Of a stretch of 64,000 nt of DNA, positions 1 through 64,000 are shown in pieces. A model generated the notes under the pieces. The model was not told where the DNA came from, searched no databases, and saw only the letters and a program-made list of their open reading frames with translations. The position numbers and the translations under genes were made by a program. Every line of letters begins with the position of its first letter. Within the stretch, counting starts at the first letter, position 1. Source of the stretch: Trebouxia sp. TZW2008 (taxonomy: Eukaryota > Chlorophyta > Trebouxiophyceae > Trebouxiales > Trebouxiaceae); NCBI GenBank assembly GCA_002118135.1, contig BDIU01000074.1, positions 1 to 64,000 of the forward strand, in the 5' to 3' direction.

Positions 1-286
1 GTCGGCTTTCGCCCATTCGCCATTCGGCTGGGGCTCGTGACCTTTCTGCTCTCTCACTGGCTGCAACTGAGAGCAAATGTTACACTGGCCATGGACACCT
101 CTCATGTTGACTTACAAAGTCTTGTCCTAGCACCAGGTGAGCTGACATCTGTTCCTTCTTGCGATTTACAGGTGCTGCTTCCTGAGGCCAAGTGGAATAA
201 TTACCATCTGCGCTTCATCTACTTTGGGCGTGAGCATTGCCCGGCACAGCGGCATGATCCCTCCCAGTGTCAAATTTGCAGCTGGG
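1..286 (-). CDS. Possible exons of an unidentified gene running off the left edge
   Basis: On the minus strand, 170-286 is an open block of 39 codons. It is bounded by a plausible acceptor (TGCAG just above 286) and a donor (GTAAAT starting at 169), and it enters and leaves in phase 0. A further open stretch lies near 1-62 after another TGCAG. I do not recognise the peptide, and I cannot see a start or the rest of the gene. A short copy of the exon head, with its own CAG, sits at about 345-385, which is the same exon-echo pattern seen in the large genes of this window. It could be chance. Confidence 0.25.
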
Positions 287-1011
287 CTGCAGTTCCACCC
301 TATGACAAGTGCGAAGTTTTCCCAAAGCTGCTGTACCATGGCCTTTTGTTGTGTCAGATCTGTAGCTGGGCTGCGATTCCGCCGTGCAACCAATATATTT
401 GAAGCTTGTTGCAATGTTAATGCCCTATCATAGCTGTTCAGCACAACTGCTCTTGTCAATATTACAGCATGATTGCTTTTAACTAGCAGCATGTAAAAGT
501 ATTCTCTCTCTTGCTGCGTGCATTTCAGCTAAGCTACAGGCAAGCTACAGAGCCACATCAGATTGCCCAGGCACTGCAACTCACAAAGTTGGCTTGCTGC
601 AGGATTGGAAGCTCGCCACAGAAGAGCTAACATCCCTGTGGGCCGTCTTAGCAATGTATGCCATATCTAGCACTGAGGTCATTTGAGTGCTGGACGAGGT
701 TGTGGGTGGTTCTTTGAGACTTCATTGATTTGCTGTTTCCTGACGATTGCATTGATCTTGTACATTGAACACTACCTTAGCATTGCACTCACATGGCTGA
801 ATGATAAGTGCTTGAGGTTCAAACGCCTGCTGAGCAAGTTGTGCAATTTTCAGAATGAGAAGCAACTTGGCAATAGATGGTCTTGAGCCTATAAGCATTG
901 AAGGTCCGACATGCAAAGCTGTCTTGTCAAAATCGAATGCAATATGACAGAGTGCATGCTGATACATACATAAGCATCGCTGCAACAAAGGCCATATCAA
1001 TTGCATTGCTT
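287..1011. other. No gene supported
   Basis: Apart from the duplicated exon-head fragment at about 345-385, I see no conserved coding block here. The open frames are short and look unlike proteins. Confidence 0.4.
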
Positions 1012-1970
1012 TCATTTGAAAAGGGAAGCTGTCAAGTTCCAGAGATGCACATGAGCAGCAGCAACAGTGGTCAAATTAGCTAAGGAAGACAGCCCATGAA
1101 GCATGCCAAACTTCTTGCTGAGGCTTTTATACTCGGGCTTGCTCTTCATTGCATCGTGTGAAGCTTTGTCACTGTCTGCAATCCTTTCCAGCTTATGCCT
1201 CTTGTACATTGTGGCAGTAGTGGCGGGCTCTGCAAAGCCAATTATTGCATATTTATATACACATAAATGTGCACGGTCAGAGCACAAACTTATGCAATGC
1301 TGCAGCGACAGTAATGGCCGCGACACATCTGACCATGACCAACATGAACAAATATGTATCGCATGGTCTGCCTCTGGCTCGAAATGACTTTGAAAGTTGA
1401 TACTCATGGGGCATGCTGTCAAATGTGCCTTACCTATGGCCACTAGGTTAGCAATGTTGGGCAACAGTGCCACAATCAGGGTCCACAGATTAGCGTGGCT
1501 TCCAGAAGTGCGCTTGAATCCAGTTGAAGGCAGCGTTAGTAGCGCTGCTGCTAGAGAGATGGTTAGCACCTGCATAGTCAACGCGCTGGTCTCAGACAGG
1601 CTTGTGCAGCACATCATTGACCTTTTGTGCTTGATTGTGGTGAGACACTGCAGCTTGATATACACATGCATGCATATAATGCTTAATCGTTTTGGGAGTT
1701 GATCACCTGAAAGTATTTTGGAAATAGCTTTGCCTGAAGCTGTCCAAAGGTTTGGCGTGGCAAATTCTTGAAGGCTACAATTCCAAACACAAACGTGGTC
1801 CAATTGCCAACGCCAACAACCGTGGCTATGGACAGCAAATGTATGAACTGAAGACTCTGAATAGGCAAGTCAACGTAGTTCTGGGGATAAGAACCACTGA
1901 TCGCCACGCCAACCGCAGCCACTCCCAGAAGAGCGGCACCGCGCGAGAGCGGCTGGGACAAAATTCCCAT
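1012..1970 (-). CDS. TMEM205: TMEM205/DUF4149-like membrane protein
   Basis: Three exons, 1707-1970, 1434-1569 and 1012-1229, join without a frame break to give about 205 residues, the usual size for this family. The start is the ATG at 1970 and the stop is TGA at 1012-1014. Family signatures are visible. Exon 1 has a hydrophobic segment, then NWTTFVFGIVAFKNLPRQTF followed by KLFPKYF. Exon 2 has NLVAI at its end. Exon 3 carries EPATTATMYKRHKLER and later SKKFGMLHGLSSLANL. These are the landmarks of eukaryotic TMEM205-type proteins, which are multi-pass membrane proteins. The human member affects cisplatin resistance, but the molecular role in algae is unknown. Introns are short and free of echo repeats. 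Assignment is from motif order; no similarity search was run. Confidence 0.85.
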
Positions 1971-2867
1971 CGCGTGCGGGCTTGCTTATTCTATCTCTCC
2001 TCCCGCGCTGCGCAACAACTTGCAGAAAAAGTGCCAACCTGTTGGCACAGGCTTGACCAGGCAAATGAAAGGGCTGACTAATACCAGGTATCACACACTG
2101 CCCAGAATGACGGACTGAGTCTGGCAAATTGACCTGCATGCACATCATGTCCTGCCATGCTGTGTACTGATTTCCAGGACTCACAGTCAGACAGTCGAAA
2201 CCTTCCCCATGCTCTTCTAATCTGGTGTGTTACATTAACCTTTCACTTTTGTGTAACCACAGACCCCATCAGGAGGGTTGACAGCAGCAGGACGGAGGAT
2301 CTTTGAGCGGCAGAGTTCTGCTTCATTTGTCAAGATTGTGCATTATGGTGAGCTGGCAAAATGATGACTTCAGAGTCGCACACAATTGGTACTGACACAG
2401 CCTGTCTTACATCTGTGTTGCATGGCACTAGTCATGCTTAGCACAAAACGGTCGGCTTCGCATCAGGTGAAACAGTGAATGTCAAGCTGAGAGCTCATCG
2501 AAAATTGTGCCAGAACAAGCAGTGGACAATTGATGTGTGCACAGCCTCTGTTGAAGGTATAGTCCAGCGCAAACCCATTTGACAATCTGAAGCCATTTGA
2601 GCCCTGATCATGGAAAGCACAGCACCACCTCTGCAGCTAGTGTAATGCTTACAAAATACTCACTGGGTAAAAAATAAGCTGTCTAACCCCTGTCTAGTAA
2701 AAGAAAAAGAAAAAGGCATAAAATCCTGCAAAGATAAACCCAAGACTGCATACTGTGCTGCTATGACTATGATGCTTTGGTGACTGCTGGAACTGTGAGG
2801 CTGCCAGAAGATTGCGACAGCAGGAATGGCACATGCAAATGTAGCCAGGCAGGCGTGCGCCGCCTGT
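1971..2867. other. Intergenic stretch
   Basis: No coding block is supported between the TMEM205-like start and the SRFR1 3' region. There is a short A-rich run (AAAAG repeats) near 2700. The first bases upstream of 1970 presumably hold the TMEM205 promoter, but I see no motif I can name. Confidence 0.45.
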
Positions 2868-3100
2868 CAGCACTCTGAGAGGTCATCCTTCCTGGCGATT
2901 AATCAGCGCTTCAGATTCATGGCTAGTATCCCTTCCTGACAAGGAGTAAGCATTTCAGACTTGTAGCATGACTGAACCAATCAAAGCCTCTGGACATTTG
3001 CTCATGGTAGCCAGCGCTTCTGAAACATCAGGCAGTTGAGGGGCTTGCAGAAAGAAACATGAACATCACTTGCTGGCATTCTGAGAGGTAGCACCTCTCA
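2868..3100 (-). repeat. Echo of the last SRFR1 exon, beyond its stop
   Basis: Two overlapping, diverged partial copies of the region around the SRFR1 stop codon lie downstream of it. Shared landmarks are the segment matching the final codons and stop (about 2918 and 2957 against 3118) and a block ending in GGCAGTTG.GGGGCTT near 3030, which matches 3195-3210. They show that copying also occurs at gene ends and is not limited to introns. Confidence 0.7.
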
Positions 3101-3117
3101 GGCAGAGCAGTTGTGCC

Positions 3118-6100
3118 TCAGATTCGTGGCATGTCTGGGCCATTCAAAGCCTCCAGCCGTTTCCTCATGGTGTCAAGCACTTTTGCTATCTCAGGCAGTT
3201 GTGGGGCTTCAGGCTGCTGAGGGCCGTCCTCTGGGGCATTTGCCCTTTGAGGCTGAGAGGCTGCCGACTCTTTTGTGACTGAATGCGTGTTCCCGTCTTC
3301 GTCTTCCTTTGCTGCTGGCACGCCCTCAGCAAAGGCACTGGGAATTGTTGTTCCTACAACGCACAGAGTCGTGACTGGCACAATGTAGAAAGGCAATCCT
3401 TGAGCACAAGCAGATGCACTTAATTTCCATAGCACTGACAAGCAACAGCAAAGTCACTCTGGCTAGGACTCTGGCTACAAGTTCTCTTCAGACCCGTGAA
3501 TGACATACCTGCAAGCGTGCAGTCGACGCATGGAATCCTCTTGGACATTGGCATCAGTCTGGTTGCTGCCTCCTTGACTGCTGACACGGCCGATACCAGC
3601 ATTCATCTTTGCAGGCTAAGTCAAGCTTGACAGTGCACTCTACATTGCAACCTAACAGTGCAATTACCTTGGACGTTTGCGTCAGTCTGGTTGCTGCCTC
3701 CTTCCACTTGACTGCTGACATGGCCTGTGCTGGCAGGAGTGACAGCTGGCGGCCCGCTCATCCCAGGCACATCAGCCCTGGCTGAGTCAGCCGTAAGGCC
3801 CTGCCCTGAGGGGGCATGAAGAAGGGATTCTCTTGCTGCTGGAGGGTACAACCAGGGACTCACACTTTGAATGAAGGCAGTGGGGCTACGGTTCAGAATG
3901 GCTTCCCAGTCCACCTGATAGTCCTGCAGACAGGCACATCTTGACTTTAGCCCAGATTCCTTGTGGAAGTTGATTCTGGGGGATTAATGATCTGCGTGCC
4001 GGGAAGCCCTTCGGCACGCAGATCAAATGCTGGGGGATAAAGTCAGGGGCTCTCACACTTTAGATGAAGGCAAGGGGGCTGCGTGACAGTATGTCTTCCC
4101 AATCCACCTGATAATCCTGCGCAGATTTGTTTTTGCGCAGAGTCCTTGTGGAAGCTGATTCTGAAAGTCACGCTCTGCATGCCAAAGGGACTCTCCCGCT
4201 GCTGGGGGGTACAGCCAGGGGCTCACACTATGGATAAAGGCGGCGGGCCTACGGGACAGAATGGCTTCCCAGTCCACCTGATAGTCCTGTAGGCAGCTTG
4301 TTTGCTTATCAGCGCTTTTGGTATGCAAAGCAGCTGTTTGTAGGGAGGTTGCTGCAAGGCCCTGCCCTGACGGGGTGTGAAGAAAAGGTTTTCTCGCTGC
4401 TAAAGATTGCATTGAGGGGGTCACAATTTGGCATAAAGCAGTGGGGCTGCGCGATAGAATGGCTTCTTACCCACCTGAAATCTGCAGACAAGCGCAACAT
4501 CACGATTTCACTTTGTGAATGATGATCACTTCTGGCGACGAATGGCCAGGACTTCAAATCTCAAGAAAAGTACGTAGCAGCTGACTTTTTGGAGATGTTG
4601 CATTCCGCCATGTATGCTTTGAGTGCGTTCTACAAGCTTGTGCAGGGACTGACCAGATGCAGGCAGTAAAGCTGGGTGACAGGATGACTTCCCAGTCCAT
4701 CCATTGTATAACACAGGACAAACATGAAAGACTGAAGATGGAGGCGATGATGAGCATGTCAATAGCAAGGAAATGACCCGACTTGGGGACGTAGGCAGTG
4801 ATAGGCATGTCAGCAGCCAAGAAGATAGCTAGCACAGTGATGTAGCCCATCACAGCAGTGCCTCGCGCTGGGGGCGTAAAGTTGTAACAGTACTACACCG
4901 AGTTCAGGAAGCCATTGTCGCACTGTATTTTGCAAGAGACACACAAGTGATGTACCTTGGGGACGTAGGCAGTGATGGGCATGTCAGCAGCCAGAAAGAT
5001 GGCGAGCACGGTGATGTAGCCCGTCACAGCTGTCCCTCGTGCCAGGGGCATGAAATTGTACCAGTAGTACACAAAGGTGAGGGCTGAGTGCGCTATCTGG
5101 GGCTTGTTGCCGCTGCATAGGGCATCTAGCAGCATTTCCCACAATTGGTCAAACTCCTGCATGGCAAGCAAGCAGTGTGTTTTGGCACACAGCAAGCATA
5201 GAGGCAATACTTTCCAGACGTACACAAAGACGAGGGCTGAGTACGCTATCTGAGGCTTGTTACTTTTGCACAGAGCATCTAGTCATGACATCATTGTTGA
5301 CCTAGGTCCACACTTCGTGCAGGATTTCTCAAACGGGAAGACAGGGCGCATGAGCAGATGAAAGGGGCTTTGATTGCTCCAGTATGTACCTAGCTGGGCC
5401 TGCTGAGCCTGCCTAGCATGCATACTGAAAGCAGAGAATAATGAAGAAAGGAGAAAACAGCTGCGTATGTGGGGGTTGAGTGTGCAGCATAGGCTCACCT
5501 GGTCAAAGTCCTTCCATCGGGGTGGGGTGACTGGAGTACGGATGCTGAACTCATATGCATCAGGCTGGGTAGGCACCTTCACAATGGTCAGCCTGGTGCC
5601 CTCCATGGTGTGCCCTACAATCAACAAATGCCCTAAGAATGGCCTGCAACATATTTGTTTGTCAGGCAATTCCCTAAAAATGCAAACTGCCAACAAAGAA
5701 GCACTCCAGGCAGTTGCTATACAATCACTATCGTGGTTTTTTGAAAACCCAACAACAAGCTTGTTGGATAAACCAACAAAGTGACAACTTGAGCTGGTCT
5801 CTGTTTGAACGGCTAATGTGTGACAAGCTGGTCAGGATGTCATGACATGGCCTCATGACAGACCTGCCTTCAAATAGGCTTAGCCATGCAAAACTCCTTT
5901 CAGGTTGTGATGCAGAAGTTCACAGGATACCTGGGCGGGAAGCGGAAGCTATGGGCACGACCACCCAGCTGTCCTTGCCAATGGCCTTCCACATCTCAGC
6001 AGCTGTGCTTGCCGCCTGCACCTCTGCCTGCTTGTTTTCGCCTGCTAGACCTACTGCATAGCATGCGCACGGTGGCTGAATGGTGCATGCAGAAAGAGAG

Positions 6101-9100
6101 AGGAATGGCTATGGGAGGTACCACCCAATTGCCTTTGCTGATGGCCTTGCACACTGCAGCAGCTGTGCTTGCTGCCTGGACCTCTGCCTGGTTGTCCTCC
6201 CCTGCTAGACCCACTGCATAGCATGCGCATGGTGGCTGAGTGTTGTACGCAGAAAGAGAATGGAACGGCTATGGGAGGCACCACCCTATTGCCTGTGCTG
6301 ATGGCTTTTCCACATGGCAGCAGCTGTGCGCACTGCCTGGTGCTCTGCCTGCTTGTTCTCCCCTGCTAGACCCACTGCACAGCATGCGCACAATGCCGTA
6401 ATGTTGGATGTAGAAAGAAAGAAAGGCTACAGGGAACTTGCCCCCCATCAAGCTGTCTTTGCCAATGGCTTTGCAAACTGCAGCAGCTGTGCTTGCCGCC
6501 TGGACCTCAGCCTGCTTGTCCTCCCCTGCTAGGCCCACTGCACAGCATGCCTACAATGCCTGAGTGCTGTGTGCAGACACAAAAAGGAAAGACTGTGAGC
6601 ACGGCCACCCAGATGTCTTTGCCAATGGCTGTCCACATCTCAGCAGATGTGCTTGCTGCCTCTGCCTGCATGTTCTCCCCTGCTGAGCCCACTGCACAAC
6701 ACACGCGCAGTGCTTTGATTTGACAGATTTGGACAGGAGTTAAATCTATCATACTAAGTCTGCTTAGCATTACCATCAAACCGTTTCACATGGTTTGTGC
6801 CTAGCAAACACTTGGCAGTCACAGGCATCAGATATAGGTTGTTTGACGTCTGCAGATGGATTCAGCTACTACAGCTCTTACAGTCACAGCTCCGTGGTCA
6901 GCCCTGTATTAACCTCTTTGCAGAACAAGAAGGCCTGTGCTGACGATAGCGGGTGTTGATTCAAGTTCAATTCCGAGAAGGAACATGCTCTACCTCAAAG
7001 CAGCTAAGTGTACTCAAGATAGTGGCAATGCAGATGATACGTTTGAGCACAAAACCTTTTGCACAAGCTTGCAGCAATGGCACTTGCAGCCACCAGGGCT
7101 GCTTGCATTGCTGCAATCCCACAGTGCGCGAAGAGCAATAAAGTAAAAATTTAATCAGTGCTCTCCGCCACAAATGTGATAGCAGCAATACAAGCAGCCC
7201 TGGTGCCTGTATGTGCCACAGCTGCAATGGCAGCTGCAAACTGAACATCTCATACAGTTGATAACAACATGAGTGACGACAATGGTAATGCTGTCAACGA
7301 TGATGATAATGATCATGGCTGCAGTGCCATGGGCTGCAATGGCAGCTGCAATCAGCATGGTTGCTTGCACCTGTTGCAATGTCTGTAGCAGCGAAAATAA
7401 GCAATGCACCAGGCGTTCCAAGACCACCTGTCTCACTTTCACCACAGCTGTAGCATTTCATGACTGTGGGCATAAGCTGAAGCAGCCTGTGCTTTCTGGC
7501 ACACCTGGCTTTTTGTGGGCATCAAGATGTGCCCTTCCTGATGATGCTGATGATGATGATGATGATGGCGATGCTGATGGTGATAAAGAAAATGATGGTG
7601 ATATTGATGATGATCATCATCTTGATGATCATGATATTTGCGACAAAGGTGATTGGGTTACGGGGCCCAAATGCTGTTTGACAGTACATTTACGTGCATT
7701 TATGCTGTTCCCTGGGCAGTGAAGAACTGTAAAGCACAAGGGTGTTCGACATCACACCTGGCTTGTTGTGAGCGTCAAAAGTGTGGCCCTCCTGAGCAAT
7801 GACCTCCTTCATCAGCTGCAGTGCCCGCTCAAAGTTCATATAGTAGCGCACACACTTGGTCTGGCCGCTGAACATGGGGGTGTGGCTTCCAAAGCCTGCC
7901 TCAAACTCTTGCTTGGTCAGCAAGTCCACCCAGATCACCTGCAGCAATGCAACAGCTCATGTCTCTGTCAGATGTGGAATGCAGATATGAAGTTGCCACA
8001 AGAGGCAGCTTCAGTAGAGATGTGAAATTGTCACAACAACAGAAGTCTTCAGTGGGCTACAGGCAAATGCTTTCAAATCCTGCCTTCAACTCTGCCTTGA
8101 TCAGCAAGTCTACCCAGATCACCTACAATATTGCAGCAGTTCGTGCAGTTGTCATCTTGCGGCACTGACTAGACCACGGCAGTGAAGGTCAGGGACTGTC
8201 ATGAAGGGTGATTAATGAATGGGGGACAACTGACTGCTTCCAAAGCCAGCCTCAAATTCTGCATTGGTCAGCAAATCTACCCAGATCATCTGCAGCAATT
8301 TGCAACAGCTCATGCAATCATCAGCCTAAACTGATCCCCAGCCTAAACTGATCCCCACTGAGCCTCATGATTTTGGGCCTTCTGTTTAGTGCAGATGTGG
8401 AAATCTCATGCTGGGTGATCATTCCAGTGGCAGCAGGCAACCGCTTTCAAAGCCTGTCCCAAAATCTGCCTTGATCAGCAAGTCCACCCAAACCACCTGC
8501 AGTGTGACGGGCTGGCTGTCAACATAGCAGCTGATACTTGTCCATGAGTCAGCAGCAACAACTGGCATGCAGCGCTGACGCTTCACTCAGTTTTGGTTGC
8601 CTTCAGTCGATTTTGATTGGCCTGCTGATCGCTAAACAACTATGAACAGCCAAAGCAGGTCTGACAACATCCAGCAGAGCAAACATGCAAGGAAGTCATA
8701 GATGGGTTTGCTTGATGTAAATGAGATTCTTCGACCACATGATGCACTTGGACATGCATTTTGCCTAAAATCCCTGGGCATGACATTGTCTTGTCTGAAA
8801 TTCAATGGGTTGAACGTCAGACAACCTTACCGTGACACACAGAACAGGCCAGCCTGGTAATACAGAACTTGAGCCACACACACTTTGCGCCTACAACATG
8901 TGACCTGTTATGCTAATTAATGCGCACCTGATCATTGGGTTCTGATAGCTGCCGCCATCTGACTGGAATGTCCATAGCGTCTCGCCACTTGAACTCGTGC
9001 TGCCCCTTGTCAGCGTCAAAGCCGCCCACACTTGACCCAGCAGTGTCCACCATCACCTTCCTCTCTGCTTGCCTCTCCTTTACCTGCAACATGACGCACC

Positions 9101-12100
9101 ATGTGGGTCAAGGATTAGTCAGTGAAATCCCTCTGATCCTTTGTGTTTGCTTTTCCCTGATCTGCCACATCACACCATATCATAAATGGAATGTCGTCTG
9201 TGCTCTCTGTTCGTCTATCCTTCAGCCGCAACATCACACGATGTCATGAGTGAAACGTTGAAGGTGTGCTGCGCCTGTTCGGCGTCAAAAGCGCCTGCGC
9301 TGGAACGAGCAGTACCCAGCATCACTTCCCTTTCTGCTTGCCTCTCTTTCACCTGCAGCGCCAGACCATGCTGTGTAAAGTGCAATGATGTTTGCATCAT
9401 TCTGTGGAAGGGCTGTAGCTCTGGTTGAAATCATATGGCTGAGGTCAGCATGCATGTTCTCCTGCTGCTGTGCTTTGAGTCCAAAGTCATGGTTCAAAGC
9501 AAAGCAGCAGGCTTGGAAGAGAAAGGGTCCTGGCTTGTGCAGCTGTACGACAGGCAGATTGAGGGACAGGGCACAAGTTCAAGCAGCGCATATGATCTGC
9601 TGAGGGCAGACAAGGAATACAGGCAAACGCAATTGGTGGCGATGGGTCATGGCCGCAAGGCCAAAAAAGGCGCATTGATTGGCGCACAAGGCAAGCTATA
9701 CCTCAGTAATGTAGCTATTGATTATGAGAGTGATGGAACACACTAGCATGCTACAATGCAGGTTTGGGCCTGACATTGTGAGCAGAAGCGTACTAGGTGA
9801 CAGAAGGCAAGCTACATCTCATCAACATAGCTGTTGAGCACACAAATGATGCAACCTTCAAGCAGGTCAAACAGCACATTTTCGGGAAGACTGGTACGCT
9901 GACTGTTGTGCGGTTCAGATGGACAGTATGAAGCAGTGTACCAGGTGGCGGAAGGATTGAGCCATCTCTATGGCAGCCAGGCCTCCCATACGCAGCTGAC
10001 GCTTGTTAGGCAGGAATCCTTGATGGTGGTAGACCAGCACAGCTCCAATGGCGTCTGCAGCCTCTACTAGCTGCTGCACCTGCACAATCAAGCGCAAAAT
10101 TAGCTAACAGAGTCAAATGCCTTGCTGACAGTGTTTCAGCACAGCTTGCATCCAAGGTGAGATTCAGCCATTGGCGCAAAGCTTGTTGGGCAGGAAGCTT
10201 GGGTGGCAGTATACTAGCACAGCTCCTTCTGCCAGCTGCTGCACCTGCACACCCAAGTCAAGGTCAGCTTATCTCTTGCTATAGGGGCACTCAATCAAGG
10301 GACAGTCTGGAGTTGAGGATGCCACAAATTGGACCCAGGCACTGCATGAGTGCCTGCTAGGCTTGCTTGCAATGTAGCTTAAACGCTTCACACAGGCAGA
10401 GTAATAAGCCAATACCATAAGCAACTTTGAAACGTGTTTATTTTGATGACGTGGCAGATGCTACTGACGAGCACACATCAAATTCCAGCAAGATGTCTGT
10501 CCCAATATACCTGTGCTTTGTCCGCAGGCGGCACTCTGGGAGGGTCAGTAGGGAAGGGGGGTTGCATGACGTACTGCAGAATCATCTCATGTGTTGGAGG
10601 CGCTTTCTTGCACCACTGCTCCTGCACAAGTCCAGCAGCCTTTGGTCAGGGGCATGAAACCAACAAAACCAATGCTAGCATCATGATGCAGGAAGCGCAC
10701 CTCAACAGCGACGCACAATAAGCCAAATTGACGCTAGAGACATGATTTCAAACGCACATATCAGCGGGGCCGGGCAATAAGCCAAGCCAATGCAAGAGCC
10801 ATGAGCTAAAAAGCACATGTTGCAGTTTGACATGGACAGCTTGTTGAGCTTGTCACACATAGGCGTGGCACCAGCGTCTCAGTGACTCAGCGGCCTGCAA
10901 AATTGCAGATCCTCTGACAGCAATTAGGCATGCTGCTGAGCTCCCTGAGAAGCTGGTGCTGTAGCTCAACATGCTTTTCATGGTTCATTGCATTCAATGC
11001 CTTTGCTTGACAATCAAGTTTCTGGGCTGACAAAGCTGTTGTGGCGCCAATGATATTGCAGCTTTGTTCACAGCAGCATGTGCACATGTGTGGTGCGTCA
11101 GCCTTGAGCTCAAGATGGCAGCTGCGCTCATTGCTGATGCGTACTGGGAATGCATGGCCATAGCAACATCTTATGGGTTTCTCCAACAGCAAGAGATGAT
11201 CTCTCAGGGACAGCATGCAGTGCGCCACAGGGCCGCAACGCTCATGAACAGGTGCGTGATTAGTCACAAGCTACATCGCACATGATATGTGACGCCAGAC
11301 AAAGCGCTGTATGCAAGTGGCGCCTTCTTTTGTGATGATTATTACCTTGAAGATAGGATGGAGCTCCTTGTCTAGGCAGTAAGAGAGTACAGGGTCATCT
11401 AAGTGCTTTCTAATGTACAGGGCGTGCTCTTTCTGGTAAAACGCCAGAAACTGCTGAGAGCGGGCCTCATCAGGCACCTTCTCTTTGTTTCCACTGTCTA
11501 TTGAGAAGGCCTTCTCATAGTCTTGCACTGCTTGCTCATGATACCCAAGGGCATGCTGGCAAGCACCTACGTCAATGCAGCACGGGGAACTTGCAGCACA
11601 GAAAACTTGTTATGATGAACTGTTGATCACACAAGGGCATGCTGGTATGCAGACACATCGATACAGTATAGGTAAACTGCGGTCTTTGAAGGATAGTCAC
11701 AGATGGCAGTGTTTGCACAAAGGGGCAAAAGATTGTGTGGCCTTGCATTTTGCGCATTCTGGTCAAGAGGAGGTGTGTCAGCATGCGCAGCAGATCACCA
11801 ATCACATGAAATTTTTGCAAGGTTGCGCACAACATAGAGAAAGTCTCTGTCAGGCATGCTAGCAATAGCCATCGCAGAACAGTGTGACAGCAGATATGGC
11901 TTTTGAAGTCAATTTGCTGTCAGTAATGATCTAACACCCCAAGCCCCAAAACATTGCTGTCGTGTGCGTAACAGAAGGGCCATACAAAAGCCTCAGATGA
12001 TGCAGCAGCTGGACTCCAGCTCTGACATAAAGCCTGGGAGCAATTTGCTGTTGTGCACAGAAAGCTGCAGGAAGAACTGAACAGCTCACCTCGCAAAAAG

Positions 12101-15100
12101 AGGCACTGGATGCGTTCAGGGTTGTCTTTCAGCTCTATTGCCTTGTTGAGCACCCTGATGGCTTCCCAGTGGTTCCCAAGGCCCTGCTTCATTTGAGCCA
12201 ACACTCTGATGGCATGTACGCCAGCATTATGAGGGTCCTTCAGCGCAAGCGCCTTCTTGAAGGCTGCTTCTGCCTCTGTCACATGCCCAAGCTGCAAGGG
12301 CACTGACAAGGTTTAAAATCTGTAACAAGGCCAACTAGGGCTCAACTAAGGTTGCACGCCAGCGTTGTGGGGTCTTCCAGTGCAAGCGCCTTCTTGAAAG
12401 CTGCTTTTTCGTCTGCCACATGCCCAAGCTGCATACAGAAACTGCGGCTAAGCGCATGCAGTGCAGACCCTTGTTACAGAACCTTCTAGCAGGCGATGGC
12501 ATGAACACCAGCATGGTGGGGATGTTTCAACGCAAGCGCCTTCTCGAACGCTGCTTCCGCCTCTGTCACATACTCAAGCTGTCTGGAACAGCCGCTGCTG
12601 AGTGCATGAGGTCAAAATGCTTGCAGAGGATATGGCTGCGGCTGTGGAGCAGATTAGGTGCTCACAGCGGTGCGATATTTTCAAACACGTGCAGCAGCCA
12701 TTGCCCAACAGGAGAATGCCCGACGGGGAATTGTAAGTCACATCTTGGTTTAGCAAGGCTACACACCTGTTGGTAGCAAGGCTGGCCGATGCTGGCAGCA
12801 AGCAGTCCACTTTGCGTGCCAACTATATGTCAGCACGTGGACCTCTGACACGCAATGACAGTGGAGCATTCACATGTAACCAAGCATGCTTCACATGCGC
12901 TCAGCCTTGCATCTCTGCCACATCGCTCTACTTCTGGTGAGCAAAGATGCAGATGACTAATGTGTTGCAGATTGCAGATATGTTGCAAATCAGTGGCGGG
13001 TGCTTCACAAATCATGAGAGCTGACCTCTTTTCTAGCTTGTGCCATGTTGACCCACGCCTCACGATGGTCAGTTTGCAAGTCAATGACTTTCTGGTACGC
13101 ACGGATGCCATCGCCAATGTCACCCATGCTTGTCTGACAAAGTCCTAGCAGATTCCAGGCTTGTAGATTCTTGGACTGATACTTGACGGCCTGCACAGCC
13201 ATGCATTGTATTCAGATAGCAACCAAAAGCCACTAAAGGTCAGGTTGGTTTGCTGTATGAGCCTACTGAGTATCAAAATGAGAAAAGAGAATGGCAGGCC
13301 AGAAATTGTGATTGAGCTTTGTGTAAGACATGGCTCTGACTCTTATTCACACTTGTATATCAGGGTGACATTCAAGACTTGCGATTGCACTCAAAGCTTG
13401 ATGCTGCAGGATTTGGAATCATACCTGCTTCAAGTCCTTGACGGCTCGAGCAAAGTCATGCATCTTCTGGAAAGTCATGCCACGCTCTGTGTGACACTCT
13501 GCTTTGGCATCAGTATCAGGCGAAAGCTCAATGGCATGCTGCAGATCCTGCAAGTACAGATTGCTTGTAAGCGACAGCATGCGCTGGGTTGACATTGTGA
13601 CTGGATGCCGGCCATTGCATTAGCAACTTGTTCATGACGCTCTGCAATGCTCAGCTTGCTTTTTGACATGCAATGTGCCGTACTTGAGTGGTCAACAGAT
13701 GTGGATTGACTTGTGAACTTGTGTTCCAGTCCTATGGGGTTGATGATCAGTCAATCAGGGAGTGCTCAGCACATCATTGTGAATTCAAGGCGCAATCATG
13801 CACCCTTGTTCACATGCAAAACAGTCATGCAGGGCTTGCATGTACTTGCAAGTGCTGATTCATCAAATTATGCAGGCCATTCTGCCTGCATTTCTTCCTT
13901 GGCAAATTCTGCTGAAATGAGACCAGTAGCAAGGTGTATTGCAGCATTCAAGAATGCAATAAGGGCAAGCAGTGTTGCTCACACTCAGAGCTTCTGCATG
14001 CAGACCAAGAGCTCCCCTGGCCTGGCCTCGCCGCTTCCAGCCATCTGCAAAGAAAGGCGCCTGCTCCACAGCAACTGTGAAGTCCTCAATCGCTCCTGCA
14101 TTGCCAAGCCCACATGCTAAATGTCACTGCTGAATAGCGACCTTTACATACTGAATTATTATGAAGGCCCTAAATATACAGTTCAAGCCCTTTTCAATTT
14201 GATTTTGCACCTCAGGACCCAAAAGTTATCATTGGAATCAGATGCGAGAGTATGCCAAGCGTTGCAGAGATAACTTCCAGTTTGGCAGCAAACAGGCTGC
14301 AGCGTACACCTTTCAATAAAGCTAAGCTGTGAGAAATGATGTGTGCCTACCTGAAATGCGAGCTGCAAGGCACGCCCATATTCACGTTGAAGCAGGTTTG
14401 AATGACCCTGTGTTGATGGGTTGGTTTGACATCTGAGGCTACCAAGGTGCAAGCTAGGCAAACATGTAGTTTGCATCCCTACCTTGGAGTTCCCTCTGCA
14501 GAGCTCTTGCAGTGCCACGGGCTACATGCGCGCCAAGGTTTGGCGACTTAGCATCTGTCCCATTGATGATGCCTGTCAGTAGCTTGTCAGCCTCATCTAG
14601 CTTGCCAGAATTGATCTGGGTAACAGCCAGACTGATGGCAGCTGATGAATCTTGTGACGCCACAGGCTTAGCAGGCTGCGACGGTGTTGATGGTCTAGCT
14701 ACTTGTGTTGATGGGTGTGCCACAGATGCCGTGCCATTCGCTATCACTTTGCTGCTTGTTATCTGCATCAACAGACGACACCCATCAGCCTGCTTGTGCG
14801 TTCAGATATGCCTGACATTGCTGTATTTGTCCTGTTTGCTCATGTGCAACCTTGCGACACCCATCAGCCTGCCTGTTGTACGGACATGGCTGACGTTGCA
14901 AACGTTTCCAAATGCCCTGTCAGGTGATGCCATGAGTGCTGAATATGACAACATTCATCAGCCTGCCTGTGGTCTCACATATGCCTGATGTTGCAGACAG
15001 GTGTGTTTGCCCTGTTGGGATAAGGCACTCACTTGAGACACCCATCAGCCTGCTTGTGGTTTCAGAGACAGCTAACATTGCAAACATATGCGTTTGGCCG

Positions 15101-15769
15101 GTCAGGTGACGCCATGCACTCTGACTGTGCAGTGACTGTCATTTTGTTTTGCTGGGAAGACTGACCATTGTGGTCCCATTGGCTGCAGCTTGGGGTGGCG
15201 CTGACCCTTGCTGGGGGTTGTCAGCATACAGTGCAGCAGCAACTGCACCAGGCACGCTCAGCAGCTTGTGAGCTTGTACAACCAGCTTGGCGTCTGTTGA
15301 AGGGGAGCAAGCTTTGACAGCCTGCTGCCATAGTTTCTTGGCTTCAGCCTCATACTGCGCGACAGCATATGAATGTCGCCTTGTCTTTTGTTTTACACGC
15401 AAAAGACCTGAGGGACTCACATTGCCCTTTTTGAGCTTGTGCAATAACAAGCCTTGGCGCACAAAAGCCAGCACAAACGGTGCATCGTGAGCTGTAGAGA
15501 TCTTGACAGCCTCTTCATACTCCTGCAAATACATGCATATGACTCAACACGAAAACAAACAAACATCACCTGCAGCTCGCGCATGTTCGCCTCACCTTCA
15601 GAGCTCGTCGATTCAGCTGCAACTCTTCATAGCAATACGCTCGATTGCATATCAATTGGCAGACCGCGCTGGTGTCACTGTTTGAAACTTGCGTGATCTC
15701 GACATCTAAACATTTGATGGCCGCAGCAAAATTGCGAGTCACCAATGCAGAGGCGTATGCAGAGCTCAT
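3118..15769 (-). CDS. SRFR1: SRFR1/TTC13-like TPR protein, 18 exons
   Basis: Exons, 5' to 3': 15596-15769, 15421-15522, 15166-15354, 14483-14762, 13983-14095, 13425-13547, 13026-13190, 12090-12291, 11346-11566, 10511-10621, 9942-10079, 8928-9083, 7758-7938, 5931-6053, 5499-5614, 4956-5156, 3668-3923, 3118-3353. All phases agree, giving about 1028 residues; Arabidopsis SRFR1 is about 1050. The N-terminal half holds TPR repeats (CNRAYCYEELQLNRRAL, DGWKRRGQARGALG, AWNLLGLCQTSMGD). The C-terminal half has landmarks I know from SRFR1/TTC13: GFLPNKRQLRMGGLAAIE, KWRDAMDIPVRWRQLSEP, FGSHTPM, MEGTRLTIV, FSIRTPVTPPRW, YYWYNFMPLARGTA, LAADMPIT and VDWEAIL..PTAFI.SVSPWLYP. SRFR1 is a TPR adaptor that restrains immune-receptor signalling in land plants. 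Its role in algae is unknown. The start is the first in-frame ATG; the longer open frame begins at a TTG. Most long introns hold exon-echo arrays. The least certain part is the 3' end (3353-3668), where another small exon is possible. Confidence 0.9.
3539..4715 (-). repeat. Echo array of the SRFR1 VDWEAIL exon
   Basis: The head of coding exon 3668-3923, with its acceptor, recurs upstream at about 4097-4122, 4269-4294, 4466-4490 and 4689-4712, spaced roughly 170-220 bp. The copy at 4269-4294 still encodes VDWEAILSR..AAFI..VSPWLYPP in frame. A copy of the exon tail lies downstream at 3539-3600. The coding copy is therefore the last of the acceptor-side series. Confidence 0.85.
4780..5285 (-). 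repeat. Echoes flanking the SRFR1 YYWYNFMPLARG exon
   Basis: Exon 4956-5156 has a copy of its 3' half on the donor side at about 4785-4890, still reading GYITVLAIFLAADMPITAYV, and a copy of an internal part on the other side at 5222-5285. This exon is thus flanked by copies on both sides. Confidence 0.85.
5931..6695 (-). repeat. Five-copy array of an SRFR1 exon
   Basis: The exon 5931-6053 is followed upstream (in gene sense) by four diverged copies. Their equivalent exon tops are at about 6213, 6374, 6537 and 6692, so the period is 155-163 bp. The acceptor CAG and a piece of intron (GCATGC.CA...) repeat with the exon. I chose the 5931-6053 copy as coding because only it keeps the donor and phase that join to the next exon (5499-5614) and the residues GKDSWVVVP expected here. 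Confidence 0.9.
7270..7640. repeat. GAT-rich low-complexity tract
   Basis: A run of GAT and related triplets (dense at 7537-7640, weaker at 7270-7330) lies inside an SRFR1 intron. It gives an Asp-rich open frame on the plus strand that I take as an artefact. Confidence 0.8.
7758..8505 (-). repeat. Echo array of the SRFR1 WVDLLTKQEF exon
   Basis: The head of exon 7758-7938 recurs at about 8085-8125, 8240-8295 and 8455-8503. Each copy keeps a recognisable CAGCAAGTC.ACCCA.A core and an acceptor-like CAG or TAG. Spacing is about 170-210 bp. Confidence 0.85.
8928..9360 (-). repeat. Echo array of the SRFR1 VKERQAER exon
   Basis: The head of exon 8928-9083 has a long, in-frame copy at 9270-9353 reading VKERQAEREVM...FDAEQAQHT. 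Shorter decayed copies of the splice-site region lie at about 9140-9165 and 9190-9232. Confidence 0.85.
9942..10255 (-). repeat. Echo of the SRFR1 GFLPNKRQ exon
   Basis: The head of exon 9942-10079 recurs at about 10165-10255, with an internal deletion. The block ending in GCTGCTGCACCTGCAC, which carries the acceptor, is nearly unchanged. Confidence 0.8.
12090..12580 (-). repeat. Three-copy array of an SRFR1 TPR exon head
   Basis: The head of exon 12090-12291 (LGHVTEAEAAFKKALALKDP) recurs with its acceptor at about 12360-12430 and 12495-12580, periods 137 and 150 bp. Both copies still read in frame as TPR-like helices (KAAFKKALALEDP and EAEAAFEKALALKHP). They lie in the preceding intron. Confidence 0.9.
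14763..15110 (-). repeat. Tandem intron repeat beside an SRFR1 acceptor
   Basis: The intron between exons 15166-15354 and 14483-14762 contains at least four copies of a unit marked by ACACCCATCAGCCTGC (about 14778, 14859, 14955 and 15040), period about 80-95 bp, starting right next to the acceptor. Here little or no exon sequence is included. Confidence 0.75.
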
Positions 15770-16145
15770 TGCCGTCAATCTGTCATAAGCTCGATGCTCT
15801 CAGCGACGGTAACGCAGCTCCACCCCCCTGCCAAGAGGACGCATGACAACATGTTGCCAGGCGCCGCTTTCGATATTCTCAGCGCATGCACTGTGTCAGC
15901 GATATGACGAGCAAGATGTTCAGCGCATTCGCACTCGTGCGCTTGCGCTGCAGAAGCGCTGATAGCACACACGCACTGAAACTAGCAAGGGCGCAGGGCC
16001 GGGCGCAATTGCCTTGACAAGTCAAAGGCTTAAGCGTTGACCGAGAGAAGGTGTAGTCAGCTTTTATCTGTGCTGCTTGAACCGTGCGTGAACTGGATTC
16101 TCTTCACCGTCCCGTCGGAGTTGTGTTGCATCAAGAACCTCAATA
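15770..16145. promoter_or_regulatory. Shared divergent promoter region, SRFR1 and CDGSH
   Basis: The SRFR1 start (15769, -) and the CDGSH start (16146, +) are only 376 bp apart and point away from each other, so their promoters must lie here unless 5' UTR introns exist. No named element is visible. Confidence 0.45.
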
Positions 16146-16741
16146 ATGCAATCCGTAACTTTGCAGCAGGCCAATTTCCGGTGTCAGCCTGCAACAGTCT
16201 CTCGGCAGACTCAGCGTCGTGCGATCACGCAGTGCTCAACGTCCGAGACGCAGAGGGACACCAGTAGGCCTCCAGTAAAAGGCGCTCATTTGCGCAGCAC
16301 TTGCGACAGCGAAGGCCCTCTTGCGGTATGCGAGACTTGATGCGAACGAAACTTGCTGAACGTTACACAGTGGCCCTGTCGTATCGTATCGTATTAACAT
16401 TTCTGTGTCTCACGTTCTCCACGATGCATGCAGAAGTCTAAGTGTTGGTGTGGCAAATCCAAAAAGGTGAGCAGAGCTCGACAATCCACGAAAGTTGTCA
16501 GCAACACCGTGTATAAGTTGTTGTTGATCCTCTGCACTGCCACACCTATTGCTTGGTACAGTCTGTGAAATCAAAATTGTGGCAACAAGTTCTTTCCTTG
16601 CTGCAAAATGGCTTCTATAGATGATGCTAATGTGCAATGCTATGCATGCAGAAGCCTTGGTGCGACGGGTCGCATTCAAAGAAAGTCATGCACATTATGG
16701 ACAGCACCGCAAAAGGCCCAGCACACTGCTTTCTGGAGTAA
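16146..16741 (+). CDS. CDGSH iron-sulfur domain protein, probably plastid-targeted
   Basis: Three exons, 16146-16325, 16434-16466 and 16652-16741, all in phase 0, encode about 100 residues. Exon 1 is a Ser/Thr/Gln/Arg-rich leader with few acidic residues at first, as expected for a plastid or mitochondrial transit peptide. Exons 2 and 3 together form one perfect CDGSH motif, CWCGKSKKKPWCDGSH, in which three Cys and one His bind a 2Fe-2S cluster. A short tail follows, ending at TAA. The middle exon is only 33 bp and the motif is split by an intron, so automated gene finders could miss it. NEET-type proteins take part in iron-sulfur or redox handling. This one has no membrane anchor and a shorter domain than plant NEET, closer to compact bacterial CDGSH proteins. 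Confidence 0.8.
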
Positions 16742-17670
16742 CAATGTTCCTTGTGTTACTGGACTTTCACTGCAGACACTTGGCACCTGTAGACCCAGGA
16801 GTGAGAGAATGATACTGCTGTAGAGCCAGATATAGTTGGAAGGAGTGATTTTATGCAGTCAACTAGAGATGCAGCTTCACAGATACCCTGCAACGCAAAC
16901 AACTTGCCATTTGTTCAATAGGTCTTCTCTGCAACTATCCTCGACCCTGCTTCATCTTCAGCTAGATGATAAATGCATCGCACGCAGGCCAATGCAATAC
17001 TGCAAAGGCAACCTGCATTTGGTGAGATCAGTGCCATTTGCTGTATAAACTCTACATGAATAGTGGCACATGCTAAAATTGTATCTATCTTGAGCCTTTT
17101 TGCACAGCACTATGTATTGTCAGACACCAAGTTCATGGAGAAGGTCCCTGCACTTCATAAATCCAAGCTTTCTTAGGCTCTGTGTTGTCATCTCCCAGCC
17201 ATCTGCACTGAAAAGTTTGCAGCATCATTGAGAAAATGGTATACGGCTTTGTTCAAAGCGTGCAAGCTGCAACTCGGAAGCTCGCTATCAAAGTCCAACT
17301 CGATGGCTGAAACTTTGTATCTGCACTCGAATGAAACTATCTTGGTACGTCTGACCACCAACAGCAACTTCACAGCAGCAATCATGCAGGAGCAAATGGC
17401 TTTTCATGCAATTGCTCAAAGCACGCTTGGTGACCAGTTTTGACAACCATGCAAAAAGCCCAATTTGACCATTTGAGTCAAAAGGCACCACATCAGAGGT
17501 CGGCAGCTTGTCTGGCAGCTTGTATTCAATATCTGTGCGCTCAGAATTACGCCAGCAGGCTGCGCAGCGCTTGACAAACGGCACTGCACTTCAGGACTGC
17601 ATTCATTTCATTGCGTTGCCGTGTACACCTCCAAAGTCTGTCAGGCTGCGTTTGTGTCACAGTTGACAGC
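16742..17670 (-). CDS. Possible small unidentified gene on the minus strand
   Basis: Two protein-like open blocks lie between the CDGSH and DUF3110 genes. One spans about 17450-17584 and reads TDIEYKLPDKLPTSDVVPF. The other runs from about 17320, after a TGCAG acceptor, to a TGA at 17188-17190 and reads IELDFDSELPSCSLHALNKA. They could be exons of one minus-strand gene whose start I cannot place; an ATG at about 17607 is not in the same frame. I do not recognise the peptide. The rest of the stretch shows nothing. Confidence 0.2.
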
Positions 17671-19227
17671 ATGTCACAGCTGCTTGGTGTCGAGCTCTTC
17701 AGCTCATGTCACGTCGCGCGGACGCCTTGCTTACTGACGCATAGCAAACGACATTCACAACATAGGACAGCCTTGATAGCGCGCGCTCAAACCCTTGACA
17801 GAAGTGTATACTCACAACAAGCCAATCAAGTCACTGGGAGGGAGCGGCTACTCAGATATCCAGACGGCCGTGTCCGATGCATCCGCTATCCAACTACAGC
17901 AAACACAGACGTCCAGTCGCCAGCTGAGCAGATTGACGTCCTCGTTAGTTACGAAGAGGACTGGGATCCTGATCGCTGGGACGACATAGAGTGGGCTTGG
18001 GACGCGCCAAGCTCACGAGAAGGGGTCACATCACAAAGCTCAGGCTTTGTAGAAGCGCCACCTGATCAGACTGCAAGCAGGCAGGAAGTGCTGCAGAAGG
18101 CAAGCGGTCATGCAAGCTTGCTGGGCAAATTCTGCAGATACACTGTTTATTGTTGACAGGATCATTTGTGTGGCATTTGCTGCAGACACGACATACTTTT
18201 GAAAGTCCTGCAGACCTGCTGCGGACTTTGAATGCAGAGGGATACTTGCAAGCGCAACAAGAGCTGATGAAGCAAGTGCAAAACAGCTACGAGGTAAGCA
18301 CTTAACAATATGCAAACCTGGCATTAGTATGTGTGTGACAATCTCCTAGGCCATTCTCTCTGCTCCTGTACAGATTCACACTGGCAGTCCATGGGTCCAG
18401 TCAAGGCCAGTCTTTGTTCTCATTCAGCAACAGCCTGGCACAGACGTCCCACTGACATACACCCTCAGAACAAAAGTCAGTTGGGCAGCTGCTGAAGATG
18501 AACTTTCAAAGGTGACGGCCCTTAGCATTTTGGCTTGTATAATGTGCACTGCGCAATGTTGCAACACTATGCTGGTTGCCACCTTTTGCCAACTGTTGGC
18601 AAAGGGTCTGAGCCACGCTTAACCTATTTGCGGCCAAGCCAGCCATACAATGCCTGAGCTCTTGAGCTGTGTTTGTAGCACGCACCGTCTTCACCTTTCA
18701 TCCAGACAGATGACATACATCTGCACCACAATTGACACAACAATGCATGCATGATCCAGCTCTCTTGACATGTGTGTATATCATTGTAGGTGCTGAAACG
18801 GCGGCGGCCAGATGGCTCGCCCATCATCCAGGTGGATCAGCTCAAGGATGGCCTTGTACTCTTTGAGGATGTTGCAGACGCAGAAAGATACAGCAACTAC
18901 ATGGAGGCTGACAGCACGTCACAGGTAAATGCACTTGCTTTGGCAGTAGTATACAAGATTATGTACCTGCAGGCAGTCAACTGGCTCAATTTGGACAGAC
19001 ATGCTGCCAAACTTTATTGTGCCTCTCTGCATATGAAAGCAGATGGGCTTGAGCTTTGTTTTGGTCTACTGCAGGTACTCATTGCGCAGTGTGATGCGCA
19101 TGACGTCTTCAGAAATGTCCAGGATGTGCGCAGCGTTGTAGTCTTGCTTCGGAAAGGGTCAAATGTGCCCACACCACAGCAGCTGGCTGTGTCATTGCGA
19201 AACAAACAATCTCTGGAAAATGACTGA
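17671..19227 (+). CDS. DUF3110 domain protein, plastid-type
   Basis: Five exons, 17671-18099, 18186-18293, 18374-18511, 18790-18924 and 19075-19227, are all phase 0 and give about 320 residues. The start chosen at 17671 opens a Ser/Arg-rich leader of about 50 residues (transit-peptide-like). An in-frame ATG at 17611 is an alternative. Acidic residues follow (EEDWDPDRWDDIEW). The C-terminal third fits DUF3110, known from cyanobacteria and plastid-bearing eukaryotes: VFVLIQQPGTDVPLTYTL, then LVLFEDVADAERYSNYMEAD, then a segment ending VVLLRKGSNVPTP. Function is unknown. Intron 1 starts with GCAAGC after AAG, a GC-AG intron; a GT alternative that keeps the frame is not visible. The phase agreement across five exons makes the structure secure; the family name rests on motif recall. 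Confidence 0.8.
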
Positions 19228-19870
19228 AAAATTGCCTTTCAGCCTTCAGATCTGTACATTACAGTAGCTGTACAATTTGTTGCTTTAGCTTCCAGATGTA
19301 TGATATTGGTGGTTTGAGTTGCAGATGAGATCAAGTCTGATCATTTCGTTCCTGTACTCTAGACTATCTGATGCTCATGCTATCAGCACGCCATAAAAGC
19401 TAGCATGCTGCCCATGGCAGGCATAGCTAGGGCAGTTTTGCAGAATCAAACTTAGACATTTGCCAGGATAGATCTTGCATTCCTTTTATCTTTCACCAGA
19501 TTCTTCTTGAAGTTTTGTGGGATGATGTGCTGTAAAGTAGTGTTTCAAATTGGCTCCATCTAACCTTCAGTCCTTGGCTTTGTGCATGCTTTGAGTAGTG
19601 CTTGTATACACAGGGGGACAGCTAGCACGTGCGACGTTCTGTTTGACAGACAGTGCTGCAAAAGTCTGATGTATCCAGCACTGACTGGACAAGGTGATTC
19701 GAAAATACCAATGCAACAGCCAGATTGAGTGCGTTGGGTGCAGGTACATGACCACCTGTATGCAACTTTAGTAAATTCCACAGCCTGCCTCTGTCAAATA
19801 AGGCTCCTGTTGTCATAATGCAGAGAAAACAAGGTCTCAGGACCAATCTGCACAGGTTTCAGCGCTTTGT
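19228..19870. other. Convergent intergenic region
   Basis: The DUF3110 gene ends at 19227 and the HIT gene ends at 19871 on the other strand. The 643 bp between hold both 3' UTRs and no gene I can support. Confidence 0.5.
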
Positions 19871-20341
19871 TCAACTGCTTGGTTCACCCTGAATCTGATG
19901 TGCTATCTGGATAAGCTCTTCATGACTCATTTGAGGCCCATCATTTGTGGCAAGCATGCCAGTATAGCTGGTATAGAATGTCCTGTCCATTGAGTTGATG
20001 GCCTTCCATTTTCCTGGTTCCATGCCATGCATAGGAAACAGCTTGACATGCAAATGATCAATTCCAAACCCCTCTGCAACAAGGCCTGTGCGCTGGACAC
20101 CAAGGTTCTGGTCGATTTGCCTGCCCAATTTTTTGGCAAATAACAGAAGGCTGATGAAGGTGCTGTCATCAGCTTCCAGAACATAGCTGGGATGATGTTT
20201 CTTGGTGGCCACCACTGTTACTCCTCGAGTGTTGGGGTAAGGGGTCAGGAATGCTAAGTGTTCAGAGTCCTCACCAATGACGTAAATTGGCGCGCTACCT
20301 CCAATGATATTGCAGAACAAACAAGTGCCGGTGCCAGACAT
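19871..20341 (-). CDS. HIT-family protein with a variant histidine triad
   Basis: A single-exon gene of 156 residues with ATG at 20341. The N-terminus LFCNIIGG and the segment DSEHLAFLTPYPNTRG are typical of HIT nucleotide hydrolases and transferases. The signature is DHLHVKLFPMHG at about residues 95-106. The first His (96) and the catalytic middle His (98) are present, but the third is Lys (K100) instead of the canonical H-x-H-x-H. A subset of HIT proteins with HLHxKL is known to me, so this may be a real subfamily rather than loss of function. The substrate cannot be inferred. It has no intron and no obvious targeting peptide. It faces the ABC1K gene head to head. Confidence 0.85.
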   Translation of the reverse strand: MSGTGTCLFCNIIGGSAPIYVIGEDSEHLAFLTPYPNTRGVTVVATKKHHPSYVLEADDSTFISLLLFAKKLGRQIDQNLGVQRTGLVAEGFGIDHLHVKLFPMHGMEPGKWKAINSMDRTFYTSYTGMLATNDGPQMSHEELIQIAHQIQGEPSS

Positions 20342-20684
20342 TCAGATTGTTCTTTTGTTTGGCTGCTTGACCCGATTGCACCTGACTGATCAGAAGATGC
20401 CTTGGCATCAAGTCACGTACCTTGCTGAAAATGAATCGGTCATGATTGACAGACGAGAAGATGGCAATGGCAACGCAGCGCCCACGATCCGGAATCACGC
20501 ACTGCTAGTTGCAAGTTTGTAGAAGCCAGTTAAAGGATTTTGCTTGTCCCTGCGCTTTTCGTGTCCCCACAGCGATCCCAATCTTCTAAGTTCAGAGGTG
20601 ACTTTAGCAGGTCAACACACACCGTGTCCATGCAAGGCTGAAGCGACATTATATACCAGGAACCCTGCTTACACATACAGTGAA
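20342..20684. promoter_or_regulatory. Divergent promoter region, HIT and ABC1K
   Basis: 343 bp separate two start codons that face away from each other. This must contain both promoters. An upstream in-frame extension of ABC1K exists from 20544, but it starts with TTG. Confidence 0.4.
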
Positions 20685-23600
20685 ATGCATTTGCAACTGC
20701 CTCAAGCGCGACAACTTGCTTGTCCCTGCTTGCATTCTTGTCACACCACTTCCAGACATGTGCTGGGACGTCAAAGAATGCGAAAATTCACGGTCTTAGC
20801 GCGGGCTGCGACGTCCGAAGCACAGCCACAGGGACGCAGGCGATCTCAAGCACAATCACTGCAAGTTGAACAGCTTTTCAGTCTGGGCCGAGAGGTCTTT
20901 GACACTGCTCTACAGACAGGCCCCAAGGGGTTTGCACGCTCAATACAAGCAGCAGGCGCGTTCGCTAGCATAGGCAGGTAAAGCTCAGGTACATATGTGA
21001 CTTGCCCACGTCCAGCCATGTACTGCACGCATCTTGTAATTATACGGCAAAGCCATTCATGTTGTATGTCGCTATACTGATCACGTGGCTCAGTCTCACA
21101 CCGTGCACTGCACCAGCAGAAAGTCAAACTCTTCACAGCTCAAAGTTGTGCACCTTGTTGCTGCAGGGAGTATGCACACAGCGCACAGCGTGGCCGCCCG
21201 CTTCCAACAGAAACTGTACTCAGAAAGTTGTTTGAAAAGCTTGGCGCAACCTATATCAAGTTGGGACAATTCATAGCATCTTCACCCACATTGTTTCCGC
21301 AAGTCTACGTACTGGAGTTTCAGAAATGTCTTGACAAAACAGACCCTGTGCCATGGAACACCATCAAAAAGACCATACAGGAGGAGCTGACACAGCCCAT
21401 AGATGCTGTCTTTTCCTCCATTGACCAGAATCCTTTGGCCACGGCCTCAGTAGCTCAGGTACACACAGCTGTACTGCGGGAGAGCCAGAAGGAAGTTGTT
21501 CTGAAGGTCCTGAAACCTGGCGTAGAAGACATCCTTACAACTGATCTCAACTTCCTGCTCATAGCAACAAAGCTGTTTGAGATCCTCAACCCAGAGATGG
21601 CTCGAGCATCCCTTGCTGGCATTGTCTCTGACATCAGAAGCAGCATGCTGGATGAAGTGGATTTCAGAAAGGAAGCTCGCCACATACAGCAGTTCTCCAC
21701 ATATCTAGACAACACCGGCATGCGGCAAGGCGCCACCTGTCCATTTGTGTACAAGCAGCTGTCTAGCAGAAGGTGAATGCAGCTAACTGTGCAAACAGAC
21801 TTGCCTACATCAGCAGCCTTGTGGTTTTGAGGGTTGTTGTCACCTCTGTTTTTGCAAGAACAGCAGTAGTCATACTCAGCTGCATGACTGCCTTTGACAG
21901 GCCAACAGCCTAGTAAGGGTGCTTGTTGACAGTTCTTGCAAACACCTTTTGTTGCACTGCCGCGTATGTCCAGTGCACTACTAGAAAAGGTCATGTTGCA
22001 ATCTGATGCATAAGGTGCAGGAATGCTGGAGCACTTGCAGGTCGCTGCAGGCTGTTGATGATGCGAGACTGCATGGCATCCTTCTCACAGACCTGGCAGT
22101 CATCTTCAGCTTCATTGCTGTTGCATATCCTCGGTACTCACCTAGCAGAGTGCCATGTCGCAAATCATGTCAGACGCACTGCCCATGTCCAGGAATGCTC
22201 AAGCTTCTGTGTGTCATTACAGGCTGCTGACTGTGGACAGCTTGCTTGAACAGCAGCAGCCATCTTCAGCTTCACGGCTGATGTTCACTATTCAGGCAGT
22301 CATGCTGCCATTTATGTCAGACAAATGCGACCATTTGCTTGTGCTCTCAGGCCTTTTAGAGCACCTGTGTGTTACTGCAGGCTACTGACAATATGGACAG
22401 GTTGCCTGGCGTCCCTGTCACAGAATTTTCTGCCATGTTGCAAGTGATGTCAGACATAGTGCCACCATGTACTTGTATTTTCAGGCATGCTTGAGCACCT
22501 GCGTGTTACTGCAGGCTTCTGACGATGGACAGGTTGCATGGCGTGCCTCTCACAGACCTTGCAGCCATCCAAAGCATGAGCTCGGCAGACCCTGAGCAAA
22601 CCCTCATCACCGCCCTCAACACCTGGTTCGGCAGCGTGCTTGGCTGCGAGACGTTTCATGCAGATGTTCACGCAGGTGACTGTCAACACCATCTGCTTAG
22701 ACCATCACCCCTTGATGTCTGAAAGCGCCTTTTTTGAGGAGATGCATCCTGCTCAGGCGTTTGCATGGCAAGCAAGTACTCGTCATCTGTTACTAGCCTC
22801 TGAGTTCATGCTGCAATGTCTTCACTCAAACTTTTGGGTTTTCAGCTTACAGAGCGTCTATCAGTATTATGGATTTTGTTGAGATCTACATATGGAACAG
22901 TCTGTTCCAGTCTGTGATTAATCAAGAATCCTCTTGCGGCTATTGCTGCCAGCATACTCATTTGCTGCTTAGGCCAGCTTTGCAATGGCCTCTGGCGCGG
23001 CGAATGCGACAAATCAGCACAGCTACCGTATCTGAGCTCATGGTACACCTCAATGGAAAATGCGCTGTGCCTACTTGCCTGGTCATGAATCTTGTGGAGA
23101 CATACTTGCTTTCATGCTTTTCTGACGCTGTGCAAATGGGCTGTACAATCCTGTTTTTCCTACAGGCAATTTGTTGGTCCTCAGAGACGGTCGCGTTGGT
23201 TTCATTGACTTTGGCATAGTGGGCAAAATCTCCCCAGTCACCTTTCAAGCTATGGAGGCGTTCCTGATGTCTACCATGACAGCAGACTACAACACTATGG
23301 CACGTGCTTTGATCACCATGGGTGTCACACAAGACAAGGTTGTTGTTCAGGTGAGCTTGCTGCAAGCATTGCTTTGCTGAAGATTGCAGAATTTTTGCTT
23401 GTTGCCTGTCCTGTTTCTACATATGCCTTGCAGTCCACTTGCTCTTGTTATGGACAGACAGTGTGGGCACAAGCGCAGATTGTGTTCACAGTGCAAATCT
23501 TGGCTCTTGACCAGAGCCTGTCCTTGAAAATATGCTTTCTCCATGTCTTGAGCAATCATACAGAATCTTGCAAAAGCGCAGCCTGTACCAAAAGCCAGAG

Positions 23601-24490
23601 CTTAAAGCATTTGTGTCTGCTGTATTGGGTAACAGTGCATGTAGCATTGTCATTGTAAGCTACATAGCTGATGCTGGCCATGCGTAGGGTGCTATATGAG
23701 TCAATTCTAGACTGACCGTACAAATGCATGCTGACAGATTCTAGACTGGGAAAGCTCTTCCAGTTCTGGTCCTAAACTCTTGGCTCATTGGGTAGCTATG
23801 CTTGACTGTAATCGAGAGCACGTGCACCTGCAAGCTTGACTTAGCTGAGCGTTTGTAAGTCATTCTGCAGGACTTTGCTCAGGACTTGCGAGAGCTGTTC
23901 ACCAATGCTGATGCGCTCAACATGGGCGAGCTGATGCAGCCGGGAGCTGACCCCCAGGCAGCGGCAGCAAGCATGGCTAGCGATGCTGGCGTCAACAAGC
24001 TCATGCTGCAGGTAATGGGGTCCTGCTACTGATGAAAAAGAACAGAAAAGAAGTTCGTATGCTGTCAGCCATCGTGATGAGAGCCTCTATGAGTAGCAGC
24101 AGACCAGAATGCTACATGTCATAAGCTTGAAGCTGCAGCATTTGTTGCTGTCAACTTGGCTGTCACCAACTTCATGTCGCACATACTTGATTTGCCTGTA
24201 TACATTTATATCTAATTGGGGTGCTATTTGGGCATGTTCACTGTCAATGCCTTCTGCTGGAACAACCTTGAGCCTGTTTGTTGCTACTGCAGATTGTTCA
24301 AGTGGGTGACAAACATGGCATCCGCTTCCCAAGGGAATTTGGCTTGTTGCTCAAGCAATTGCTATACTTCGATAGGTACACGCAGCTCCTAGCGCCATCG
24401 CTATCAGTACTGCAGGATGACAGAGTCAAAATCAGACAGACGCCTGCAGTGAGTGCATCCGAAACTACAATAGACACAACAGCAATATAG
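20685..24490 (+). CDS. ABC1K/UbiB-family atypical kinase, probably plastid
   Basis: Six exons, 20685-20977, 21167-21772, 22515-22675, 23166-23350, 23871-24011 and 24293-24490, join in phase to about 527 residues. The start is the first in-frame ATG. The first 45 or so residues are basic and Ser/Thr-rich with RKFTVLARAATSEA, which fits a plastid transit peptide. Domain landmarks appear in order: GATYIKLGQFIASSPTLFP (KxGQ motif), KCLDKTDPVPW, ATASVAQVH (Ala-rich nucleotide loop), VVLKVLKPGV (Lys), DEVDFRKEA, MDRLHGVPLTDL, TFHADVHAGNLL (catalytic loop) and FIDFGIVG (DFG). ABC1K proteins bind ATP and support prenylquinone metabolism in plastids and mitochondria, often at plastoglobules. Which ABC1K subgroup this is cannot be settled by eye. 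The intron before exon 3 holds a four-copy echo array. Confidence 0.93.
22020..22575 (+). repeat. Echo array of the ABC1K MDRLHGVPLTDL exon head
   Basis: The acceptor and first ~60 bases of exon 22515-22675, plus about 30 bases of upstream intron (GAGCACCTG.GTGTTACTGCAG), occur four times. The acceptor-equivalent positions are near 22052, 22219, 22376 and 22514. All copies are followed by ...CTCACAGACCTTGCAGCC-like sequence with decay. Only the last copy is in frame with the rest of the gene. Confidence 0.9.
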
Positions 24491-25340
24491 CCCAGCTCTG
24501 TACACTGCCACCATTTTCTTTCATGTGCTATCTTGCACCTACTGTAGCCAGGTTGTGGCTGTGCGCATGATGTGTATGCTAGCTAGATCTGCAAGGCCTG
24601 ATCTACTTTCTGTGCCTGGTGTCATTTTTCATTACTTTCTCATGCGGCAATGGTCATGCTGATCAATGCTTTGCAGGCCCCCAGGTGCATCAGATATGAT
24701 CAGCAGAATGATGTTGACTTGCTGTGAAATCTTTTATAGGCGTGAAACATTGACAGCTGCATGCAAGTTTATGTGAATGTTTACAGTTGCAATACGACCC
24801 AAGTTGGACTTAGTATGTTCAACTTTCCCCTCTACGCTAATCAACAGTCATTATCCTTCACCCAGTATATCACAAAGTGAATCTCACATCACGCTGTCAA
24901 ACTAGCGCTTTATAGCATAATGCTTCTGATAAGCAGCGTACTGAAAGACATGTGCACCAGCATTTGCAGCAAAATATGGTGCACACTCAATAGACTGATA
25001 TGCTGTGCCAACTGCAACCAGCACGAACAAAGAGCTGCACTCTGGAAGAAACCCAACTGCAAACAGCATGTCTGGGCCCCATCAAACGCTGTTGGCATAC
25101 TTTCATGAAATCAAAACAATGCTAATGACTATACCTACACATTCAAGCACCCCAGTAATGTTGTATCCGGTGTCCGTAAAGATAATGACAGCACTCAGAA
25201 TCAACATGAACCCGCTACAGTTGCAGCTGCAGCACTTTCACAGCTACCTTGTCTCCAAAAGAATAATAGTATAAAGGGAAAGATCATTGAATTCTCCTGA
25301 TTGAGATGCATTGAGCGCTCCAACCCTTTACCCTTGTAAC
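24491..25340. other. Convergent intergenic region
   Basis: 850 bp between the stops of the ABC1K gene (+) and the PDE gene (-). No coding block is supported. Confidence 0.5.
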
Positions 25341-28300
25341 TCATGCTGCATCTGGTTCCACCTCAGCAGCTGCTGCCGCAGCTTCCCAGCTTCTGTAATT
25401 GGCCAGAACCCCTTCCAGCATTGGTCGAGCCCCATCAAACAGGTCAGCCATTGCATTGAACATAGGTAGCCCCACAATGCTAAAAAAGCCCATCTGCGTA
25501 ACCAGGCAGCTTTCAGAGTCAATCAGCTTGATTGAATAACAGAAGAAACTGATAATGTGTTCAAACCTCAAGGTGTAGGCCAGCCGCTGTCATGCATGCG
25601 TGAGGTGCCATCAGAACACAAAAAGTTTCTGAATTTGGTCAAAGAATGTCAGTGAGCAGTGACTGTTGACTCAGCCTTACAGCACCAGGAACTCTTGCAA
25701 ATTGCATCTTCAAGTGGGACTGACAAGCAATCTTGCATGACACATGTGCATTGTCTGCTGTAGAAGTTTGATTGTGGTGCTTTCAAGAGGATCGGCTCAG
25801 TAACAGCAAGGCCTTCTTTATAGCAGCATGGCTCTGAGTGCAATTTGTAGCGTGAATAGCAGCATGGCATCAGCATGAATCAGCATGGCATCAGCATGAA
25901 TAGCAGCAATGCATGAGTAGCAGCATGGCTCAGAGTGCAATTTATAGCATGAACAGCAGCATGGCATCAGCATGAATCAGCATGGCATCCACACAGCATC
26001 AGCATGAATAGCAGCAAGGCATGGACAGCAGCATGGCATGGACAGCAGCATGGCGCAGAGTGCAATTTACAGCATGAATAGCAGCATGGCATCAGCATGA
26101 ATCAGCAAAGCATGCATAGCAGCATGGCTCAAAGTGTTTGTAAAGCAACAGCTTGATGAGGACGACGACAACTCAGGAGCAGGCGGTGAGCAGATACTGC
26201 ATGTGTGAGGTGTGCAGCAGGTGTCTGACCTGAGATCGTGTGATGCTTGGAAGGAAATAAGTCAGCAACAAGGCCGCCATCCAAACAGGGGTCATGCACA
26301 GCAGGAGCTTGACAATGACAGGCATGGCTTTGGACAGCAGGCGTTGAGCGCATACTGGATGTATCAGGTGTGCAGCAGACGTCTGACCTGAGAGCGTGTG
26401 ATGCCTCCCTTGTTTTTCCTGTCCATGAGGGGGCTCACACTTAGCCCTATCTCCTTCTCCCTGTCGCCCTGTGCAGACATGCCACAGTCAGGTCACCCAT
26501 CACTCGATAAACCAAGCAATGACATGCCACAGTCAAGTCACCAATCAATTCACAAATCAGCAACGCACCAATCAAGCCAGCAGAAATTTGGAACAGCCAG
26601 CTAAGGTAGTCACCTGGGGCAGGGCATTCATTGCCTCAACCTTGATGAGTCATTGAGCCATGAGCCATTGGCGATATGAAACAGAATTAGTGTTGCGACA
26701 TGCCGCAAAGCTACATGAGCCATGCAAGCTGATGACACACTAGCAAGCAAAGTAGCAAATATCTGAAGACAACTCTGACGCACAGCTCCATCTAGAGCCA
26801 GCAAGTGACACAACTTCAGCTTTGTAGTTGTGCAGGCAAAGGCTGTGGTTCTGCAGCCTGATTGATGCAGTGTCCAGATTGAACAGTGTGCTGATGCAAA
26901 AGCATATATGAAGTTCAGAAGCCAGCTATCTGACCTGCAGGAAGAACTCTTCTTCCAGCTGGTAGGCCCACCGCTTGTGAGTCCTAGGGGCTGCTGCCAA
27001 GTGCCCAATGTCAGCACACTTCAGCAACATCTGCACATAATATTCACAACAAATGTCACATAGCAAATTCAGTGGTATGTCAAAACATCGCATACATGAT
27101 GTCGCTGCCGCCAAGTGCCCAATATCAGCACACTTCAACAACATTTGCGCATCACAGTCCCAGCACATGCCACACGGCCATTCCACAAGACATTGCATGC
27201 ATGATGGCGCTGCTGCTAGGTGCCCAATATCAGCACACTTCAGCAACATCTGCACAATATATTTACCACAAATATCACATAGCAATTCCAATGGCATCAA
27301 TAAGACATTGCATGCATGATGGCGCTGCTGCCAAGTGCCCAACATTGGCGCACTTCAACAGCATCTGCTCAACACGTTCAAAGCAAAGGTCACATTGCAA
27401 TATCAATAAGGCATAACATGCACACAACAAATGAACGTCATGTCTGCTGACGATCGGCACAACAGCAATGGAGACCAGCATATGTCAGCAAATCCTATGG
27501 CAAGCAACAAGGGCACTTCTCTGCAAGGCAAAGGCAAAACAGAAGCAATCCTTCTACAGCTATGCAGTACATATGATCTGAAGGAGAGAGTTTGAAGGTG
27601 GTGGAAGAATCAGAGTATTGGGCTCATGTTGCGCAATGATCATTGCCACACAGTCTTTTTTGATGCATCACTTCATTCGCCATGTCTTAACATTGCTTTT
27701 TAGTCAATTTGCTTGCTGGTCAGACATTGTGCAAGACTTGCAAAAGGCAAGTGTTTGCATGGAGGCAGCCACATGGGAGCATCTATGCAAGGCAGCAGGC
27801 TATAAAACACATGTGCCTTGAACAGCCTCAGCACATAACAAAGTGTCAGCAATAGCCCTGGCACTTTGCAGTGCACACCACACAATGCTGCTGCAATGAG
27901 ACAGTTCACGCTCACATCACTATGGCACCCAACAAGGTAGTCTGGCAGCAAAGGACAGAAAGCCACAGGCAGTCAGGCCACAGCTGTGGCAGGAGACAAC
28001 TCCTGCAACTGCTGTTTTTCAACAGACAAGTATGCAGCAGCAGCCAACATGCCTACACTCAGCTCCACAGAGGAACTATGCAGCGTTGATTGATTGATTG
28101 ATTGACACCCATGCCTGCGCAAGTGCAAGGTAGGTGACAGGCAGCTTCACCCTGTTTCTGTACGCCATACAACAGATCCATTTCTGCAACTCGAAGGTGT
28201 GCAGACAATGGGGCCAGCACCACTGTGCAGCATATGCAAAGGCAATGTGCAGCATATACAAGGCACCTTGCACTTCTGGGGATTGAGCAAACTGTTGAGA

Positions 28301-31300
28301 GGCACAGTGCACTGACGGGCATTGACAGACCACTGAGAATGTATGTTAGTTGTATTGTTTCAATGCACAGACCAGCCCAAGCCATGACAGGGTTGGCCGC
28401 ACCACATACCTGGAAGACTAGCATCTTGTCATCTGGCTTGATATTGTCCCAGTCCACAGCATCTGTCATGCCAGTCTGGGGCCCCCTGCCATCAGGCGGG
28501 CCAGGGCTGCTGGTGGTTGGGAGTTCTAGGGCTTGGCTGCTGGCAGAGGCTGGGGCGCTGTTGGGGGCTGACCTCTTGAAGGCATTCTGCAAAAATGATG
28601 TGCATCTTCAATACAAATTCCAGCATGCTCAAAAGGGTGGTGCAGTGGTGACACACAGGCTGAGGCCCCCTGCCATTAGGGGGCTGGTGGCTGGGGCTTC
28701 TAGGGGTTGGCTGCTGGCAGAGGCGGGATCGCTGTTGGAGGCTGACCTCTTGAGCGCATTCTACAGGGCATTACAAAGGCATAACAAGTCTCTCTGCAAG
28801 CCCCTCATGGCTGGGCCCCCCTGCCATCAGGGGGCCCAGGGCTGCTGATGGTGTGGGTGGCTAGTGCCTGGCTGCTGGCTGAGGCTGGGGCGCTGTTGGG
28901 GGCGGCCCTCTTGAGGACATTCTGCCGGGCAACAAAATGCAAAATAGGTGGCTGAAAGAAGAGGTGGGTGGCAGGGGAACAGGGTATGGGAGGGGTTGTA
29001 GGTGATAAGCGCAAGGGAGAGGGAGGGAGGGGAGGGGGCCAGTAATATTGTCAGGAGTGAACTGCCCTCAAGCATGGCAAGAAGCCAAGACTGCAAAACA
29101 GCAAGCAGCCCAATTCAAACTCCCCAATCAGCTTCAGTGAAAGAAACGGTTATAATGATGACAGGAAGCCATGCAAGTCTGCATTCAGACATGCTCTCAA
29201 GCACAGCAAGAACAAAAGCCGTGACCAGAAGACAGGCTGGCCATAGGAGTCATTTCCCAAAACCTGTTGGCGTCAGTCTGGCTTACCTGCAATTGCCTCA
29301 ATCAGCTTCAGTGTAACATGATGGCATGTGACAATGCTGACAGGAAGCCATGCAAATCTGCTGGCAGGCATGGCCTTGAGCATAGCACAAACACACACCA
29401 TAAGCAAAAAACAGGGCCACAGCCATAGCAGTCGTTTCCCAGCACTTGTTGGCATCAGTCTGGATTACCTGGAATCTGGACAGGATGTCAAAGTGCTTCT
29501 TCATGTCTGTGCCCAACACCTCGTTAATCACCACTGGCCTGAACAGGGTCTGAGTCTCTATACGAAAATCCTGCACAACATGCCGCCATCAGACAGCTGT
29601 GGCCAATTGTTGTATTGCAGAGCTGATAAACCAATAAGATGTGCAGCTAAGTGCTGAAGTGGGTAGTGGCATGGGCAAACATGCTTCTTATGAAGGCGTT
29701 TAAGTGTATGTGTTAGCCAGCACATGTTGCTTTGCACAGACATATACATGTAAATTGCAGTCCATGAAACTACATCCATAGCTGACATCTTGCCTATAAA
29801 CATCAATCCATTCTCACAAAAGAGCAGTCAGGCCATAGCATAACCCATGTCACACAGCCCTTTGCCCCGTGCAACTTACCCTAACAATCTCGCATCTTGG
29901 GTCTCATCATGTCCTAACCGCCAAAGCTATACCGTGATTCTCCAAGAGGAATTAGTCATTGCACATGACGGCCAGGAGATGTAATGACTTCATAAACTTA
30001 AGCTTAACAAACGCAAGGTCAGGTTTACAATGGCCCTGACTGCTGCAGCTGTATGGTGCTTCTCTAGCAGCAGACAAGAAGTATGAGTCCGGCTTGCCTT
30101 GACAAAGGCACAGTCAGGCCTTAGCATGACCCTGACTGCTGCAGCTATGTGGTGCTTCTTCAGCAGCTATTGATCATTGCGCATAATGGCCAGAGCATTG
30201 AAAAGCTGATGAAATTATCCTAACAAAAGCCCAGTTTTGTCTCTCCACAATTCAGAATTCCACATGTGAACTCAACTCTTCAGGAAGTAATCATTGTGAT
30301 CAGAATTGAACCTGACAAAGACGCAGTCAGGCCTCAGCATGACCCTGACTGCTGCAGCTTATCCATCTGCGATTGGTCATTGTACATGACGGCCAAAGGG
30401 TGAAATGACTTGAAGGACTAATATACTATAATAAACTGAAACATGCGCACAGTCAAGCCTTAGCAGCACCAGTAAGCTTGTTCTGACAGTGTTCTGACAA
30501 TGTTCTGACAATGTTCTGACAGTGCATTCAAGATTCATCATGACCCAATTGCTGCAGCTGTGCGGAGTTCCAAGTGGCAACTGGTCATTGTACATAATGA
30601 CCAGGGGATGGAGCAACTTGATGAGCTCACCCTCAAAGATGCAGGCAGGAACATGACCCTTACTGCTGCAGCCATGTGATGATTCTCCAGCGGCAACTGG
30701 CCATTGTACATAATGGCCAAAGGGTAAAATGACTTGAAGGAACAAATTAAAACATGCACTCACTCAAGTCTCAGCAGCATCAGTAAGCTTGTTCTGACAA
30801 TGTGCATTCACGCTTCATCCTGACCCAATTGCTGCAGCTGCATGGAAGTTTCTAAGTGGCAACTGGTCATTGCATATAACAACCCGGGCATGGAGCAACT
30901 TGATGAGCTCACCCTCAAAGACGCGGTCAGGCCTTAACACAACCCTTAGTGGTGCAGCTTTATGGTGCTTCTCTAGCAGCAAACACGTGGTATGAGTCCG
31001 GCTTACCTTGACAAAGGCGCAGTCAGGCCTCAGCATGACCCTGACTGCTGCAGCTATGTGGTGATTCTCCAGCGGCGATTGGTCATTGTACATGATGGCC
31101 AAGGGGTGAAACGACTTGATCAGGTAGTCGTTGTTGACGCCCAAGTGCTCAAAATCATGGATGAGCGCTGCGTAATAGGTAGCGCTGACTTGAGCATCTG
31201 TCATGATGTTGATCACACCGCCGTGGTGCATCAGCATGTGGGTCATTTGCACCACAGATGCCACATGCGTGCTGCACAACAGATAATACTTTGTTAGCAG

Positions 31301-34300
31301 AAGTCACATGCGTGCTGCATACTTGTCTGACGCTTCTCACGCAGATGTTACATGCGTGCTGCATGTCACATGGCACTGACTTGAGCCTCCGTCATGATGC
31401 CGCTGTGGTGCATCAGCATGTGGGTCATTTGCACGACAGACGCCACATGCATACTGCACAACAGATGACACATCTTATGTGTAGAAGGTGGCTCTAACTC
31501 GTAGCTTGGTCATGATGTTGACTACGCTGCCACGATGCATCAGCATGTGGGTCATTCGCACAACAGTAACTTGACGTGGACACCACGAGTGGGCTATACA
31601 ACAGCTGATTGACACAGATGCCACATGCAGGTGCTTTGTACAGTCACAGCACCATTTCAGTCAGACACCATGTCAGTCGACTTGACAAAAAGCACCTATG
31701 AGCTTTGCTGACACGACTGATCTAATTTAGTATGGGTTGCTGGAGTCGTATCCCCTCTGAGTGATTCTGCAGAAGCTTTGACCTGCTCATTCTAGCACAT
31801 GCTTGCAGAAAAGATCGCCAGCTTGCTCACAAATGAGTACTCATAGGCCTGGAAGCATGCATCAGCTCTGAGGCTGTTGGAAATTTGGCATGCCTGTTGT
31901 GATATGGGTTGCTGGAGTCATTAGCCCTGCTCAATGACACAGCCGAAGGTGACCAGCCTTGACCTGCTCATGCCAAAACTGAACACAAAGATACTGCCAG
32001 GTATGCGAGGGTGTTCATGAACCCTTTGAGCATGTCAGACTGACTGACTCACCTGTCGTGATATGGATTGCTGGAGTCATAACCCCGCTCCATGACTCTG
32101 CAGAAGGTGAGCAGCCTTGACCTGCTCATGCCAAAATTGAACACAACGGTACTGCCAGGTATGGGAGGGCGTTCACCAGCCCTGTGAGCATGTCAGACTG
32201 ACTAACTCACCTGTTGTGATATGGGTTGCTGGAGTCGTATCCCCGCTCAATGACCCGGCAGAAGGTGGCCAGCCTTGGTCTGCTCATGCTGAACCTGTCC
32301 AAGTCCACATACTTGTTGTAGAGGTAGTAGCTGAGCATCGACAGAGCGTGCCCCTGAGCTTCATCTTCCAGGGCAAAAATGTCAAACTGCCAGTTTGTCT
32401 CTGCGTCCTGCAGTCAAAGCTGGCCTGGGTTAGAATGGTCTTGTCTTACACACAAAACGTGGTCAAATACAGTAAAATTCGTTAGAACAAGAGCAAGAAA
32501 CAGATGGCTGACCTACAGCAGCCTCTCAAAGTTGCAGACTAGAAGAGGCTGTGAGGGAGGCCTTGCTATCAGATGCTGGTAAAGTTCCAACTGCTGCTTT
32601 GTGCAATCCAGACCTTGAGCAATGCAAGCAATTGTCGTGACTTTTGGATCAACAGGAAATGGCTGACATGCAGCAGCCTTTCCGCTTGTGGGGTTATGAA
32701 GGCTGTGGTTCAGCACCTTCTGGCAGTGGTCAATGGGCTTCAGCATGCTGTCAGATGATGGCCAAATCTGCTTTTCTCAGCAAAATTGGTGTTTGTAATG
32801 CCTTATTCACTGTTCAAACAGTCAGAAATGACCGACCTGCAGCAGCCGTTCCACCTGGGGAGTGGGTGAGGCTGTGAGGGAGGCTTCGCTGATGAGCACC
32901 TTCTGGCAGCGGTCAGTAGGCTTCAGCATGCTGGCTTGGCGGGAGAGGGACTTGGGCGCAGGGTTGGTCTCACCATCTGGTATCTGCCCATCCCTAAAGG
33001 CTGCAGGACCCTGCAACCAGAGACTTGAACTCAATTTGACGATGAAAGAACAAAATTCTGTCCTTCCTCAAAGAGAGCAATGCACTGATTGTGAAAGGGG
33101 TGTGTGAGCAAGTCCTGTTCACAGCTATTGCACCAACAGCAAGTTCAATGAGCAGCTACAGCATGGGCATGCCAACTTTGGACATTGTTACCATGCATGA
33201 AGCATCCTCACAACACACACAAGTAACTACAATTTGGGCAATCACAGTGCAAGCAGTGACAGCTTTGACATGCCAGCTTCCTTGCTTTGCCCCACAGTGC
33301 ATTATTGAGATGGTACATTTGCATTTTCAAACAGGAGCCGACCACAGGGACAAATGAGCAGTGAACAAGCGCACACTGTGTTCAGCTGCAGCGTGGACAT
33401 GCTAGTGCCACTGCCAACAAAGCTCAAACGCAAACTTCATGCAATGGTCCAGGCAGTCTGTCAGCAAAGCATGAGCAACTGGTGTGTACCGTAAGCAGCT
33501 GTAGCATAGACATGCCGACTTCATTGTCCATGCTGCTCTCCTTCAGCAGCTGGCTCTCCAAGCCCACAGGCTGCCGCAAGTCTGTGTTGGACTCCGTCAA
33601 GATGTGGTAGATATCCAAAGCTGACTGCACTGATGGGTTCTCTCCCTGTGCATCACAACCAAAATTAGAAAACGTGACAATCAAGGCTATCCTCTTTGGA
33701 GCCAGTGGGAGAGCCTCTGTCCCTGACCCATTCCTAAATGAGAGCAGCGTCGCCCAAAAAAACAGCATTCAGTGCAAATCTGCTCAATCATAGTCCTGTG
33801 TTGAGGAGCTGTGGAACTCTGCACGTACGTAACATATACAGCAGAGTTGAGCTGATGCCGACTGGTGAGATCACATCTAACGCCAAGCAAGGGTAGCTGA
33901 TACCAGCAAGACTTATGTGAAAGTATCAGAGCACACAAACAACGTGGCGACGAGTGCACTGAAGGCAACAGGGGCATGCAAACAGCGCAGGATAACAGCA
34001 ACATGCCAGCAACCCCACAAATGGACCCACCTCAACAAAGGCAGGCAACGTCCAGGGTCTTTTCCATTGGGACGTCAACGTCAATACATGCAGAAACTTG
34101 TCATAGGTGACAGTTTCCCAGCGCTTTGCCAGCTCAAGAGCAGCAGTTGAAGTGCTTGTCAAAGGTGTGAATTCACAACATTCTGGGCATGCAAGCATCT
34201 GAAGCCCACTACCCACTCAGTGACTCACCGCAACAAAGGCATGCAAAAAGTCCAGAGTCTTGTCAATGGGAGTATCAGCATCAATATGGCTCTTGGGCAA

Positions 34301-37300
34301 AAACTTGTCATGAATGACAGCCTCCAAGCGCTTTGCCAACTCAAGAGCCTCCTGCTGAAAGGCCTCTTTCTCCTTCTGAATGGCTGCTGTCTGCATTTCC
34401 ATCTGCACCCTGTTCTGCTCCAGATCATCGTTCTCCCTGTACAGTTGCGCAATACTTTGACAAGACTGGCATAAAAACAATGAGCGCTTTTCCCTTCTGA
34501 ATGACTGCTGTCTGCTTCTGCATCTGAACCCGGTTTTGCTCCAGATCATTCTTCTCCCTGTACAGTTGCGCAGTACTTCGACAAGACCGGCATGAAAACA
34601 ATGAGCCTTTTCTCTTTCCCAATGGCTGCTGTCTGCTTCTCCACCTGGACCCTGCTCTGGTCCAAATCATCATTGCCCTTATGCAGCTGAGCAATGCATT
34701 GGCAACACTGAGAATAGCAACCAGCACATCAATCACAGCAACAAAAGAATGAAGGTTGAGCACTTCCAGGTTCTGCAACAGGTACTCTGGAAGAGCTTGT
34801 TGAGCATATGTCTCCGCGGGGATGTTGATGATTGCAGTCACTGACACCGGATTGATGTCAAGGAACATGGCCATTGGCATCAGGCCAATGTACAGTAACT
34901 TCTCCTTGTAAGGACACTCGATGTAAGGACATTTTCCAACTAAGCACAATGCAATTGAAAACCAGTCACTGCATTCTGCCTGCAGTGGTACCTGTTTGTT
35001 AGGACAATTTGATGTAAGGATCATTTCTTTGGTAGACCAAAGCAATCGTTATATGGAGAAGTCACTGCATCAAAGGCAGAGGGGTGGCGGGTGTGCTGAC
35101 CTTTGAAGGGCTTCCTGGCGTTCGGCCAGCTGCGCTTCCAGCTCCTTCTGCTGCGTGATGTTGTGCAGAACCAGCAAGATGGCAGGGCAACCAGTGATTG
35201 GGTCCTGCAGGCACAACACTTGATGTCACAGCGTTGCATTCCGCTACTGAAACATGTTACATACCCAACCTGTGTGGGTGAGTAAAAGGGCTTCTGCTGC
35301 CATGCCTCAGGAGCTGTTATGCATAGAAACATGAGTGTGTTCCATCAAGTTGCTGATGATGGGCAAGTCAGCAGCACATGCTGCTGCAGCATTGACTTTG
35401 ACAACCTGCCATTAGCCTGCATGCTCATTGGCACAATTAGTGATTGTGGACAGCAATGCACCTCATCAATGAGCTCTAGTGGCTTCTGAAGCCAGCCACT
35501 GACTCATAGAGCTTGACCAGCATTTGCTCTGTGATGCAAGCCAGGATGTACGCACTATGTTTCAGGGTAATCATGTGTACATCCAGGATGAGTCAGATGA
35601 GTTATGACAGATGCAGGCCTGATTGGAATGTAATGCTTCACTACATTACGATGTGCGTGCAGGTGCAAGCATGCAGAAGCATGAGCTGGCCTTGCAGCCA
35701 AGGGCCCTATTTTGACGTGGACCACTTCTGCTGGCTAAGCCTCATGCTGCAGCCTAAATGCAGGCTATTGTTGTACATGCTATGTAAGCACCCATAGACA
35801 GGAGCACAACTATAGGCCACATCCAGCATAACCACTTCTGCTTAAGGGCCTTTTTGTTGAAGCCACAAGCAGGCTACGATGTGCATGCATATGCAAGCAT
35901 CCATAGACAGGAGCTGGGCTAAAAGCTAGGGGCCACATTCCACCACGACCACTTCTGCTTGAGGGCTTTTTTGTTGAAGCCACAATGCAGGCTGTGAACG
36001 CATGTGCATGCTTGCGTATGTACAGATAGAAGCTGCTTACAGCTAAGGGCCACATCTCAACCATGGACCACTTCTGCTTGCCAGTCTTCCTGCTAATGCG
36101 GGGCATGGGCACCCTGAAGGATTCCAGCTGCTGAACAAAGATGGCGTCATATGCTGCTTTGTAAGCAGCATCAGCCTCAGCTTCACCCCCTGTAATCACC
36201 ATTAGGCAGAATTGTAATATGGATGAATGTCGTAAGATTTGTACAAGGGAGACGGATGAATATCACAGCACTGTGCTTTTGCACAGTGCTGTTGGTGCTG
36301 AGGAGCCTTAATGACTTGGTGTATGGCATGGCAAGCAGAGCAAGGTTGCGTAGTCATGGGCTGTTGCCCCTGTGACGAGGCTAGCTGTAGACTATTGCTA
36401 GATGCTGTCAGCAGCTGCTTTACACTTTGCAATGTCACATGCAGTCTTGGCAGATGAGCTGTGAACAAATCATGCAAGCCGCACCAAAATCATGCTACAA
36501 ACACAGAAGGCAACAGGTTCAGATTGACATGAATAAGCTTGGGGGAACGGACAGGCATGAATTATGGATCAAAAGCTCACCAGGGAAGCTGCCGCTCAAG
36601 AAAACATCTCTAAAGTGCATGGTCCCCCCTCCTGCACAGCATGAGTACTATTACTCACTTGGCCACTAACAGGTCATGCATGCAAGCCCTTCGTAGCTAG
36701 TGAATGTTGGGAAAGCCGGGAAAACCTCAGCGAGCCTGAACACGATGCAATGGGGCATGAAGGTCCATTTGTGCATTTGCTAGCTTCAATGCAGAAATTG
36801 AGCCCTCAGGTGCATACAATCATGGGCAGTGATTGGATGCAAAGGTTGAGAAGGTGTACCCACCAAGGGTAAGGGCGCAATACTTCTCTGTCGCAGCTGC
36901 ATTAGCTTGCAGTAAGTGGCCGTCTTTGTCAAACATGAGTGCAAAGATTGGTATGGTTTTGTCCATTGCAGTGAGCCGCACCAAGCCCATGTCTTGGTGG
37001 GGCTTGATCTGGCACATGATGGCTGTCTCCACACCATGCCGCAGCCTGATCTTGATTGGCTGCATCAAGTTCTGCTTCAGACCACGTGTTCAATTGTTGC
37101 AGCAAACTTGAGGCTGGCTGTGTACACAGCAATCAATGCCGCATTGGTCAGCGTTGCATACATGCTTTGCTGCAGCAGATACAGTACACCACAGGGATGT
37201 TACCAGAGTTGAGATATGCCGTTGCAGCAGACTACAAGTGTGTCTTAAGCTGTTGAAAACCCTATGCCATGCTAGTAGCATCCGTGCAGCATTTTACTCA

Positions 37301-38536
37301 ATAGCTGTCCTGAAACATGCAGATGTCCAGATCTACACTCAGGCCAAATCGTGTCATGCGCATGACAAAATTCTTGTTTGCAATTGCAGAAAAAATTGCA
37401 AGCATTGGCTGCACTTGCATGAGAGTGTACACTTGCATGAAAGCGTTCCTGTACCTTGCTGATAAGCATGATGGATTCTGTGCGCTCTGGCAACTGAAAG
37501 ACAGGTCGCAGTACATCCTGCAGCTGCGCAACCTCCTCCAGCCGCTGGCTGACCTGCATTTGGTAACATTCAGCACCACAAGCAGCAAGGTGGCAGCCAC
37601 TTCACAAAGGTGCTGATCATGTTGCTACAGCTGCTATCAACCCATATACATGCATCGTCAGCCTCTAAGGAATAAAGCAGGTTTAAGTTGCACATCAGAA
37701 GCTTTGCATAATGGTCGAGTTTCTGTGCAAGCTGTGCAGATGTTGGATTGACATATGCCAAGTGCTGTTTACATAGGAAGACGGACGGTGTGCCAGCACA
37801 AACATTAGGAGTCAGGCTTACCAGCACACGTGTCACCCAGTCAGCCCAAGCTTGCTGCTTGTCTTGCGGCATCTGCGCTAGAGCGCCTAGATATTCCTGC
37901 TGTTTTCGAGCTGTGCCCATTTTTGCCAAGCATTCTGCGTTCTGAAACAGGCACCTGTATGTGGACTGTGCGCCTTGCAGGCTGCAGACAGGCAGCAGCT
38001 CCTTGAGTCCTATCTGTGTAATGTATGTTTTGGTGCTTTGTCAGGCTTTAAGTAGCACACACTGCATCATGGTAAAAGCTAGCCGCAGGCAAGCAGAGTT
38101 TACCTTGAGATGTTTGGTACAAACACCACAACAGGATTGTCTATAGTGTTCAGTATGTTGAGCTCTTCCATGATCCATACTCGCTCAAGCATATTGCTGA
38201 CTGGACTGTTGATTGCTTTACTACAGAGTCAGCTGCTGATCACCTCTTGCTTGGTAGCAGGACGGTGGCATGGACAAAAGCAACTGCTCAATTTCGCAAG
38301 TTGCGCGTCAGGATCATGAGCTTTCACATTTTTGTAGCCCTTGCTTGCACACCGCCGTGCGCACGAAGCGAGTTTAGCATCTGGTCAAACGAAAGTTGGT
38401 CAAGCAGCTCTGTGTTGCTTTTCGAACGATAACGACCTCTGCGAGCGGCATCGTGAAGGCAATATAGCGCTGTTGCAGACGTAGTTGCAAGCGGTTCCCT
38501 GCCAAACATCACGAGCAAGGTCGTGCAAAGAGGCAT
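25341..38536 (-). CDS. PAS-linked class I cyclic-nucleotide phosphodiesterase, 17 exons
   Basis: Exons 5' to 3': 38351-38536, 37822-37941, 37455-37553, 36864-37071, 36581-36631, 36041-36189, 35101-35204, 34229-34436, 33490-33645, 32837-33010, 32211-32407, 31007-31271, 29469-29570, 28410-28586, 26935-27030, 26388-26468, 25341-25493. Phases agree; about 841 residues. A PAS/PAC sensor comes first (FALMFDKDGHLLQANAAA, RKTGKQKWSMVEMWP, DPITGCPAILLVLHNITQQK). A coiled coil follows (ELEAQLAERQEAL, LEQNRVQMEMQTAAI), then an algal PDE linker (TPIDKTLDFLHAF). The C-terminal PDEase_I domain keeps its metal ligands and signature: NPYHN, HDFEHLGVNND, YNDQSPLENHH, TDMKKHFDIL, KCADIGHLA, and the invariant Gln before MGFFSIVGLPMF. 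It should hydrolyse cAMP or cGMP under PAS control; the ligand is unknown. Exon 1 and the exact acceptor of exon 4 (37071 or 37059) are least certain. Echo arrays fill most introns. Confidence 0.92.
25845..26115. repeat. AGCATGGCATCAGCATGAAT minisatellite
   Basis: Within the last PDE intron, a tandem array of short variable units built from AGCATGGCATC and AGCATGAATAGC runs for about 270 bp, with a higher-order block GCTC.GAGTGCAATTTATAGC repeated about three times. It is not exon-derived. Confidence 0.85.
26205..26468 (-). repeat. Echo of PDE exon 16 tail
   Basis: The donor end of exon 26388-26468 and adjoining intron (GTGTGCAGCAG.CGTCTGACCTGAGA) recurs at about 26195-26260, on the downstream side of the exon. 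Confidence 0.8.
26935..27375 (-). repeat. Four-copy array of PDE exon 15 head
   Basis: The head of exon 26935-27030 (MLLKCADIGHLAAAP) occurs four times, with exon tops at 27030 and about 27144, 27249 and 27364; periods 105-115 bp. All four copies still read KCADIGHLAAA or KCANVGHLAAA. The three extra copies lie upstream, in the preceding intron, and after the core they continue with CMQC- or CMRC-type sequence instead of the exon's own THKRWAYQLEEEF. Confidence 0.95.
28410..28930 (-). repeat. Three-copy array of PDE exon 14
   Basis: Most of exon 28410-28586 (NAFKRSAPNSAPASASSQ...GPPDGRGPQ) recurs upstream at about 28655-28765 and 28810-28925. Period is about 165-170 bp. Acceptor and intron flank are included. 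Copies differ by scattered substitutions and small deletions. Confidence 0.93.
29060..29470. repeat. Intron repeats in PDE
   Basis: The intron next to exon 29469-29570 repeats a unit with CAATCAGCTTCAGTG and GACAGGAAGCCATGCAA at about 29130-29180 and 29300-29360, together with the donor-like GGCGTCAGTCTGG.TTACCTG at 29268-29290, which matches the exon's own donor at 29450-29472. Confidence 0.75.
29935..31125 (-). repeat. Large echo array of PDE exon 12 tail
   Basis: The tail of exon 31007-31271, encoding YNDQSPLENHHIAAAVRVML and ending at its donor, recurs on the downstream side at least eight times. Copies lie near 29940-30060, 30080-30200, 30300-30420, 30540-30640, 30640-30740, 30800-30925 and 30940-31020. 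Cores such as GACCCTGACTGCTGCAGCT and GGTCATTGTACAT recur in most copies. It is the biggest array in the window. Confidence 0.93.
31180..31590 (-). repeat. Echo array of PDE exon 12 head
   Basis: The head of the same exon, encoding QMTHMLMHHGGVINIMTDAQ, recurs upstream at about 31375-31460 and 31500-31600. The conserved core is GTGCATCAGCATGTGGGTCATTTGCAC. One exon therefore has arrays on both sides. Confidence 0.9.
31730..32290 (-). repeat. Four-copy array of PDE exon 11 tail
   Basis: The tail of exon 32211-32407 (VIERGYDSSNPYHN and donor) recurs downstream at about 32051-32145, 31894-31978 and 31732-31795. Period is about 155-165 bp. The marker is ATATGG.TTGCTGGAGTC.TA.CCC. Confidence 0.93.
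32505..32925 (-). repeat. Echo array of PDE exon 10 tail
   Basis: The tail of exon 32837-33010, with its donor, recurs downstream at about 32660-32745 and 32508-32580 (core CTGAC.T.CAGCAGCC..TC and GGCTGTG). Both copies have lost the reading frame. Confidence 0.85.
34030..34700 (-). repeat. Echo arrays on both sides of PDE exon 8
   Basis: The coiled-coil head of exon 34229-34436 recurs upstream at about 34490-34575 and 34615-34690, both with the LEQNRVQ- or LDQSRVQ-like peptide still readable. A copy of its tail (KTLDFLHAF and donor) lies downstream at about 34028-34145. Confidence 0.92.
34885..35040 (-). repeat. Dispersed repeat copy 1 (TGTAAGGACA family)
   Basis: About 150 bp with internal GTAAGGACA direct repeats. 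It matches, in inverted orientation, 58830-58975 in another gene. Shared segments include AGGACACTC.ATGTAAGGACA, ACAATGCA.TTG and CACTG...CA.TGG.ACC. No coding sequence. It may be a non-autonomous mobile element. Confidence 0.65.
35690..36095 (-). repeat. Four-copy array of PDE exon 6 tail
   Basis: The tail of exon 36041-36189 (KQKWSMVEMWPLA plus donor) recurs downstream at about 35930-35985, 35815-35870 and 35700-35760. Period is about 115-120 bp. The marker is GACCACTTCTGCTTG..GG. Confidence 0.92.
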
Positions 38537-39586
38537 AAATGCGTTCGTAAATCTGTCATAACAGGTCGAGCTTGATTACTAACCAAGTTCTCAACATCTG
38601 CTGCTTGCACTGCGACAGTAGCATCAACCTAACTTCATTGTTGGTACTAGATTGAAGTCAGAGCACACAATTTCTAACATGCTTGTGTGAATATGATTCA
38701 TGTGAGCAGCTGGCCGTGGTCAGCAGACAAGCTCCCAAAGTCCCTTGCTTGACTTGCCAAAAGTCAACTGGTGCTTGCACAAAACTCGATCAAAGATGCA
38801 CCAATACGACGCATACCAAGTTATTCGACGAGGTTCGGAGGTGCAGAGTGGAAGCCATGGCACATGGACTCGTTGAGGAGACAAGTCCTGCCTTCGAGCT
38901 AGAATTTGCAGCGCAGTAGTGTTGTAAGAAGTGCCTTCACAAATGGCATCCAGTTGCATCTGCATATGGCAAAGTCAGGCACAAAAGTGGGTTCAAAGGC
39001 ATCGTGACAGAGGGGCTTGAGCTGTTATCTTGAATTCGAATCAAGCTTAAAATCTGGTTTGATCATGAGGCAACTGTTGCTCTGCTTGATAGGCACCAAT
39101 GTTCTGCTACTGTACAAAATCTATTTGACAAATCTTGATAACTCGTTGCAGGCAGAATCACACTGCTGCAGTATCATGGCAGCTCAGCAGACTCTTAAGT
39201 GACTCATGAATGACGTCCCATGATCACGTGCCCAGCAAGAGGCTGTGGAAGCCCAGTTGCCAGCCCAGCTGCAATTCAAACATGGCGATGTCTCGAATGC
39301 GCATTTCTGCAGCAAAACATACTGGACGGCAAGCTTTGAGTGCGATGCGGGAGTGCTGTTCGGGCTGCCCCCCCGAGCACAATGCAAGACTGCACAAGCA
39401 GCGCGGAATAGAACTTAGCCTCTGATCACTCGCTGCTGCCTTGAGCTCGCGAACTGGTGCGTTCAAGCCGTTGCGTGCTTTGCCGCGAGTTGAGAACCTT
39501 CCAGACTTGTGATATTGCATGGCACATCCTTTACCGCTCGCCAGAGCCTGATCAACACCATATTTTGCACAGGCTCTGCAAACTCC
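38537..39586. other. Divergent intergenic region, PDE and RTA1
   Basis: About 1 kb between the PDE start and the RTA1 start. An open frame at 38683-38919 (+) encodes 78 residues with six Cys, but it has no recognisable domain or splice partners, so I do not call it a gene. Both promoters must lie here. Confidence 0.4.
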
Positions 39587-40492
39587 ATGGCCAGAGGATA
39601 TGTGGATCCTGCTTTTCCAAACCCGATGGGCCCGCATGACGCCACTGTCATCATTTATGGTTACACACCATCCCTTGCACTGGCAGTTGTTGGTGCAGTC
39701 ACGTTTGGTCTGTCTACTGCGACACACCTAGGTCAGACGCTTTGGTTTAGGACCTGGTATTTTTGTATCATCACATTGGGTGCAGCAATGGAAGTTGTCG
39801 AGAATATCTATCGTGCCTTATCAAGCAGGAAGGACCCCTATAGCATCATATATTTTGTTGTGCAGTACTTCTTCATAGTCTGTGCGCCAGTTTTCTTTTC
39901 TGCCGCTATCTATGTGGTATTGTCAAGATTCATTGCCAAAGCTGGCAGACGAAATGCTCCCCTGCCACCCAAAGCTATAGTCAGCGTATTTATTGTGCTT
40001 GATGTGGTCACAACAGGCATTCAGATTGCTGGTGCAGCCTTGATAGGTACAGCAGAAAGCAATGAGAAAAGCCCAGAAACAGCAAACAATATCCTGCTGA
40101 GTGGGCTTGCCATTCAGGTTTTCTCCTTTGCTGTTTTCTTCCTGATACTATGCGCATGCATCTGGCGCGTCAGATATGATAAGGGACCCAGAACATGGGC
40201 ACATACACCACCTGCTCAGGCACTGCTATTGTCATTAGTTCTTACATCCATCCTAATTGAGTTGCGCACGATTTTCAGGCTGATAGAGACTGCGCAAGGT
40301 GTTTTTGGGTATCTTTCCGGTCATGAAGCCTTTTTTGGGTGTCTAGAGTATTTGCCCGTCATTTTAGCTGTTTTCACATGGAATCTGCTGCATCCGGGTT
40401 ATTTGGCTCCAATGGAAAGCCACAAGCAGCCAATGGGATCACAGGCAGGCAGTACTGCACCACTGGCAGCAATTGAAGCAACCAGCCTGTAG
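39587..40492 (+). CDS. RTA1-family seven-helix membrane protein, fungal-like
   Basis: An uninterrupted frame of about 301 residues. The start is placed at the ATG at 39587 because the family begins near the YGYTPSLALA motif. The open frame extends upstream to 39509. Seven hydrophobic segments alternate with short loops. RTA1 landmarks are visible in order: YGYTPSLA, TATHLGQTLWFRTWYF, EVVENIYRALSS, VQYFFIVCAPVFFSAAIY, VFIVLDVVTTGIQIAGAAL, GLAIQVFSFAVFF, IELRTIFRLIE and LLHPGY near the end. In fungi the family includes Rta1, Rsb1 and Rtm1, linked to tolerance of 7-aminocholesterol and to export of sphingoid bases. It is the only long gene here without an intron, in a window where almost every gene is split. 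Together with the mostly fungal spread of the family, that suggests transfer from a fungus. The exact ligand is unknown. Confidence 0.9.
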   Translation: MARGYVDPAFPNPMGPHDATVIIYGYTPSLALAVVGAVTFGLSTATHLGQTLWFRTWYFCIITLGAAMEVVENIYRALSSRKDPYSIIYFVVQYFFIVCAPVFFSAAIYVVLSRFIAKAGRRNAPLPPKAIVSVFIVLDVVTTGIQIAGAALIGTAESNEKSPETANNILLSGLAIQVFSFAVFFLILCACIWRVRYDKGPRTWAHTPPAQALLLSLVLTSILIELRTIFRLIETAQGVFGYLSGHEAFFGCLEYLPVILAVFTWNLLHPGYLAPMESHKQPMGSQAGSTAPLAAIEATSL

Positions 40493-41562
40493 TGCGACTT
40501 GAGTCACCTAAGTTTGAAGACGATGAAGCACGAGCAAAACAGGCTGAACATTGAAGTATTCCACCCTTTTATGTTTTGCAATAATCTGCCCTGTTGCACA
40601 CTATGGCATAAAAGCTACTCTGTTTGAGTGGGTTGAGCCGCTGCACTTGTGGCTGTTATGATGCTCGTGATCACTCTTCTAAGCCTGAAGTCCTGGAGGA
40701 TCTAACAAGAGAGCGAATTTGCTTGTTTAATACCATATGTGGTATCAGTGCTCAGTCGGCTAGAGTTGCTGGTTCCCTTGGACTGAAGTTTCTATGTTGA
40801 CTGTCAGTTTATGTATGCATATGTCAGTACATCTCATCCATCAGTGTTTTCAGCAAATGAGGTCAAAACTGCAGGAAATGCTTTGACAGGTTTGTTTGCG
40901 CAATGCAGCACACGGTCTTGTAAAAGTACCTCATGCTTTGCAGCATTGATATCTGCAGTATGCATGGAGCTTGCAATGTATAAGCCAAGCCAAACCCTGC
41001 TTTGAAAAGGAGCAGCAAGTAAGATGCTATGTGACCAAGCAGGGTCATCACAGGAAAGCTGTGACAAAGCGTTGAAGTGCGTGGCTGCATCATGATGCCT
41101 ACGCAATCGCTAACTCAATTGCTGCTGAAAACTGCTATGCCTATAGGATCAGCTAATCCTGTACGGTGTCGTGGGAATATTTCAGTGTTTCACCTAATTT
41201 GTACGCTACACAGCGAGCAACTGCTATCATGCAAGCCGTCTTGAAAGAAAGCTGCTATCATGACGCAAATGCAGAGAGAAAGTAGACAAGCCTGAGGACA
41301 GAGTCTATCGTCTGAGTGCTGTTTGTTCATTCCTTGTCCTTGAGAAGGATCATTGTATTCATTGTCACACCCTGCAGCACATGACAGAATTTGCAGCAGC
41401 AGACATGCACTTTGCCCTGATTCGTGACTTTGTACAAGTTTGCAGAAGCAGCTTAGCAAGACAACCTACAAAGTAGCTAGAGCTGCTGCATCATTGACAA
41501 CTCTCTGGACGACGCAGAGGAATTGAAAACACACATATGCTTGACTTTGCTTACCTTTAGTC
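40493..41562. other. Convergent intergenic region
   Basis: About 1.07 kb between the stops of RTA1 (+) and FBPase (-). No gene or repeat is supported. Confidence 0.5.
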
Positions 41563-44482
41563 TCAGACCTTGGCTTTGCCTTTCATGTTAAACTTCTCTT
41601 CCAGAATTGAAGCTGTTGGGTCCACTTCAAATCCCGGGTTGGTGATGCCAGGCTTCTCCCAGCGGTGCTGCGTCTCAATGATGCGCACTGCATGGACACA
41701 TTAGACTAAGCAGTTGAGCTTTGCCCAAACTTGATTTGCTGACACAAGGCTTCTGAGGGTTGTAACCTCTGCAATTGCTCTGTGACCACATTGCTCTAGG
41801 GAACACAGCACTCGAGAATCTCAGGTGCAGGATGTTGCCAAGAAGCTTGTGCAGAAGGTTTTTGTCACATGCCTGGTGCATGCAAGTGTCATAGACAATT
41901 TACATGTTGCTGGCCAATGGATGCTTGGCATCAGAGCTCTCACCTGTACCAGAGCCAGAGCGCATGACTATGGAGTTGCTTGTGGCACCTCCTGCGTAGT
42001 ACCTCACGCCATTGAGCAAATCTCCGTCCGACACACCAGTGGCTGCGAAGAAGACTTGCTCCCCAGCACACAAATCATCTGTGTGCAGAATCTGCAAGGC
42101 AGAGCAGCAAAGTCAGCACCAGGTCAACTCACAAGCACTGCATAAGGTCAAGAATAAGCATGCTGACAGTGACTTCAAGACAGGGGCTCAAGCATGAAAA
42201 CAAGCAGCACACTCTGAGCTGCAGTGCATGCCGACGTTGTGCTCAGTAATCATGTCTTGAAAGGCAGGATCATGACCCAGACTTGCATTACAAAGATGTA
42301 AGGCATCCCTATGTTTGTCTAACCAATGCAGGGCACAAATGTGGAATAAAGCAACATGTTCTGGGCGGCATTTGATTCAAACTTTGCCCTTAACAGTGAT
42401 GCTTTGGCACACATGGTGCAACTACACTTGCTGTTGCTCTGTGTGACGCTCTTTCTTGAGATGGATTCCTTTATTCTATACAAATATGACATCAGACTTT
42501 GCTTACCCTGCTGATGTCATATCCTGCCTGTTCAGCCTTCTGCCTCTCCTCATCACTGCGTGGCCATAGGCGCCCTTGCATTGTGCCACCCATACACTTC
42601 AGGGCTGCTGCAGCAATCACTCCTGCACACCATGACAGTAGCCTGATCAGTGGGTTCCTGTTGCTCTATGCCTTGAGGCAAGTCAAGCAGTCGGTCAGTC
42701 CTTGTGCTGATGGATACCAGTGCTGATGCATGCTTGGCACAGCATCATGAGGCTTGACATGCTCACCATTTGTGAGCGCATGTCAACTTGCAACATGCAT
42801 GATGCCTAGGAGCAGAGCGGCAGGTAGGCGTGTAACTCGCAGCATTGGGATACATGCGGAACAAGCCGGCCTGACAACACATCACTGCTGTAACAAGCAC
42901 CTAGCGTTTTTGCTGGACAATGTGGTGGATGTCATACTTGCGCTCAATACATATAATACCTTCTGGAGTACCACCAATGCCAAAGAGCACATCAACTGGG
43001 GCGCTTAGCTTGGCAACTTCAATGGCGCCACCCACATCACCATCAGAGATGAGCTTGATCCTGGCTCCAGCCTCCCTCACCTCCTTGATAATCTGATCAT
43101 GCCTTGGCCGGTCTAGCACTAGCACAGTTACATCCCTGCAAACAACTCCAGGGATTTAGAAAATGGGATGTTTCAGTCTTGTGGGACACACAACACTGAT
43201 ATCGAGGGTGCTAGCAAGACAAACATGAATCTGATGTGCAGCATAAGCGCTCAAAAGCTACAAGGAAGCATGTTCAGGTGCGCCGATTGGTCAGAGAAAG
43301 TCATGTACAGCTCTGCAGACACTTTAAAATGTCAAGCATGTTGTGAAACGCAAGACCACTGAAAGTGCTATAGCACTGTTATAACATGTCATGACATGCC
43401 TGCAGTAATAGCAAGTTTTGCACGTGTGCTAAAAATTGATTCTCACCCAACAGGTTTGTTGAGGGCCTTTGCTACTGCTGCCAGGTTATCAGCAATGCTC
43501 TTGTCCAGGCTGACAGACTTGGGGTCAACAGCAGGACCCACAGCAAGCTTCTCCATGTACATGCATGGGCCAGGGTCAAACAGTGCGCCACGCTCAGCCA
43601 GTGCAATAACACACACTGCTCCATTGCGGCCCTGCAAAGAAAAGCTGTGTGTGTCATTCTCGTACAAAAAACACTCATTGAACACAGTGCTCATCATCAC
43701 TAGCCAAAACTAATTTCATGCACTGACATGTTCTACAATACCTTACATTATGCGTGATACTATGCTAATTTTTTGTGAAAATCTTTTGCATTGCCCTGCT
43801 CAACTGCATAAGCAAGGATTGCTTGACTGAGTGTGTGCCTTGAGCGCTTACCAGAGCAATAGAAGTTGTGCCATCAAGAGGGTCAACAGCGATGTCGACC
43901 TGAGGCTCTAGGGTTCCATTGCCAATTTGCTCTCCACAGTAGAGCATTGGGGCCTGAGTTCAGTCAGTCCAAGAATTACTGCACAGTCCTTGCAAGCATC
44001 TCTTGCAAGCAATCGCTGCTCAAACTAGCAAATTCCAATTCACCTCATCTTTCTCCCCTTCACCAATGACAATAACTCCATCCATGTTGACTGTGTTCAG
44101 CACTTTTCTCATCATGTCTACTGAAGCCTGCGGCCAATGGTATACACTTTTTGCCAGCCAAGGCGAGAGCTAAGGGTCGTCTGACTTGTGTGCTTGCTGC
44201 AGAGAATATGACCTGATCAGCTGCATTCTTGTCGCCTCTTCCATACCACTTGCCACCTGCCAGAGCTGCTGCTTCTGTGACACGCACCAACTCCAGAGCA
44301 AGGTTTCTCTGGACATTCTTGTAGTCTGGACCTTGCTTCTTGGCTGAAGCACGAGCAAAATCAGTACCTCTTGATGCTTGAGCATGCATATTGCTGTCAT
44401 TTTCAAATAGGCTGCACTGATCAGACAATCCTGATTGTGGGCTTACGTGCTGGCCGTCGCCCATTGTTGCTTCCGTTGCCAT
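41563..44482 (-). CDS. glpX: Class II fructose-1,6-bisphosphatase (GlpX/cyanobacterial FBP-SBPase type)
   Basis: Eight exons, 44213-44482, 44044-44127, 43852-43953, 43447-43631, 42960-43135, 42507-42622, 41944-42091 and 41563-41687, join in phase to about 401 residues. Bacterial GlpX is about 330-345, so there is an extra N-terminus of about 55 residues. Signature blocks appear in order: [60 protein letters not shown] (metal and phosphate site), [80 protein letters not shown] and [11 protein letters not shown]. It removes the 1-phosphate from fructose-1,6-bisphosphate; cyanobacterial forms also act on sedoheptulose-1,7-bisphosphate in the Calvin cycle. The leader is acidic in part and not a clear transit peptide, so location is open. 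A GTAAGC inside exon 1, after codon 12, could mark an unseen intron. Introns lack echo arrays. Confidence 0.95.
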
Positions 44483-44743
44483 TGGAGCTCACAGCGCACA
44501 CGCGCAGAGCATTGCCTTGCGGGCGAGGAAAGGCAGCACGTCGTGAATGCTGTGCTACACGACTTGAGGACGACGTTGGCAGGGTTGTCAATTGCATATT
44601 GTTGGAGCCTCAGTTGCGGCCGCAATATCAAGTGCGCGCGATTGCAGAGCAAGTTCGATTGTGATGTGTACACCGGCCTGGGCTGCCTCACTTGAGATGC
44701 AGCGCTTGTCGCACCTGTCTGAAAACCATAATGCTGACTTGGC

Positions 44744-44850
44744 GGGTCTTGCCTCCAGGCTGGCCAGACACGTGCAGTGCTTTGTCACAGCATGCCACAC
44801 ATGGCAAATTTTTAGTGCCACTCCTAAAGAGTTGCAATAACCAGCAGCTT
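44744..44850 (+). repeat. Dispersed repeat, copy A
   Basis: A stretch with CCAGGCTGGCCA, GTGCTTTGTCACAGCATGCC, ACACATGGCAAA and GTGCCACTCCT matches 53534-53605 closely. It sits just before the LINE remnant, so it might be part of that element's 5' flank, but the 53.5-kb copy has no LINE next to it. Confidence 0.7.
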
Positions 44851-46480
44851 GGGATGGCTGCCTGGCTTCTCTCACCGCATCACCAGCACATCTCGCTCAG
44901 CAGCTACCACAGCCACACACACCTTGGCCACCTGCGCCAGCTGATTCCCTAAAGCAGCCTCTAACTCAGGCTGAGATTGAGATGGCGTTACAGCCCCTGC
45001 TTAATGGCAGGTCTGGTGCAGCTTTGGTTACAGTTGCGCTATGCCAAGCTTTGTCCCTCAGAAGATGGACCGGCTCCAGCACACTTGTTGCTGCCTTGCT
45101 TACAGCTGCTGCTCAATACAGCCTTCGGCGCAGGTACAGTTCCTGAGTCTTGGAAGACATCCCTTGTCACACCAATCTTCAAGGCGGGGGACGCCACAGA
45201 TCCTGCCAACTGTCGTCCAATTGCTGTGGGTGAGCCACTCAGCCGATTGTATGCTAGCATTCTGGCTGAGCGCTTAGTTGACTTCACTGAGGAGCATGGG
45301 CTCAAGTCTCCCGCTCAGGCAAGCTACAGGCCGGAACACAGCACTATTCATCAGACCTTTGCGCTTCAGCAGGTCAACGGCCCAAAGACCAAGGTCATGT
45401 CACTTTTCACTGAGGAGGTCGTAGTCACCTCAATCACATTTGGGGGCCTCCCTATCGAAGAGGTTGACACTTTCAAGTGCCTGGGCTTGCACTTTCATGC
45501 CTCTGGAGACATTGCACGCCTGATCCGGCCTATCAAACACAGAGCAGCTGGCTCTTGGGCGGCTGTACAACGCCGTCACTCCCTCTTGCAGTGCGGCAAC
45601 ACTGTCAACATCCATTTGCAACTGTTGCAATCTATATTGGTACCCGCCTTGCACTATGGCTGTGAGATTTGGGGTATGCACAGTCCTAGCGCGCGCTCAG
45701 CTCAGCAAGCTCGTCTTGACATGCAACAGCTTTATGATTATTATCTTAGGGCCATTTGCGGTCTGAGCCCCTCCACTCTGCGCAGCATCATGCTTACAGA
45801 GTTGGGGTTGTTGCCTTTGCAAGTGTTTTGGTGACGTCAGACTCTCAAGTTTTGGAATGGCATAGCGAGCTTGCCAATGGGTAGCTATACTGTCTTGTTG
45901 GACAGCTTGAGCGATGCATTTGAGGACAGTGCTTTCAATTTTTCAAGTTGTGTGGCTGCTTGCTTGCATCGGGTTGGTGTCAGCATGCCTCACGTGGTGG
46001 ATAGGGTGCCTGTGTTGGACGTGCCTGCTGTCATTGATGCTTTGAAGGCTGATTTAGCAGGCCCTGCGGCTGTTGCTTTGTATTGCCCACGTCAGGCCCC
46101 CAGTGCAGGTGTGGTTTGTTACACATATGCTCAGTGGTTTCAGCCTTTTAGCGCTCGTAGACGATATTGTCAATTGCCTGTTTCTGGCAGGAACATGCAA
46201 CGCTTTCTACAGTTCAGGCTTGGTTGTCACTAGCTTCCTATTGCTGCTGGTCGTCGCTGTAGCATTGCTAGAGCCTGTAGGCTGTGCACTCTGTGTGGTT
46301 CTGGGGCCTTAGGCGATGAAAGGCACTTAGTGTTGGAATGTGGAGCATTGGCTGAGGTGCGGGCCAAGTACCCTGTTTGTTTCAAGGCTGCGGTTATAAC
46401 ATGCGCGTTTTTTTTGCGCAATATGATCATTTGAGAGTGTTTCGCTATGTCATAGACTGCCCGAATTTCATGGACATATA
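44850..46480 (+). mobile_element. Decayed non-LTR retrotransposon (LINE) remnant
   Basis: One reading frame runs from before 44977 to about 46400, broken by TGA at 45832-45834 and a TAG at 46231-46233. The N-terminal part fits reverse transcriptase (VPESWKTSLVTPIFKAGD, NCRPIAVGEPLSRLYA, ERLVDF, SYRPEHSTIHQ). It then passes directly, near 45375, to a region normally found after the polymerase palm (KTKVM, VDTFKCLGLHFHASG, LHYGCEIWG). The segment that should hold the YxDD catalytic motif is missing, an in-frame internal deletion. A C-terminal Cys/His motif (CRLCTLCGSGALGDERHLVLEC) follows at about 46275-46340. A T8 run at 46406-46413 may hide a frameshift, after which the frame continues to about 46480. 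It is incapable of transposing by itself. No target-site duplication or poly-A tail was identified. Confidence 0.85.
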
Positions 46481-48552
46481 GTCATTGCCACAGTGTGGCA
46501 CGTGTGATCAGCCGTGTTGGCTGGCTAAATTATGTAAAATCGATATCGCCTTCTCGTAGCTTTCTCGGGCTCTCTCGGGATACATAATCGAGAACAGCAT
46601 TTCTTTAGAGCCACTTGTGTCACGAAGGAGAGCGTGGAAGTCTAAACGAGGCTCTGACGCAAACAGCTTCGTTTGCATATGCAATCAGACCAATGACTAG
46701 TTCAATATGCGACAATACGGTCAGATCCCAAACAAGCGAATAGGGCGGCACCAGCGTGCTCAGGATGCTTTGCAAAGTTGCTGTGTCTATACCCAGAACA
46801 AATAGCACACCAAAAGTTACAACGCACCACGAGGCAGCTGCAAAGAAGGTACTGAACGCCTCCATGCATTGCATAAGATGGAAAAGCACTTTCCTCGCTG
46901 AGGGCTGGCAGCTCATTGATACAGTGGTGCTGTCAGGGGCAAGCGAAGGCACAGCATCATTTTGGCAGTGTAGATGGCAGACATCATTCCACTCACTTTG
47001 GACCAGGTGACGAAGGGGCTAGGGTAACACAGCAAAGCAAGACACATACTCAGTGACAGCTGAGATAGGTGTGACTGTGGAACAGTACAGACGGGCAGTA
47101 TTACCGGCAAATGAAGAGCGCAGCAGTGCCTTCAGACAAGCATGCCATGGCTATTGTGGCAGAGGCAGACTTGAGAAAAGCCATGGTTGCAACATATCAC
47201 ATGAGCAGATTGGTCTAGACTCTGTGATCTGTCAGCCCATCAATGCAGCAATAGATAGCAAGGTTCTCTGCATGCTGAGCTTGCTTGTATTTATATCAGC
47301 GCTGAGATTCGCTAACTTTGTTCTTTGGGAGCTTCATGAGGTAGACGCCTTTGTTCTCCATTTGGTCCACGGCAACTGACTCAATGTTCTAACAAAACGC
47401 ATTTATGATATGAGTTAACTTGACACAAATTTAGCATTTGATAAGCCACTGTGAATTTTGTGCAGCAGCAGAGGGCTATTGTTAATGACAGTGATTTGGT
47501 CAGTGTCATGTACAACGCGAATGACATTGAATGAGCAGCCAGATCTGTGTGGCTTGCTAGCTCAGGAAAGCCGACCAAGTCACCGTGGTTTGCAATGTCA
47601 TCGAGATTGTTGAGGATTTGAGCCACAACATGGCAGCCTGTCAAGTGTTGCTGATATTGGCCTTGATCTCCAACATTGGAGTCCTTGAGCGAGCTGCTGC
47701 TTGTGAATTTCTTACGCTTTGGCTTTGATAGTTCAGTAGGGAAGCTGCCTTCAAGGTTGAACCGCAGGACAACCACGAAGCAGCCACCGCTTGCCGTGCC
47801 GTCTTCCTATAGTATTGGAGCTCCACAAGATTGTGAGATCAGACCGTGGTCGACAAAAACGTGCTGAGTTGATGTCAGCTCAAGAGAGAAAGAAAGAACA
47901 TTGTTGAACAAGCGGGGCTTCCCGACCTGCCACGTGCCCGTTCTGGCATCAGTCACGTGGGTTAGCGAATATAGCCGGCCAAAGCAGACGAAGGAAGCAA
48001 TGGATGCAAAATTTGTCTAGCCTTCGACGAACTAGCTGAAAACAAATCTGCACTGCAGCAGCCATGTGGACCAACAGAGCTGAGTCACACAACCATAGTG
48101 TGCTACAGCCAAGCAGCTGTGCCCAATTCGAATGGCAAAACCCATAAGGCATATTGGTGATTGCCTGGTAAAACATGATCATGCAATTTCATGAAAGCGG
48201 GACGTGCCATCAATAAGCTTGGTTCAATACAGAACTCACTGCAGAAACCCCCGTGGTAAATGACTGCTTTGATCAACATGGGGAAGCATAATTTTGTGCT
48301 GGACCAGCACCTTGAATACCCCGACATTTGCAGTGGGTCCATGAACTTGAGATACAGTCCCAAAGGCCCTTTTCGCTGGCAATTGTGGCATACTGCGTGC
48401 TGTACGGTATTGCCTACCCTGAACCACAATGTTTTGACAAAATGTAACAAGAAAGTACTTGCAAGACAATATGATTAATATGGGAAGGACTCAATGTTAT
48501 GCTGCTGCCTGCAATGACATTAAACATCAGAATGTTGTACATGACTCTGAGA
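46481..48552. other. 2-kb stretch with no firm gene
   Basis: On the minus strand a hydrophobic open block at about 46630-46850 (FGVLFVLGIDTATLQ) could be membrane exons. Two blocks at about 47300-47390 (MENKGVYLMKLPKNKVSE, ending TGA) and 47640-47815 (GGCFVVVLRFNLEGSFPTEL), the latter after a TATAG acceptor, could be exons of one gene. I cannot link them into a consistent model or name a family. No repeats of note. Confidence 0.3.
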
Positions 48553-51500
48553 TCACAACTGAAGCCAGATGTGCTGCAGAGCACCTTGCAATGAAACAGA
48601 CTTGGCCATCAAATCCTCAGCAAAAACACAACCAAATTCACCAAGAGGAGGCAGCCCAGGTTCTGTCAGCATGTGTCCCACAAACTCTAAGTCTGACTCT
48701 GCTGTATACCTGCCTCCGGTCAAGGTGTTTCCTGTCCAAGCATTGCAGTGAGGTCCATGCTTTCCAATGTCCCACTTGCAACCCAACTTCACAGCTGTTT
48801 CTAGATCAATCAAGCAAAATGCATCAGCGCTGCACTTTATCACGTTTGGCCATCGGATGTCGGTATGTGCAAAGCCTGCAGTGTGAAGGTCCTTCAGGGC
48901 AAGCAGTACGCATCTAATGGCTGCTTGGAGCTGCAACAGTGATGTTATTCCAGTGAAGACAGAACCAGACCAAAGCTGATCACCAAAAGGAGACAAAATA
49001 ACTGTGTATTTGTTGCGAATGTGCGGACCTTCCTGAGACCGTATGAGGTGCTGACTAGTTTTTGTTGCTCTGTACAGCTCTTGAAGCTCTGCCAGCTGGT
49101 CGATGAGATGCGGCTGCTTCTGAATGTCCACACGTTTTATGATGTAGTCCTCCATGATGGTGATTGTTGTGCCACTAGAGAACTCCAGCTCACTACCCAG
49201 TGGCACAGCATCACTTGGCAGCTGAGTTTGCTGAATGGTAAGAATGCGATACAACAAGACAGCAATGCGCAAAAGCTCTAGTCTGCCTCTGATTGCATAG
49301 ATATTGTGGTCACTGCTTAGAACAATACAGCTGTCTGGTGCATAACGACGCAGCATGCAAATCCTGACGTGGTCTCCCGCCATTGCATAGCAGAGTAAAA
49401 ATTCCACCTGTATACACAATATGCCTCATGGCAGACTTTTGCTTCCATGATAGATGACCATCCCAAGCAAACCGCATGCACTCTCTTTGCATTGCGCAGT
49501 CATAGCAACAATCATACAGCAATGGGATAGTGACAGACTCACCTGTCCGTGGTAGCTGCAGCTCCAACGACGCATTTTCTGCTTTAGCTGAGCCACCGCC
49601 TGGTCAAGGCTGGCCTCTCGATGCTTATCTTCCCCCTTGAAAAGAAGTGCATTCCTAACAAGCAGACATAGATCTGGACGTTTCGCTTGCACCTCGCCTT
49701 CGCCTTCATTTCGCTTGCGCTTCAAGTTCAGGCGTCCAGCATATTGGTCCAAGAGTTCCATGATCTCACAAACAAGCTGGTCAAATTGTCCTGCGTGCGA
49801 ACACGATATCATTACAGCATGAAAATGGCTTCAAACCGCTGACACGTCGCATTGCTTGACATAATCAGCAGCAAAGCACACAAGATGCCTACAAGCTTGG
49901 TGGAGAGCACAGCCCATGCAATGCACTGGCTAGCAGACCAAAAATACTAGTTGGAAGCAAACCTGCTTGCACCATCTCTCCCCCAACTGGAAATTGCTTG
50001 CAAAGTACAGTGTGTACTGCAGAGCTTAGTGTTACAGCGCCAGACTGTGAGACTGGTGCCAAGTAAAACTCCATGTCCTTATTCTGCAGCCTCTGAGACT
50101 CACAGAACACATCTGGAACTGGGAAGGGAGGGGTGCCTGATATGTGCAGCGCAGAATCAAACAAGGCTTGAATGTCAACAGCTGCTGGGACAGTATGTAA
50201 AGCAGGCTCCAACAGTCGGCGCACATATTCGCCAGTCTCATCTCAGCACAAGGCAGACTCATAAGGCATGATTCTGCATGACAGCAAATAACATCTGGGG
50301 ACAAAACTGCAAAGCAGCAGACGCATGATTCAAGAACGGGCAGGCATTCAAAGCTGAGGGTCATGGCATGTATACAGCAACAGAAGCATTTGAGCATGAC
50401 AGGAGCAAGATTAGGGGCTGCAAACTCATTCAGCCATGCAGGTGAAGCTTGCTACGCATGTGCGTCGCATGCCCAGCACCAGCTTCCAGCTTTTGACCAG
50501 CTCGACAGCACACTAGAATGCAAACTAAATGTGGTCACTACTACATGTGCTTCTGGACTGTATGCGTACCTGCAGCTATTGACTGCTGCTGCCTAGCTGT
50601 TAGCGTGACTGACGCCTGTGGTGCTGCACACAGTAAAGTAACGACATCAGTGCTGGGTCTGTTAATGCTGTGAAACGCCAGCTTAGCTTTGCATGCTGCC
50701 ACATGTTCAAATGCTGAGGAGGTTACACAAGCTTAGTGAACTGCAATGATCACTTGGCAACGTAGTGCAAAGTCAATGTACACAAGGGCAAAGTAGGCAA
50801 CAAGTATCTTGTTGGCTTACAGTTAGTTGCATTCATAGGCGCTTTGCACAACAGGCTCACATGCAGAGCTCAGAAAGAAAGCTGCTTCATGAAACCAAAG
50901 CCAGGGGTTGGAGTGCTTCATTAACACTCTCCTCGCCATGCAGAAAGCAGCTGCCAGTGTGAGACGTCTTGCCTGGCTTGCGGACTGACATTAGCAACTT
51001 TGTGGACTGCTAGTATGCATGTGAAGATAGGTACCTGCTGACTTCAACTTGCCAATTTCTTTCTTCACATCTGCAGGAATTCCAGCTATAAGTTGTCACC
51101 ACTCGTCCTTGCTCAAATCATTGACTGTGTTTTCCAGCAGAAGACACTCAGCCTTCTCACTGGCCGTCTTGTTGCTCAGGAGAATTTGCTGCCGAAGGTT
51201 CACGAGGTCCATGTCCTCACTGCAGGGAAGACAAGCAGTGAATTCTTCCCCTTGTGTTTACAACCAAGTCAGCTTGCACGCTACGGCATGAAAGGGTACC
51301 TGAGCCTGCTGTATCTTTGCCTTACAAAGGCCGCTCCTTGCAAAGGCTTGTGAAATGCAGCCTGCCCCTTGCAGACTGGAAATTGATGCCCTGCAGAAAT
51401 TGGACCGGGAGAGAGTGAAGGGTTTGAACTTGTGGGTGCGCTGCAGTAACAAAACAAAGGGACTGCTGCCTGCTGGCACAACTCTGCGATAGAGCCTGTC

Positions 51501-51750
51501 CGTGAGACAACAGGTAAGCTGCCGGGCTTGTGCACTTCGCAAACCTGAAACCTTGGACTGCAGGCCTGCTCGTTGAGGGCTGCCTGCTTGAATCGTAGCC
51601 TCTGGTGCTGCAGGTGTAGGTGTTGTTGTTGCCGAAGATCGTGTCGTTCGGAGCGTATCAGGCCTAGCAGAGAGGGCCACCGATCTTTTAGCACAAATTG
51701 GCTACACAGAGCACCGAGAGAGGAGAAAGCTGGTTCGTCGTTGCTACACG
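48553..51750 (-). pseudogene. Kinase-like (Crinkler-associated type) gene with an in-frame TGA
   Basis: Five blocks join in phase: about 51540-51750, 51326-51390, 51035-51219, 49963-50241, 49543-49790, followed by 48553-49407. They read through to a stop at 48553. The C-terminal exon (284 residues) resembles a protein kinase C-lobe: YTVILSPFGDQLW, FAHTDIRWPNVI (catalytic loop H-x-D with Asn) and FCLIDLETA, where DFG is replaced by DLE. The preceding exon has RPDLCLLVRNALLFKGEDK. That combination is one I associate with kinase-like domains next to Crinkler-type proteins in algae, fungi and oomycetes. Two facts suggest decay. Exon 51035-51219 has TGA right after DEW, at about codon 42, and no splice option avoids it. 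No ATG is found in frame in the first block. An upstream exon may exist, and the TGA could be a variant allele or an error. Confidence 0.65.
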
Positions 51751-52209
51751 AGTTGGGCTTCTGAACTACCACGGGCCCGTTCTGGTTGTACGACGAAGGG
51801 ATGTAAAATTACTCTCTCTCTCTCCCCCCCCCTGCCACCTGCATTGGCGTTCTTGCACTCAGCACTCGAAAGCAACCTGACGCTCTAGTCCTCGTGCATT
51901 GCAAGTGTTGTTGCCATCATGCTTTTATTTGATCACAAACTTGATGCATGACCATTTTGAGAATGATACACAAGCTACAAATTTGATGATGGCGACGCTC
52001 AACACATGGCAAAGCATGCTGGTGGTGTCTTGTGTGATACACACTGACTAAAGGGATTACAAGACTTCTGATGTCTAGCATACAAGTATGTCTGACCCCA
52101 AGTTCCCCAAGTCTCATACAGCAAGAATGTACACATGTATAACAAACTGTGGAATTTGTTACGCAACACTGACCTTGTCACAAACAAAACCACACCCACT
52201 CAACACTTA
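51751..52209. other. Intergenic, with a dispersed repeat fragment
   Basis: At about 51845-51930 the segment TTCTTGCACTCAGCACTCGAAAGCA...CTCGTGCATTGCAAGTGTTGTTGCCATCA matches 53630-53705. There is a CT/C-rich run at 51810-51835. No gene is supported. Confidence 0.6.
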
Positions 52210-53120
52210 TCACTTGATGGGTGGGCGCCCATACAAAGAAACATACTGAGCATGCCTCTTCTTTGAGCGTCTACGAAAACAGCGCCATTTCACGCGCTTT
52301 TCACACATGTGAGGTCCTGGAGAAGTCAAGAAAGCCTCTACATCCTCAAAAAGGGTGTTGATCTCTGCAATCAGCTTAACTCGCCCCGCAAAGATCTGAC
52401 GAGCATGGAGAGGTATACCTGGTTCACGCTTCATATGCCCCAAAATTATCTTGACCATGCGAACTTTGATCATGCTCCACTCTGCTTGGCTCCTGTTGCT
52501 GATCAATATATACAAGTCAAATGCATTTATATCAAGCCACCAGCCCGCATCAGCCAACTTCTCATATATACTTAAGATTGCAGTGCGGTGATTGCCATCC
52601 ACAAACAGCTGACAGACCCTGACAGATACAGCCTCATCCACAACCATTCTCACTAGTTCATGCTTGCTCAGCTGAAATTGGTTTGCAACAGATTTGTCTG
52701 GAAAATGGCCAGTCTGCCGGTACTGGCATGGTGTGCCATCTGGGTTGATGCCATCCAGAAGATATTGATTCAACTCAAGTGCCCGAGCTGTCCAAAGAGT
52801 ACCCATCAAAGCTATTGGATATGGCAATTGAACTTCAGGCCTTGGTCCATACCTGGCAGAGAAATGCTGTCTCAACTTGCCCAGAATTGGTTCAAATCCC
52901 AACCCTGAATGCAGCAACAGTCGTCAGTTATCTATATAACATTTGTGTAAGCATAGCGGCACTAAAAGCTCCGGCTTACCTTGCATTGACTCGGGTGCGT
53001 GTAAGCATGCAGTAGTATGTGAGTGTATAATGTCGCTGAGCTGGCTTTCTGAAGCTGACTTTGTGTCTTGCTGAGGCTGAGGCTGAAACAACTGCTGCAG
53101 CTGTCTATAGCCGTCTGTAG
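52210..53120 (-). CDS. Fic/Doc-like domain protein, 5' end unresolved
   Basis: The last exon 52210-52904 (230 residues and stop) is joined in phase to an upstream block ending at 52980 that opens near 53120 and is Gln-rich. No in-frame ATG is seen there, so at least one more 5' exon is likely. The core reads ELVRMVVDEAVSVRV, then QLFVDGNHRTAIL. This matches the Fic/Doc active-site loop (H-x-F-x-D/E-G-N-x-R-T-A), but the catalytic His position is Gln. Fic proteins transfer AMP and Doc proteins transfer phosphate to target proteins. With Gln here the enzyme may be inactive or use another chemistry. A basic tail (KRVKWRCFRRRSKKRH) could be a nuclear signal. The family call rests on this one motif plus spacing. 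Confidence 0.6.
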
Positions 53121-53527
53121 CTGAGCTGCCGGTCACAAGAATGCGCTATGCTAGCATGGAAGCACACCAACAACTTGTAAGTACCTGAAAGCAGACAAGT
53201 ACAAGTGGATGAAGATCCAGGCACAGGCTCTCAGGCACAGGCAGACGTGTATGCACTTGTGACCGGCTGCAGCTGGGCTGTCTGGCTGTCAAGAGCATCT
53301 GAGCGGTGTCTGTTTGATGCTGCTGGCTCTGCGAGAAGCTGGAAGCAACCAAAGCAGACTGCAAGCCTTCAGCAAAACGTCAATCTGACAAGGGGCGTAG
53401 CATCATGCCCTGCATGGTGACGTATGCATTGGCTCTAAATGGCCTGGGTATGCTGTCTGGGAGTTGTGTATGTAACAGTGGTATATGTGAGATTACTGCA
53501 TGCAATGCCTGACAAACAGGTAACTTT

Positions 53528-53720
53528 ACTTCCAGGCTGGCCAAACATATGCACTGCTTTGTCACAGCATGCCACACATGGCAAACTGCTTGTGCCACTC
53601 CTGCCAGATTATTGTATGCTGCATTGGCTTTCTGGCACTCAGCACTCGAAAGCAGCATGTTGGCTGTGGTCCCCGTGCAGTGCAAGTACTCTTGCCATCA
53701 CGCACTTGTTCAGTCACAGA
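53528..53720 (+). repeat. Dispersed repeat, copy B (longest)
   Basis: The first ~80 bases match 44744-44830; the last ~80 bases (CACTCAGCACTCGAAAGCA to GCCATCACGC) match 51845-51930. This copy links the two others into one family of at least 190 bp. It has no coding potential. Confidence 0.7.
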
Positions 53721-56475
53721 CTTCCACAGTGAACATAGGGGGCCTTCTAGTGTGCACTAATCCAATCTAATTCCGCTCAGGCACCCTGCGCCGACTAATT
53801 GCTGCAGCTCACGACTAGTTGCTGTAGCAGCAACTCATGCCAGACACTCTGCACTAATCCAGCTGTCCAGTCGACTTAGGAATCTGGACAAAGTTCAGTT
53901 CAATTTGACATCCTGCAGCTTGCAGATCAACAGTTTCCGAGAAAGCGACAAACCTGAGGCGCTAGCTGTTGCTGAAGCTCTACAACAGTACAGGCTGAAC
54001 AACATCGCGCGAGTCAAGCACAGAGAAGCAGATCTTCCTGTGGACAGAGCATCACACGCCTTGAACACCATTGATGCAGCAGTGCCAAAACCCTGTCGCA
54101 AGCGCTTAAGCGCTCGCATTTCTGTTCACTAAGCGGGTTGCGTAACATGCACCGCTGCAACAGCCGGTCTGTCTCGATTTACGACGAGCAAGCGCTCAAA
54201 AAGGTCACGGCTGTCTGGCTGACCTACAAGTCCTGCAGCGGATTTTTTGTCGATGAAGCTGTCTCCATCGGAAGCAAAGTATGTCAAGAGCTACTGCACA
54301 AACGTGTCAGCTACTAATCAAGTTCAGAAACAGGCAAACAGCAGTAACAGCCAAGCCACACTTGACCACACTTGACCACTTGTTTTGTCAGCTGTATGCT
54401 CCAGCCTGCTTGGCTTTCAGGCAAAGCTCTGACAGGTCTCAGCGTCTTGATTTGTGCTTGTTGTCCAGGCACACATTGTGATGGGTGCAAGGCCTGACCA
54501 AGATAATGTGCAGGCTGTTAGTGATCAGTAGCTGAAGGGTTTACAAATACCAGACACTATCACGACAGCCATAGCTTCTGTACAGAGAGGGCTGGCATGC
54601 CTTAGAAAGACAGGGTCCAACATCTTTGGAGCAAGGTCTTTTGTTATTCTTCCTAGTCAGGGTTTGCAGGCATATATGTGTTGGCGCCAGCTTAGCCGCA
54701 GCTCAGTATTCATCAATACTGGATGCTTTGCAGAGAGGAGTTCAGAGGTGACTGGCATCTGCATGCTGTCCGTCCTGCGTACCTTGCACCTGTCCAACTC
54801 AGCACGTTCACCATGCTGACCCAATAACACGCTGACAATATTGCAGTCTGCAAAAGAGATGATCAGCGTTGTGAAGCTTGTGCCCCACAGATGGCTTACT
54901 GATGACACCTGAGGGCTGACATGTTCAGGTGACTGATCTTCTCTGAACTTGCAAGCTTTCTTGTGTAGGTCGTCAGAAATGCTTTTGTACACTCTTCAGC
55001 GTTCTGCATCTACGAAAGTGTCCGTTATCGACAGAGTTATGGTAATCTTTGAGGATCTGGGCTGTCACAGCCTCAATATCAGGTATATCTATATTCACCT
55101 TGAAGTAAAAGTCATTGTGAGCTTCTATTTCAGCAGTATTGCTTGCATCAGCATAGATCATCTTTGTCACATTGGTGCAGAATGCTGTCACAGCGCTTGC
55201 TCTGCCATGCATCACTAAGCCCAAGAGCAGACATTGCGTTGCCTGTTACTGCACAGACATTGACTGGGACGCTGCCTATCACTGCACAGACATTGACCAG
55301 GACAAAGGATCAGCCAAACTCTGTCTGGCTTGTGTTTATTGCCACAAAAGCCTGAACTTTGACAAACATAGTGAGCTGAGTCTGCTGAGTCATAATGGCT
55401 GTGTGTTGATTCCAGGAAGGCATCTGCTGTCAAAGATTGGCCTGTGCCACAGATCAAGCTGCAGGTGGCATCGTTCTGGTCTTTGCTGGCACTGGACTAG
55501 GATGTGTTGTCACATTGTTACATACTCACATAATTGTCTTGCTAGCTAGCACTGCTCTGCAGTTTGAACAATGAATGTCTTGACAGCCTGTGTAAATCAT
55601 GAAAGCCATAAGATCGCTGTGCCTTACGCAGAAGCTGGTGGCAAGGCAATCAGTGACAGCACTAGCAAGGAGAGCAGCGGCACAAAAGGCTGACCTTTGA
55701 GCTGTTGGGTATGCACAGGCGCAGGCCTTGGCTGCTAGCAGCCAGTTGGGGTGTCCATCAGGGTGCAGGCATAAGTTTCTGTGCATGTGATATGCCTAAC
55801 GGGTGCTGCCTGTGGGTATGCACAAAGCTTGCATGACAATGTTGCTGTGCTTTAGTTTGTCTTGCAGTTTGGTAGACCTTGAAATGGGCCGCTTTTATAT
55901 TGGCTGTATTCAGCAAAACTAGAGTTGCAACAAGCTTGAATGTCAAACTTTGTTGCATTGATGTGTGCTCTTGACGTCCTGAGATCGAACTGTAGTGAAT
56001 GTCATGCCATTGAATGCAATTACCAGTGATATTATCAGGATTTTTAGAATTCTTATTTGCAACTAATCCGTCATCCTGTGTTCGACTAATCTACCAGCAT
56101 CTAATACCCAGCAATCGTAACTAATCCTGTCAGCTGGAACAGTCAAAAGTGTCTCCCAGATAGTCAGATTTTGGCTGTGCAAAATGCCATCTAATACACG
56201 ACTAGACCCCAGATGGATAATTCACCAGCTTGCCAGTTTGCACTGGACTCAACGGGATTAGAGACCCACTAGAAGGCCGCCTGTATTCACTGTGTTCATG
56301 AACGCGACTGCCACTCAATTCTTGGACGACAAATGTGTATTTTGCCTGAATGTACCAGATTTCCAACATGCTTACACGAGCCACAAAGCGAGTGCTCAGA
56401 AGATCAGATGATCCACATCATGGCGCTGAGCAGTATCAACAATCATATCAGAATTCAGTTTGTCTTGTCGTTGTC
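53721..56475. other. Poorly resolved region with possible small exons
   Basis: On the plus strand an ATG at 54147 opens 44 codons ending at a good donor (GTATGT at about 54279), but no following exon is clear. On the minus strand, blocks at about 55110-55224 (FCTNVTKMIYADASNTAEIE, then a GTGAAT donor) and 55020-55085 (AQILKDYHNSVDNG) could be exons of a small gene. A direct repeat of CACTGCACAGACATTGAC lies at 55242-55300. The rest, up to 56475, shows nothing I can support. Confidence 0.3.
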
Positions 56476-57674
56476 TCAGACAGCGTGTAACTTTAGAGCG
56501 TCATCCTGCTTTTGTGAGCTGTCACGAGCCTGTGCACTGTCAGCAGGAGGATCAATGCGCCGCCGTCCAAATGCTTGAGGCGGAGTTTCACCAAGATTCG
56601 GGGTGTCAGGATCCTCCACATCAGACAGAGCCCTCTTGGAGCCAGGGCCAAAAGCACATGGTTGAGTACACTCTGACTTCGTTGCAGAAGCTGCATCATC
56701 AGCCTCTGTGTTTGTGCTTGGTGTCACAGCTGCAGCTGCATTTGCTGTCAACTGGGCAGGCCCTCTGCCATGCAGCAGCGTCTGCAAATGCTGAGACATG
56801 CTGTAGGGGTCCAGCTGCACTGGCGTCAAGAAAGGTGTGTTTGCCATTCCCTTGAAAGGTGAAGTTGGCTGTTGAGCGTGAAGTTCCTTTGTACTGCCAA
56901 GGTCCAGCTGCATTCCTGCACGATGTGCATTGCCAGATGGCACTGCTAGAGGTGATGGGTCCAAGGGACCACTGATTTGGTGAGGGTGGGTGTAGTGCTG
57001 CAGAGCTGTGGGTGGTCCATTCAGGGGTTGACTGGAAGCTGCAGCAGCTACAGCGATGGGGTGACGCAGTGCTGATGTTGCTGTCTGTTGACAAGGGACA
57101 TGGCGTCTTGCTGCCTGAGTCTGCCATGTCTTGTCAAACTGCTCAGCTACCCAGATGCCAAGCTCAGCAGAAGGCTGAAAAGGGTTTGGTGCACGCTTCT
57201 GACCAGCTGTGTCTCCCCACACCAGAGCAGGGTCTGCAAGACATCAAAGCTTTGTCAAAGTCTGCAGCACAGGAACATTGCTTGCTTAGGTGTGTGTGTT
57301 CGATATGACAGTGAGAACAACTTCGCGAGAAGGTTTGGTCAGTCACCTTGCGCAGGGCCCAAATCTGACAGAAAATCGAAGGCGTCAGTAGTTTGCGTTG
57401 TGTAGAGGCTTGCTGCGGCTTGCTGTGTTGGCTCAAACAGTTCTTGCAGGGTCTGCTCGATGGAGATCTGATGCTCCAAGAGTGTGCTTTCAATTTTGAG
57501 TGCAGCATCTGGTGTTGCCGAATCTTGAGCACGCACCCGCCTTGGCCGCTGAGAAGGACTGCGTGGTGCTGTAGAGGGAGTTGAGCAAGATGTGTTTGCT
57601 GGTCTACCAGAATCGAAGCCAGGGTACCAACAGGGGTCTGCACTTTCGTCCTGCCCCGATAGCGCAGGCGACAT
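56476..57674 (-). CDS. Hypothetical Ser/Pro/Gln-rich protein, two exons
   Basis: Exon 1 is 57347-57674 and exon 2 is 56476-57233. The phase-1 junction gives GPAQDPALVWGDTAGQK, and the total is about 361 residues. The start is the ATG at 57674 (MSPALSGQDESADPCW). Composition is low-complexity, with runs of Ser, Pro, Gln, Ala and many Thr. A more ordered part is IESTLLEHQISIEQTLQELF (helical, possibly a short coiled coil) and ELGIWVAEQFDKTWQ. Basic/acidic patches near the C-terminus (GSKRALSDVEDPDTPNLGE) contain SP/TP sites, so it could be a nuclear or cell-cycle-regulated disordered protein. I do not recognise a family. Confidence 0.65.
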
Positions 57675-58090
57675 TGCTGACACTGGCAAAAAGAAATGGC
57701 AACGATGCGACAGGCACAGGTCGCAAAAGAAGCTTGCAGCTCTGTCGGAAAGTGATGTGCAGCAGGTCAGGGTCAGCTGCTTGACTGTGCAGCTAGCGGC
57801 GGCCACAGCTCCTTTTGATGTCTAGTATCCAACAGAGCATGACCATCCAACCCGGCATGCACAGTAAGGCATGCAGCAATCGCTTTCGCTACTGGGACTG
57901 AAGCTCTCAAATACACCTTGTGAGCGCATCGAGCTGCAGACGCCAGCATTGCCCGACACGTCTGACCTTGATTGTGGAGCCTTCGGCGAAGCAGGCTTTG
58001 GGCGCATCTCCGCCGCACAAGCGCTACCGACGTGAGCCGCGCTGGCCACTTGTGAGCGCGATACAATAGGCTGCTTGGAGTGATGCTAAC
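57675..58090. promoter_or_regulatory. Divergent promoter region
   Basis: 416 bp between the start of the Ser/Pro-rich gene (-) and the start of the next gene (+). Open frames cross it but look like shadows. No element is named. Confidence 0.35.
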
Positions 58091-61000
58091 ATGTTGAGCT
58101 GCCTGTGCTGCGGGCCCCTCCCTCTCGAGGGGGGAATACCTGGCCACATTAATTTTCAGGAAGAAAGAGCAAGGCGCAAGTCTGGCTATGTGTCTCCTCC
58201 TCCTGCCTGTGATGTCACTCTGCCAGAGCAAGTAAGGTGGCAACAGATGATACGTTGCCTGCATCCATACATACCAACTGTACGCTGACAGACTAACCCA
58301 ACATGCAGCGTGCAAGACGCGTACAGGCAAGCATAGCACTCAACAATGGCCGATTGCTGTTATCAGGTCAGGAACCCTGCATGTTCCTGACCTCTGCTAG
58401 TGAACCACAGACAATGCAGAAAAGCATAGAAACCTCTCTCCCATACCTGTCACAGGTGTATTGACAAGAGCCAATGCGGTCACGACAAATCAGCGAGTTT
58501 ACCAGAAGGTGTGCGCCTGTGTTCCTGTGCTCATCACTATTGCAGCTCTTGCTGAATGAACTCTTTCCAGCATCACTGACCAAGCATGTTGAGCTCATGC
58601 GACTTGCATATGGCAGGAAACCATACAGCGAGAGGTGACTAGATATAAGCAGTCTCACATACAGCAAGGCACTGCTTATGGCGAGCTGGATCACCCAAGC
58701 TATGACAGCACCACTTTCGAGGAGCTGCATATGGCAACAGTCAGTCATCAGGCAAGTTCTGCATCATCACTTGTGCACTGAGCGCAGCATACCACAGTGA
58801 CTTCTCTTTGTGACGTCTGCTTTGCTTACCAAGTTAACTGTCCTTATACCAAAATGTCCTTACTCAGAGGTGCCATTGTAGTCAAAACACAGTGATTTCC
58901 CAACTGCATTGTCTCTACATCAAGATTGTCCTTACATTGAGTGTCCTTTCAAACAGAAGCTGTTGTACTACATCAATTCTCACAATGAGCGATGCACTGT
59001 ATGACATGCCATGCCCCTGATTCAGCAGCAGACATGACTATATCTGTCAAATTGTGAGATGCATGCACCGCCTGCTGCTTGTGCGTAGCTGTCTCTTACC
59101 ACAAACATCATCACAAGCCTGATGCACTGTGTACTTCTGCTGTTGTTCTGCATGGGCAGGGCGATATCCTTCCTGTCTTTTTGACAGTGGAGGCTTATCT
59201 GTATTGTGGTCAGGGACACTTTCATAATACTATGGAGGTTACAACAGGGCTGTGTCAAGTTGTGTGGTCAGGTCAAAGGTTCAAACCCTCCAGGTCGGCC
59301 TGGGAAGATCTGGAATGACATTGCTTTGTCTGACTTTCAAAAATTGAATGTTAGATGTCCATACAAAGACGCTCAGCGCAAGCCTGCCTGGCGAGACAGG
59401 ACTTGAGAACCACACACCTAGCACATGTGCTGGCATGTGTGTTCATTGTTGTTATTGTTATGAGGGTTGTGGCTAAAAAGCAGCTTGCTGACAGCAGCTG
59501 TCATAAACAGCTTGCTTTCTCACCACAGGAAGCCAGTCCAGCTAGCTGGGTCAAGCAAGTGCAGAATCAATCCAACCATTGTCAAGCAAGCAATCAGGCA
59601 TGTAGGCAGTTTGTCAGGCCGTCAGTCAGTCAGTCATTCACCCTGCCAAGATGCTGTAAGGGAGATGGCAAAACGATGACCTGCATGGGTTGCTCAGTGT
59701 TACCAAATCATCAACCAATCTGTGTGTCGTCTTGTCCAGCTACTCTAAATGTGCTGGCATAGCAGTGATCTGCATGGTCTAGTTGAGATCCTGCATCAAT
59801 CAATCCAGGAATTGACCAATCACCCAGTCAAGTGATCTGACATTTGCCCTGTCTAGGTGCTGTAAGTATGGTGGCATGGTGATGACCTACACGGTCTAGT
59901 TGAGGTTTTGGACACTCCAGCAGGCTGCCTAGCAAGGGGCCTTCACTGCCAGTCAGTCACTTGACCAAAATGTAAGTTGTCCAGGCAATGAAGTGCTCAA
60001 TTTCTCCAACAACCAACCTCAGTCACCTTGTTCAGGTGCTGCAAGTATGGTGGCATGGCGATGACCTACATGGCCTAATTGAGGTTCTGGACACCCCAGC
60101 AGGCCGCCTAGTGAGGGGCCTGTACTGCCAGGGCTTCATGTTTGGGGCTTCTTCTAGGGGCTGGAGCTGCACAGTGCCCCAGGAGGATTACTCAGTCATT
60201 GGGGATGACTTCCAGCTGTTTGCGTAAGTGTCAGTGGTAATGCGTTCCAAGGATTGGCATACATTTCATTGCTAATGACTCATATCTGTTTGCGCAAGTG
60301 GGAACTGCCAAGCTGGATTTGACATTCAAAGCTAGCTATTCAACAGGTAGCATAGCCGTGTATGCTGTGCATGAAGCGCTTGCCTTTATGGGTCCAGCAA
60401 GGAGCATACCCTCTTTGCCAGATGCTCATCAAAGATAAGCCACAGAGTCTTACTCAAGACATCTCAGCTGGTCTTCATTGATGCAAGCAAACTGTCAGGG
60501 CAAGTGCAGCTTGATGACCAGAAATATGACGCCGTCATGAGAGCGCAGAATATGTACATTGGGTCTGGTACTGAAAGGTTTGTGTGCATGCAGGTTTGAT
60601 TTGCTGCTGCGTCCTGCCACAACGTCCTACCTGTTCCCTGTCAGAGAGCGGTTTGAGTCCCTGAAAAGCCCAGATGCAGCAATCATCTCTGCTGCAAACA
60701 CTGGCAGTCAAGGTATATGCCCTGTCCTCTGCGTGACCAGGGTGCTGCATATCACACCATCTCAATTCAGCATTACATTTGCATGCAGTGCACCATCTAC
60801 CGACTAATTTATGCGCATATTTGCGAGAAGCCTTCATGTCATGTGGTGGCGTTGTACCAACTCTGTACATGAACACTGACCTTTCAACTGTGCCATATTG
60901 TGTTGCGCATGACGACAGGCACTGCCTTGTGCAAAATGGGCCTTAAACAGGTATATTGCTACACGTCGTTGCGCATGACAGCACATACTGCCTACTGTGA

Positions 61001-62604
61001 CATGGGCATTAGAAGAGCCAATGCATTGAGTTTGCTCACTTTTGCTGCAGGAGTGGTGCCTTGTCATCCCATGCTGCACTTGCATACCATGCACGATGCC
61101 AGAGACCTGCACCATGTTTGTTGTTCTTGGAACGATGCATGGGCTCTTATGACATGTTCACCAGGACAGCTAATATATTGTATGTGCACAATTTCGCTGC
61201 AGGGGTAATGCCTTGTCATATCATGCTTCAGTTGCATGCCATGAGAGACGCCAGAGACGTGCACAATGACCTGAAGAAGACTGCAGCTCTTGAGGTGCTG
61301 CATCAGCAGCAACTCGAAGCAGATGGGCAGCAAAGCACTCCAAGACCACCGTCTGATGCTTCACCAAGTGCCTCACCTCATGACAGCATGCATTGCCTAT
61401 TGTGACATGGACATCACAAGAGCCAATGCATTGAGTTTGCTCGCTTTTGCTACAGGCGTGGTGCCTTGTCATCCCATGCTTGAGTTGCATGCTATGAGAG
61501 ACGCCAGAGATCTACACAATGACCTGAAGAAGACTGCCGCTCTTGAGCTGCTGCATCAGCAGCAGGTAGAAGCAGATGGGCAGCAAAGCAATATTGACGC
61601 TGCAGACAGTGGTCTCGGAGCCAGCCTCACCTCGGCTGTTAGTCGCTTGCAGCTTGGGAGGAAGAACACCAAAGGCAAGACAGGTTTTGCAATGCCCATG
61701 CTGCTGCGCACCACCACACAAGTCCCTACATAGGCTGCTGCATGCTGTCATGTTGCTTCACAGCACGCAATTGTTTGTAGCACCACAATGCATCAGACTG
61801 AGCAAGCCCAATCAGATGGCCACCAGGACAAGCATGCTGTGCACTTGCTCCTGGATAGCATCAGCTTGCTACAGTATTGCACAAGTACACAAGTGTTCCT
61901 GACAGATTACTAGCTTCTTACGCTTGAGCCACTGCTGCATTCACAGCATGTGCAGGCGGATACTCAGTAATCAGCTTTGCCGTGTTGCAGGCGAGACGCT
62001 GTTGCCAAAGCACAAGCGCACCAGCAGTCAAGGTGTGTACAGCCTGGACAGACAGAGCAGCTCCATCAAAGCACTACATTCTAGACATGGCTCGCCCACT
62101 AGAAATACAGCAGCCTTGCAGAGTCCATTTCGAGATACCAGACACCGCATGCAGAAGACACAGAAGCTGCTAGACGTGTTGCAATTTGGGCAAATGCATG
62201 AGCAAGTCTCTGGGCAGCAAGCCGGTGACACAGAGCGCTTCTTGGTGGATGTTCTGGCAGCCCAAGATTACAAGAATGGAGCTCCAGCCGCAAAGCAAAT
62301 CTTGCCCTTGAGAAAGGTGCCTGAGTTGCAGTCTCTATTGCCACCAGACCGGCGGCATTCACTTTTGCCTCTGGAGAAACGACAGCAAGACAAGGGCAAA
62401 GGCGGCAAGCAACGCAGTAAAGGCACTGGTTGCCTGCCAGATGGGTATGTGCCTTTGATGGAGACATCATCGTCAGTTGCATCAGTCAGCTTGATGGATG
62501 AGTCTCAACTGCAACAGACTGCTCCTGTTGTTCGAGTTTCTGCCGAGCTGCTGAAAGCGCAGGGTGATGGCAAGAGCTCCAAGCCACGGCCAATCACCTC
62601 ATGA
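58091..62604 (+). CDS. Hypothetical multi-exon protein
   Basis: Supported exons: 58091-58231 (ATG, Cys-rich start MLSCLCCGPLPLEGG), 58546-58634 (LNELFPASLTKHVELMRLAY), 60036-60223 (VWWHGDDLHGLIEVLDTP...), 60594-60712 (FDLLLRPATTSYLFPVRERF), 61456-61683 (MRDARDLHNDLKKTAALELL) and 61991-62604 (basic tail to a TGA). The last four join in phase. Between 58634 and 60036 at least one exon is missing from my model; 58671-58747 is a candidate, ending at a GC donor (AG|GCAAGT). The N-terminal MLSCLCC might be lipidated. The C-terminal 200 residues are Ser/Gln/Lys-rich and probably disordered. I do not recognise the family. Echo arrays sit before the exons at 60036 and 61456. Confidence 0.65.
58830..58975 (+). 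repeat. Dispersed repeat copy 2 (TGTAAGGACA family)
   Basis: Inverted match to 34885-35040 over about 140 bp, with the same order of landmarks: TGTCCTTA repeats, GGTGCCA, CAGTGATTTCC and AACTGCATTGT. Both copies lie inside introns of unrelated genes. Confidence 0.65.
59206..59409 (+). mobile_element. LINE 3'-tail relic
   Basis: A short open frame ending at 59404-59406 reads GRPGKIWNDIALSDFQKLNV then DAQRKPAWRDR. The pattern GRP..W.D....D....N......A..R..WR matches the last ~40 residues of many non-LTR retrotransposon polyproteins. No other part of the element is present, as expected for a 5'-truncated insertion. It lies in an intron of the hypothetical gene. Confidence 0.55.
59640..60310 (+). 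repeat. Echo array around exon 60036-60223
   Basis: The acceptor-proximal head of this exon (GTGCTGCAAGTATGGTGGCA...GATGACCTACATGG) has a near-complete copy at 59857-59945 and a more decayed one at about 59648-59700. The distances are about 180-205 bp. A copy of the exon tail and donor (TGTTTGCGCAAGTG) lies at about 60276-60303. Confidence 0.9.
60905..61560 (+). repeat. Four-copy array of the RDARDLHNDLKK exon
   Basis: The head of exon 61456-61683 recurs at about 60900-60990 (weak), 61048-61115 and 61203-61400. The 61203 copy has an acceptor, the right phase and an open frame reading MRDARDVHNDLKKTAALEVL through to a TGA at 61403-61405. It could serve as an alternative exon. Confidence 0.88.
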
Positions 62605-63001
62605 CCGTATCAGATCAGGGATTTGTGCCATTGGCTATACATGCTGTATGTTGTGTTGGGCCTGCATCAGTGTTGTTGTTATTTGAGGGTCGTGAACTCA
62701 TGCAAATGGCGCAGCAAGATTTGCTTGCTGCAGTACTTTATTGGCAGAGCTATGTCATCTTGAGCGTTTTGCATGCACATTGAAGTTTCTGCAGGCACAT
62801 TTGATGCAGCCACTTTTGCTAATTTCAATGAAACCATCGGCACCTAATGATAGATTGTATAGCTTGGAAGTTTCCCAGTAGCACTACTCTGCTTGCTGAC
62901 CTTTAATGCGGACTATACTTTTAAAAGGGGGGCTGAGCTATCTAGTTGGCACACACAAACTACACATGCAGCTGGATAGACATGAACTCCTGCAAAAGTG
63001 T
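62605..63001. other. Convergent intergenic region
   Basis: 397 bp between two converging genes. It contains T-rich stretches, probably 3' UTRs. Nothing else is seen. Confidence 0.5.
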
Positions 63002-64000
63002 TTATGTTGAAGTCTGCTGCTTCTGATTTGCAAAAAGTCTGTTCCAACCATCCTGCCAAGAAGTATAGGGCCCTTGCAAAGGTTCCAAGGCAGCAGCTGC
63101 ACCATTGCCTGTCTGCTGGCATGACAGTGGTGTTGCAGTCTTTAAAGCTTGCAGCCTACTTGCATACAGCCTCTGCCAACCATCTGTCCAGCTTTCATAG
63201 CTATCTGCTGAAGTCAAGCAAGTAGTCAGCTGAGTTGCCTGATCACTGGCATCAGCCATGTACATGTGTTGAGGACAGTGCTGTCCTTTCTCTGATGCCT
63301 TCATGTCATCAGCATTGACCAGGCATGCAGCAGCAGGGGTTCCTTGTCTGTCTTGCTGTGGCAGCTTTGGAGTGTTTTGAGCATCTGGGTCAACAACAGC
63401 ACCAGGTATCTGCAGCTGATCAAGATTGTCCATGGGAGGTGATTGCTGTGATGCGTGTTGCTCCTCAGCAAGCCTTGCTGTGCGGTCTGATTTGACTTGA
63501 TCTTGCTCTCTGAACCATTCTTGCAGAGGCTCTACAGCATACTCTGGCAGGCTGTCATGGCTGAAGTGGCAGTTGGGTCCAAAATGACAGATGCCGTGTA
63601 GCACAAGCTGCTTGCATGGCTCTACAATGTCATCATGGCTGTAAGGGCACTCTTCACCCTGCAAATAGTCAGGTATCACTGTAATATTGGGTATGCATAT
63701 CTCTGGCACAGAACAAATACCACCACAGCAATCCAGAATTGAGCATGGACCAGCTCAAGCCCCCATAAGGCTCTGAACACAGTAGCAAAAAGCGCGACAT
63801 ACAGCAAGAACTTGGCAGCAAAACTCAAGTAAACACATGGCAACATTGAGAGCAGAGGCAATGCAGAAAGAGGAACATGGGTTTCTTACCTTGCCACAAT
63901 TGCCTTGTTGGAAGAAGTGACATCTGATAAAGCGTGTCACAGGCATGCCCTCATGCCGAAAGGGGCAAGCCTCTCCTTTGCTGCACTTGCCAAACAGAAA
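63002..64000 (-). CDS. CCCH zinc-finger protein, 5' part beyond the window
   Basis: Two exons are visible: 63890-64000 (continuing past the right edge) and 63002-63658, joined in phase 0. Three CCCH fingers are tandem: C-x5-C-x3-H (CSKGEACPFRH, first Cys outside the window or in a degenerate position), CHFFQQGNCGKGEECPYSH (C-x7-C-x5-C-x3-H) and CKQLVLHGICHFGPNCHFSH (C-x8-C-x5-C-x3-H). Such fingers bind RNA. The spacing and short linkers resemble ZC3H3- or CPSF30-type mRNA-processing proteins. The C-terminal part is Gln-rich and carries two copies of a short motif, ESWTDGWQRLYA and TSWQDGWNRLFA, about 50 residues apart, the last near the stop at 63002. That motif may be a docking site. Confidence 0.85.

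Follow-up and report, generated by a model that had tools for sequence, protein, structure and literature searches.

Introns in the genome of Trebouxia, a lichen photobiont, contain arrays of diverged tandem repeats, and introns that bear such arrays owe their additional length to them. Within the window analysed here, a stretch of 64 kb from a genome of 68.5 Mb, 18 of 41 checked introns contain worn repeat copies ("echoes") taken from the neighbouring exon, nearly always from its edge. Echo-bearing introns, a list set by hand that includes SRFR1 intron 13 on the strength of an exon-interior echo, measure 847 bp compared with 391 bp for introns without echoes. When the array spans are subtracted, the echo-bearing introns come to 373 bp (p 0.70); the excess is gone, and the intron expansion claimed in an earlier sequence-only reading of this DNA is therefore upheld. 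The arrays are probably the remains of a genome-wide process of tandem duplication in units of about 150 bases; where a unit crossed a splice junction, the copy joined to the exon presumably stayed coding and the intronic copy decayed.

Exons were modelled with a home-made gene finder and then compared with relatives. The gene finder called several decoy exon heads as exons, and the extra exons inside arrays were removed from the gene models. SRFR1 (3181..15354, minus strand, 16 modelled exons) was aligned to Trebouxia P0068, and a PAS/PDEase_I phosphodiesterase gene (PDE; 25362..37981, minus strand, 16 modelled exons) to its orthologue Trebouxia P0001, which carries a PF00233 match. Both models align lengthwise with their orthologues and are incomplete at the outermost ends, with small gaps of five residues at the junction of modelled exons 1 and 2 of SRFR1 and of two residues beside exons 11 and 12 of PDE. 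ABC1K (20840..24375, plus strand, six modelled exons) and the comparison gene GlpX, a class II fructose-bisphosphatase (41569..44411, minus strand, seven modelled exons), were each verified in part against PDB chains. A fifth gene (58617..62604, plus strand), related to Trebouxia P0188/P0189 and with a PF03420 match, was compared with two Trebouxia proteins and shows a two-residue gap near its last junction.

Self-BLAST of the window returned 68 direct pairs separated by under 1500 bp, one local inverted match and four distant matches, whereas one order-1 Markov shuffle of the window gave zero matches. The direct pairs group into 24 arrays of diverged direct repeats, which confirms the earlier observation of about twenty arrays with diverged copies. 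Along SRFR1 (all minus strand), a two-copy array found by self-BLAST lies at the end of the last exon rather than at a splice site (2955..3209). Exon 15 has a donor echo that has lost its GT (3540..3725) and acceptor echoes at 4116, 4286 and 4481 with the coding copy at 3923 (3795..4496), while exon 14 has a donor echo downstream, again with the GT lost, and an exon-interior echo upstream (4782..5282). Acceptor echoes accompany exon 12 (5948..6713; coding copy 6053, echoes 6213, 6374, 6537 and 6691), exon 11 (7885..8502; coding copy 7938, echoes 8122, 8289 and 8496) and exon 6 (12208..12581), with one acceptor echo at exon 10 (8989..9357), a weak one at exon 9 (10001..10244; E 2e-4) and a weak donor echo at exon 11 (7500..7795; E 5e-4). 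One of the eight SRFR1 arrays is confined to an intron (14774..15116). In ABC1K, acceptor echoes of exon 3 occupy 22018..22569 on the plus strand, with the coding copy at 22515.

Among the 12 PDE arrays (minus strand), two are wholly or nearly intronic: a short-period array (25821..26136) and one that includes 7 nt of exon (29122..29475). Acceptor echoes are found at exons 14 (26987..27422), 13 (28472..28936), 11 (31169..31566) and 7 (34362..34710), and donor echoes at exons 11 (29875..31123, where seven were read), 10 (31731..32297) and 5 (35647..36080), with single donor echoes at exons 15 (26178..26404), 9 (32656..32933) and 7 (34024..34348). The fifth gene contributes an acceptor echo for the exon at 60036 (59847..60131) and acceptor echoes for the exon at 61456, with one echo head at 61203 (60974..61590), all on the plus strand. 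The six introns of GlpX contain no arrays.

Counting by eye in SRFR1, PDE, GlpX and ABC1K, and scoring a junction when an echo covers or reaches it, we find an echo in the neighbouring intron for 20 of 82 splice junctions, two of them on weaker matches (the SRFR1 exon 9 acceptor and the SRFR1 exon 11 donor). All 11 acceptor echoes lie upstream and all nine donor echoes downstream. The fifth gene adds two acceptor arrays, giving 13 acceptors and nine donors, so that the proposed arrangement of exon heads upstream and exon tails downstream holds without exception in 22 of 22 junction arrays. In none of the 22 is there a complete exon copy with both splice sites. The coding copy stands at the array edge because a tandem duplication that crosses a junction leaves just one copy, the outer one, attached to the exon; the arrangement is therefore expected from any such duplication once the protein is conserved. 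Contact with exons was seen for 18 of 21 arrays against 13.6 expected under random placement, no more than a modest excess (z 2.1). A special rule for exon edges, as the earlier reading had it, is not supported, since placement is near random and tandem duplication across a junction imposes the same geometry.

The arrays are likewise not limited to the few genes in which they were noticed. In a sample of 282 kb (23 stretches), 105 arrays cover 16% of the sequence and are present in 22 of the 23 stretches; similar arrays occur in 21 of the 22 stretches other than the window. Two stretches were left out of the array counts, one AT-rich and organelle-like (L007) and one part of the window (L001). 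One shuffle per stretch gave no arrays, there were few distant matches within stretches, and direct matches outnumbered inverted ones by 242 to 16, as head-to-tail duplication demands. The smallest offset per array has a median of 149 bp (quartiles 117.5-174.5) and reaches at least 220 bp in 6 of 105 arrays; the bounded unit size is thus borne out by the sample, in which small units are under-detected, and a simulation of just 12 arrays with units of 30-1000 bp recovered units as large as the 840 bin. A small simulation of exon bias (25 and 12 arrays) revealed no detection bias, with 56% of detected arrays on exons against 57% of true duplications, while the identity analyses hint at a modest one. 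None of 92 arrays shows identity of 95% or more, where 16-18% of arrays would be expected to do so at a constant rate, and constant-rate duplication was rejected as a misfit with the identity spectrum. The missing young copies suggest either a past burst or collapse in the assembly.

We propose that stretches of about 150 bases would have been duplicated in tandem throughout the genome, regardless of exons, and that where a duplication crossed a junction the exon-joined copy would have been kept by selection while the other decayed in the intron, mostly neutrally. The duplications are predicted to have arisen when breaks with long staggered ends were filled in and repaired by end joining, possibly with nucleosome spacing as a size limit, and to lie mostly in the past. 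Duplication across splice junctions with subsequent decay of the intronic copy, as suggested earlier, is supported by the diverged tandem direct repeats and by where the coding copy stands; the firm part of the proposal draws also on the bounded spacing, the presence of arrays in nearly all stretches and the link with intron length. The pN/pS of 0.34, the low intron-flank scores, the z of 2.1, the lack of young arrays and the better retention of AG than of GT count against it.

Tandem duplication could also have been followed by gene conversion, with the exon rewriting the exon part of the echo while the intron part drifts. We consider this unlikely, although some young echoes do retain exon homology but not intron homology, and in single-echo arrays the homology tends to end within about 0-13 nt of the junction. 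Their intron flanks are near background, scoring 12-27 at acceptors and 15-26 at donors, where about 40-83 would be predicted for exon identities of 0.86-0.91 if exon and intron parts decayed neutrally at equal rates; the PDE exon 15 donor, with 17 nt of exon and clear intron homology (score 62), was left out of this comparison. A single decay rate for exon and intron parts was accordingly rejected for single-echo arrays with low synonymous divergence. High synonymous divergence alone, however, would explain the lost intron homology in most single-echo arrays (L006, L020, L024 and one L011 array being exceptions). Within arrays, the copy closest to the exon sometimes differs from the one closest to the intron, for example at SRFR1 exons 12 and 15 and the PDE exon 11 donor, but expansion within an array yields such discordance too. 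Homology that breaks off sharply close to the junction, as it does in many single-echo arrays, would suit a mechanism that reads junctions, for example via a transcript, and copies exon ends into the intron. To this we give very little credence given the intron-only arrays, the near-random overlap with exons and the several units that carry intron sequence, with flanks above background at p 0.05 in 13 of 31 echoes at acceptors and 5 of 22 at donors. The flanks of the SRFR1 exon 6 echoes, compared by eye with the preceding exon, gave no match, one array being too slight a test of copying from spliced RNA.

That the echoes are functional, as alternative or decoy acceptors or coding alternatives kept by selection, appears improbable. 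In the checked genes, 23 of 25 acceptor echoes have AG, and 16 of 20 AG-bearing minus-strand echoes outscore 90% of the AGs on their strand. Against this, GT is lost in 12 of 19 donor echoes; of the decoy splice sites predicted earlier, many AG decoys above background strength thus stand, but donor sites, with GT kept in 7 of 19, are often destroyed. AG retention as a sign of use is further weakened by echoes from other stretches, where AG occurs in one of five acceptors (five acceptor and three donor echoes were chosen by eye among the most similar single-match arrays, a choice that favours short matches), and by counts restricted to the nearest echo (AG 10/11 vs GT 5/9, p 0.13). Between the echoes and the coding copy, pN/pS comes to 0.34 (0.28-0.39), where 0.46-0.50 is expected of never-coding echoes, a value that allows mild constraint. 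Over the three codon positions, changes seen in a single echo number 37/28/40 and those seen in the coding copy alone 3/4/9; the echo changes have no clear codon bias and give no support to a coding function, and the echoes contain stops and frameshifts. In favour of the main proposal, a search with a positive control found a tandem partial duplication in no protein among the 57 Trebouxia relatives of PDE and SRFR1, and in one of 34 others. An artefact of assembly or gene models would account for the lack of near-identical copies if the assembly had collapsed young arrays, yet it is hardly credible when the copies have diverged from each other, arrays occur in 22 of 23 stretches and the proteins of relatives align with exon sets that lack the echoes.

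Intron length is usually ascribed to transposons and to a slow balance of insertion and deletion. The arrays imply that tandem copying of adjacent exon edges has lengthened a measurable share of introns, and the exon adjoining each array provides a reference for dating the copies. More tentatively, a burst of nucleosome-sized tandem duplication may have left about 25,000 arrays in the Trebouxia genome and then stopped, and may have been one of the main sources from which introns grew, making those it struck twice as long and seeding them with fossil exon edges and near-functional acceptors. Such a burst would constitute a datable route of intron expansion distinct from transposons and intron gain, and the lack of young copies, if real, would indicate that this lichen alga once went through a mutator episode. 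Since our gene finder was itself deceived, gene annotation must handle decoy exon heads.

Introner elements are responsible for large-scale addition of intron DNA; the Trebouxia arrays likewise add intron DNA, but each matches its own neighbouring exon or intron. In the available text of the Trebouxia A48 genome paper (PMC12712428), "tandem" does not appear and "intron" appears once, in the references. In the portions of the literature drawn on here, tandem duplication of exons, including mutually exclusive exons (PMC6071210), resembles the Trebouxia case in that exon sequence is duplicated beside itself, whereas in Trebouxia only parts of exons are copied. The tandem duplication that made a new intron, as outlined in part of a review (PMC3443670), shares with the arrays the crossing of an intron-exon boundary and the copying of splicing signals; there, one event created a new intron, whereas the Trebouxia copies lengthen existing introns, and many of them. 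Small tandem duplications that arise by end joining of staggered breaks, studied in human and mouse cells in which breaks were induced and for which the introduction of the paper speaks of insertions below 100 bp (PMC8355091), are like the arrays in being direct, head-to-tail, bounded copies that need no element, and, as far as that account extends, the Trebouxia units differ in centring near 150 bp, in being old and in being common across the genome.

A comparison of the window with itself returned 68 close direct pairs, which form 24 arrays of diverged direct repeats, and one local inverted match, while one shuffle of the window left no repeat pairs; the arrays described in the sequence-only reading are thus real. 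Junctions were counted in four checked genes, SRFR1 (3181..15354, minus strand), PDE (25362..37981, minus), ABC1K (20840..24375, plus) and GlpX (41569..44411, minus), with 41 introns and 82 junctions. By eye, 20/82 junctions (11 acceptors and 9 donors) have echoes, i.e. worn intronic copies of part of the neighbouring exon; automated flagging gives 33/82, with an echo of one exon edge also scored at that exon's other edge. The proposed rule that exon heads are echoed upstream and exon tails downstream was upheld at 11/11 acceptors and 9/9 donors, and the two acceptor arrays of a fifth gene (58617..62604, plus strand) agree. In the array at its 61456 acceptor, the coding exon forms the final copy, and the other head is missing from both Trebouxia relatives, P0188 and P0189.

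This placement rule is the geometry of tandem duplication. If a unit across an acceptor were doubled, the exon would remain attached to the downstream copy, leaving the upstream copy in the intron; across a donor, the upstream copy would stay joined and the downstream copy would be left, and protein-level selection would then preserve the exon-joined copy. Targeting of exon edges is unnecessary to explain placement, because 18/21 arrays within the checked genes touch exons compared with 13.6 expected from random shifts. A modest surplus remains (PDE p 0.07, SRFR1 p 0.21, combined z 2.1), part of which may come from the longer detectability of exon-edge pairs. In simulation, 247/500 intron-only pairs (age 0-0.35) and 190/500 exon-edge pairs (age 0-0.6) were found, giving the latter about one-third more detection time; a smaller simulation showed no detection bias toward exon-edge pairs.

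Introns with echoes have a median length of 847 bp (n=18) against 391 bp without (n=23; p 2e-5), a comparison that alone would be circular because longer introns offer more room for arrays. More telling is that the difference disappears once array spans are subtracted (373 vs 391 bp, p 0.70), a subtraction that takes away the original unit as well. Intron expansion by arrays, as originally suggested, is therefore supported. The decoy splice sites postulated alongside it fared unevenly, donor decoys being often destroyed: AG is kept in 23/25 acceptor echoes and GT in only 7/19 donor echoes (p 0.0002; four checked genes). Because copies within one array are non-independent, the nearest echo was also counted by itself (AG 10/11 vs GT 5/9, p 0.13). 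Among picked echoes from other stretches, AG is kept at 1/5 acceptors and the coding copy's dinucleotide at 3/3 donors. On the minus strand, 16/20 AG-containing echoes have scores beyond the 90th percentile for that strand's AGs, and AG-bearing echoes are possible decoys.

Exons were modelled with a small gene finder, first trained on long ORFs and then retrained on its predictions, which gave the splice consensus CAG/GT and TGCAG/G; extra exons within arrays were dropped because they are absent from relatives. SRFR1 and the PDEase_I gene, of 16 modelled exons each, align along their length with Trebouxia orthologues, with small gaps against the printed relatives (5 residues at SRFR1 modelled exons 1/2; 2 residues beside PDE exons 11/12). 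GlpX (7 exons) and ABC1K (6 exons) have partial-length matches to PDB chains, and for the 58.6-62.6 kb gene the matches are P0188 and P0189. P0188 also matches Pfam PF03420 (E 1.5e-11, above the curated cut-off), the Peptidase_S77 phage prohead protease, whose presence is odd in an alga. The Trebouxia C0010 relatives of SRFR1, PDE and this PF03420-like gene each lie on a contig of size 679710; since these sizes are equal, gene order between C0010 and window positions 3181-62604 is probably conserved. The window is bases 1-64000 of contig 72 (163,880 bases) in a 68.5 Mb genome of 527 contigs, with a GC of 0.49. Among named sequences, its proteins are most similar to those of Trebouxia strains (67-77% identity), which makes the source a Trebouxia, apparently distinct from each of these strains. 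The published Trebouxia A48 genome is similar in size and GC (69.1 Mb, 49.7%; PMC12712428). Other repeats include two distant pairs (44754-44825 with 53531-53602; 51839-51942 with 53619-53723), probably retroelement remains, in a region holding reverse-transcriptase-like reading frames, and an imperfect palindrome of ~160 bp within an SRFR1 intron (7069-7227). In another sampled stretch, L023, positions 62-1023 match their own reverse complement over ~960 bp at 92% identity, forming a long palindrome or hairpin.

The arrays are not limited to a few genes, as had first appeared. The window and 22 other stretches, 282 kb in total and not randomly drawn, hold 105 arrays (3.7 per 10 kb, covering 16%), and a single stretch, L004, has none; scaled from these non-random stretches, the genome would hold ~25,000. 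The smallest offset per array (n=105) has a median of 149 bp (quartiles 117.5 and 174.5) and is at least 220 bp in 6/105. Short units are under-detected, and the upper limit is probably real, because a simulation of 30-1000 bp units recovered them up to the 840 bin, from 12 arrays only. In stretch L024, an array of 192-bp units (2927-4601) runs through a long open reading frame, and some tandem duplications may thus lengthen proteins.

Private changes by codon position number 37/28/40 in echoes and 3/4/9 in the coding copy (seven acceptor arrays of two or more echoes), and stops and frameshifts are present in echoes. The 40 window pairs give a pS of 0.354 and a pN of 0.120. Their ratio of 0.34 (0.28-0.39, bootstrap over 18 array groups) falls below the 0.46-0.50 that never-coding echoes should show if the transition bias is close to 3, which would allow for mild constraint or for third positions that mutate more readily. 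Elsewhere pN/pS is 0.37 over 80 pairs, a set with unchecked gene models and low-complexity L009 pairs that counts one L011 place on both strands. In single-echo arrays, a sample of which part was picked for high similarity, homology usually ends ~0-13 nt from the junction, and intron-flank scores are 12-27 (9 acceptors) and 15-26 (8 donors), where one-rate neutral decay predicts ~40-83 (exon identity 0.86-0.91) or ~29-56 (exon identity 0.82-0.83). High synonymous divergence can explain most of these low scores, the exceptions being L006, L020, L024 and one L011 array; gene conversion and faster intron turnover are candidates for flank loss. Young copies are also missing: among the 92 arrays whose match is 60 bp or longer, none is at least 95% identical and 10 reach 90%, where a constant duplication rate predicts 16-18% and 27-32% of arrays at or above these identities. 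Either duplication has slowed or young copies were lost during assembly; the absence of N bases from the sampled stretches suits a long-read assembly and is no proof of one.

The direct orientation, tandem layout and bounded size are consistent with an origin in break repair, in which long staggered ends would be filled in and then joined. Such fill-in and joining has been shown in human and mouse cells at breaks that were induced (PMC8355091). The unit size near 150 bp suggests that nucleosome spacing or Okazaki fragments might set the limit. Among the literature matches listed, from a search outside which most subscription papers lay, none describes introns growing through exon-edge arrays. 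The nearest published case found for the Trebouxia arrays is the potato RdRp gene, in which a new intron was made by a tandem duplication spanning an intron-exon boundary (PMC4974935).
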